Below are positions 1-37,950 of a stretch of 37,950 nucleotides of DNA, piece by piece. Numbering within the stretch: position 1 is the first letter of the stretch; each line of letters begins with the position of its first letter. The stretch comes from Microcoleus sp. AS-A8 (GTDB lineage Bacteria; Cyanobacteriota; Cyanobacteriia; Cyanobacteriales; Coleofasciculaceae): the NCBI GenBank assembly GCA_039962225.1, contig JAMPKV010000042.1:1-37950 (forward strand), written 5' to 3'. A program made the position numbers and the translations under genes. The notes under the pieces were generated by a model that was given only the letters and a program-made list of their open reading frames with translations, searched no databases and was not told the DNA's origin.

Positions 1-100
1 TGGAACCACACCGACTCCATCCCGAACTCGGAGGTGAAACGTTGCAGCGGCCAAGATACTTTGGGGGTCACCCCACGGGACAATAGCTCGATGCCAGGTC
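1..100 (+). rRNA. rrf: 5S ribosomal RNA, 3' part
   Basis: The first 100 bases match the conserved cyanobacterial 5S rRNA from the loop B/C region (GGAACCACACCGACTCCATC) to the typical 3' end (TAGCTCGATGCCAGGTC). The 5' end, roughly 15-20 bases, lies outside the window. An rRNA operon (16S-23S-5S) is therefore expected immediately upstream. A terminator follows about 15 bases downstream. Confidence 0.93.
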
Positions 101-115
101 ATTCATCACACAACA

Positions 116-147
116 GCCTCTTTCTCCACATCGAGCAAGAGGCTTTT
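116..147 (+). terminator. Rho-independent terminator of the rRNA operon
   Basis: A 7-bp stem GCCTCTT (116-122) / AAGAGGC (137-143) with a 14-base loop is followed by a short T run (TTTTG). It sits directly after the 5S rRNA, so it probably ends the rRNA transcript. Confidence 0.7.
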
Positions 148-304
148 GTGTATCGCCGATTTTTTTGACAAATTTAAAAATTTATGCTAATAAATCACTG
201 GATTCAGTTCCAGACTCAGCAATGAGTTCCCAACGTGACATCGGCAGATGAAACAGGAAGCCCACGCCGCCTCTCCCGTTCTGGGCTGGGTACGTCACGT
301 AAAG

Positions 305-2194
305 TTACTGGGGCTCTGGAGTTGGAAGCTGGTTGAAAGAAGGATTTTTTTCGTTATAGATGGTTCCATCGGGCATGATTGCCCCACCTAAACTGGCTTG
401 TGTTAGATCAACAGTACTCAAGTCTATGCCCTTCAAAGTTGCTCCCGTCAGGTCAGCCTCCTCTAGATTCGCACCACTCAAATTCGCCTCACTTAAATTC
501 GCACCTGCTAAGTTAGCTCCCCATAAATTGGCTCCTGCTAAATTAGCTCCCGTGAGGTCAGCCTCACTCAGGTTCATTCCCCATAAATCAGCCATCGTCA
601 GGTCTGCTTGACTCAGATTGGCCTTACTTAAGTCAGCGCCACTCAGATTCGTCTTACTCAGATTGGCTTCTTGGAGTAATCCACCAGGAGTAATTAAGTA
701 CATCCCTGCCTGAGTAGGTTCAAACCCTGAAGGAAATTGAGTCGCTTCGTCATAGAACGCCCCCTGAAGGTTTGCACCTTCAAGGGTGGTGAAGCGGAGA
801 TCCACACCAAACAAGTTAACCTTCCTCAAATCAGCTCCACTGAGGTCGGCTCCCTTCAGGTTTACGCCTTGAAGTAACACACCTGGAGCAATTAAGTAAG
901 CTCCCTGTTTGCTGGGGTCAAAGTCCTTAGGGAATTGAGTCGCTTCATTGTAGAGAGCATCAGTAAGATTGACCTCATGGAGGGAAGCAGATCGAAAGTT
1001 CACCCCCAATAGGTTTGCCCTCCTCAAATCGGCTCTACTTAAATCCGCTCCCCGGAGGTCAGTGCCCTTCAGATTGACACCTTGGAGTGACACACCTGGG
1101 GCAATTAAGTACGCCCCCTGCTCTCTAGGGTCAAAGTCTGTTGGGAATTGAGTCGCTTCATTGTAGAGAGCATCAGTAAGAATAACCTCATCAAGGTTCG
1201 CCCTTGCAAGGTCTACCCCAAATAGGTTTGCCTTTCTCAAGTCAGCTCCACTGAGGTCGGCTCCTTCTAACTCAGCCTGCCATAGGTCGGCTCCATTGAG
1301 CAAAGCTTCTCTCAAGTCAGCACCACTGAGCGCAGCCTCCCAGAGGATAGTTCCACTGAACTTCACTCCACTCAGATTCGCTTTTTCCAGAGCAATTCCA
1401 AACAAGTTTCCCTGACTTAAGTTCGCTCCAGACAAGTCTGCGCCCTGGAGATCAATACCACTGAGGTTTGCTCCACTGAGATTGGCCTGTGGAAGGGACA
1501 CACCAGGCCCAATCAAGTACGCGCTTGCCGAGTCGGGTTCAAAACCCTGGGGGAACTGAGTCGCTTCATCGTAAAGTGCTTCTTGTAGGTTGATGTCCTT
1601 TAGGTTAGCGGTACGCAGGTTGGCTCCCAATAAGTTAGCGCCGCTCAAATCTGCTCCACTCAAATCTGCTTCGCTTAAGTCAGACCCCATTAAGCAAGCG
1701 CTTCTAAAGCAAGCCTCCTTCAAATTGGCCTCTCGAAGATTGGTTTTCCACAAGTCTGCCTGACTCAAGTCCACACCACTAAGATTGGCTCCACTCAGGT
1801 CTACCCCACTGAGCTTTGCTCCCGTAAGTATGGCCTGAGGTGCAATTAAATAGGCTCCTGCCTTAACGGGATCAAAATCTTGGGGAAAAACAGTGGCTTC
1901 ATTGTAGAGCGTGGCTTGAAGATTAGCTCCTTGCAGAACTGCATGACTCAAGTTAGCCTCACTCAGGTTAGCGCCACAGAGAACAGCATGACTCAAGTTA
2001 GCCTCACTCAGGTTGGCTCCCAATAGATCTGCCCCTGTGAGCTTAGTACTCGTCAGGTTTGTTCTACTCAAGTTGGCTCGCCATAAACTGACTCGTTGGA
2101 GGTCTACCTTACTCAAGTTGGCTTTACTTAAGTCGGTTCCACTAAAATCTCTTTCCCCGGCGGTATATCGCTTTACTAATTCGTCAGCATCCAT
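305..2194 (-). CDS. Large pentapeptide-repeat protein with five punctuating inserts
   Basis: The 629-aa product consists almost entirely of A(D/N)LxG-type pentapeptide repeats, which fold into a right-handed quadrilateral beta-helix. No signal peptide or membrane segment is visible, so it is probably cytosolic. Near residues 96, 207, 343, 414 and 480 the helix is interrupted by a similar insert of about 22-25 residues with the pattern YxEATxFPxxF(D/E)P...YLIxPG. The C-terminus ends with MPDGTIYNE, a common capping motif in cyanobacterial members of this superfamily. The start is ATG at 2192-2194 with no strong Shine-Dalgarno. Function is unknown; some pentapeptide proteins mimic DNA or act as scaffolds, but nothing here decides between such roles. 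The gene seems to stand alone. Confidence 0.93.
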   Translation of the reverse strand: MDADELVKRYTAGERDFSGTDLSKANLSKVDLQRVSLWRANLSRTNLTSTKLTGADLLGANLSEANLSHAVLCGANLSEANLSHAVLQGANLQATLYNEATVFPQDFDPVKAGAYLIAPQAILTGAKLSGVDLSGANLSGVDLSQADLWKTNLREANLKEACFRSACLMGSDLSEADLSGADLSGANLLGANLRTANLKDINLQEALYDEATQFPQGFEPDSASAYLIGPGVSLPQANLSGANLSGIDLQGADLSGANLSQGNLFGIALEKANLSGVKFSGTILWEAALSGADLREALLNGADLWQAELEGADLSGADLRKANLFGVDLARANLDEVILTDALYNEATQFPTDFDPREQGAYLIAPGVSLQGVNLKGTDLRGADLSRADLRRANLLGVNFRSASLHEVNLTDALYNEATQFPKDFDPSKQGAYLIAPGVLLQGVNLKGADLSGADLRKVNLFGVDLRFTTLEGANLQGAFYDEATQFPSGFEPTQAGMYLITPGGLLQEANLSKTNLSGADLSKANLSQADLTMADLWGMNLSEADLTGANLAGANLWGANLAGANLSEANLSGANLEEADLTGATLKGIDLSTVDLTQASLGGAIMPDGTIYNEKNPSFNQLPTPEPQ

Positions 2195-2355
2195 ATCATT
2201 TAATTTTGAGGCTGTAGTTCAAGAGTTCTCTTCCATGAGGCGTCGCGACGGGAGAAAAGCTTGCTCCATGTATAGGGGCTACTCATCAACGGAAGGCTGA
2301 AATATAAAGTATGAAAGCTGAAGTAGGAACCTAACCGCCGTCACCAACTTTTCAT

Positions 2356-2383
2356 ACTTCATACTTCACACTTCATACTTCAC
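2356..2383. repeat. Heptamer tandem repeat (ACTTCAT/ACTTCAC)
   Basis: Four consecutive heptamers, ACTTCAT ACTTCAC ACTTCAT ACTTCAC, form a short tandem repeat of the kind common in filamentous cyanobacteria. It covers the stop codon (2366-2368) and the last codons of the neighbouring membrane-protein gene on the minus strand. Changes in repeat number could therefore alter that protein's C-terminus. Confidence 0.8.
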
Positions 2384-3274
2384 GTCAGGCTCCCAAGCCC
2401 AGATAAAATAACCTTTTTCTGTTTTAGTAATAACGGTTTTTTGAACTCTATGGCTTAGCTTAGCGAGGATTTCTAAAACTTTCTCCTCCGTTGTTTCGGC
2501 TCTGAAAAAGCTGTAGTACTGACCCTCAAAAAGAATAGCTAATAAGCGTCCTTCTAAATTGGGCACCTTGATTCGGCAGCGTTGATACAGAGTTCGGGAT
2601 TCGAGAATTTTACTGTCCGCTAAATCCAAATCTCGAACAACAGACTCTTTACCATTAAGAGAAACTCTCTTCTCAACCGAATTATCCTCATCCAGTGCGG
2701 AAGATAAATTCTGTTGTTCAGAAAAGGTAGAGAAGGTGGCGATGTGATGAGGTAGATTCAGTTTAAACTGACCAAATTGAGTGGCATCAACCACTTGGTC
2801 TGAATTTTCACCAAAAATGACTGGAGTTTCAGGGCTACCATCAGGAGTGGTGGGAGATTGATTTGGAAAAATATCATCCGTCAGAGGAAGGTCTAGAGCC
2901 GAAATTTCGGGTCGGTATTCTGCCAAGTTTATGGCTCCTGGCTGTGTTCCCTGCCCTGACCAAATTGGCTGTGAATTTTGCTCCTGCTTTTGAGCAAGCG
3001 CAGATTCACGGTAAGCGTTCCATCTCCGAGTGACCTCAACACTAGCCATGCCTGCACCGACACTGACAACAATGGAAAATCCAATATAGGGAATGGCCAC
3101 ATCTTTATGTTCGCCATTAAAGAGCGGTTGAATTTCGCCACTAAACAGAGGCGGCAGTTCGACAACCAACGGTTCTTTCTTGATAAAGGCAAAGGGTAAG
3201 GTCAAAGTCGAAAAAACAGCACTCGAAATAATGACAGCGGGTAGTAAAACGTTGCTAAGGGGGTAACTGGTCAT
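2366..3274 (-). CDS. Hypothetical membrane protein, 302 aa
   Basis: I do not recognise a named family. The product has two hydrophobic segments near the N-terminus (about residues 8-28 and 63-80), then a long hydrophilic region. That region is low in complexity, rich in Ser, Pro and acidic residues, at about 110-200. A more conserved-looking C-terminal domain of about 100 residues follows, containing the stretch RCRIKVPNLEG and ending ...YFIWAWEPD. I chose ATG at 3272-3274 because GGAG lies 9 bases upstream; a TTG five codons earlier is possible. The last codons lie in a heptamer tandem repeat. A membrane-anchored protein with a soluble C-terminal domain is the most that can be inferred. Confidence 0.8.
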   Translation of the reverse strand: MTSYPLSNVLLPAVIISSAVFSTLTLPFAFIKKEPLVVELPPLFSGEIQPLFNGEHKDVAIPYIGFSIVVSVGAGMASVEVTRRWNAYRESALAQKQEQNSQPIWSGQGTQPGAINLAEYRPEISALDLPLTDDIFPNQSPTTPDGSPETPVIFGENSDQVVDATQFGQFKLNLPHHIATFSTFSEQQNLSSALDEDNSVEKRVSLNGKESVVRDLDLADSKILESRTLYQRCRIKVPNLEGRLLAILFEGQYYSFFRAETTEEKVLEILAKLSHRVQKTVITKTEKGYFIWAWEPDVKYEV

Positions 3275-4121
3275 CTTCAACCGCTCCAAGCTGTGAAGCG
3301 TGGTAACTGGTCTCTCTCGCGTAGCGCACCCATAATTTCAAAAACTGCACATCTATCACACATTCCGCACCCTGAAGGGGGAATCGGGATGATTTCTCCG
3401 GTTACTCTAGCTGAAACCCTTGCTCAGCAGTCTTTTGAGAACTGACGAGAGCCAAAATCATCAACCCCAAAAACGTACTCAATTGATCAGCACTCTCAAC
3501 TTCAGAACAAAGAAAGAAGTGAGGTGTGAGCCACTGGCGCAGCGAAATGCTGTTTTGAAGAGCTGCTCACCCTGAGAGTGCTATCGCCTGAAAGGGCGAT
3601 GCCCCGAATTGCAATCACACAGCTGATGACTTCATCAAAAATAAGCCGCCTACTCGTTCAACTGACTGAGTGACGATTCTACATATATAGAAAGTTTATC
3701 TCTTACAGACTAGTAAGGTGACATCCTGCCAACGCAAGCGAGCTTGCGCCATAACCCGTGAACCTCAAACCTATGAGGAGAAAGGGCAAACAGCTATATA
3801 TCACGAAAAAAGCCCTCTTCGCATCTACCATCGGAGAGGGCATCAGTTCAAAAGCCTACAGATAACTTACAGAGCAAAGGTGAATTATTTGGGGTACAAC
3901 GAGCGATTTCAGAGATCAGAAGCTATGACTTCCTAAAAAGGAAGTAGAATTCCGACTAGGCTCAGCAGGAAATCTACAGGACTTCACACCCTGAAGTCTT
4001 CTACAATGTCTCTGGCTTGTTTTCTTGTATAACTAGCTTCTGACTGATAACTAACCCTTGCCTCGGACGCTTTCACAACGCATGAAGCAGTAGGGCATTC
4101 CCCGCTTTTAGGGGGTAAACG
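3275..4121. other. Gene-poor stretch of about 850 bp
   Basis: No convincing protein gene is visible. A 72-codon frame at 3718-3936 lacks a good start and protein-like composition. The stretch holds several small hairpins: ATCGCC/GGCGAT around 3584-3601, ACTTCC/GGAAGT around 3930-3948 and GACTTCA/TGAAGTC around 3982-3998. It also holds a minus-strand terminator-like structure at 3806-3841. A non-coding RNA is possible but unproven. Confidence 0.5.
3806..3841 (-). terminator. Orphan rho-independent terminator (minus strand)
   Basis: Read on the minus strand, a 7-bp stem GCCCTCT / AGAGGGC is followed at once by six T's. No protein gene on that strand feeds into it, since the next gene to the right (4122) is on the plus strand. 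It may end an unannotated small RNA starting somewhere in 3850-4100. Confidence 0.5.
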
Positions 4122-4283
4122 ATGAACAGATTTGTTGAAGTGACACTGCCCTACACTGTCGGTTTTCTGGTTGCCATCTTGATCTGTACAAGAGGTGTCA
4201 ACCCCTATATCGCTTTTGTGGTGGGCGAAACAGTAGCTTTATTGTCCTGTTGGCTAGTTCGGTTCCTGATTAAGGTTCTCTGA
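4122..4283 (+). CDS. Small membrane protein, 53 aa
   Basis: A short frame encodes MNRFVEVTLPYTVGF... with two hydrophobic stretches (about residues 10-22 and 28-52) and a basic C-terminal end, as expected for a small inner-membrane or thylakoid protein. AGGGGG lies 6-7 bases before the ATG and is a plausible ribosome-binding site. The same G run can pair with CCCC at 4100-4103 across a 7-base loop, which might mask it. I do not recognise the family. It reads towards psb34, which is on the opposite strand and has its own terminator. Confidence 0.6.
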   Translation: MNRFVEVTLPYTVGFLVAILICTRGVNPYIAFVVGETVALLSCWLVRFLIKVL

Positions 4284-4328
4284 TAGTCCCACGGGAAAAA
4301 GTTAGTGGGCTGAATTGCTTGTGTGCGT

Positions 4329-4357
4329 AAAAAAAACCCCAGCAACCAGACTGGGGT
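4329..4357 (-). terminator. Rho-independent terminator of psb34
   Basis: On the minus strand the perfect 7-bp stem ACCCCAG / CTGGGGT (4336-4342 with 4351-4357) is followed by a run of T's. It lies about 60 bases past the psb34 stop codon. Confidence 0.88.
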
Positions 4358-4417
4358 AGGGAGATTACGAAGAACCAATTGTGAGATGCGACTAAGATTG
4401 TTTGAAGAGTGGAAGCG

Positions 4418-4597
4418 TTACCCGATAGAGCTGGCAGCCAATGTTGTTAGAACCAAGAAGCTCACGAGGAGTGTGGCGATCGCTCCTTGAAAAGCATAGC
4501 GACGCTGTTGCTCTTGGGAGGGGTACTCGGCGTAGTAAGTCGGGGTTTCGGGAGCGTAGTTGTTCAGGATACCTTCTTGATTAACAGTGGTGTACAT
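4418..4597 (-). CDS. psb34: Psb34-like photosystem II assembly protein (ssl1498 family)
   Basis: The 59-aa product starts MYTTVNQEGILNNYA, matching the conserved N-terminal (G)xLNN(Y/F)A signature of the cyanobacterial Ssl1498/Psb34 family. It then has a proline/tyrosine-rich linker and one C-terminal transmembrane helix (about residues 36-56). Psb34 in Synechocystis binds CP47-containing assembly intermediates and modulates attachment of high-light-inducible proteins at the thylakoid membrane. The gene has its own terminator (4329-4357), so it is probably monocistronic. Upstream, 140-190 bases before the start, lies an octamer tandem repeat. The assignment rests on the short N-terminal signature and overall size; a closely related light-harvesting-like protein is the main alternative. 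Confidence 0.82.
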   Translation of the reverse strand: MYTTVNQEGILNNYAPETPTYYAEYPSQEQQRRYAFQGAIATLLVSFLVLTTLAASSIG

Positions 4598-4740
4598 ATC
4601 GTGTATCTCTCGCGCTTCGCTTTCCTTATGTAAATAAATGTAACAAGTAATTTACAGAACAGCAAGAGTTAAGGTATTTGTTCTCGCTTTCCCTCCAATA
4701 AGCGTGGCTTAAGTACTCGCATCGTACTCCCAATGAATTA

Positions 4741-4784
4741 CTGCATTACTGCATTACTGCATTACTGCATTAAGTACTGCATTA
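4741..4784. repeat. Octamer tandem repeat CTGCATTA
   Basis: Four perfect head-to-tail copies of CTGCATTA (4741-4772) are followed, after AGTA, by a fifth copy (4777-4784). The array lies between psb34 and the first winged-helix-like gene, upstream of psb34 and downstream of the other gene. Confidence 0.9.
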
Positions 4785-4867
4785 CCGATTTAACTGAATT
4801 TTCACCGATGGGCGGAGGAAAACTAAGAATCGAGCGGTTAACGTGAGACTCCGCCGCAAAGTGAGCC

Positions 4868-5635
4868 TCAACAGCTTTCAGCTTCTAGATTGTCTGTAAG
4901 ATTCTTCATCATTTTGTTGCAATAGCGTATTGCCTCAAATAAGCCCGCCGTAGACCACCCAAGCTGAAGTTGATGCCGTTCGGTTTGTTTTTCGACCCAA
5001 TGGTCTTCGAGGCAGACTCTAAACCATCCTTCTGGTTTGTTAACTCTTTCACGATGGTTCAAAAAGTAGCTGATTGCCTGAAGGACTTCATAAAAGGAAA
5101 AGTTACGCAAAAAGTTAGCGTCTTTGGGTAAGTAGTAAATGCCGGCTTTTTGACAAGCTTCTAATTTTTGTTCAAATTCCTGTTCTTGGGCATTTTCTTG
5201 GGCGTCTTCTAAATCTAAATCTAGAAATGTTGTTGTTGTTATAGGCTCGGTTTTTACTGACTCAGGGTTTGAGGGGTCTAAATCGGGAATTGGTGGCTGA
5301 AATATTGCTCTTTTCTGCGGACGGCGAAAAGGGGGGGGGACGAGTACGCGAATGGGTTGCAGTGTCCACTTCCAGAGGTATGGGGTGTAGCCTTTGGCGT
5401 TGGTGAGGACTCCTTTGTCTCTAAGCTGAGAAGCGGCACGTTTGATGGTTTTGGGGTCGTGGGGAAAACCGCGTGTTCTTTTAACCCATTTGTTGAAGTC
5501 GCGCAGGTCGATGATTTCGCTGTTGCCTTCGGGTATTTCATCGAGGAGCCATTGCCAGAGTTCTCTGGCGGTGGGGGTGAGTCGGTTCTGTACGCTGAAT
5601 TTGTTGTGTTTTCTTGTCCAGTTGAAAGAATTCAT
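4868..5635 (-). CDS. Winged-helix-like protein, copy 1 of a duplicated gene
   Basis: The 255-aa product is a close paralog of the one at 29749-30498. Residues about 1-95 (MNSFNWTRKHNKFSV..., then LRDFNKWVKRTRGFPHD and YTPYLWKWTL) look like a helix-turn-helix or winged-helix domain of the kind found in replication- or plasmid-associated proteins. A proline-rich linker (VPPPFRRPQKR) follows, then a TTTT/LDLDLED acidic stretch and a C-terminal helical domain (about 165-255) containing KAGIYYLPKDA and EGWFRVCLEDHWVEK. The linker is encoded by a run of nine C's (5331-5339), a potential slippage site. The last 15 or so residues differ completely from copy 2, marking the edge of the duplication. DNA binding is inferred from fold-like patterns only. 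Confidence 0.85.
   Translation of the reverse strand: MNSFNWTRKHNKFSVQNRLTPTARELWQWLLDEIPEGNSEIIDLRDFNKWVKRTRGFPHDPKTIKRAASQLRDKGVLTNAKGYTPYLWKWTLQPIRVLVPPPFRRPQKRAIFQPPIPDLDPSNPESVKTEPITTTTFLDLDLEDAQENAQEQEFEQKLEACQKAGIYYLPKDANFLRNFSFYEVLQAISYFLNHRERVNKPEGWFRVCLEDHWVEKQTERHQLQLGWSTAGLFEAIRYCNKMMKNLTDNLEAESC
5331..5339 (-). repeat. Nine-C homopolymer in coding sequence, copy 1
   Basis: Nine consecutive C's on the coding strand encode part of Val-Pro-Pro-Pro-Phe in the linker of the winged-helix-like protein. The same nine-base tract is kept in the paralog at 30194-30202. Tracts of this length are prone to polymerase slippage. Confidence 0.9.
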
Positions 5636-5814
5636 TTGAGGTCGGGATAGGTGGAAAATCTTGTTCCTGGCTATGGTCAGTCAGCAAGGAGAGCGCGTGA
5701 AAACCTAACCCCCCATTGACCCCCCTAACCCCCCTTGGGTTCGGGGGGAACAAGAGGGAGCCGGACTCCCTTCAAGAGTGTCGGGGAGGGGTCTTTTTCG
5801 GGGAAAGCGCCCCA

Positions 5815-5850
5815 TGCCAAAGCTTCCTACCGGGAGGCAGGGTTATTGCA
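5815..5850 (-). other. Conserved leader block between small ORF and winged-helix-like gene, copy 1
   Basis: About 36 bases (CATGCCAAAGCTTCCTAC... to GGGTTATTGCA on the plus strand) recur at 30801-30836 with only two mismatches, although the surrounding sequence differs. On the minus strand TGCC/GGCA and TCC/GGA can pair to form a small hairpin. It lies in the 5' leader of the downstream gene and may be a structured regulatory element. Confidence 0.5.
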
Positions 5851-5876
5851 TTGGTGGATTAATTAAGGATTTGCGG

Positions 5877-6020
5877 TCAGGGAATCTCGCCCGTCTGAAT
5901 CTGTGTTGTGTCGGGGAGGGCGGTTGTTGCCTGGAGGAGTTGTTCTAGGTGGATTTTCGGTAAGATCCAATCGGCTGGAAGGCTTACGGAATGGTGGTTG
6001 TGTCGATTTTTTGACACCAT
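5877..6020 (-). CDS. Small ORF upstream of the winged-helix-like gene, copy 1
   Basis: A 47-codon frame begins ATG (6018-6020) with AAAGGAG seven bases upstream, a near-ideal ribosome-binding site. The peptide starts MVSKN and contains SVSLPADWI, shared with copy 2 (30859-30993); the tail (PKIHLEQLLQATTAL...) is helical-looking and differs from copy 2, where a net 14-base length difference shifts the frame. A four-codon frame, ATG AAA GGA GCC TAA, overlaps the Shine-Dalgarno and stops two bases before this ATG in both copies. It may be a real small protein, a leader peptide, or a chance frame in a conserved RNA leader. I do not recognise a family. Confidence 0.5.
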   Translation of the reverse strand: MVSKNRHNHHSVSLPADWILPKIHLEQLLQATTALPDTTQIQTGEIP

Positions 6021-6069
6021 AATTAGGCTCCTTTCATGACTGTTACATGGGAGGGGTAGTCGTCCTGAG

Positions 6070-6088
6070 TAGGTGCGCTCAACACCTA
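6070..6088 (-). other. Hairpin with conserved stem and variable loop, copy 1
   Basis: TAGGTG (6070-6075) pairs with CACCTA (6083-6088) around a 7-base loop, CGCTCAA. The stem and about 50 flanking bases on each side are nearly identical in copy 2 (31043-31061), but the loop there is TTGGTAG. This suggests a structure maintained by selection, or a protein-binding palindrome, upstream of the small ORF. Confidence 0.6.
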
Positions 6089-6308
6089 TCCGGGGCGCGT
6101 TATTTCTTTGTTGGGTTGATTTTACCGCAGTTGGGGGGAAATGGGGGAATGGGGTGCGATCGGGTTTTGGGGGGAAACCGTAAATTTACTGAAATATCAC
6201 AAAATCTATTTTCTGGGGTAGAGAAAAAATCAGTGAAATCCACATGTTTTTTCAAGCTCCAAAAGCTTTTAATAAAGCTGTAATCCCAATGGAAACAGCT
6301 AAAACATC

Positions 6309-6569
6309 ATGGCTAATTTTCTGAAAAAGGTTCTGCTTATTGGTTTGGCGGCTTTACTCGTTTCTTCTTTGTTTGTAACTCCTGCTGAAGCAGCAAATCG
6401 TCAGGGAAGTCATCGGGTTGGTGGCACCAATAGTCACGGCAAAGGAAGTCACTATGTAGGAGGGCATTTTATTGAACAAATTGATATTTCAACAACTTCA
6501 GATGTCAAATCAAGCGGATTCCCTTCATGTATCAACTACGAAGTAAAAAAATCTTTAGACTGTCGATAG
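6309..6569 (+). CDS. Small secreted protein with GSH/VGG repeat, 86 aa
   Basis: The N-terminus (MANFLKKVLLIGLAALLVSS... ending in PAEAA) is a clear Sec signal peptide with cleavage expected after AEA, about residue 28. The mature protein has two related short motifs, GSHRVGGTNSHGKG and GSHYVGGH, rich in Gly, Ser and His. A short tail follows with two cysteines (PSCINYEVKKSLDC) that could form a disulfide or bind metal with the histidines. I do not recognise a named family; secreted cyanobacterial proteins with a similar Gly-Ser-His motif seem familiar but have no known role. The ribosome-binding site is weak. The next gene starts 63 bases downstream on the same strand. Confidence 0.75.
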   Translation: MANFLKKVLLIGLAALLVSSLFVTPAEAANRQGSHRVGGTNSHGKGSHYVGGHFIEQIDISTTSDVKSSGFPSCINYEVKKSLDCR

Positions 6570-6632
6570 TGGCTGCTGGACAGCTATTTTTACAAAACAA
6601 ATAATTAACAGGAAGGAAAAGGAGTACTAACT

Positions 6633-7013
6633 ATGACTGGCACAATGATATCTACTACCTCTGCAACAATGAGAAAGGCTTACCAAGTCCTTCAGATTCG
6701 TGTGCAATTTCTTGGACGAGGAATGACCAATGAGATCATGAATCTCTATGTGAATGGTAAGCGCCTTAAGCCCAAAGTGAAGACTATGCACGAATTTCTA
6801 AATTACCTAGGTGCTCAGGGTTTCCGCCTAGTGACGGCTGAACTGGAAACTGAAGGTGTGTACACCCACTTCTACACTTTACAACGCGAAGTTTTAACTC
6901 AACAGCCTCCTGATGGAGACATTTTTGATGAACTTGCCAAAGCAAAGGAGGGCGCTGATTTTGGAGATGCAATCAAGAATCTTCTTGAAGGTGGACTTGA
7001 TCGCCTTGCTTAA
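6633..7013 (+). CDS. DUF4177-like protein, 126 aa
   Basis: A good Shine-Dalgarno (AAAAGGAG, 8 bases upstream) supports ATG at 6633. The central region (AYQVLQIRVQF... then MHEFLNYLGAQGFRLVTAE... and HFYTLQREV) has the strand-helix-strand pattern of DUF4177-type proteins: an N-terminal strand, 'LNxLGAxGFxLV', and a closing YxLxR strand. The C-terminal 30 residues are acidic and helical. No signal peptide or membrane segment is seen. Function is unknown. It may be co-transcribed with the small secreted protein just upstream, but their relationship is not evident from sequence. Confidence 0.75.
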   Translation: MTGTMISTTSATMRKAYQVLQIRVQFLGRGMTNEIMNLYVNGKRLKPKVKTMHEFLNYLGAQGFRLVTAELETEGVYTHFYTLQREVLTQQPPDGDIFDELAKAKEGADFGDAIKNLLEGGLDRLA

Positions 7014-7098
7014 TCCAATGGTTCTCTAGATGGGTATCTAGGCTGATAAAACTCATTGATTCATAATGCAAAAGTATATTTTTTCAGAGTAAGCAATT

Positions 7099-7122
7099 GT
7101 AGGGTGGGCAATGCCCACCTAT
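7099..7122. repeat. Short intergenic palindrome GTGGGCA/TGCCCAC
   Basis: A 7-bp perfect inverted repeat separated by one base lies in the intergenic region. It resembles the 'GTAGGGTGGGCAATGCCCACC' interspersed sequence I associate with many cyanobacterial genomes. Confidence 0.6.
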
Positions 7123-7128
7123 TCTGAA

Positions 7129-7295
7129 TAATGATGTAGGGGCGAAGCATTCGGACGATTAATTTTGTGACTCAACCAAGATTTTTATATCCGAATGCTT
7201 CGCCCTCCTACGACTCACAGGGCGAAGCATTCGTGAATATAAATCCGGGATTAATTCATAAATCCTGGCACGAATGCTTCGCCCCTACATCATTA
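7129..7295. mobile_element. MITE-like nested inverted repeat, 167 bp
   Basis: A perfect 25-bp terminal inverted repeat (7129-7153 with 7271-7295; contains GATGTAGGGGCGAAGCATTCG) encloses a second, inverted copy of its inner part: CGAATGCTTCGCCCT (7192-7206) and AGGGCGAAGCATTCG (7219-7233). The GGGCGAAGCATTCG motif thus occurs four times in alternating orientation, with no coding capacity. The ends are TA, so a TA target duplication is conceivable. It is best described as a non-autonomous palindromic repeat between the 6633 gene and rmlA. Confidence 0.75.
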
Positions 7296-7355
7296 CTGAA
7301 TCGTCGGCGCGGCTAAAATTTGGTTGTCTTTCTGAGAATTAACCTCATTCAAACC

Positions 7356-8429
7356 CTAAGACAGCTCAATCTGGCTATCGTCACCAATCATGAACCGCAA
7401 AGCTTTAGGGCGTCTGGGGGCAATCTTCAAATGCGCCCGTTGTCCCAGCACACTGTCCACAATCCGCTGGTGAATGCCCTCCACCTTGGCTCCCTGCAAA
7501 ATCACGCTATGCTCAAGGTCAGCCTCAATCAGGGTCACGTTGTCAGCGATGCTGCTGTAGGGTCCAACAAAGCTGTTTTCCAGGTTGCAGTCGTTCCCAA
7601 TCGTCACGGGGCCGCGAATCGTACAATTTTTCACCGTCGATCCTTTGCCTATCTGCACACGTCCAATCACCTGACTTTGCTCGTCAACGTCACCCTGGAT
7701 GTTTGAGTTGAGACAGGTATCCAGAATAATCCGGTTGGCTTCTAACAAGTCGTCTTTCTTCCCGGTATCCAGCCACCAGCCTTTGAGTTGATAGGCTTCT
7801 ACCTTGGAAGAATCGTCAATCAGGTATTGAATCGCATCGGTAATTTCCAGTTCACCTCTGGGAGAGGGTTGAATATTGGCGATCGCGTGGTGGATTGTGG
7901 GAGAAAACATGTAAATTCCCACCAGCGCCAGATTCGAGGGAGGGTCTTTAGGTTTTTCGATAAGCTGCAACACTCGCCCCTCTTCATCCACCTTCGCCAC
8001 ACCAAAAGCACTGGGATTACTCACAGGGCAGAGTAGGGTTAAGGCATCTAGGCTTTTGGTGTTAAACTTCTCCAAGAATAGGCTGAGTTCGCTTTGAACC
8101 AGGTTATCCCCCAGGTACATGACAAAGGGGGAATCGCCTAGGAAAGGCTGGGCGATTTTAACGGCGTGAGCCAATCCTGCGGGTTGGTCTTGAAGAATGT
8201 AGGTAATCTTGGCTCCAAATCGCTCTCCATCGCCGGTTTTGGCTTTGACCTCGCCGCCGGTTTCTGGACTGATGATAATCCCGATATCGGTGATTCCGGC
8301 TTCAACAATGGCTTCAATCCCATACCACAAAATGGGTTTATTTGCAACAGGAACCAGTTGCTTTGCCCCAGTATAGGTAAGGGGTCGCAAGCGCGTGCCT
8401 TTACCGCCCGAAAGAATAATTGCTTTCAT
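7356..8429 (-). CDS. rfbA: Glucose-1-phosphate thymidylyltransferase (RmlA, long form)
   Basis: RmlA couples dTTP and glucose-1-phosphate to dTDP-glucose, the first step towards dTDP-rhamnose. The N-terminus has the nucleotidyltransferase signature SGGKGTRLRPLT (residues 7-18) with the catalytic Lys in GAKQLVPV, and MYLGDN for metal binding. At 357 aa it is the long form with an extra C-terminal left-handed beta-helix (about 250-357, hexapeptide-like), as in the RmlA-long family common in cyanobacteria and actinobacteria. The start codon overlaps the rmlD stop by four bases (ATGA), so translation is coupled; it is the last gene of rmlC-rmlD-rmlA. A different sugar nucleotidyltransferase is unlikely given the linked rml genes. 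Confidence 0.95.
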   Translation of the reverse strand: MKAIILSGGKGTRLRPLTYTGAKQLVPVANKPILWYGIEAIVEAGITDIGIIISPETGGEVKAKTGDGERFGAKITYILQDQPAGLAHAVKIAQPFLGDSPFVMYLGDNLVQSELSLFLEKFNTKSLDALTLLCPVSNPSAFGVAKVDEEGRVLQLIEKPKDPPSNLALVGIYMFSPTIHHAIANIQPSPRGELEITDAIQYLIDDSSKVEAYQLKGWWLDTGKKDDLLEANRIILDTCLNSNIQGDVDEQSQVIGRVQIGKGSTVKNCTIRGPVTIGNDCNLENSFVGPYSSIADNVTLIEADLEHSVILQGAKVEGIHQRIVDSVLGQRAHLKIAPRRPKALRFMIGDDSQIELS

Positions 8430-9328
8430 GAGTGATAGGAATAAAGTTCTAGAAGCATTTGTCTAAGTGCCTGTCGCCAATGGGGAGGATGGCTTCCCAA
8501 AACGGCTGAAATCTTTTTCCCAGACAGCACCGAATAAGCCGGACGCTGAGCTGGTGTGGGATAGTCCGCCGTTGCGATCGGCACGATTCGCTGCACTTTT
8601 AACGGGAAGCCTAGGGGTTTGGCTTCCTCACAGATGGCAACAGCGAAGTCGTACCAACTGGCAACACCACTATTGGTATAGTGGTACGTCCCCGTTGGGA
8701 AATTAGGCTGTGCTGGATCTTGGCTTGATTGGGACACCAGTGTGGCGATCGCTTGAGCCAGATCAGCCGCCCAAGTGGGGGAACCCACCTGATCGGCGAC
8801 GACACGAACCTCTTCGCGTTCTGCGAAAAGCCTCAGCATTGTTTTAACAAAGTTAACCTTGCCAAGGCTGCCATAGACCCAAGCGGTTCTCAGAATCAGG
8901 TGGTTTGTGCAGGTTTGGCGAATCCCTTCCTCCCCTTCGAGCTTGGTTCGTCCATAGACACCAAGGGGGTTGGTGACATCGTCCTCGGTGTAGGGTGTAT
9001 TTTTCCCACCATCGAAGACATAATCGGTCGAAACGTGAATTAGGGTAGCTCCTAGCTGCTGAGCTTCAAGAGCCATGACTGTAGGTGCCGTAGCATTGAT
9101 GGCTTGAGCCAGTTCCGTTTCCGTCTCTGCTTTGTCAACTGCCGTGTAGGCGGCGGCATTAACAATCACGTCAGGTTTGATTTCAACTAGACGCTGACGA
9201 ATGGTGGTCTCTTGAGACAAATCCACCGTCGAGCGATCGACCCCAATTACCTCCCCCAAGGGAGCTAGGGTTCGTTGCAGTTCTTGACCGAGTTGGCCTG
9301 TGCAACCCGTGAGTAAGATTCGCCTCAT
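8426..9328 (-). CDS. rfbD: dTDP-4-dehydrorhamnose reductase (RmlD)
   Basis: RmlD reduces dTDP-4-keto-L-rhamnose to dTDP-L-rhamnose with NAD(P)H. The 300-aa product has the Rossmann motif GCTGQLGQEL (residues 8-17), STDYVFDG (100-107) and the catalytic YxxxK pair Y125/K129 in YGRTKLEGE, all standard for the family. It overlaps rmlC by four bases at its start and rmlA by four bases at its end, giving a tight operon. It is full length. Confidence 0.95.
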   Translation of the reverse strand: MRRILLTGCTGQLGQELQRTLAPLGEVIGVDRSTVDLSQETTIRQRLVEIKPDVIVNAAAYTAVDKAETETELAQAINATAPTVMALEAQQLGATLIHVSTDYVFDGGKNTPYTEDDVTNPLGVYGRTKLEGEEGIRQTCTNHLILRTAWVYGSLGKVNFVKTMLRLFAEREEVRVVADQVGSPTWAADLAQAIATLVSQSSQDPAQPNFPTGTYHYTNSGVASWYDFAVAICEEAKPLGFPLKVQRIVPIATADYPTPAQRPAYSVLSGKKISAVLGSHPPHWRQALRQMLLELYSYHS

Positions 9329-9870
9329 GGGAACATCTCTGCCTCCTTAAAGGACTTACCGGCTTGGTCTTTAGCGGATACGATGGGGGTTTCTTCAAGG
9401 GGCCACGCGATCGCTAAATCGGGGTCATTCCAGATGACGCATCGTTCATACTGAGGAGCATAGTAATCGGTTGTTTTGTACAAGACTTCAGCAAATTCCG
9501 AAACAACACAAAAGCCGTGGGCAAATCCCACAGGCACCCATAGCTGTTGCTTGTTCTCGGCGCTGATTAGCGTCCCAACCCATTGACCATAGGTTGGAGA
9601 GCTTTTTCTCAGATCCACGACCACATCAAATATCGCTCCGGCGACTACACGCACTAATTTCCCTTGGGGTTGTTGAATTTGGTAGTGTAAGCCACGTAGG
9701 ACATTTTGAGTGGAACGGGAATGATTGTCTTGGACAAACGGAGCGTCTACTCCTGTTTTTTCGCAGAAGGCTTTTGAGTTGTAACTTTCTAAGAAGAAAC
9801 CACGCTGGTCTTCAAAGACTCGCGGTTCGATAATCAGAACGTCTGGAATCTTAGTCGGGATAATATTCAT
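9325..9870 (-). CDS. rfbC: dTDP-4-dehydrorhamnose 3,5-epimerase (RmlC)
   Basis: RmlC epimerises dTDP-4-keto-6-deoxyglucose at C3 and C5. The 181-aa cupin shows the family hallmarks: FxDxRGFF near residue 22, RGLHYQ with the catalytic His at about 62, VPVGFAHGF (112-120) and the Tyr-rich TTDYYAPQ. It is the first gene of the rmlC-rmlD-rmlA operon. RmlB (dTDP-glucose 4,6-dehydratase), which makes its substrate, is not in the window and must be supplied from elsewhere. Confidence 0.95.
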   Translation of the reverse strand: MNIIPTKIPDVLIIEPRVFEDQRGFFLESYNSKAFCEKTGVDAPFVQDNHSRSTQNVLRGLHYQIQQPQGKLVRVVAGAIFDVVVDLRKSSPTYGQWVGTLISAENKQQLWVPVGFAHGFCVVSEFAEVLYKTTDYYAPQYERCVIWNDPDLAIAWPLEETPIVSAKDQAGKSFKEAEMFP

Positions 9871-10428
9871 TAAGCACTCTCATTTCCCAGTACGCCAACC
9901 GGAATTTTTAACGCTTCGGGTTAGCGCGTCACGTCATTATATTCGATCAATTTGCACTTGCCTGCTGCCGAATAGTTCGACAATTGGGCGGGTAGATGTT
10001 ATTAACCTAGAGGAATGCAAACTCACTGAGGAGATCAAACTCTATCTTAGCAACCCAGAAAGTGCTGGCAAGTGTCAGCTGAAGGCTCATGCTAAATCTT
10101 TGGTTTGGCGATGAGATGAATGCTGACCCCAAAACAAATTGCGTAGCATTCTTTGATAGAGTGAGTTGGGGTAAAGTACCTCCAGTAAGCGACGTGAAAA
10201 GATTCAGGGTGAAAAATGTCAGCGCTCTAGAACCGAAATTCTGGAGAATTGGTGGTAGCGAGAACACCTACATTCGTAGCTCAGTAGCCGATAATAACGA
10301 TGAAGGAAGACAACACAAGATTCGGTAAAGTTGTCTGTATTGTAGAAACTAATTTGTAAGAGAATAGCTGAGTTTACTGTTCCCAAAATCCTGAATTTTA
10401 GCTTGTTGTTAATTTGGAAATATTGGTT
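9871..10428. other. Intergenic region between divergent EPS operons
   Basis: About 560 bp separate the rmlC start (minus strand) from the GT4 start (plus strand), so promoters for both are expected here. I see no convincing gene; overlapping frames at 10007-10267 and 10089-10328 lie on opposite strands and lack supported starts or family-like sequence. No clear operator was found. Confidence 0.5.
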
Positions 10429-11559
10429 ATGTTAAAACTGCTTTCTTTGTTCCCAATTTACTGCACAAATAGAGCTGTCAGTCATGCAGTTTTTTCCTTG
10501 TGCAAGTACTGGCAAGGACCAAATGTTCAAGCACGAATGGTTGTTCCCAATTGCGAACCACACTGCCGTGGTTCTAATCTTGTTGAAAGCGTTCCACGAT
10601 TGCTCAAATGGTTTTATTATCGAAGTTGTGAGGCTCCCATAGCGATGGCAGAAAAGCGTTTCCTAAGAGAGCTCAAGGATTTTGATGCCGCCCACATTTG
10701 GCCTGGTACTACATTAGATGTCTTTCAGAAAACAAAAAAGATTGGCAAACCCATTTTTCTGGAGCGTATTAACACTTATGTTGGGAATTCTAAACGGATT
10801 CTTGATGAGGCTTACGCTCGGTTGGGAATCCCTCCTAACCACGGGATTACTCCAGAAAAAATTCAGGCAGAGCAAGCTGAATTAGAGTTAGCTGATTTCA
10901 TTTGGGGTTGCAGTCCAGAAGTTATCAAATCGTTTCAGGAAGCCGGAGTTCCAGACGAGAAAATTATCCCAACCAGTTATGGGTGGTGTCCCACTCGGTT
11001 TCCGACGATTCATGCTGAAAAACCCCCAACAGATGAGTTTACAGTTCTTTTCTTGGGCACTGTTGGTGTCCGAAAAGGAGTTCACTTGCTTTTGCGGGCT
11101 TGGGAGCGAGCAAATATTAAAAAGGGACGACTGATTATTTTTGGTCAAATTGAACCTGCGATCGCCGAAACGTGTCGTGATCTTCTGGCACGTCCTGATG
11201 TAATTCGCCGTGAATTTAGTATCAATTATGCCTCTGCCTATCGCGAAGCCGACTTGTTTGCCTTTCCGAGTCTGGAGGAAGGCAGTCCGCTTGTAACCTA
11301 TGAAGCGATGGCACATGGCTTACCCATGCTCATGTCACCGATGGGAGCAGGTGGTGTTGTCCGAGATGGGATTGATGGCATGGTTCTTCCCCCTTATGAG
11401 GAGGACGCCTGGGTAGAAGCCTTGCGTAAGTTCGCCAATAACCCAGACTTATGCAAAAAGTTTGGGGAGTCGGGGCGTCAGTGGGTTCAGGAGTTTACCT
11501 GGGAAAAGGTGGCAGCTAGACGTGCGGCGTCGATGCAAGAACTGCTCAAAGCCGCTTAA
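10429..11559 (+). CDS. Glycosyltransferase, family GT4-like
   Basis: The product (376 aa) is a GT-B fold retaining glycosyltransferase. The C-terminal Rossmann domain shows LFLGTVGVRKGVHLLLRAW (about 205-225) and the donor-binding EX7E motif in LEEGSPLVTYEAMAHGLP (about 280-300). No membrane segment is visible; it is expected to act on the cytosolic face on a lipid-linked glycan. I chose ATG at 10429 over a TTG at 10414; neither has a strong ribosome-binding site. It is the only plus-strand gene among the transferases and converges with the next acyltransferase gene, with just 7 bases between the stop codons. Sugar specificity cannot be read from sequence. Confidence 0.9.
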   Translation: MLKLLSLFPIYCTNRAVSHAVFSLCKYWQGPNVQARMVVPNCEPHCRGSNLVESVPRLLKWFYYRSCEAPIAMAEKRFLRELKDFDAAHIWPGTTLDVFQKTKKIGKPIFLERINTYVGNSKRILDEAYARLGIPPNHGITPEKIQAEQAELELADFIWGCSPEVIKSFQEAGVPDEKIIPTSYGWCPTRFPTIHAEKPPTDEFTVLFLGTVGVRKGVHLLLRAWERANIKKGRLIIFGQIEPAIAETCRDLLARPDVIRREFSINYASAYREADLFAFPSLEEGSPLVTYEAMAHGLPMLMSPMGAGGVVRDGIDGMVLPPYEEDAWVEALRKFANNPDLCKKFGESGRQWVQEFTWEKVAARRAASMQELLKAA

Positions 11560-11566
11560 AAACTCC

Positions 11567-12073
11567 TCAGTTGATAATTTTGGCAGGTATCCCAACCGCT
11601 GTAGCTCCCTCCGGTACATCATGGAGTACCACCGCATTCGCCCCAATTTTGGCATGGTTACCGATAGTCACAGGACGAATAATTTTCGCCCCTGCACCGA
11701 TATCGACATGACCACCAATTTTTACCCCAGCAACAACGGTTACTTGTTGCAAAATCAAACAATTGGGACCAATAGTGGCATCGGGGTGAATCACAACCCC
11801 AATGGGATGGGTTAGGAGCAGTCCTCCTTCAATCTGGCAGTTTATGGGAATATCCGAGCCAGCAATAACGCTCCAGAATCGATGTTGGAGAACGTTCCAC
11901 CTACAGAAAAAACCACCGAGTATTCCACCGCGTTTTTGCCACTTTTGATACTCGCGAATTGATTTGAGTAGCTGGCGGCTGGGGTCCCACCCGCGGCTAC
12001 AGGCTTCGCGGCTCCAATCAGGCTCTGTGGCAGAAATCGCAGGAGCTGTTGGTGATTCAAGCGATTCAATCAT
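11567..12073 (-). CDS. Hexapeptide-repeat (serine acetyltransferase-like) acyltransferase
   Basis: The 168-aa product has the left-handed beta-helix pattern of CysE-like acetyltransferases from about residue 75 on: IxxGLLLTHPIGVVIHPDATIGPNC..., with a catalytic-type His in THPIGVVIH, ending in GIPAKIIN. It lacks the N-terminal helical domain of true CysE, so it more likely acetylates a sugar of the EPS than serine. Its start overlaps the end of the preceding similar gene by 8 bases, and the two plus the GT2 gene upstream form an operon. Confidence 0.85.
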   Translation of the reverse strand: MIESLESPTAPAISATEPDWSREACSRGWDPSRQLLKSIREYQKWQKRGGILGGFFCRWNVLQHRFWSVIAGSDIPINCQIEGGLLLTHPIGVVIHPDATIGPNCLILQQVTVVAGVKIGGHVDIGAGAKIIRPVTIGNHAKIGANAVVLHDVPEGATAVGIPAKIIN

Positions 12074-12647
12074 GGTCTTGGGATTTTTGGGATCTGAGAA
12101 TTTTCGCGGGGATGCCTACGGCTGTTTTTCCTGGAGGAATGTCTGATAGCACCACGGCATTGGCTCCGATGTTCACGTCATCGCCAATGGTGATATTGCC
12201 AAAAAGTTTGGCTCCAGCCCCCACGTTGACACGCTTACCCAATTTGGGGGCATCGAACGGACGATCCAGGTAACGATTTCCCATCGTCACTCCTTGGCGG
12301 ATAATACAATCGTCGCCGATGACACAATCCCCATGAATCACAATACAACTCTGGTGTTCGATGACCACGCGGCGACCGAGCTGAGCACTATAAGGCAATT
12401 CAATCCCATAGCTGTTGCGGATTTTGCGAAATAATGAACGGTAGAGGATGCTAAGGGGTGCCCTTATGAATATCGGTTTAATTTTCATTCTCCAGACGCC
12501 GAAGCGATAAACGGCTACGGCTCGAAATCCCGGCTTAGTCCAATCCTTTCCATGAGCAATCCAGTCTTCTTTGAGCTGTTGCCACAAACCAAGCTCTGTG
12601 GTTTCCTCTTCCTTCACACTGGATGTAATCTCTGGTTGTGCGACCAT
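12066..12647 (-). CDS. Hexapeptide-repeat acyltransferase (serine acetyltransferase-like)
   Basis: The 193-aa protein has an N-terminal helical part (about 20-75) with the WxxHGKDWTKPGFRAVAVYRFGVW pattern seen in polysaccharide-linked CysE-like proteins. A left-handed beta-helix follows (about 88-185), containing VVIEHQSCIVIHGD, RQGVTMGN and GIPAKIL. It is probably a cytosolic acetyl-CoA-dependent sugar O-acetyltransferase. GAGGT five bases before the ATG supports the start. It lies 41 bases after the GT2 gene and overlaps the next acyltransferase by 8 bases. The two acyltransferases are different enough to have separate acceptors. Confidence 0.87.
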   Translation of the reverse strand: MVAQPEITSSVKEEETTELGLWQQLKEDWIAHGKDWTKPGFRAVAVYRFGVWRMKIKPIFIRAPLSILYRSLFRKIRNSYGIELPYSAQLGRRVVIEHQSCIVIHGDCVIGDDCIIRQGVTMGNRYLDRPFDAPKLGKRVNVGAGAKLFGNITIGDDVNIGANAVVLSDIPPGKTAVGIPAKILRSQKSQDHD

Positions 12648-12688
12648 AATTTACCTCGGCGGCGTCGTATATTTTCTTTCAGGAGGAT

Positions 12689-13723
12689 TTAAGGCTTGCC
12701 TATCCCGGCTGTGTTTTGGACAAGTTGAGGGGGCTGCTCTCTACCCTTGAGAAACACACTGTTTTGCAGGAGATCACTTAAGAAATTGGGTGGATCGGAG
12801 TCGGGTTTGCTTTGAATCACCCGGCGCAACCTCCACAACCCAAAACCGACAATCAAGGCGGCATCCGCTCCGGCGGTGTACAGCCAACCATAATTTTTGA
12901 GAAAGTACCGTTCTCTGGAATCAAACCAATACTGGGGCAGGCGCTTCGGGGGGCGTTTGGTATCGGTTACCCCGGAGGCTTGACCTACCAGATGAACAAC
13001 GTGACTTTCTGGGACATACCAGCAGCTCCATCCGGCTCTTTTCGCTTGCAGGCAAAAGTCCATTTCTTCGTAGTACATGAAGTAGTCTTCATCCATCAAG
13101 CCAGCTTCTTCAAACACTTGGCGGCGGACGATCATGCTGGCTCCTGCCACCCAGTCGGTTTGATAAGTTTCGTCCGAAACCGGAGGCGCAACAATCCAGT
13201 TGCTCAATATCTTCGAGACTACGCCCAGCCGCAAGCCAAACTCTAGCTCACTAAATATTGAGTGAAAACGGAACGCCGAGCGTTGTGGGGTGCCATCCGG
13301 GTCTTCCAGACGGCTACCGGCAATTCCGACTTTGGGGTGTTCATCCATGAAATCGACGAGTGCCTGTAAAGCACCGGGGCGAACAATGGTGTCGGGGTTG
13401 AGGAGCAGAATGTAGGGAGGTGGATTGGGTGATGAGAGTGCGGTACGAATGGCGGCGTTGTTGCCGTAGGCAAATCCGCCATTCCGTTCTAAAGGCTGAA
13501 AAGACGCCCAGTCCCCCCAGCCTTCGTTTTCGATCGCGGTTTGAATTTTTTCAACAGAGTCATCGCCAGATGCGTTGTCTGTAATCACGACGCGGGTTAG
13601 AGGGAGCGATCGCACCTCACTGACTAGGGAGTGCAAGCAGTCAATTGTTAAGCCAGGGGTTCGGTAGTTAACGATGACGACGAGTAAACGGGTTGGGCTA
13701 TCAAGCTGAGTGGAGTCAGACAT
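12689..13723 (-). CDS. Glycosyltransferase family 2 (rhamnosyltransferase-like)
   Basis: The 344-aa protein has a GT-A fold: VVIVNYRTPGLTIDCLHSL at the N-terminus, NGGFAYGNNAAIR, the metal-binding LLLNPDT (about 106-112), WVAGASMIVRR and the acceptor/base motif YYEEMDFCLQAKRAGW. The pattern is that of the COG1216 group, which includes WbbL-type rhamnosyltransferases. This fits with local dTDP-rhamnose synthesis, but the donor is an inference. A hydrophobic stretch near residue 290 may give membrane contact. It is the first gene of the GT2-acyltransferase-acyltransferase operon. Confidence 0.9.
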   Translation of the reverse strand: MSDSTQLDSPTRLLVVIVNYRTPGLTIDCLHSLVSEVRSLPLTRVVITDNASGDDSVEKIQTAIENEGWGDWASFQPLERNGGFAYGNNAAIRTALSSPNPPPYILLLNPDTIVRPGALQALVDFMDEHPKVGIAGSRLEDPDGTPQRSAFRFHSIFSELEFGLRLGVVSKILSNWIVAPPVSDETYQTDWVAGASMIVRRQVFEEAGLMDEDYFMYYEEMDFCLQAKRAGWSCWYVPESHVVHLVGQASGVTDTKRPPKRLPQYWFDSRERYFLKNYGWLYTAGADAALIVGFGLWRLRRVIQSKPDSDPPNFLSDLLQNSVFLKGREQPPQLVQNTAGIGKP

Positions 13724-13926
13724 AGGTCGTTCTCTCTAAAAGTTTCAAATTTAGGCAAGATGGGAGATAAATCCAATAATGACAGATGAGGCGAGAAGGT
13801 TTTTCTGGGTTCCGCTCTCACGAAGGAAGGACAAGGGGCGAGAATTTCATGAGCAATCAGCAGGAAACATTAATTTAGTAAAGAACAATTATTGACCCGG
13901 TTTCACTCGCATCAATCTGCTCTAAA

Positions 13927-14883
13927 TTATTTAGCTTCCTGCAAGAATTCTCGCTCAATCCGGTCGAGGATTTCTACATCCCTGGTCGCGTCGAACTTGC
14001 GAGCAAATAATTGGGGAGAGTTAACCAATCTCTCAAAATCGCCTGTTTCAAAAACGCGAGGACGAGTTGGGTTGGGATTTTCAAAATCTATCAAGAACAA
14101 ATTGTCATTAACGATTCTTTCTTTCAAGGGGGAATTTAACAGGATAGTCTGAAAAAACATTTCATCAGGTCCATCGACATACCTGAAATAGTTAACAAAT
14201 GATTGATTGTTTTTGACAAAATCATAAATATATTCTACACAGTCCTTAGGAAAACACCAATAGGCAGACCCCCTATAGGGCGTAAATCCTTCTGGAAAAT
14301 TGCGCTTAAAGGGAAACAATGGCATGATTTTTGACCAGAAGAACTCTAAGATTTTGTACCACGTTTTGTTGGCATTACAGTATCTATTATGAGAAGTAAG
14401 GTTGAGTGAACCAAAAAATAAAAAACGCAATTTCCATAAGCGAACATGCCAGTAATTGATATTATCCGCACTCCGGGTCGGCCAAAGACCATCAGTGATT
14501 ACTGTATTGTCCATGTAATCTAGGAAAATTTTTCCTTGGTTCTCTTGGAAAAAATTTTCGATGTAGCGTTTAGATTTAATCGAGTAATCTTGCCCAGTAC
14601 CAAGGATGAGATAGTCAAAATCAATCTGGCTTTCAATGATTTCTTTGATGCCCTGAATAGTTGCTTGGGTATGTCCAAAATCGAACATGTAAATAACGTT
14701 TCGCTTGATAAAGCGAACATTGGGCAGATGACTGAATGCTTTGACGAATTGGTCGTAAGTTTTCTGATCCGTCATTTTGTTGATGTGAATAAAAAATACC
14801 GTGTTTTCGGTATTCCGCGACTCAATTAGACGGAGGAGTTGTTCGGGGTAACGATGGGCTAAAATTAGATAAGCGAGTTTCAT
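13927..14883 (-). CDS. Beta-1,6-N-acetylglucosaminyltransferase-like protein (GT14)
   Basis: The 318-aa product matches the core-2/I-branching (GT14) pattern: AYLILAHRYPEQLLRLIE at the N-terminus, VFFIHINKMTD, LILGTGQDYSIKS, RGSAYWCFPKDCVEYI and GPDEMFFQTILLNSP. The DEMFFQT acidic motif matches the catalytic-base region of the family. Such bacterial genes commonly occur in EPS loci and add branching sugars. The gene stands alone, with about 200 bp of non-coding DNA before the GT2 gene. Its A+T-rich codon use contrasts with the rml genes, which may point to separate acquisition. Confidence 0.88.
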   Translation of the reverse strand: MKLAYLILAHRYPEQLLRLIESRNTENTVFFIHINKMTDQKTYDQFVKAFSHLPNVRFIKRNVIYMFDFGHTQATIQGIKEIIESQIDFDYLILGTGQDYSIKSKRYIENFFQENQGKIFLDYMDNTVITDGLWPTRSADNINYWHVRLWKLRFLFFGSLNLTSHNRYCNANKTWYKILEFFWSKIMPLFPFKRNFPEGFTPYRGSAYWCFPKDCVEYIYDFVKNNQSFVNYFRYVDGPDEMFFQTILLNSPLKERIVNDNLFLIDFENPNPTRPRVFETGDFERLVNSPQLFARKFDATRDVEILDRIEREFLQEAK

Positions 14884-15010
14884 GGTTCACAGAAATTCAA
14901 AAAAATAATTGTTGAAAAAATTACCATTTTTAAGGAAGTTGTGTTGCCGAAAAAGAGAGACATAATCCTAGACCTTAATGGCTTATATTTTTAGAGAATT
15001 TTGCACAAAT

Positions 15011-15241
15011 TCATAAATTTCGCTTCTTTTCGGCTTGAAAACGGAGATACTCTACACCAAGCCGTTCAAAGGCTCGGTGTGTTTGGCGAGACAAGGGAGG
15101 ACCAATTCGGGGTGTAACGGCGAAGATGGGAGACTCTCGCAACCGCCCTCCCCAACGGCGCAGACTCTCGATCATTCGTACAGTCTGATTTTCCAGTAAT
15201 CCGGATTCAACGCAGCAGACAAAGGTAATCGGATGGGACAC
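15011..15241 (-). pseudogene. N-terminal remnant of a cyanobacterial EPS-locus protein
   Basis: A 76-codon frame (GTG start, with AGGAG about 11 bases upstream) encodes SHPITFVCCVESGLLENQTVRMIESLRRWGGR..., then IFAVTPRIGPPLSRQTHRAFERLGVEYLRFQAEKK, before stopping. From memory this resembles the first quarter of a roughly 300-aa protein family found in cyanobacterial polysaccharide clusters. Nothing resembling the rest follows in any frame towards 14884. It is therefore best called a truncated remnant, although a short functional form cannot be excluded. Confidence 0.65.
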
Positions 15242-15345
15242 TGTTATAGTCTCCTAAAAGAAGAATGGGGGTTTGGCGAACAGCGATCGCAATTTCACGC
15301 CTGCTAACCGTTATTGAGAGTTCTTGCATTCGAGGATTTTTTCCT

Positions 15346-16530
15346 CTAAATTCCTACAAGAACGGACTTGAGCACAGCACCCCAGCTTCGTGAGCTGTCA
15401 TAAAATTGTTCTTGTAATGTCAGGCAACTCCGTTGCTTTTCGCCGTAGAACCTGCGGTCATCACACAACTTGAGCAAGGCGTTACCGTATTCCTGGATGT
15501 CATCCGGAGGAACTTCCACAACGGCTTCCTTCACGTATGATAGTGCTGGGCAAACCGCTGAAGTAACGACTGGACGCCCTGATAAAACACCCTCTACCAC
15601 AACCTGATTGAAGCCTTCAACAAAGTCTGTTTTTGTCGGCACAATCACAACATGCGCCCGGTTAAACATTTCCCGCATTTGTGATTTGTTACAGTGACCA
15701 TGGCAGACAAACTGAGAATCGACACCAGCTTGCTTTGCGGCTTTCCGTAATTCCTCCAATGCCGAACCGATGCCACAAACATCGAAGGAAATATCCTGTC
15801 TCCCCTCTTGGGCGAAACGCTTGGCAATTTCTAGCAGATCGAAAACTCCCTTGTTTGACTCAATTCGCCCTGCAAACAGCACCCGAAACGGCGAACGATT
15901 TTCATCCGGTTCGCTAATTTCTGCAAATTCAGTTCGACGGTAAGTGGGGAGAAATAGCACGAGGGGCAGATGCTGAGAGCCTGTAAGCTCAACTAATTGC
16001 TCAGAAATCTCGTCCGACGCCGTTAAGATAGCCGTGCATTGATTGATAAACAAATGACGGCTAAGTTTTAAAAACCATTTCTCTGCCTGGGTTGGGGGGG
16101 CGTACTTACGCCAAAGGACGCAGTGTAAGGATGGAATGACTCGCACTCCCATCCCAGAAAGTAGAGACAGGACAAACCAGTGCGTGGTTCCATCCGCCAC
16201 CACTACCGCGTTGATTCGTGAACGGATAGCGGAGACAATCAAACCCAACCCATACCACAACTGACCGAAGTGATAGAGCAAACCTGACGAAAAGCGAAAC
16301 GGAATCGGGCGATGTTCGAGGGTAAACTGCTCATCACGCAAGAACTTCTTTTCCCCACTTGAGGAAATCACATAACCCTGTGCATCCATTGCACGACAAA
16401 CATCATAGAACTGACTGGAATAAGTAATTGAAACTTGGGATGGATCGTCTCGCTCTGCAACCCAATGGTGATAGGTTTCAATCACATCCCCAGGGCCTGC
16501 CGCATATAGGACTCGCAGTGTTTTAGACAT
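15346..16530 (-). CDS. Glycosyltransferase, family GT4-like
   Basis: The product (394 aa from ATG 16528-16530) is a GT-B glycosyltransferase. The C-terminal domain has VLFAGRIESNKGVFDLLEI (about 220-240) and the EX7E motif in EGFNQVVVEGVLSGRPVV. GAAAGG nine bases upstream supports this start over an in-frame ATG 16 codons earlier. The N-terminal half contains AAGPGDVIETYHHW and a hydrophobic patch around residues 95-120 that may touch the membrane. Donor and acceptor are unknown. It is separated from neighbours by over 100 bp on both sides. Confidence 0.9.
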   Translation of the reverse strand: MSKTLRVLYAAGPGDVIETYHHWVAERDDPSQVSITYSSQFYDVCRAMDAQGYVISSSGEKKFLRDEQFTLEHRPIPFRFSSGLLYHFGQLWYGLGLIVSAIRSRINAVVVADGTTHWFVLSLLSGMGVRVIPSLHCVLWRKYAPPTQAEKWFLKLSRHLFINQCTAILTASDEISEQLVELTGSQHLPLVLFLPTYRRTEFAEISEPDENRSPFRVLFAGRIESNKGVFDLLEIAKRFAQEGRQDISFDVCGIGSALEELRKAAKQAGVDSQFVCHGHCNKSQMREMFNRAHVVIVPTKTDFVEGFNQVVVEGVLSGRPVVTSAVCPALSYVKEAVVEVPPDDIQEYGNALLKLCDDRRFYGEKQRSCLTLQEQFYDSSRSWGAVLKSVLVGI

Positions 16531-16653
16531 TGGTTTAGACCTTTCATTTATAGAATTTCTAGCCTCTATCACTAACATCGAAAGTTGTTAAAAACAAGGT
16601 TGAGTACTAAGGATTTGATCATAATCAACTGTCAAAACTAAGCTTTGGTTTTC

Positions 16654-16685
16654 AGTACGCGAGAGCGTTGCGAGAACAGCGTACT
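16654..16685. repeat. Intergenic inverted repeat AGTACGC/GCGTACT
   Basis: A 7-bp perfect inverted repeat (16654-16660 and 16679-16685) encloses GAGAGCGTTGCGAGAACA. It lies in the gap between the GH-like and GT4 genes and resembles dispersed palindromic repeats typical of cyanobacterial intergenic DNA. Confidence 0.5.
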
Positions 16686-16777
16686 CCGTTGGAGAAACCG
16701 AAGCCTCACGCAGATTGTACAGATTTCCGACAATCACTGACTTACTACCCTATCAATAAATGCTAGCTTGCCTCCAA

Positions 16778-18598
16778 TCAGTTGATTTGACTCGGAGAGA
16801 TTAGGGATGCATTTTCTCCTTTTTGACTTTGAGCTGAATTTTTGGCACAGCCTTCCCACCAGCAAGGATTTTTATCAATGAATTCAATCAAGGCATTGTA
16901 TTTCGGTGAACCGTTTTGACTCACATATTCCAACGCTCCCCAACTGCCATATTTACTTGGTACGCCTATATCACCAAAGTGGTTGAAGAGGGTTCCTCCT
17001 GCTTGCTTCCAATTGTTGAGTAATTCGAGATACACTTTGGACATTTCCGGATGACGGTTAATCGCAATCAAGAATTCTGTTAATGGGTCGTTGTTTTGGG
17101 CTTCTCCTATGCCGACAATGTGGGAGCCTGCTTCATACGTTACTAACTTCAAATTCTTCTTTCGGGCAACGCTGACATGATAGTCAAAGAGACTTTTAAT
17201 GTTGGCAACAGAATCATCGGTTTTGAAGACACTCCCAGTCCTAATCTGCTGAAAGGCTTTGCTGAATCCTTTATCGGGTTCATTGCGCCAAGACAGGACT
17301 GTATTTGCGTTTTCACTTAATCCGAGTCCAGCATGGAAATAACCCGTTATGGCATAGGAATCAATCCCATGTTGATAACAAGGCGCGTTTCCTTCAGCTA
17401 CCCATAAGGGACAGTCGAGAAGAGGATCTTCTAACCCTTTCCAAGCCGTTTGAGTTGCCAGCACGCAGTTCACACGATGTTTTTGACTGTCCCCAAATAC
17501 CTGTTTTTTCCAGATATCACAGGTTTTGGCCCCTTGCATTCCCAACCATTGAATGTGAGCATCACCTTTATCTTGTCCCCATCTGGCTTTACCTTGTTGG
17601 AGGGCATATTGCGTTTGTTCAAAGGAAAAATTCCAAACCTCATTAGAAAATTCGACGTAAGCGGTTAGCGTCGGGTCTAATTTCTCTTTGACATATTGAC
17701 CGAATTTGGTGATGTAATCCTCAGTTGCCTGGTGGGGCATGGTAAACCACGGATTGGCTTTGATTTTATTCGCCAAAGCCACTATCACTTCTAAGGGGCA
17801 TCCCTTAATCGCCCAAGAATAATCTGTGGGTTTAGGGCGAGATGACCAGTCTTTTTGTTCGGAAAAGTTAGTGGCCATCCAATCCATGAAGCGCAACGTA
17901 TTAAATTTATTAATTTTTTTGAGGAAAACGGGATTAAATAGTTCTCCACTCTGATATAATTTTTCGTATTCGGCTTGAATAACCCTGATATTACGAATAT
18001 AGTTACCTGTCTTTTTGGGGTCAGTAGACGTAATGATTAAGTGGATTCCATTATCGCTGGGAGTAACGTTAATAATCTCTCGACCCGGTTTAGATGCCGC
18101 TTCATCTTTTTGGACGTTAAACTGATATTCAATCGTGCCTTCCCCGTCATAGAGAACGACATATTTATCGCCAGGAGCGTGCTGCGTCACATTGAATAGC
18201 GTTCGGACTCTTGTGTATTTAGCAGAGCCACCAGGACTAGGCAAAGACTTAACCCAGCCATTGCTATCTAAATCTAAGAGATTGTATTCATTCGTATCCC
18301 ACTCGCTGTCTGTTTGAGTAATCCACTTTCGCGCCGATTTAAAGACATCCAAGAAAGGGAACTGAGTTGACCAGTCGTTAATGCTATTTAGATTCACTCC
18401 CAAAGGGGAAAGAGAATTCGGCAAATTAGTTCTTTTCGCAAGAGTGACTGGGTTTTCGACCTGAGGAGTTGAGGTCTCAATCTGACTGTTTATTTGAGAA
18501 GGATTACTTTTTAAAGAAAAACATCCCGGAATGAGAAAAACAAAGATTAAAAATCCCGTGACAAAGCCTAGAAGTTGATTTTTTTTCAAGGAAATCAA
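16778..18598 (-). CDS. Lipoprotein with clan GH-A-like glycosidase signature
   Basis: The 606-aa protein starts with a lipoprotein signal peptide (hydrophobic 8-24, then IPGC with Cys26), so it is expected in the periplasm or at the cell surface. A beta-rich domain (about 60-210) precedes a TIM-barrel-like region. Two acidic motifs fit the catalytic pair of clan GH-A glycosidases: YVEFSNEVWN with E320 after Asn (acid/base), and TYEAGSH with E489 (nucleophile). Cys pairs near the C-terminus (NPCWWEGC) could form a disulfide. The start is TTG with GAGG five bases upstream; no ATG lies nearby. A role in trimming or releasing the polymer made by this locus is inferred. Similar proteins are sometimes called cellulose-binding; I see no carbohydrate-binding module I can name. 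Confidence 0.8.
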   Translation of the reverse strand: MISLKKNQLLGFVTGFLIFVFLIPGCFSLKSNPSQINSQIETSTPQVENPVTLAKRTNLPNSLSPLGVNLNSINDWSTQFPFLDVFKSARKWITQTDSEWDTNEYNLLDLDSNGWVKSLPSPGGSAKYTRVRTLFNVTQHAPGDKYVVLYDGEGTIEYQFNVQKDEAASKPGREIINVTPSDNGIHLIITSTDPKKTGNYIRNIRVIQAEYEKLYQSGELFNPVFLKKINKFNTLRFMDWMATNFSEQKDWSSRPKPTDYSWAIKGCPLEVIVALANKIKANPWFTMPHQATEDYITKFGQYVKEKLDPTLTAYVEFSNEVWNFSFEQTQYALQQGKARWGQDKGDAHIQWLGMQGAKTCDIWKKQVFGDSQKHRVNCVLATQTAWKGLEDPLLDCPLWVAEGNAPCYQHGIDSYAITGYFHAGLGLSENANTVLSWRNEPDKGFSKAFQQIRTGSVFKTDDSVANIKSLFDYHVSVARKKNLKLVTYEAGSHIVGIGEAQNNDPLTEFLIAINRHPEMSKVYLELLNNWKQAGGTLFNHFGDIGVPSKYGSWGALEYVSQNGSPKYNALIEFIDKNPCWWEGCAKNSAQSQKGENASLISPSQIN

Positions 18599-18916
18599 TG
18601 AATCCTCTACAATAATTTTTATTTTTTGTCAAATCAACTATAACTTCGTTTTTGGTTTTGGACAACTATAAATTTTTGAAGAAAAAATAATAATAAAGTT
18701 ACTGGCTGAGTCGTTACCCTAATCGAGTTTACACTCGGAACAATTGAAGAATCCGGACAGTTTGTAGAATTAACATCCATCCTGCCAACAAGAGGCTGGA
18801 AATTCGCAAGATTACACGCTCCGATACCTGGCGAAAGTTAGGGAGGAAAATTTCTACAACTCCAAGGCAACTTCTTTTCCATAAATTGGCAAAAGTTTTG
18901 CTGAATTCGGCTTGTT
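18599..18916. other. Intergenic region, 318 bp, no gene seen
   Basis: This A+T-rich stretch separates the Wzy-like gene from the glycosidase gene on the same strand. The glycosidase probably has its own promoter here. No hairpin with a T run or repeat was recognised. Confidence 0.5.
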
Positions 18917-20305
18917 TTATCTTTGTTGGACTAAGGAACGCTTTTGAAGCGAGGCGCGAGTGCTTCTTACTTTATTGGTTTCTGGCTGTTTGAGTATCAG
19001 TCCTGCCAGTCCCCCATTAACAACTATGAAGACTGGGCAAGTCATAGCGTTCAAAAGACTGTCCAACGTGTAAAAAATTAAGACCAATGCCAGACTGGCG
19101 GCTGGTGCAACTTTACGGTTAGACCACGTACCAGGGGTATAACGAAGACAAAAGACCAAACTAGGTAGTAACAGCATAGTCATAAAAGTGTAAAGACCGA
19201 TTATGCCGTTTTGACCATAGACAATAATCCACAAGCTGTCGGTTACTGAGATATCCTTGCCCGTTTCATCGTACACGCGGTTTCCACCGGAATCACCCCA
19301 TCCCAACATCATCCTCGGCTGTGCTTTCCGTGACAGCATCGCCTCGTTATAAACTCTAAATGCCAAGGATTGAGCGCGCTCGTTATCACCACCAGAATTT
19401 GCCGTGGCAGCAAAGGCAGCGACTTGAGGATTCCTATAAAGACTGCCCGTAGCAGCTATGTGGATGTAGCCAAACATAATCACAACCAGAAGCAATATGG
19501 GTAGCGCTGTGCGTAACCACTTGGCTGTGAACCAAACGCCGATTCCCATCGCCAGATAGAGGTAAGCCCCTGTGGATTTGACCAAGATAAATGTGACAAA
19601 TAACACAGGCACGAGCCAATTCATCGGATAATTCCAGAATTTCTTGATGACTCCAGTTCGCCACAACACAAGCCCAATCAGGGTTGCCGCCATCATCCAC
19701 ATGCCCACCCAAAGTCCGTGTTCCAACAACACAGTCGGTCTATATCCCCCGTAACGCATGGTTTGACCAAAGTCCGGACGGGCATGGTATCCGTAAATCC
19801 TCAGGTGTAGTGTCGGAGCAATCCGCATTTCCAGCAAGCACAACGGAATGTAGACCATTCCACCAGCGAAGATGCCGATCGCCAATTGGCGCAGTCCAGC
19901 TAGGTCATTGAAATAGATTCGACCCAGAAAATAAGGCACTCCCCAAGTGATAATTTGTAGGGTAGTTGGCGAGATTGGACTCAAACCGTTGGATATTTGT
20001 GAAACAGTTGGGCATAGGCACCAGATCAGCATCGGCAGGTCAATCCAACCGGGTTGAAACGAACTGATTCGGTTTGACGCAAACAGAACAGTTCCCAGTA
20101 GAACGATGTAGCTCAGTGCCGACATCTTTTCATAGGGTGGGAGACCGGACACAAGTGCCAATGTGCCTACAAATCCGGGTTGTGGCAAGAATAGATACCC
20201 GGCAACGAAGCTTACGATAACCGCCCGCTGAGCCGGATATCGGTTAAACAGATAAAGAACGAGTGGAATAAATCCGAATAGAGCAAGGGCGACAACAGGG
20301 GGCAT
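18917..20305 (-). CDS. Wzy-like polysaccharide polymerase (O-antigen polymerase family)
   Basis: The 462-aa protein has about ten hydrophobic segments spread along its length. A hydrophilic loop at about 290-375 (SGGDNERAQSLAFRVYNEA, then MLGWGDSGGNRVYDE) matches the periplasmic loop of O-antigen ligase/polymerase (Wzy_C) proteins. Such proteins join lipid-linked repeat units in the inner membrane on the periplasmic side. The pair with a Wzx-like flippase in the same locus supports a Wzx/Wzy pathway. The region before the ATG has no clear Shine-Dalgarno. Confidence 0.85.
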   Translation of the reverse strand: MPPVVALALFGFIPLVLYLFNRYPAQRAVIVSFVAGYLFLPQPGFVGTLALVSGLPPYEKMSALSYIVLLGTVLFASNRISSFQPGWIDLPMLIWCLCPTVSQISNGLSPISPTTLQIITWGVPYFLGRIYFNDLAGLRQLAIGIFAGGMVYIPLCLLEMRIAPTLHLRIYGYHARPDFGQTMRYGGYRPTVLLEHGLWVGMWMMAATLIGLVLWRTGVIKKFWNYPMNWLVPVLFVTFILVKSTGAYLYLAMGIGVWFTAKWLRTALPILLLVVIMFGYIHIAATGSLYRNPQVAAFAATANSGGDNERAQSLAFRVYNEAMLSRKAQPRMMLGWGDSGGNRVYDETGKDISVTDSLWIIVYGQNGIIGLYTFMTMLLLPSLVFCLRYTPGTWSNRKVAPAASLALVLIFYTLDSLLNAMTCPVFIVVNGGLAGLILKQPETNKVRSTRASLQKRSLVQQR

Positions 20306-20632
20306 GGGCTTTGGGAGAATGCGAACAGGAACAGAGCATTCAAAAAGAGAATCAGGTGGGTCAAACTCTAGGAAGTACCGCTTGATGCACGGGTTAATCC
20401 AATTGAGTTATAAGTCAGTTTATTCAGTTGACTGCCGTCCACCTGCTTCCCGTATAACCCTACTCATTTATTAAAGCGATGGTAAAAATGGCATCTGAAA
20501 CTTTTTAAAAGCGGAGATAAGCTCTTCTTACTGAGCCGATTATCAGGGCAATTCATGTGGTCTCAGTAACCGAGTAGGGAAGACGATTAAAGAGACTTGT
20601 CAGGTCTGAATATTCCTGATTTTTGCAATTTT
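20306..20632. other. Intergenic region, 327 bp, no gene seen
   Basis: This gap separates the 2OG oxygenase gene from the Wzy-like gene, both on the minus strand. I see no gene or strong terminator; a promoter for the Wzy-like gene is presumed. Confidence 0.45.
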
Positions 20633-21460
20633 TTACCGCTTAGTTAGGGCATCTCGCACATCAAGCAAGATAGGAGGAACACACTTCTTTAGAAGATTTT
20701 TGATGTCCATCCCTGAGGTTTTTTCCTTTAAGTCCTCTCCGGGTCGAGCCTGGAATAGGGTTGAATGCTCTTTGCCTGTTACCTCAGAAGCAGGGCGTCC
20801 ATTGGTGTAGTAGTAAAGCGCCAATGACTTCCGCGTCCACCCTTCTGGACAAGTCAATGGTTCAGGATGTCCATGATAGGTGAAGTCGGTGGTTGTGAAC
20901 AGGACGAATCGGTTAAAGATGGGGAGAATCTTTTTCTCGCATCCAGTCATCGCCGTGTCCCAGAGTTCTAGATAACCGCCATATTCCTCTTTCCAATCTT
21001 TGTTCAGGTACAGGAGAAGATTTAATCGGCGATCGAGTCGCATTTTGGTGTGCCGATTAAAATCAGCATGAACTTTTAAGTAGCCGCCTCTTTCAATCTG
21101 ATGCAGTCCCCCCCCTTCAAAGTGGGGATCGGGGATGATGCCATCAATCCCTGTCAGAGTTTCTAAAAAACTAATGAAGGTTGAAGAGTTTAATTGATAT
21201 AGGAGAGCGCGTGTATTGTCTCCCATGTACCGCTCATGTTTGTTCGCCAGCTTCTTTTCTGATTTATTTTCAAATTTTTGCCAATCAATATCACCGGCTT
21301 TGGGATACTCAGACAGGATGTTCTCTAAGACCTCTTCCGGGAAAAAGTTATCGATAACGATATGCGGAAATGGCTTAGCATTGGCATAATCTTCCCGATA
21401 TTTAAGCGCCAATTCTTTTAATTTATCGGCGTCAACACGAAACATCAAATTTGTATTCAT
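20633..21460 (-). CDS. 2-oxoglutarate/Fe(II)-dependent oxygenase
   Basis: The 275-aa protein has the double-stranded beta-helix signature of 2OG-Fe(II) oxygenases: HxD at H131/D133 (KVHADFN), a distal His at about 196 in TYHGHPEPL, and the 2OG-binding Arg at about 210 in WTRKSLALYYY. The N-terminal PFPHIVIDNFFPEEV is also typical of the PF13640-type group. These enzymes hydroxylate or otherwise oxidise a substrate in the cytosol. In this locus a sugar or lipid carrier intermediate is a possible substrate, but this is inference. GGAGGAG just before the ATG is the strongest ribosome-binding site in the EPS locus. Confidence 0.87.
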   Translation of the reverse strand: MNTNLMFRVDADKLKELALKYREDYANAKPFPHIVIDNFFPEEVLENILSEYPKAGDIDWQKFENKSEKKLANKHERYMGDNTRALLYQLNSSTFISFLETLTGIDGIIPDPHFEGGGLHQIERGGYLKVHADFNRHTKMRLDRRLNLLLYLNKDWKEEYGGYLELWDTAMTGCEKKILPIFNRFVLFTTTDFTYHGHPEPLTCPEGWTRKSLALYYYTNGRPASEVTGKEHSTLFQARPGEDLKEKTSGMDIKNLLKKCVPPILLDVRDALTKR

Positions 21461-21556
21461 ATTCTCCTCCGAGAAGGTTTATAAAGTGAGAATGGAGAAC
21501 TTTCAGTGACTAAAATGAATTGGGTACATTCGGGTAAACGAGTCGTAAACTCCTGA

Positions 21557-22735
21557 CTAGAAGGGCCAGCGAACGACAAACAGTAGACACAGGGCAAGTT
21601 GACCCAAAGTTCTGGGAAAAAGAGCTAGAGATGCACTTTGTTGGCTATAAAATAAGGTTAGACTAGCTGCCAATACAAACATGGCTACAAGTCCAACCCA
21701 GACAACTTTCTGTGTTTTGACTTGACGAATGATCTGGCTAAGGTTTTCCACAGAGCGTGCTAAGAAAAAGCTCCCAGCCAAGACAAGTATAGCTATCAGG
21801 CTATACCTGAACAAATCCATCCCCGTTGCACCTGCTTTGACTGTCAAGTAGATCAGGAAGTAATGTAGGGGAACGACTGCCAATGAAGCAATACCCCGCA
21901 GCGATAATGCATCTTGGCAAATTTTCAACTTGGGGTTGCCACAGATTATCAATGACGCAGCAAGACCGACCAAAATCACAGCAAAACTCACGACGTAAAA
22001 CCCCACACCCACCGTTCCCCAACGGAAGAAGGAAGCTCCACGTTGTGCTAAGAATAAGCCAGCGATCGCGGGAAGTCCTGCAAGCATTAATAAACCCGAA
22101 ATGACTCGCACTCTTTTGGTTTCGATGACGCCCCTGTAACGCATAGCAGCAACACCAATAATGTAGCCGGCAAACGGATAAGCCATCCAGGGTGAAAGGG
22201 GATAAGATACCCCTGGCGTGTCTTTAGTGCCAAATATCCAATTCAGTAGTCCCCACTCTTGCTGCGCGTCTCCAAGGTTCTGAATAACAGGCCCCAGCAA
22301 ATAGCGCATCAGGGAAATCGCAATAAAACCAACAAGGCAAAACGTTAGTGGTGATTTCGTTCGCCTAACAAACTCCAGCACTAAACTCGAAAGACCGATA
22401 AACCCAAGAAAATCTAGTCCCAGCCATCTCCCCTCGCTCCAGTGCATTAATAAATCCGCCAGCACGAGTATAAATACCTTATTCAGGATGGCAGACCAAT
22501 GACTCGCCTTTTTTTTCTGACTCGACTGAACTCCGTACCCAACACCCGTTACAAAAAAGAAAAGTACCGGAGCAAAACTACTAATAAATAATAAATTTCC
22601 CGCCAAACCGCTATCAGTTAGATTTTCGGCAAGTATCTTGTATCCCGCATGATTCACAATCATCAGGAGCGCTGCCAAGCCACGTAAAACATCGAGTTCT
22701 GGCCAATGAACCCTCTCTTTAGTTTTGTCGGTCAT
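21557..22735 (-). CDS. Integral membrane acyltransferase (acyltransferase-3 / DUF1624-like)
   Basis: The 392-aa protein has about ten transmembrane segments and begins with WPELDVLRGLAALLMIVNHAG. The pattern RG...NHA matches membrane acetyltransferases that move acyl groups across the membrane onto sugars. The motif YPLSPWMAYPFAGYIIG resembles the heparan-alpha-glucosaminide N-acetyltransferase/DUF1624 group, while the start also resembles acyltransferase-3 (OafA) proteins. It probably decorates the EPS. It sits between the flippase and oxygenase genes on the same strand. Confidence 0.82.
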   Translation of the reverse strand: MTDKTKERVHWPELDVLRGLAALLMIVNHAGYKILAENLTDSGLAGNLLFISSFAPVLFFFVTGVGYGVQSSQKKKASHWSAILNKVFILVLADLLMHWSEGRWLGLDFLGFIGLSSLVLEFVRRTKSPLTFCLVGFIAISLMRYLLGPVIQNLGDAQQEWGLLNWIFGTKDTPGVSYPLSPWMAYPFAGYIIGVAAMRYRGVIETKRVRVISGLLMLAGLPAIAGLFLAQRGASFFRWGTVGVGFYVVSFAVILVGLAASLIICGNPKLKICQDALSLRGIASLAVVPLHYFLIYLTVKAGATGMDLFRYSLIAILVLAGSFFLARSVENLSQIIRQVKTQKVVWVGLVAMFVLAASLTLFYSQQSASLALFPRTLGQLALCLLFVVRWPF

Positions 22736-22973
22736 AAGATTTTAGACATTTTTAAACATCTATATACAGGTGCTATCTGGCTTAATCCCACTAGCTTTGT
22801 TGATAACACGAAATAAGGGGGAATATTTAAGTCTTTCATTTAATTTAAGTTACGGGTTAAACTATCGAGTTCAAACCGCAAATTGTTTTTATAAGAAACA
22901 CCCTATTGAAACCGAATAAAGAAAAGAAACTTCTTCGGGTAATTAGCCGATTCCTCTCTCTTTTTTATCTTTA

Positions 22974-24317
22974 TCACTGAAGAATTGGGCTGATAGGAAG
23001 AGTTCCTGTTACAACAAATCGACCGAAAAGTACAGCCGCGAGTAAGCACAGAAACAGTGCAGTTGCCCAAAGATCCTGTTTGAAACAACCCAATTTTTCA
23101 CGCCAAAGCCCATACATGGTTACCCCATAGAACGGAAGATCGCCAACGGCGACGGCAATTACAGCCCCTTTCATACCCAGGAAATGATGACCAACCAATA
23201 GGGCAGTGCTGATTGTTATTAAAGTGAGCAGATACCCTAGGGTGTTATAGATAGGTTTCCCAAGAGCCAAAAGAGCAGGGCTCATGGTACTGTACAGCGA
23301 GGTATGCCAGATGCCCACAGCGATTATGGGGAGCATCCAGGCGGCTTCATGGTATTCCTTTTTATACAAGAGCAAAATCACGTAATCCCCAAAACTTACA
23401 AGGATTGTCAATAGAGCGGCTAAAGCGAACAGGAGAAGTCTGCGGTTCTTGAGAATCTTGGTACGAAAGGTTTCGCGAGGAAGGTCAGCCATCTTGGAAA
23501 AGGCTGGGAAAATCACCTTACCGCTGAGGGCTAAAATGACTTGGCGCGGGATATCAGCCAGGGTATACGCGATCCCATAAACTCCGAGCATAGCTGGTGA
23601 GAGTAATTTCCCCAGGATGAGGCGGTCGGATTGCGATGCCAAAAAGGTGAGAACCGTCGAAAAAAAGATCCACTTACCAAAGGAAAAGATGCTTTTTGCC
23701 GCCTCTTTATCCCAGGCAAACCGGTTAGGTTGTTCTGGCAATAACCGATGACTCCACACCAGTTGGACTGTGGCGGACACAAGACCTCCGAACACAAGCG
23801 CCCAGACGCTTTTATCAAACCAGGCCCAGCCAATCATGGCTATTACGGCCATAATCTGCCCCCCTAACTCAAAGGCTGCCAACTTACCGACGGCAAGTTG
23901 GCGGTTGAGCGTGAACAGAGCAGTGGAGTTGAAACTATTAATGAGTGTGCCCAGACCCACTACTGGGATGAGGAATAGAAGCTCTTTCTGTCCGTAGACT
24001 AGGGAAATTGGCCAAGCGATCAAAATGGAACCCAGCCACAGCGCGACACCGCGAATAACCTGTATAGTCCAGGCCGTGTTGATAAAAGTTGGGTCATCTC
24101 CGCGCTTGTTCTGGATGATGGAAGGGCCCAGGCCAACATCTGAGAACAGATGTAAGCCCATGATGAAGACGTTGACCAAGGCCATCAGGCCAAAGAACTC
24201 TGGAACGAGCAGGCGAGCCAGGATTAGGTTACTGGCAAATCGCAGAACCATACTTGTCCCAAAGCCAACAATTGTCCAGGCCGTGGCACGAAACGCTTGC
24301 TTTTTAAGTGATGACAT
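22974..24317 (-). CDS. Wzx-like polysaccharide flippase (PST/MOP superfamily)
   Basis: The 447-aa protein has about 12 hydrophobic segments and starts SSLKKQAFRATAWTIVGFGTSMVLRFASNLILARLLVPEFFG when read in parts; the AxxW..G...LR..SNLILARLL..E.FG pattern is diagnostic of polysaccharide-transporter flippases. The internal loop SPAMLGVYGIAYTLADIPRQVI repeats a similar motif. It moves lipid-linked repeat units from the cytosolic to the periplasmic leaflet. The gene follows the GT4 gene with a 57-bp gap and may be co-transcribed with it. Confidence 0.92.
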   Translation of the reverse strand: MSSLKKQAFRATAWTIVGFGTSMVLRFASNLILARLLVPEFFGLMALVNVFIMGLHLFSDVGLGPSIIQNKRGDDPTFINTAWTIQVIRGVALWLGSILIAWPISLVYGQKELLFLIPVVGLGTLINSFNSTALFTLNRQLAVGKLAAFELGGQIMAVIAMIGWAWFDKSVWALVFGGLVSATVQLVWSHRLLPEQPNRFAWDKEAAKSIFSFGKWIFFSTVLTFLASQSDRLILGKLLSPAMLGVYGIAYTLADIPRQVILALSGKVIFPAFSKMADLPRETFRTKILKNRRLLLFALAALLTILVSFGDYVILLLYKKEYHEAAWMLPIIAVGIWHTSLYSTMSPALLALGKPIYNTLGYLLTLITISTALLVGHHFLGMKGAVIAVAVGDLPFYGVTMYGLWREKLGCFKQDLWATALFLCLLAAVLFGRFVVTGTLPISPILQ

Positions 24318-24374
24318 GATTACTGGAGCCAGAGAAGAATTCGGAGGTGTGGGGAGTCAGGCGACGTAACAGCA

Positions 24375-25646
24375 TCAGTTGATCCTTGCCGTAGGGATGA
24401 AGGCTTTCACAAGAGGAGGCGGTGCAGCGCTGGCCTGAGTCTTCTCAATGTTAGAGGGGAACAGCGCCGCGAGTCGCGTCGCTTCGAGTAAGGCATCATG
24501 CTGCTTGGCAACACGCTCTGCCCCCGCTCTGCCCATCTGATCCAGCTTTTCTACGGGTAACTGCAAAGCTTTACCCATGGCGGCGGTTAAGGCTTCAACT
24601 GATCCAGGCGGCACCAACCACCCGCAGGTTTCAGGCTCCACTAACTCCGGTATTCCGGCGACATAGGTGCTGATTACGGGACGTGACAGGGCTAGTGCTT
24701 CCATAATGACTACGGGCAGCCCCTCGGCAAAGCTGGGGAGTACCATAGCTCGTGAGGCTAAAATCTGTTGCTGCACATCATTAGAACTTGCCCACCCCGT
24801 AATCTCGATGTGGTCAATAAGTCCATATTGTGCAATCAAGGCTTCAATCTGGGGTCTAAGGGGGCCATCGCCAACGAATACCAGCTTAAACGGCAAGCCA
24901 AGGGCGGCTAACCGACTCGCGGCTTCAATTAAAAGCAAATGACCTTTTTGTTCGCTCAAACGACCAATGCAGACTAGTCGAGGTTGATCGGGTATAGGGA
25001 TATGGGGCTGCTTCAAAAACAGCTCGTCCACGCCACAATGAACGACATGGATTTTTGACCACTGATCTTGGGAACACCACCGATAAAGCTGACTTCTGCC
25101 GAAGGAGCTGACGGCTACAACAAAGGCGGCTCGATTGATTTTTTCGGTTAAGGCGATCGCTTGAACTTTATCAAACTCTTCAGGACCATGAACAGTGAAA
25201 CTGTAAGGGGGTCCGCCAAGAGCACGACACAACATCGCGACAGTGGTTGAATTTGTCCCGAAGTGAGCGTGAACGTGAGCTATCCCCAAGTCCGAAAACC
25301 GACGTAAAAGAACACAGGCTTCAGCCAAGTAGGCGAAATGACGCAAAATACCTCGCTCTGAATGCCAGCCAACAAGGAGCATTAGCCATAAAGCACTCCA
25401 AAAACGAGCGGGTCTGGTTATCGCAACGCGAATTAGGGCAAAAAGAAGACCGAATTTGCCAGTTTCTAAGACAACCTGAGTCAATTCTTGCTCTAGTTTG
25501 TCTTCTTCATCAACGAGTTCGGAGCTACACGAGCGGATTGAAAAACGTGCAACTTGAAGACCCATCGCCTCGACTCCAGCAATTTCTCGTCGGATGAAGC
25601 TATGGCTAACCTTGGGATACTGATTAACTAGATAGGCAATTGTCAT
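24375..25646 (-). CDS. Glycosyltransferase, family GT4 (colanic acid WcaL-like)
   Basis: The 423-aa product starts at ATG 25644-25646 (MTIAYLVNQYPKVSHSFIRREI). The frame extends 107 codons further upstream, but that part looks non-coding. YPKVSHSFIRREI is the N-terminal signature of the WcaL-like GT4 subgroup of colanic-acid-type loci. HVHAHFGTNSTTVAML, CIGRLSEQKGHLLLIEA and the EX7E motif in EGLPVVIMEALALSRPVI complete the GT-B pattern. It is probably the first gene of a run with the flippase and acyltransferase downstream. Sugar specificity is unknown. Confidence 0.92.
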   Translation of the reverse strand: MTIAYLVNQYPKVSHSFIRREIAGVEAMGLQVARFSIRSCSSELVDEEDKLEQELTQVVLETGKFGLLFALIRVAITRPARFWSALWLMLLVGWHSERGILRHFAYLAEACVLLRRFSDLGIAHVHAHFGTNSTTVAMLCRALGGPPYSFTVHGPEEFDKVQAIALTEKINRAAFVVAVSSFGRSQLYRWCSQDQWSKIHVVHCGVDELFLKQPHIPIPDQPRLVCIGRLSEQKGHLLLIEAASRLAALGLPFKLVFVGDGPLRPQIEALIAQYGLIDHIEITGWASSNDVQQQILASRAMVLPSFAEGLPVVIMEALALSRPVISTYVAGIPELVEPETCGWLVPPGSVEALTAAMGKALQLPVEKLDQMGRAGAERVAKQHDALLEATRLAALFPSNIEKTQASAAPPPLVKAFIPTARIN

Positions 25647-26503
25647 CGTGAACTCGCTCGAAAAGAGTATTTTTTGTTTAATCTTTGTAGAGCCGTTAAA
25701 AAATAAAACTTTTTGTAAACGACCGTGACGACTCTTCCTAGACTGCTGCTTCCAGTTGGGGGCCACTCTTCGTGGAAAGTACCCGACGAGCACGAAGAGG
25801 AAGTGTCTTCCCGTACTGTGGGCAGTGGATAGGAGAAAAATCACCCTGTCTGCTACTATCTCCTTCTTTCTCCCAGATGTCGCCTCCCCATTCCCTCCCC
25901 TGGGCGTTATGTGTGTACAACACTCCTTCTCTTCCGAGGGGAAGGAACGCTGTGTTCTCTCTCTCATTGACTACCCCCTGCTTCTCTATCCCAGTACGGG
26001 GAGAGGAGAACTCGCCCGACTCTTTCTCTCAGTAGGCAAAAGCGAAAAGCTGCATCCCCATCATAGCCACGCGCTCGGCTTTTGCATCGAGACAAGAGGC
26101 CGTTGACGCCACTCTTCACGACTGCAACAGGGGCGATTTTTTGATGGGTATCGGGACTCTTCGAGAGCCAATGCGGTCTCAATAAAACTCTTGTTTTGTC
26201 GGCCAAGAACTGCTCCATCTGAAGTGAAGAGGTAGCTAGATAGCCACAGATTCTTTTTCTTTCCTGTCGCGTCGTTGGTTGCTTTCTGTCAGCAAGGTGA
26301 TCCGAAGACAAAAACTAGAAGGCAATTCTTGCTAGTCAATTTTTCCGTCATACAAGGATTTTATCCTTCATGAATCTTCTCTTCATGAAGAGAAATGACG
26401 CTTCTCACAGTACTCCCCGTTCTATTAGAGTGTTGTCCTCCTTCACCAGATAACACGCGCTCGTGGCACGAAACCGGAAATTTTAGCAACAGGATATTTT
26501 ATG
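25647..26503. other. Long non-coding region within the EPS locus, 857 bp
   Basis: No convincing gene is present; a 115-codon minus-strand frame at 25964-26311 has an atypical composition rich in Arg, Lys and Ser. The stretch contains a 9-bp inverted repeat CTCTTCGTG/CACGAAGAG (25766-25774 with 25791-25799). It also contains two copies of the palindrome TTCATGAA (26368-26375 and 26382-26389), 14 bases apart. Because it lies before the GT4 gene, it probably carries that operon's promoter and leader. Confidence 0.55.
26367..26390. promoter_or_regulatory. Paired TTCATGAA palindromes, possible operator
   Basis: Two CTTCATGAA-type palindromes occur with a 14-15-base period between the RHH gene and the GT4 operon. 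Spaced palindromes of this sort often bind dimeric regulators. Their proximity to the RHH gene makes it a candidate ligand, but no direct evidence links them. Confidence 0.35.
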
Positions 26504-26704
26504 TCAGTTGATGGGGTAACCCAGAACACGCGGCGGCTCTAATGATTCTCCATCAACTGACCCATACTGAACTTTCGGAAGACGTTTGATATAGTCCTTG
26601 ATCACTTCAGACATAGAGACACCTCGCCTGTCTGCCTCTTTCTGCAATCTGGCTTTCTCATTATCGTTCAGGCGAACCCGAAGCATATATTCTCGCCTTG
26701 CCAT
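26504..26704 (-). CDS. Ribbon-helix-helix regulator (CopG-like), 66 aa
   Basis: The small basic protein has the RHH pattern: a short strand YMLRVRLND (residues 6-14), helix one NEKARLQKEADRRG, then a second helix SMSEVIKDYIKRLPK. Such proteins dimerise and bind DNA through the N-terminal strands, usually as antitoxins or autoregulators. No toxin gene is adjacent. It lies between the two divergent parts of the EPS locus, and the tandem motif ATGTTGC at its own start suggests autoregulation. A role in EPS control is plausible but inferred. Its C-terminal end (IKRLPK) resembles that of the RHH domain in the protein at 33167-33868. Confidence 0.82.
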   Translation of the reverse strand: MARREYMLRVRLNDNEKARLQKEADRRGVSMSEVIKDYIKRLPKVQYGSVDGESLEPPRVLGYPIN

Positions 26705-26721
26705 GTTGCGACTAATGTTGC
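26703..26721 (-). promoter_or_regulatory. Tandem ATGTTGC motif at the RHH start
   Basis: ATGTTGC occurs at 26703-26709 and 26715-26721, a 12-bp period of about one helical turn. The first copy overlaps the RHH start codon. RHH repressors often bind such short tandem sites, so this could be an autoregulatory operator. Confidence 0.4.
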
Positions 26722-27315
26722 TACACTATTGAGATGAAGATAGCACATCAGTACAGACTCCGACCAACAAAAGAGCAAGCCTATTGATTTCTCTTCACAC
26801 AATCGCTCCGTAGCTCCGGAACGTCGGGGAAGAAAGGAGCTTATAGGGACGTACTGTGATACGCCCGAGACAGGAAATCTTCGCTATCGCAGCAGCAGGA
26901 GTTAAGCTTGTTGGTCACGTTATACCAATGACGCTTGTGGAAAGCGACTTCTTTGTATGTCACCTTTTCCATTTTTAAATAAATTTCCTATTATCCCAGT
27001 TGAGCGGTCAGAATGGGGAATATAAGTAATATAGATTGGGCGGGTAAAAGAGCAGATCTTGTAAAAACATGCGATATGACAAAGGATGAATGAATTTAAG
27101 TTTGTATGCCTTGTGGCATCCCGTCAATCCAGCTCATAGAGTTTTCTTGCTATCGCAAGGAACGCGAGAAGTGAGAAGCCCTCGTCGTAACTAATCGGAG
27201 CAGGAAGAAAGTAGATCATAAAGTTTGTTACCAGAGGAGCATCAAGCTTTAGAGACTTCTACAACGCGAGGGCTTTTCTGGGGGTGCAAGTCAACAAACT
27301 ATCATAGAGGTCAAA
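26722..27315. other. Divergent regulatory region between RHH and Wzc-like genes
   Basis: About 600 bp without a gene. A weak promoter-like pair, TTGAGC (27000-27005) and TATAAG (27021-27026), lies about 300 bases before the Wzc-like start; the 15-base spacing is suboptimal. A CTTGC/GCAAG hairpin at 27146-27159 lies in the presumed leader. Confidence 0.4.
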
Positions 27316-29679
27316 ATGGAAACAGAACCGGTCTCTCAAGTTTTATCAATTAGCAAGCGAGGCAGACAGTTGCAGGAATTGCCAGCCCTCGACAATTCGG
27401 AGGTCAGCACTCCGCCTCAAAAAGGAATGAACTTTCGTCCACTCTTGAGGACTGTCCAACGGAAAGCCCTACTGGTGATTGGCATCACGGCTGCGGTGGG
27501 AGGTGGTGCCTTTGTTTGGGCTAATCAAAACATCCCTACGAGCTACAAAGGTGATTTTCAGCTTTTAGTCGAGCCTGTAACCAATGAGGGTAAATTCGTT
27601 CAACCCTCTGTACTCACTCGCGAGGGTGGACAAGGGATGGGTCAAGGAATTACTAACCTGGACTACGCCACTCAGCTCGAAATTTTAAGAAGTCCAAGGA
27701 TATTATCTGCCATATATGAGCAAGTTAAAAGCCGATATCCTAAGCTGAATTATTTTGCCTTCTCAAAAGGATTAGCCGTTGAACGCCTCGCTAGCGAAAC
27801 CTCTCCGGAACCAACCAAGATTCTCAAAGTTAGCTACGAAGCGGAAGATCAAAAACAAGTTGAGTTTGTTTTGGATGTCGCCGCGAAAAAATATTTACAG
27901 TACAGCCTTCAGGAACGGAAGACTCGAATTAGTGAAGGGGTTAAGTTTATTGATGACCAACTCCCGGAGTTGAATGCGCGGGTAGAGTCTCTTCAGTCGC
28001 AAATCCAACGGCTGCAACAGCAGAACAAGTTGACCGACCCAAAAACGCAGGGCGATCAATTATTCACGCAAGTTCGTGAAATCAACAATCAACTAGCACA
28101 AACCCAAAGAGATTTAGCTGAGCAAAAGACGCTTTATGTTAGCTTACAGCAACAATTAGATCTAACACCATCGGAAGCGATCGCCGCCTCAGCGTTAAGC
28201 GAAGACCCTAACTATAGAACCCTGCAAGCAAAGATTCAGGAACTCGACAATAAGATTGCCGAAGAAAGAGGTCGTTTTCAGGATGATAACCCCGTTATCC
28301 AATCTCTACTAGCTAAACGACAAAACCTACTCAACTTACAGGGCAACGAATCCAATCGGATTGTAGGGGAGAACACAGGCGAGGCAACAGGCAATCCGAA
28401 AGTGGAAGCTTTCCAAAATTCGGTTCGGATAGGACTGATTCAGAAACTGGTTGAATCCACCAACCAAATTGAGCTTCTGGAGGTTCGCAATCAGGCGCTC
28501 ACACAAACGAAAAAGGCGATGGAGCGACAAGCCCAGATATTTCCTTCTATTGCACGGGAATATAACGCGATACAGGGGCAGTTGGAGATTGCTAACCGGA
28601 CACGCGAACAACTCTTGACTCAGCGAGAAACCCTGCGAGTCGAGGCGGCTCAAAAGCAAGTCCCATGGGAACTAGTTTCCAAGCCTAAGCTAATGACCGA
28701 TCCTAGCGGTAACGCAATATCCAGCAGTAAAGCTAAACCCATTAAGATCGGGGGAGTCTTGGTCGGTCTGCTTTTAGGTGTGGGAACGGCTGTAGGAATA
28801 GAAAGAATCCGCAATATCTTCTACAACGACAAGGAACTGGAAGATAGTATCCCCTTGCCGATGTTAGGGATAATTCCGGTCTATAAAGGTTCTAAAAAAG
28901 CACAGCCTGCCTTCGTCGGATCTGCCGAAGGAACGGGGGGCAGCTATCAGAACGATCCGGAATTTCAGAAAGCCTTCGACTCTCTCTACGCCAGCATCCG
29001 TTTTCTGTTTTCCGATCCCCCTGTCCGTTCTTTAGCGGTTTGCTCAGCAGGGCCTGAAGATGGTAAGTCTACAGTGGCTTTAAATCTGGCTCAAACGGCA
29101 GCCAGCATGGGGCAGCGAGTCCTGTTGGTGGATGCCAATCTGCGTCAACCTCAGATCCACGAACGCTTGGGCATACCAAACCAGAAGGGACTGTGCGACC
29201 TCCTGACCAAAAAACTCGCGCCTAACGAATTCATCCAGAAATCGGCTGTAGATAATCTCTTTGTGCTGACTACGGGTCAACTCCAACCCAACTCGACCAA
29301 ACTGCTGGGGTCGGCTCAGATGCAGTATCTCATGGAGGAATTCCAAGCTACCTTTGACCTGGTTGTTTATGACACAGCCCAGTTTGGCAGCTTTATGGAT
29401 ACTAATTTCCTGGCGGCTCATACTGATGGGATTTTGATGGTTGTTGCCGTTGGCAAGACGAAGCGTACTTTAGTGATGCGAGTCATGGATCAACTCAACA
29501 CGTATCGCTTACCCACTTTGGGTGTCGTGGCAAATCATGTCAAGCGGAATACCCACATTCCTTACGAAACTGGAACAGCGCCTGAGTGGAATTCTGGTGT
29601 TGAGGAACTACCCGCTCATCAGACCGCAGGAAAATGGCTAGGATACAATCCGGACAACTTCAATGAAACGATGTCCTAG
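27316..29679 (+). CDS. Wzc-like polysaccharide co-polymerase with BY-kinase domain
   Basis: The 787-aa protein combines a Wzz-type chain-length domain with a bacterial tyrosine-kinase-like ATPase domain. Transmembrane segments lie at about 51-68 and 477-495, enclosing a large periplasmic region with coiled-coil heptads (about 200-345 and 375-445). The cytosolic part has Walker A (SAGPEDGKST, 577-586), Walker A' (LLVDANLRQP, D606) and a Walker B-like VVYDTAQ (D686). The C-terminus has few tyrosines (Y750, Y777) instead of the usual Tyr cluster, so autophosphorylation may be limited or different. AGAGG six bases before the ATG supports the start. It is on the plus strand, opposite most EPS genes. 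It should control polymerisation and export of the polymer. Confidence 0.93.
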   Translation: METEPVSQVLSISKRGRQLQELPALDNSEVSTPPQKGMNFRPLLRTVQRKALLVIGITAAVGGGAFVWANQNIPTSYKGDFQLLVEPVTNEGKFVQPSVLTREGGQGMGQGITNLDYATQLEILRSPRILSAIYEQVKSRYPKLNYFAFSKGLAVERLASETSPEPTKILKVSYEAEDQKQVEFVLDVAAKKYLQYSLQERKTRISEGVKFIDDQLPELNARVESLQSQIQRLQQQNKLTDPKTQGDQLFTQVREINNQLAQTQRDLAEQKTLYVSLQQQLDLTPSEAIAASALSEDPNYRTLQAKIQELDNKIAEERGRFQDDNPVIQSLLAKRQNLLNLQGNESNRIVGENTGEATGNPKVEAFQNSVRIGLIQKLVESTNQIELLEVRNQALTQTKKAMERQAQIFPSIAREYNAIQGQLEIANRTREQLLTQRETLRVEAAQKQVPWELVSKPKLMTDPSGNAISSSKAKPIKIGGVLVGLLLGVGTAVGIERIRNIFYNDKELEDSIPLPMLGIIPVYKGSKKAQPAFVGSAEGTGGSYQNDPEFQKAFDSLYASIRFLFSDPPVRSLAVCSAGPEDGKSTVALNLAQTAASMGQRVLLVDANLRQPQIHERLGIPNQKGLCDLLTKKLAPNEFIQKSAVDNLFVLTTGQLQPNSTKLLGSAQMQYLMEEFQATFDLVVYDTAQFGSFMDTNFLAAHTDGILMVVAVGKTKRTLVMRVMDQLNTYRLPTLGVVANHVKRNTHIPYETGTAPEWNSGVEELPAHQTAGKWLGYNPDNFNETMS

Positions 29680-29748
29680 TAGCCTCATGGAACATTTCCG
29701 TTGGGTTAAAAGTGCTGTTGTGGTTGGTCGAAATGAAGATTCCCTATT

Positions 29749-30498
29749 TCACGCCCAGGCATTGGGGTGGTCATTCCGCCCCAATAATTCACTGCAATAG
29801 CGTATGGCCTCAAACAAGCCCCCTGTAGACCATCCAAACAGGAGTTGATGTCGTTCCTTTTCTTTTTCGACCCAATTGTCTTCCAGGCAGACTCGAAACC
29901 ATCCTTCTGGCTTGCGAACTCCATCGCGGTTATTCAAGAAGTAGTTGATCGCTTCGAGGACTTCTTGGAACGAAAAGTTATGCAGGAATTGGGCGTCTTT
30001 GGGTAAGTAGTAAATGCCGGCTTTTTGACAAGCTTCTAATTTTTGTGAAAATTCCTCTTCTTGAACGTCTTCTAAATCTAAATCTAGAAATGTTGTTGTT
30101 GTTATAGGCTCGGTTTTTACTGACTCAGGGTTTGAGGGGTCTAAATTGGGAATTGGTGGCTGCAATATTGTTCTTTTCTGCGGACGACGAAAAGGGGGGG
30201 GGACGAGTACGCGAATGGGTTCTAGCGTCCACTTCCAGACGTAGGGAGTGTAGCTTTTGGCGTTGGTGAGCACGCCTTTTTCCCTCAGTTGAGCCGCTGC
30301 GCTTTTGACGGTTTTGCGGTCGTGGGGAAAGCCGCGTGTGCGTTTGACCCATTTGTTGAAGTCGCGCAGGTCGATGGTTTCATGATTGCCTTCGGGTATC
30401 TCATCCAAGAGCCATTGCCAGAGTTCTCTGGCGGTGGGGGTGAGTCGATTTTGTACGCTGAATTTGTTGTGTTTTCTTGTCCAGTTGAAAGAATTCAT
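29749..30498 (-). CDS. Winged-helix-like protein, copy 2 of a duplicated gene
   Basis: The 249-aa paralog of the 4868-5635 product shares its N-terminal helix-turn-helix-like region, VPPPFRRPQKR linker, TTTTFLDLDLED stretch and C-terminal KAGIYYLPKDA/EGWFRVCLEDNWVEK domain. Differences are a few substitutions, a six-residue deletion in the acidic stretch and an unrelated last 13 residues (LLGRNDHPNAWA end). Stretches of over 100 bases are nearly identical at DNA level, which points to recent duplication or gene conversion. The nine-C tract is kept at 30194-30202. Upstream on the same strand are the small ORF and an HTH gene (31149-31610), which may form an operon with it. Function is unknown. 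Confidence 0.85.
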   Translation of the reverse strand: MNSFNWTRKHNKFSVQNRLTPTARELWQWLLDEIPEGNHETIDLRDFNKWVKRTRGFPHDRKTVKSAAAQLREKGVLTNAKSYTPYVWKWTLEPIRVLVPPPFRRPQKRTILQPPIPNLDPSNPESVKTEPITTTTFLDLDLEDVQEEEFSQKLEACQKAGIYYLPKDAQFLHNFSFQEVLEAINYFLNNRDGVRKPEGWFRVCLEDNWVEKEKERHQLLFGWSTGGLFEAIRYCSELLGRNDHPNAWA

Positions 30499-30858
30499 TT
30501 GAGGTGGGGATGGGTAGATTGTTCTGTTCCCCCGATGAATTGGGGGGCTACGGTCTTGTCCCCCCCTTTTTTAAGGGGGGCTAGGGGGGATCTGCGTGTC
30601 TGTCCTCTTGTCAGTCGGTAAAAGGTTTAATTGATTGGCTTTTTTAAGGGAGTTGGTGTGGCGGACAAAAGGTGTTCGATCCCCCTAAATCTCCTCACCT
30701 TCGGCTCCGGCTTAAAAAGGGGGACTTTCAGGAGTTCAATTCCCCCCCCTTGTTAAGGATGAGAGGGAGGGGGAGGGGTCACATCCACGTCACGCGCCCA
30801 TGCCAAAGTTTCCTACTGGGAGGCAGGGTTATTGCAGAGATGGATAAATTGAGCTGTT

Positions 30859-30993
30859 TTACTCGGTGAATCTCGCTGGGAAAGAGTCCGTGTTGTGTCG
30901 GGGTGGACTTGTTTTATTCGGTAGATTTTTGGGTTTGATCCAATCGGCTGGAAGGCTTACGAAATAGGTAGTTGGGTGATTTTTTGACACCAT
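30859..30993 (-). CDS. Small ORF upstream of the winged-helix-like gene, copy 2
   Basis: A 44-codon frame starts ATG (30991-30993) with AAAGGAG seven bases upstream, identical to copy 1. It shares MVSKN and the core VSLPADWI with copy 1, after which length changes put the tail in a different frame (NKTSPPRHNTDSF...). The conserved N-terminal half and start region favour translation, while the unrelated tails argue that the C-terminal half is not under the same constraint in both copies. I do not recognise a family. Confidence 0.45.
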   Translation of the reverse strand: MVSKNHPTTYFVSLPADWIKPKNLPNKTSPPRHNTDSFPARFTE

Positions 30994-31042
30994 AATTAGG
31001 CTCCTTTCATGGTTTGTACATGGGAGGGGTAGTCGTCCTGAG

Positions 31043-31061
31043 TAGGTGTTGGTAGCACCTA
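31043..31061 (-). other. Hairpin with conserved stem and variable loop, copy 2
   Basis: TAGGTG (31043-31048) and CACCTA (31056-31061) enclose the 7-base loop TTGGTAG. Stem and flanks match copy 1 (6070-6088); only the loop differs. It lies between the HTH gene and the small ORF. Confidence 0.6.
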
Positions 31062-31148
31062 TCCGGGGCGCGTTATTTCTTTGTTGGGTTGATTTTACAT
31101 CAAGTGGGGGGGAATGTGCGATCGGGTTTTTGGGGGGAGTGACGAGTC

Positions 31149-31610
31149 TCACTCTTCTGGCGAATCCTGCTGGGAACTCGGCTCTTTAGTCGCTGAACTT
31201 TTTGATTTAGCTGATTGACCCTTACTCTTAGTCTTCTTCCTTCTAACCCCCGTAACCGCCTCTCGAATTGACTCTAGCTTCTCCGGCTTTTCCCACTGAC
31301 TAACGGGTGTGACTCTATACTCATCTGTGCGCCCTGTCCGCTTCTCCTGGGTTAGAAAACCTGCCTCACAAAGAAACTTCAACGAATACTGGACGCGGCG
31401 AACACTCATCTGACAGATTTCCGCTGTCTTGCTAAGGCTAGCAAAGTACTTACCATCAAGCTTTCCGCCAGTTCGGCGAACAGCATGAGCATAGATCCGA
31501 AACTCGTAGGGATCTAAGCCATACTCATCAAGCAGATTGTGAACGAACATCACTGAATTAGGGAGTGGTCGCTCGTTTACGTCTGGAGCTTCTTTTTCCT
31601 TGACTGACAT
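31149..31610 (-). CDS. Helix-turn-helix protein (HTH_36-like), 153 aa
   Basis: Residues about 15-105 match the helix-turn-helix domain found at the N-terminus of many phage and plasmid replication-type proteins: PNSVMFVHNLLDEYGLDPYEFRIYAHAVRR in parts, SLSKTAEICQMSVRRVQYSL as the recognition region, and LCEAGFLTQEKRTGRTDEYRV as the wing. The C-terminal 45 residues are Lys/Ser/Glu-rich and probably disordered. It lies just upstream of copy 2 of the duplicated module on the same strand, so it may be co-transcribed with the small ORF and winged-helix-like gene. A replication or transcription role is possible; nothing decides. Confidence 0.82.
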   Translation of the reverse strand: MSVKEKEAPDVNERPLPNSVMFVHNLLDEYGLDPYEFRIYAHAVRRTGGKLDGKYFASLSKTAEICQMSVRRVQYSLKFLCEAGFLTQEKRTGRTDEYRVTPVSQWEKPEKLESIREAVTGVRRKKTKSKGQSAKSKSSATKEPSSQQDSPEE

Positions 31611-32050
31611 ATGGTTGATCTACCTATAAATTTTGCGCTTGGACAACAACCCTTGTACTAACTGTCATAGTCATTTAACGGGTATTCTTAATTTCCTTCA
31701 CCCGGCGTTAACTGTGATACTTATCCTCATGCATTATTTTCTATGTACCCCTGCATTACCTGCCGTAGCTCTGGTATTTATTAAGGTTATTCTTTTAAGA
31801 TATACCTTATAGTTATTTGAGACGATTCAACACAAAATGCTTCACAAGCAGGTGTCCATGCATTAAATACACTTGTCATCTTAAGCTGATGCTGTTAGAT
31901 TTGACTCATCCCAGACAGCAGACATGAAAAAACGCCGCTTGGAGTACCAGTCCAAACAGCGCTATTTTTCGGTCTAAGTCGGTTTTCCTGGCGGTTTGAC
32001 CTATTCAACCTCAAGCCGCCAACACGTCAACTTAGAAATGGATAAATTTT
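31611..32050. other. A+T-rich intergenic region, 440 bp
   Basis: It separates the minus-strand HTH gene from a plus-strand gene and so should hold divergent promoters. TGCATTA occurs three times (31730-31736, 31752-31758, 31859-31865), the same core as the octamer array at 4741. A terminator-like hairpin lies at 31933-31961. Confidence 0.45.
31927..31969 (+). terminator. Terminator-like hairpin before the 32051 gene
   Basis: CGCCGCTTGGA (31933-31943) pairs, with two mismatches, with TCCAAACAGCG (31951-31961), followed by TATTTTT. A-rich sequence on the left makes it potentially bidirectional. No upstream plus-strand gene exists, so it may attenuate the downstream gene or end a short RNA. Confidence 0.5.
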
Positions 32051-32347
32051 ATGTTCCAACATCTTAGCTCGGACGACTCCCAATCTCCAAACATCGCGAC
32101 CCTGCTAGACAAGCTAGCTAGTCAGCAGAACGGACTGGAAAACGGTCTGAAGCTGGCAATGCTGTTGACACCTAAGCCTGACCCACAAACCACACCGGAT
32201 GTAGCGAACCGTACTCGCTTAATTGCGATCGCATTGCAAGTGGTCAGAAACGAGGGTATTGAGAACCCGCCTTACTTCAAGGGCATGAGTGACGATGCTA
32301 TTCGTGAGTTCATTGCTCAGTATTCACCTGAGTTGGTACTCCACTGA
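32051..32347 (+). CDS. Hypothetical protein, 98 aa
   Basis: A soluble, mostly helical protein (SPNIATLLDKLASQQNG, then TRLIAIALQVVRNEG and MSDDAIREFIAQYSPEL). No signal peptide or known motif is visible. It precedes the 32429 gene by 81 bases on the same strand; a GGGATAG-type site precedes the latter. Its role is unknown. Confidence 0.7.
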   Translation: MFQHLSSDDSQSPNIATLLDKLASQQNGLENGLKLAMLLTPKPDPQTTPDVANRTRLIAIALQVVRNEGIENPPYFKGMSDDAIREFIAQYSPELVLH

Positions 32348-32428
32348 CATTAATGGTTGAGTTAGCCGAAGGGTGGGTATTGCTCACCCTTCTCCGAAGT
32401 GTAGATACTAACGGGGATAGCAATCACC

Positions 32429-33013
32429 ATGACCGAATCAATCAAAGCCACCCGTGCCTCTGTGCGAATTGGAGCGCTGGAGGTTGATGGCTTCATGCTG
32501 CCTGACGGGTCTTACCGAATGTCCCAAGCTCAGGTAGCCCAAGCCGTAGACAAACCTCCAGTTAACGCATTACGTTTTTTGGAGTCAAAAGCTCTGCATC
32601 GCTTACTAGGAGAAGGTTATACGGATTACACTCCAGAGCAAATAGAGATTGAGCCGGAACCTAGCCGGCGAGGTCAGAGCAGGTTCAACGCATTACCTTT
32701 AGAGGTGGCAACAGCTTACTGGGTTAATCAGTGCTTTCAAGGCAACAAACAGGCACTAGCTTTAGTAATAGCTCTGACCACTGAATCTTTAGAGCGTCGT
32801 TTTGATACCGCATTCAGTGTTACCCGTACCGAGCAAGACCGAAACGAAAGATTGCTTGAACGAATTCGACAGCTTGAAACCGAGTTTAGTAGGTTAGGGG
32901 AAGCATTTGCTATGGATGACCAAATCAGATCAGAAAGGGACTACTTTGAGCGCCTGCTCTTGCAGCACGGCATTGACCCTTGGGCGCTTCCCAATACCGA
33001 AGATCAAGGGTAA
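32429..33013 (+). CDS. Hypothetical protein, antirepressor-like N-terminus, 194 aa
   Basis: Residues about 10-60 (VDGFMLPDGSYRMSQAQVAQAVDKPPVNALRFL in pieces) look like the N-terminal DNA-binding region of phage antirepressor- or KilA/Bro-type proteins. The middle (LPLEVATAYWVNQCFQGNKQALALVIALTTESLERRFD) is a conserved helical stretch I have seen in cyanobacterial hypothetical proteins, and the C-terminal part (RTEQDRNERLLERIRQLETEF) is a coiled coil. A phage- or plasmid-derived DNA-associated role is likely but unproven. The truncated antitoxin-like gene starts 28 bases downstream. Confidence 0.75.
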   Translation: MTESIKATRASVRIGALEVDGFMLPDGSYRMSQAQVAQAVDKPPVNALRFLESKALHRLLGEGYTDYTPEQIEIEPEPSRRGQSRFNALPLEVATAYWVNQCFQGNKQALALVIALTTESLERRFDTAFSVTRTEQDRNERLLERIRQLETEFSRLGEAFAMDDQIRSERDYFERLLLQHGIDPWALPNTEDQG

Positions 33014-33041
33014 AAAGAAGCTAGACGCGAGAGGAAAGAGA

Positions 33042-33197
33042 ATGACTACCAATCCTTATATCGGTTCTTCACTTGACGAGCTTCTTGAAGAAGACGGGAT
33101 TCTTGACGAGGTAGAAGCAATTGCGTTCAAGCGTGTTCTTGCGTGGCAAATCTCTTTCCTCTATCTTCATTTATTCTCTGGTGGATCGGGTTCATAG
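33042..33197 (+). pseudogene. Truncated XRE-type antitoxin remnant, 51 codons
   Basis: The frame begins MTTNPYIGSSLDELLEEDGIL with GAGGAAAG just upstream. The pattern NPxIGSSxDxxLxEEGI..E..AxAxKRV is that of the N-terminus of small XRE/HigA-type antitoxins, whose helix-turn-helix follows after residue 40. Here the sequence after AIAFKRVLAWQ turns into an unrelated SFLYLHLFSGGSGS tail and stops, overlapping the opposite gene's 3' end by 31 bases. The DNA-binding part is missing, so it is probably inactive. No toxin gene is recognisable nearby. Confidence 0.65.
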
Positions 33198-33868
33198 GTT
33201 GGTAATCTCCGAATCAACGCTCTAATAATCTGAGTTTGATTCTTCCCCCGTTTTTGGGCATAGGTTAATAAGGCATCAAACTCTTTCTGCGAAACCCTAA
33301 AACTCAAAACACGCTTCCTTTTAGCGCGTTCTTTTTTAAACTCTTCCGGAGAAAGAGCCACAAAAGTTGCCGATTCAATTGTCCAATTCCACCCATGACG
33401 CAGGACATTAAATTTCCAAAACTGCCCAAGCGCCTCACTTGGTAAACTTCCCACAAGCGTAAGCGTAAATGTTAACTCCTCTCCTTTGGGTGGGGCTTCA
33501 TTTCGTTTAATCAGTACCGTGATTTCTTGCTCTTTAATACTTGCCACCTGTCCCACGATACGGAACCTATTGACTCCCTTCCGCTTCAAGTCTTGAATGG
33601 TTTGTGCGGCGCTTTTCAACTTAGCTAGCTGCACCAAAGGCGGATTAATTCGTGGGTAGCATTTCCAAACTTGAGCCACTTTCAGAAAATCTCGATTGGC
33701 TCGGAGTTGGGTTGCAACTTCAGTGGTAATTTGGGCGGGAATTTTCAGACCATCATCTGTTAGTAAAGTCCCCTGAAGGAAGTTTTGGGGACTGGGTCGA
33801 TAGATACCACAGATTTTGCCTCTCGCACTATAAATTACGGGGTCATCATGTGGTTTAGTTTTTTCCAT
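33167..33868 (-). CDS. OB-like domains fused to a C-terminal RHH domain, 233 aa
   Basis: I chose ATG at 33866-33868; an upstream frame exists but begins with a spurious hydrophobic stretch. Two similar beta-rich units follow one another (about 10-85, ending VWKCYPRIN; and about 103-172, ending FWKFNVLRHGWNW), suggesting tandem OB-like folds. Residues about 184-226 (VLSFRVSQKEFDALLTYAQKRG, then QTQIIRALIRRLP) form a clear ribbon-helix-helix domain. This combination suggests a DNA- or RNA-binding protein with a sequence-specific tail. Family function is unknown to me. Its 3' end overlaps the truncated antitoxin remnant on the other strand. Confidence 0.75.
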   Translation of the reverse strand: MEKTKPHDDPVIYSARGKICGIYRPSPQNFLQGTLLTDDGLKIPAQITTEVATQLRANRDFLKVAQVWKCYPRINPPLVQLAKLKSAAQTIQDLKRKGVNRFRIVGQVASIKEQEITVLIKRNEAPPKGEELTFTLTLVGSLPSEALGQFWKFNVLRHGWNWTIESATFVALSPEEFKKERAKRKRVLSFRVSQKEFDALLTYAQKRGKNQTQIIRALIRRLPTYEPDPPENK

Positions 33869-34085
33869 ATCGACGCGGGAAAAGGCAATAGCAGGAGCAT
33901 TGTACAAGAACAGCACAGTGAGATGCGCCGCTATACCAATTCTCGGTGTTAATGGGAAGGAAAATAAACTGTAGGGGCAAAACAATGTTCCCGACTCAGC
34001 TTGTACTCAAGAAGAAGGCGGGATGCTCCTGACGGGACAGGAGCATGTGATTGGGCGGTGCGTTTGGGCAATCGCGCTCAACCCT

Positions 34086-34307
34086 TCAGTTGCTGTTTCT
34101 ATTTTTGGCATCAACAAGGACAAGCAATCCATTGCGTAGGGCAACGGATACTTGGTTAACTAAATGCTCTTGTTGATGATTCAGGGACTCTTCAAAACAC
34201 AATAATATTAACCAACGATGCTCGCTCTTCGTAATTTCCCCAGAAGCAAGAATTTGCTCAAGAGTCTGCTCGATGTTGAGTGGCTTTAGAGTAGCTTGGG
34301 CTGACAT
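34086..34307 (-). CDS. Small hypothetical protein, 73 aa
   Basis: Starting at ATG 34305-34307, the product reads MSAQATLKPLNIEQTLEQIL..., then EITKSEHRWLILLCFEESLNHQQEHLVNQVSVALRNGLLVLVD. It is helical and resembles small conserved cyanobacterial proteins of about 65-75 residues with the pattern SGxITRxDxxxLLxxLxxE.L..EE...I..V...LRxGxLxVVD. Function is unknown. It lies between the OB-RHH gene and the recombinase on the same strand. Confidence 0.7.
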   Translation of the reverse strand: MSAQATLKPLNIEQTLEQILASGEITKSEHRWLILLCFEESLNHQQEHLVNQVSVALRNGLLVLVDAKNRNSN

Positions 34308-34486
34308 CGCGCTATGCAGAATGTTAATACTTTTAATATTGGAGAAAAGACAGTGGCCGGGTTGCGATCGCAAAGCCAACGAACCGGTGATCGTTTCTGT
34401 CTTTTCGAGTAATACAAGTCACATCGACCCTCATCAGGAATGAGGCGAGAGCTGTTATTTTTGTGGGATGAATAGAACTTATAGCG

Positions 34487-35374
34487 TCAACGCGGTAGAT
34501 ACCGAGAACTGCTATCGGTTGGTCTAGCGTGGAGATAACGTCCAGTTGTTTGTAGATTCCGGTGTCCGAGAGTAGCCTGGACTAAATGAATGGGTGCTCC
34601 TCGTTCTAGGCTGTGGGAGGCGTGAGCGTGTCTGAGCCATTGTGGGCTAACATTCCCTGGAATCTCGGCTTTTTTAGCCACCCTAGTCACTAATTCATTG
34701 ACCTCAGAACGAACCAGTTTTCTACCAGATCTCTGGGACTTAAACACGGGAGTATCAAGAGAATCTGATGCTCGAAGGAACATTAAATCAGCCCACAGTT
34801 GAGGCGTCAGCAGCACGACACGGGTCTTATTTCCCTTACCAAGGATTCGTACCTGTCCCGCATCGTCACGGGGTTGTAGGTTCTTCCAGATCAATCCGAC
34901 GAGTTCTGATACCCGACATCCAGATTCGTAGAGGAACCTCAGCAGTATGCGATCGCGTCCTGGTGAGGCGGCACCAATGAGCCGCAGCACTTGAGACTCG
35001 GAGAGAATTCGCTCAGCTAGACTGTTGTCCAGCTTGGGCAGTTTTAAAGGCGCACCAGCATTGATGGACAGATAGCCAATCATAACGCCATAGCTAAGCA
35101 GCGATTTGACGGCGCTCAACTTGCGGTTGACAGTAGCGGGTGCACGTCCTTGCTGCTTCAGAGCATCTGAGTAGAACATTAGGTCATTGAGGACAACCCT
35201 AGAAAGGGGTTTATCTTCTATAAACCATCGAAATTCTTCTGCGTCTCGGCGGTAGGCATCGACGGTATTAGAGGTTTTATCATGCAGCCACAGGTCGATG
35301 AGTTCTTTATCGCTGTTGCAATCCGCGACTTGTAAGCGAGTGGTCGGAACGATTTGAGAAATTCGCGATAACAT
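34487..35374 (-). CDS. Tyrosine recombinase / phage-type integrase
   Basis: The 295-aa product (ATG 35372-35374, AAGGAG ten bases upstream) has an N-terminal core-binding SAM-like domain (about 18-105, with TSNTVDAYRRDAEEFRWF) and a C-terminal catalytic domain. Catalytic residues seen are Arg154 (GCRVSELVGL), a hairpin Lys (GKGNKTRVV), Arg248 (WLRHAHASH), His271 (LGHRNLQTT) and the nucleophile Tyr280 (RYLHARP). The usual His of the HxxR motif is Gln (SPQWLR; codon CAA). It resembles cyanobacterial site-specific recombinases of the XerC/D type. It marks the edge of an accessory region; attachment sites could not be identified. Confidence 0.9.
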   Translation of the reverse strand: MLSRISQIVPTTRLQVADCNSDKELIDLWLHDKTSNTVDAYRRDAEEFRWFIEDKPLSRVVLNDLMFYSDALKQQGRAPATVNRKLSAVKSLLSYGVMIGYLSINAGAPLKLPKLDNSLAERILSESQVLRLIGAASPGRDRILLRFLYESGCRVSELVGLIWKNLQPRDDAGQVRILGKGNKTRVVLLTPQLWADLMFLRASDSLDTPVFKSQRSGRKLVRSEVNELVTRVAKKAEIPGNVSPQWLRHAHASHSLERGAPIHLVQATLGHRNLQTTGRYLHARPTDSSSRYLPR

Positions 35375-35581
35375 CGTGAGCCAACTCCTTCTCTTACGCT
35401 TCAACAAAGCGAATCAACTACTTTGTTCGCTCAGTCGAGCGTACTCTGACATAAGTCTGAATATGTTAAACCCTGCCTTGTTTTTAAGCCACCTTGAATG
35501 CGACTAACCCATTATCGTTGACTAAGTACATATACTCAATTAACGTTGTAACAGAGTATTAAGGAATTTAAGGAACATTAA

Positions 35582-35881
35582 ATGGCAACGTACAAGGTCA
35601 GGTTGGTCAACGAAGCGGAAGGCATCGACACCACAATTGAAGTTCCCGATGACGAGTACATTCTCGACGCGGCTGAAGAGCAAGGGCTTGATCTCCCCTA
35701 TTCCTGTCGCGCAGGTTCCTGCTCAAGCTGCACGGGCAAAATTACAGCGGGTGAGATTGACCAATCCGATCAGAACTTCCTAGACGATGACCAAATCAAA
35801 GCTGGGTTTGTGTTGACCTGTGTTGCCTATCCTCTGTCGGATTGCACCATCATTACTCACCAAGAGGAAGCAATCCTTTAA
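35582..35881 (+). CDS. petF: Plant-type [2Fe-2S] ferredoxin
   Basis: The 99-aa protein is a classic photosynthetic ferredoxin, carrying electrons from photosystem I to FNR and other enzymes in the cytosol. The cluster ligands are C42, C47 and C50 in [10 protein letters not shown] plus C80 in LTCVAYP. The length and [14 protein letters not shown] start are typical of PetF1. AAGGAAC lies about 7 bases before the ATG. A possible promoter is TTGACT at 35518-35523 with TAACGT at 35541-35546 (17-base spacing), which is weak in the -10 element. The gene is monocistronic, beside the accessory region. Confidence 0.98.
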
Positions 35882-36014
35882 TACCCGCTGTTTTTCTCCC
35901 ACTACAATCTTTGATTGAATGTTGGAGGATGTCACACATTTTACCCTCGATTCCGCCTTGGATACTAGCCCCAAAGCGGTTTCCTAGTTTTTGGAGAGTG
36001 GCGCTATGCTAGCG

Positions 36015-36569
36015 TTAACCTTTGATCACCCGATAGCGAACAGCGTACCGCCAACTAGAGTACCAACCGCCGCCCCCTTTGAAAGGCCAAATCTGAAAGT
36101 GGTCGCCGTTTGGCACTGACCAAACGGGGAACTCGCGCAGGTGCTGACCGAGTTCATCATCTTTATCGAGGGACATAATCCCGCCGACAGCGCTAATCGC
36201 AAACGGCAAGATTACTGCTGCACCCGCCGTGTAAGGGTTGGGGATTGTGGCGAGTCCTGAAGAGACGGCTTGACCAATTTTTGTGATGGTGTCACCGTGA
36301 TTCGACCAGTCTTTCCCAGCGTCCTCATCGAAAGCCATCAACGCCACTTTCAGTATCCTGTCCTCTGGTACTTCTGCGTCGAACACAGTACCGCCACCGA
36401 TACCAAATGACTTGGTTTGTTTGTCATTGACCGAAATCGGTCGGGTCAGAACTCCAGAACTCTGCTGTCCGTCGGATATCGCACCAACTAGATAGAACTC
36501 GTCCGCGCCGGTCACATCCTCAGTATCGTAGCAAGTGACATTCTCCAGAACGACTCTGATTCTAGACAT
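36015..36569 (-). CDS. Hypothetical beta-rich protein, 184 aa
   Basis: The product starts MSRIRVVLENVTCYDTEDVTGADEFY, followed by alternating strand-like segments (LVGAISDG, ILKVALMAFDEDAGKDW). A glycine/alanine-rich hydrophobic middle follows (GLATIPNPYTAGAAVILPFAISAVGGIM), then a final aromatic stretch WYSSWRYAVRYRV. The acidic loops (DEDAGKDW) might bind metal. The pattern resembles proteins found scattered in cyanobacteria and actinobacteria with no known role. A good Shine-Dalgarno (GGAGGGAGA) lies before the ATG. It shares no operon with neighbours. Confidence 0.78.
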   Translation of the reverse strand: MSRIRVVLENVTCYDTEDVTGADEFYLVGAISDGQQSSGVLTRPISVNDKQTKSFGIGGGTVFDAEVPEDRILKVALMAFDEDAGKDWSNHGDTITKIGQAVSSGLATIPNPYTAGAAVILPFAISAVGGIMSLDKDDELGQHLREFPVWSVPNGDHFQIWPFKGGGGWYSSWRYAVRYRVIKG

Positions 36570-37086
36570 TTAAACTTTCTCCCTCCGTCTGAATGAGTGT
36601 GAAGCAAAACTCAACTGCGTATATTCAGACTGTAGAAACCCTCGCCTGAAGGTAGTCCTTGAGCTGTTTCACTCTTCAAAGTGGTGGACTATCCTCTCAC
36701 GAGTGAGATAGGTCGCGACATCTTGCACCACTTATAGCGCTAACCCAAGCCAGGAGAGTCATGCGCGGGTTCAATCCATCACTCTTGACGAGAGTCTCTT
36801 CAGAGGGAATCCACATCGGTTCTAGTAGACTGTGGCGAAACTGGCATACTCCGTCCGATAGCCATGGCTCCTCAAGCTCGCTTGAGCGTTCTCCAGACGC
36901 GACGGCCTTTCTGTGAGAGCTCTCTAATTCAATCAATTTTATTTATTAATTGGACAAAAAAAACCGTTTGTTTTTATTAATTCAGCTCCCTATAGTGAAG
37001 TTAACTCTTCTAATTGACTAATTCTTCACAGGTAATTCCAATAGGGCAATTTTGAAGTGATCACGATTCGATAAGGAGTGCATTGC
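36570..37086. other. Intergenic region, 517 bp, no gene seen
   Basis: The region contains a minus-strand frame at 36697-36936 with unconvincing composition and no ribosome-binding site. The right part (36930-37050) is strongly A+T-rich and probably carries the promoter of the pentapeptide gene at 37087. Confidence 0.45.
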
Positions 37087-37485
37087 ATGAGACGTTTTTT
37101 TGTACTATTCGTCGCTGTTGTTTTGGTTTTATGCGGGATGGTAACAGCTCCTGCTTATGCTTTTAATCAAGCTTCTTTGACTGAGTTGCTCTCTTCCAAC
37201 TATTGCAAAGATTGCGACCTGACGAATGCCGACCTAACGAATGCCAACTTGATGGGAGCTGACCTGGAGAGAGCCAATCTGACGGGAGCCAACCTGACGG
37301 GAACCAACCTGACGAATGCCGACCTGGAGAAGGCCAACTTGGGGTTAGCTAACCTGTCGGGAGCTAACCTGATGGGAGCCGACCTGGAGAAAGCGGATCT
37401 GTTGGGAGCCGACCTGACGGGAGCTAACCTGATGGGAACCAGCCTGGAGAAAGCTACGATGCCAGATGGCACAAAACATGTTTGA
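37087..37485 (+). CDS. Secreted pentapeptide-repeat protein, 132 aa
   Basis: A signal peptide (RRFFVLFVAVVLVLCGM... ending APAYA, cleavage near residue 25) precedes about 15 pentapeptide repeats of the A(D/N)L type, beginning CKDCDLTNADLTNANLMGAD. The protein ends with ATMPDGTKHV, the usual capping motif. It should be periplasmic or in the thylakoid lumen. A Cys pair (YCKDC) directly before the helix is typical of this subgroup. AAGGAG eight bases before ATG 37087 supports this start over GTG 37078. At DNA level the repeats are nearly identical, a sign of repeat expansion. Confidence 0.92.
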   Translation: MRRFFVLFVAVVLVLCGMVTAPAYAFNQASLTELLSSNYCKDCDLTNADLTNANLMGADLERANLTGANLTGTNLTNADLEKANLGLANLSGANLMGADLEKADLLGADLTGANLMGTSLEKATMPDGTKHV

Positions 37486-37520
37486 GCGTAGTGCCTGACA
37501 GGGAATTGCATCTGTTAACA

Positions 37521-37553
37521 AACCCCGCTGTCATTCCAGAAAGCGGGGTTTCT
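37521..37553 (+). terminator. Terminator after the secreted pentapeptide gene
   Basis: A 9-bp stem AACCCCGCT (37521-37529) / AGCGGGGTT (37542-37550) with a 12-base loop is followed by TCTGTTT. The T run is imperfect, but the position between the pentapeptide gene and psbA fits. Confidence 0.75.
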
Positions 37554-37655
37554 GTTTGTGGGAATCTAAAGCGCCGGTCTCCTTATAGGGAAGCGGTCAA
37601 ACTCCGTTATTAGCCAGCCTTATCAATTCCATCAGGAAAGCTGTTGTTACAAAGC

Positions 37656-37685
37656 TTTACAAAAGTTCAACATTCCAATTATTGT
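37656..37685 (+). promoter_or_regulatory. Probable psbA promoter
   Basis: TTTACA (37656-37661) and TATTGT (37680-37685) are spaced by 18 bases, about 50 bases before the psbA start codon. This matches the sigma-70-type arrangement common for cyanobacterial psbA genes. The transcription start would lie near 37692. Confidence 0.6.
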
Positions 37686-37735
37686 AAATACATCATCAAA
37701 TTTCGACTCTTCAAGTCAACAGCACTTATAAAACA

Positions 37736-37950
37736 ATGACAACCACACTACAACGCGAGCGTTCCGCTTCCGTCTGGGAAAGGTTCTGCGAGTGGGTAAC
37801 TAGCACCAACAACCGCCTCTATGTGGGCTGGTTCGGCGTCCTGATGATCCCCACCCTGTTAACCGCCACCACCTGCTTCATCATCGCCTTCATCGCTGCT
37901 CCTCCTGTGGACATCGATGGTATCCGCGAACCTGTTGCTGGTTCTCTGCT
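37736..37950 (+). CDS. psbA: Photosystem II D1 protein (PsbA), 5' part
   Basis: The window ends after 71 codons. The N-terminus [20 protein letters not shown], then [19 protein letters not shown] and [21 protein letters not shown], is the start of D1, the reaction-centre protein carrying P680 ligands and the manganese cluster site. Residues that would tell the standard isoform from high-light or other variants (for example position 130) lie outside the window. TTTACA/TATTGT upstream is a good promoter. No strong Shine-Dalgarno is present, as is common for psbA. Confidence 0.98.

Follow-up and report, generated by a model that had tools for sequence, protein, structure and literature searches.

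Two old copies of a module with a covarying leader RNA flank the EPS locus of a plasmid in Microcoleus sp. AS-A8

Introduction

The ssr7036/asRNA1/slr7037 locus of the Synechocystis plasmid pSYSA is a replication-control locus, according to an excerpt of the published account (PMC9978351). In the REx-C replication-control modules of Pseudomonas plasmids, a stem-loop leader is combined with a leader-peptide ORF, and the excerpted text presents these modules as exchangeable (PMC5304414). For REx-C and for the RNAI of IncK, changes in the loops alter compatibility (PMC5304414, PMC10724649; both in excerpt).

Here we describe a module with a leader RNA and a short ORF that stands on each side of an EPS locus in a 37,950-nucleotide stretch of Microcoleus sp. 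AS-A8 (contig JAMPKV010000042.1), referred to below as the window (Table 1). The explanation we favour, at even odds, is that the module serves as a control cassette of the plasmid. Its doubling would go back to an old fusion or duplication, leaving a stable relic and not a device for excising the EPS genes.

Table 1. Features of the window and of the two module copies
Feature	Position	Strand	Basis
5S rRNA (5′ cut), end of plasmid-borne rRNA operon	1..99	+	
Left copy, winged-helix-like P0001, 255 aa	4868..5635	−	
Linker tract, near-identical between copies (104/107)	5195..5310, counterpart about 30058–30173	−	
Left short ORF, 47 aa, MVSKN...VSLPADWI; truncated counterpart of a 100-aa ORF in Symplocastrum	5877..6020	−	
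Left two-hairpin leader RNA	6018..6101	−	covariation, model search
Left TAAAAT, promoter −10-like box, 17 nt before leader	6119..6124	−	
EPS locus: dTDP-sugar genes, glycosyltransferases, flippase, tyrosine autokinase	7356..29679	.	
Right copy, winged-helix-like P0002, 249 aa	29749..30498	−	
Right short ORF, 44 aa, departs from left ORF after about 20 residues	30859..30993	−	
Right two-hairpin leader RNA	30991..31074	−	
Right TAAAAT, promoter −10-like box	31092..31097	−	
HTH protein, 153 aa, just upstream of right module only	31149..31610	−	
ORF in place of annotated tyrosine recombinase MIC7113_RS31355 of pMIC7113.02	34487..35407	−	position
psbA start; contig breaks here and C37 resumes inside psbA	37581..37950	+	

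The window is part of a pMIC7113.02-type plasmid

pMIC7113.02 (NC_019760.1), a plasmid of Allocoleopsis franciscana PCC 7113, is collinear with the window. A second contig of the same genome, C37, supplies most of the remaining plasmid of this type; its beginning falls within psbA and its end beyond a complete 16S rRNA, and the window opens at 5S and breaks off in psbA. C37 also encodes the plasmid's large DUF3987 protein (93% identity over residues 1–1034 and 74% over residues 1107–1473). Because the window is collinear with a closed circular plasmid and most of the remainder is present in the genome, we assign it to a pMIC7113.02-type plasmid, which in AS-A8 would be a putative circle of ~92 kb.

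The two plasmids agree in type, in the position of the EPS locus and in carrying both module copies, the rRNA operon, psbA and the recombinase. They differ in the middle of the EPS locus, where pMIC7113.02 has other DNA; in the right winged-helix-like gene, which is split into two ORFs in pMIC7113.02; and in the stretch 31116–33144 of the window, which has no match there, PCC 7113 being without the neighbouring HTH gene. EPS genes, an rRNA operon and psbA would thus stand together on one replicon of ~92 kb. None of the papers listed by literature searches described the plasmid's rRNA operon, though an account may well exist in print.

The EPS locus had been called complete. EPS genes do lie between the module copies, namely a tyrosine autokinase above cut-off (TIGR01007), a polysaccharide flippase (Pfam) and, scoring under the NCBIfam cut-off, an EpsE-like glycosyltransferase; the genes annotated on the orthologous plasmid support them as well. 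Completeness was not borne out: among the EPS ORFs scanned, 16778–18598 and 18917–20305 matched nothing in Pfam or NCBIfam, 21557–22735 matched nothing in NCBIfam, and 15346–16578 gave glycosyltransferase matches only, below cut-off.

Extent and identity of the repeat pair

The two copies, about 4868–6163 and 29749–31126, have the same orientation and lie on both sides of the EPS locus. Direct repeats and a BLAST search of the left copy against its own genome confirmed this arrangement as given in the preliminary description, whose coordinates were correct to ~50 bp, the protein genes extending slightly past the left ends. The direct repeats are 4918–5198/29793–30073 (83%), 5195–5494/30058–30357 (90%), 5811–5890/30797–30876 (80%) and 5954–6153/30927–31126 (84%), with offsets of 24.86–24.99 kb. 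With 4868–6240 as query, BLAST returned the right copy in two pieces, 29793–30518 (87%, E 2e-260) and 30762–31138 (78%, E 6.5e-82); elsewhere in the 7.75 Mb genome it matched only over 46 and 37 bases. More than 100 bases are indeed almost identical: the linker block agrees at 104/107 positions, and the exact runs are 80 (the longest), 54 and 54 bases.

No transposase was seen in the module, in agreement with the preliminary description. Inverted repeats at the module ends reach 7 and 6 bp, against a control mean of 6.7 and maximum of 10; direct matches at the edges are 5 and 6 bp, figures that stand without a control. With no transposase and no inverted ends above control, a transposon or insertion sequence was rejected.

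A covarying leader RNA precedes the short ORF

Reading in the direction of transcription, each module consists of a −10-like box, an 84-nt two-hairpin leader RNA, a short ORF and the winged-helix-like gene; the small ORF and leader hairpin reported earlier are therefore both present. The second hairpin pairs the Shine–Dalgarno sequence of the short ORF. In 31 model-fitted leaders, 17/20 pairs have double changes and 91.8% of cells are paired, against 26–48% in slid versions; the helix that holds the Shine–Dalgarno pairing (helix 2, columns 101–103) is likewise paired in 91.8% of cells. An 11-sequence MAFFT alignment that was not fitted to the model gave the same structure. Of 500 shuffles in the A1 count, 18 attained the number of doubly changed pairs and 36 that of pair types. 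The leader is thus a structured RNA with covarying helices in front of ORFs, and a cis-regulatory role is predicted for it.

A −10-like box lies 12–32 nt before 17/31 leaders, compared with a mean of 3.9 and a maximum of 12 in 500 shuffles, the interval having been picked after the sequences had been seen. A scan for two-hexamer promoters found none on either strand at the left or right leader, and hence no antisense promoter of this kind; it also missed any sense promoter, and −10-only promoters could escape such a scan.

Searches of Rfam 15 gave no leader match, neither at the gathering score in the window nor by E-value with the Symplocastrum leader and 15 leader loci. The leader nevertheless recurs in other cyanobacteria. 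A model search matched it in 21/147 genomes, or 19/147 without the weak matches in G104 and G109. True leaders can reach 25.1 bits when read on the reverse strand, and weak matches were therefore not trusted (G104, 24.2 bits; G109, 24.5; G450, 24.6; a second place in G078, 25.8, reverse strand). By nucleotide search the leader was found among plasmids in pMIC7113.02 only and among phages not at all. In viral contigs a DNA pattern picked out six loci: the model recognises L195 as a leader (E 2.5e-11), gives marginal values for two (0.0096 and 0.014) and does not match the other three at E 1. The 601-bp upstream piece was matched in 23/57 genomes, though many of these matches trace to a dispersed repeat, rich in G/C, within the spacer (query about 485–522). 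No account of the leader was found among the papers listed by literature searches, and that does not prove its absence from print.

We examined 19 leader neighbourhoods. A Pfam-confirmed integrase is close by in four (L068, L130, L131 and L140) and a primase/helicase domain in three (L129, L131 and L135), so that 6/19 have one or the other; the remaining 13/19 are without a confirmed mobile-element gene among the part of their genes that was scanned. This strongly covarying RNA, unmatched in Rfam 15, thus stands several times near integrase or primase genes. Some leaders (L064, L066) lie among chromosomal-looking genes.

These contexts would suit a translational switch (a riboswitch, a thermometer or an autogenous protein-binding site) that serves small genes, many carried by mobile elements, and is unconnected with replication control. 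We give this explanation a little under an even chance. The leader precedes diverse small ORFs, some near integrases and several with an SH3-like pattern by eye; the Shine–Dalgarno sequence is paired in the second hairpin; and the stretch GACGACTTC is conserved. Against it, the leader stays with the same winged-helix-like gene in both plasmids and in Symplocastrum, and it survives in the plasmids despite a truncated short ORF.

The winged-helix-like protein and its relatives

P0001 and P0002 are read as winged-helix-like proteins. P0001 has an N-terminal part, a Pro/Thr/Asp-rich linker and a C-terminal part with a PEGWFRVCLED motif. It gave no significant match in Pfam, PHROGs, NCBIfam, PADLOC or PDB sequences (best E in the last, 0.61), and neither copy significantly matched a family of replication initiation O-like proteins. 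Among plasmids, the protein search with P0001 matched pMIC7113.02 only; the relative in G012 matched pMIC7113.02 and, weakly, an Acaryochloris plasmid, and for the 100-aa Symplocastrum ORF there was a match in pMIC7113.02 and a weak one in a Nostoc plasmid. With alignment A6, viral contigs yielded no relative.

The G012 relative adjoins a ParB_N gene, and a ParA-like ORF was seen by eye near a relative in G245. IS110-like and small tyrosine recombinase families occur in 9/18 stretches with P0001-family relatives, the Pfam check being confined to L171 members (IS110, 30.2 bits against a cut-off of 29). This company of partition, recombinase and other mobile-element genes was counted in favour of a control cassette.

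No leader was found at 24 search loci and three longer stretches with protein relatives, nor in eight neighbourhoods that partly overlap these. In G109 (where the leader match is weak), G113 and G201, leader and protein relative are on different contigs. Leader and winged-helix-like protein are therefore separable. This separability, the chromosomal-looking contexts, the 13 neighbourhoods without a confirmed mobile-element gene, the absence of significant matches for P0001 and the lack of a two-hexamer antisense promoter were counted against a control cassette.

The HTH protein upstream of the right copy matches replication-initiation O-like proteins in PHROGs (best E 2.8e-8) and, weakly, Csa3 in PADLOC (E 1.5e-4). 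It is 48% identical over 86 aa to a gene in the same place in Symplocastrum, whose product also matches the replication-initiation O-like family. The resemblance was counted for a control cassette.

The copies predate the split between AS-A8 and PCC 7113

PCC 7113 carries the same module pair around its EPS locus, and the pair must therefore be older than the split between the two strains. Over five alignment blocks, 135 sites group the copies by side, left and right apart, whereas 1 groups the two copies of a genome and 6 are crosswise; one more within-genome site lies outside these blocks in poorly aligned DNA. Between copies dS is 0.424 and dN 0.100, compared with a dS of 0.18 between left orthologues. 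The copies had been held to be either recent or kept alike by gene conversion. The site pattern and dS reject a recent duplication, and 1 supporting site against 135 rejects continuing conversion. What may stand is an older conversion of at most the ~115-bp linker and perhaps part of the N-half, not of the rest of the module: between copies the linker has a dS of 0.04, the N-half 0.40 and the C-half 0.74. Constraint on the linker is also conceivable, since the left orthologues too show unusually little divergence there (dS 0.035, about one change).

A rival account is a plain segmental duplication in one plasmid, without fusion and without any function in having two copies, the right one now decaying in PCC 7113. 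Compared with the 100-aa Symplocastrum ORF, both short ORFs are truncated, and the DNA that follows is common to both, which suggests a single truncated ancestor for the two copies. The split right gene of PCC 7113 and its missing HTH neighbour point the same way. Duplication alone, however, leaves the near-identical linker between much more diverged halves unexplained, and dN well below dS suggests that both copies were kept for long. We consider this account rather unlikely, at somewhat better than one chance in four.

The left and right leaders differ at 10/81 positions, all in apical loops. Loop 1 changed at 5/7 sites in both orthologue pairs, with binomial probabilities of 0.002 (left) and 6e-5 (right) against neutral rates of 0.17 and 0.081 that were chosen by the analyst; both loops together give 0.074 (left) and 5e-5 (right). 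At a rate of 0.18 the right copy gives 0.003 for loop 1 and 0.006 for both loops. Faster than neutral change is suggestive only. If the leader served copy control, fixed stems with diversifying apical loops would let two copies share one plasmid without cross-talk. It is an improbable idea that the leader is a new RNA class for self-recognition or copy control in cyanobacterial plasmids and integrative elements, and that the EPS segment is a former independent replicon, fused and perhaps still releasable through the modules.

The preliminary description proposed that the copies could serve as direct repeats for excision or amplification of the EPS unit, here 24.9 kb, by homologous recombination. 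The orientation is suitable, exact runs of 80 and 54 bases suffice in principle for RecA-type recombination, and the circle would hold one module and the EPS genes. Neither excision nor amplification was seen, however: the arrangement is intact and free of deletion in both plasmid-bearing genomes (AS-A8 and PCC 7113) even though the copies predate their split, overall identity is only 78–87%, and homogenisation since the split is almost nil. A link between module and EPS locus was not borne out either, since leader and protein relatives occur in many other genomes. In addition, a 16.7-kb Symplocastrum stretch (L061) has one module, the right-hand flank genes and no EPS match. Excision by the modules is therefore doubtful, at roughly one chance in eight.

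Chance similarity or an assembly artefact can be dismissed, given an E of 2e-260 between the copies and the same pair in the separately sequenced circular plasmid pMIC7113.02.

Discussion

For a plasmid control cassette, the most likely mode of action is that the leader would restrain translation of the short ORF and the winged-helix-like protein would help to replicate, maintain or regulate the replicon. With 240–360 bp between the short ORF and the winged-helix-like gene, their direct translational coupling is improbable, and a replication role for the module is not needed because the large DUF3987 protein may be the plasmid's replication protein. Before AS-A8 and PCC 7113 split, the second copy may have arrived together with the EPS segment, or a duplication enclosing that segment may have produced it. 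Homologous recombination offers a plausible route: if two related plasmids or elements, each bearing its own diverged module, recombined in this way, two direct copies would remain, with a short identical tract at the crossover.

To our knowledge, little is known about plasmid control in filamentous cyanobacteria. Should the leader govern how the elements with integrase or primase genes near it are replicated or expressed, it would offer a handle on such control.

Other cyanobacterial stretches with a tyrosine recombinase and a DUF3854/VapE or P4-like primase (L129–L131, L135 and L140) carry relatives of the leader, in front of other small genes. The NCBIfam primase match of L135 falls just short of its cut-off (105.0 against 108.7 bits), and Pfam DUF5906 and Pox_D5 are above theirs.

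The pSYSA locus resembles the module in that both have a plasmid setting and a short ORF that, together with its leader, precedes a plasmid gene. As far as the excerpt goes, the downstream gene of the pSYSA locus encodes a 958-aa primase/helicase protein (CyRepA1) and an abundant antisense RNA has been shown there (PMC9978351). Homology to ssr7036 was rejected, the leader model having no match in a 5-kb pSYSA stretch at E 0.05. The REx-C and IncK systems, again as excerpted, share the stem-loop leader and leader-peptide ORF, and their compatibility loops recall the leaders described here, which differ between copies in the loops only. They control a rep gene, with an antisense RNA that is known for IncK and putative for REx-C. 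Set against the IncFII/IncI/REx-C type as a whole, the module has the stem-loops and the short ORF; the winged-helix-like gene lies 240–360 bp further on and could be equated with rep only tentatively.

Two direct copies of the module on a plasmid

The preliminary description had placed two direct copies of the module around the exopolysaccharide (EPS) locus, and their positions were confirmed by a repeat finder and by a search of the organism's own genome. Four matching blocks were found in the window, with identities of 80–90% and offsets of 24.86–24.99 kb. When the left copy was used as query against the 54 contigs of that genome (7.75 Mb in total), the right copy was recovered in two pieces (87% and 78% identity), the only other matches being of 46 and 37 bases.

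The window is a complete contig (C42, 37,950 bp) that starts with 5S rRNA and ends in psbA. It is collinear with the circular plasmid pMIC7113.02 (93,032 bp) of Allocoleopsis franciscana PCC 7113, which has a full rRNA operon (16S, 23S, 5S) at ∼58–63 kb. A second contig of the same genome, C37 (50,490 bp), starts inside psbA, ends beyond a complete 16S rRNA and is collinear, with gaps, with 6.4–59.7 kb of pMIC7113.02, including its large DUF3987 protein (93% identity for residues 1–1034, 74% for residues 1107–1473). The two contigs and the missing pieces (∼3.2 and 0.7 kb on pMIC7113.02) total ∼92 kb. Given the collinearity, the complementary ends and this sum, the window is, on sequence grounds, part of a pMIC7113.02-type plasmid, which is presumably circular in Microcoleus sp. 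AS-A8 also.

This plasmid type carries an rRNA operon plus psbA; here the 16S gene is on C37 and the 5S gene in the window. Plasmid-borne rRNA operons have been reported in other bacteria (PMC10645730). The plasmid's other contig has an Rfam match to NsiR1 (40.8 bits, cut-off 39). Two mid-EPS stretches are without a DNA match longer than 150 bp in pMIC7113.02, both flanks being 89–94% identical; apparently the glycosyltransferase core has been swapped. Immediately left of the EPS genes, a 25-bp perfect inverted repeat around 117 bp has a 27-bp imperfect one nested in it, and the left-module spacer contains a dispersed G/C-rich repeat with matches in many of the genomes searched.

Coordinates of the module copies and other features (L063, L188 and L190 are DNA stretches outside the window, L188 being on the plasmid's other contig)
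Feature	Sequence	Position	Strand
Left module copy	window	∼4868–6163	minus
Right module copy	window	∼29749–31126	minus
Module pair of PCC 7113	pMIC7113.02	∼70.2–71.5 kb; 0.06–1.4 kb	
rRNA operon/plasmid regions	window; L063; L190	1–99; 11110–16048; 8884–10373	
NsiR1 match	L188	11513–11573	
G/C-rich repeat	window	5719–5756	
Nested inverted repeats	window	7129–7295	
Mid-EPS stretches	window	10075–12010; 13724–18974	
Stretch unmatched in pMIC7113.02	window	31116–33144	
Stretch with a 98-aa gene	window	31911–32392	
Short matches to Symplocastrum	window	32535; 34113	

The copies predate the split from PCC 7113

The same module pair is found at the same places around the EPS genes of pMIC7113.02. In an alignment of the four copies (five blocks), 135 informative sites unite the two left copies and the two right copies, against 1 grouping the copies within a genome and 6 grouping them crosswise. 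The whole-gene dS between left and right in the window is 0.42, compared with 0.18 between the left genes of the two strains; for the Symplocastrum gene it is 0.76–0.99. Judged by site grouping and dS, the copies are older than the strain split; the recent origin that had been proposed as one option is not supported.

Gene conversion had also been suggested to keep the copies alike. Divergence is uneven along the gene (dS 0.40 in the N-terminal half, 0.04 in the linker, 0.74 in the C-terminal half), and the Pro/Thr/Asp-rich linker, identical at 104/107 between the copies yet different in Symplocastrum, would fit an old conversion or crossover tract; ongoing homogenization of the whole module is contradicted by the single site grouping copies within a genome. 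Constraint may instead explain the linker, because it is also conserved between the left orthologues (dS 0.035). The right winged-helix-like gene of PCC 7113 is broken up into two separate ORFs, and the window at and beyond the end of the right copy has a stretch without a DNA match in pMIC7113.02.

A 16.7-kb stretch of Symplocastrum torsivum (L061, contig JAHHIF010000043.1) has the gene order of the window: an HTH gene, the leader, a 100-aa ORF and a single winged-helix-like gene. It also matches the right-hand flank, in a stretch with a 98-aa gene (94% DNA identity) and in short matches beyond, and the EPS DNA of the window has no match in it (E 1e-5). One module and no EPS match in this stretch favour an older site at the right-hand flank, beside which the EPS segment and a second module would have been added. 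Matches neighbouring the stretch with the 98-aa gene are 74–81% identical; strong constraint and recent transfer are alternative explanations for its higher identity.

A structured leader RNA

An 84-nt leader lies 5′ of the short ORF in each copy. Eleven leaders were aligned with MAFFT, and folding with no structure prescribed gave two hairpins, with 96.8% of cells paired (slid versions, 23–43%). There are 12 doubly changed cells compared with 4.4 in shuffles (0/500 reach 12) and five doubly changed pairs (reached by 18/500); the second helix is invariant. A covariance model matched 36 places in 21/147 genomes, the own genome included, although two of the 21 have only hits of 24–25 bits, which reverse strands also score. 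In 31 model-fitted leaders, an alignment that favours the structure to which it was fitted, 91.8% of cells are paired (slid versions, 26–48%), 17/20 pairs show double changes and the covariation score is 0.465 versus 0.119 when shuffled. A second model, scoring 11 first-look candidates per genome, gave a rough lower bound of at least 12/386 genomes drawn across the phylum, the weakest hits (24.6 bits in G450, 27.1 in G023) being doubtful. In searches against Rfam 15 the leader had no match. A −10-like box is present 12–32 nt 5′ of 17/31 leaders, versus 3.9 in shuffles.

Between the two leaders of the window, 10/81 compared positions differ, all inside the 14 apical-loop positions (hypergeometric 5e-10). 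Other close pairs mostly show more loop than stem change and, in some, one of the two loops alone changes. A structured RNA would be expected to show such a bias; loop change beyond the neutral rate is only suggested.

Genes associated with the leader and the winged-helix-like protein

The ORF begins directly at the leader end in 27 of the 33 matches examined, some of these being as short as 10 and 20 aa; in the other six the longest ORF starts elsewhere. On visual inspection, several ORFs have an SH3-like pattern in common; for those searched against Pfam or PHROGs, no convincing family was obtained. A Pfam-confirmed tyrosine integrase is present in neighbourhoods L068, L130, L131 and L140, while L129, L131 and L135 encode a primase or helicase domain. 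With part of the remaining neighbourhoods' genes scanned, at least 6/19 have one or both, and L064 and L066 have chromosomal-looking surroundings; a link to mobile elements is therefore frequent at best and not universal. In seven stretches (L061, L122–L126, L133) the same kind of leader precedes a ∼150-aa family, with a ∼77-aa ORF (MPKPRYD in several) before the family in five; in G020 and in G449, a single contig has the family behind such a leader at two places.

For the left and right proteins (P0001 and P0002), no family reached the cut-off in family-library searches, and the winged-helix assignment is a putative reading of the sequence. A profile search found relatives in 57/291 genomes of the order (E ≤ 1e-6), many matching the N-terminal part alone. 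Three neighbour families are shared by 9/18 compared stretches: an IS110-like gene, a ∼192-aa tyrosine recombinase and a third family (Pfam was applied to the L171 members). In genome G012, a relative of P0001 adjoins a ParB_N gene. The island that surrounds relatives of P0001 in L038, L039, L171–L174, L176, L178 and L180, perhaps an integrative element, has the IS110-like gene and the recombinase in 9/9, a collagen-repeat family in 6/9 and, by eye, an XRE-looking regulator in 4/9.

A proposed doubled control cassette

The simplest account has a control cassette of the plasmid, in two copies since an old fusion or duplication that would have enclosed the EPS genes. Excision of the EPS unit between the copies may occur but finds no support in the two genomes. 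Because the second hairpin pairs the Shine-Dalgarno, it would be predicted to control the short ORF, and the neighbouring genes suggest a possible role of the module in replication or maintenance. By analogy, the module could resemble published replicons in which stem-loop control modules with leader peptides can be exchanged (PMC5304414) or in which loops set compatibility (PMC10724649), but membership would call for an antisense RNA and a rep gene.
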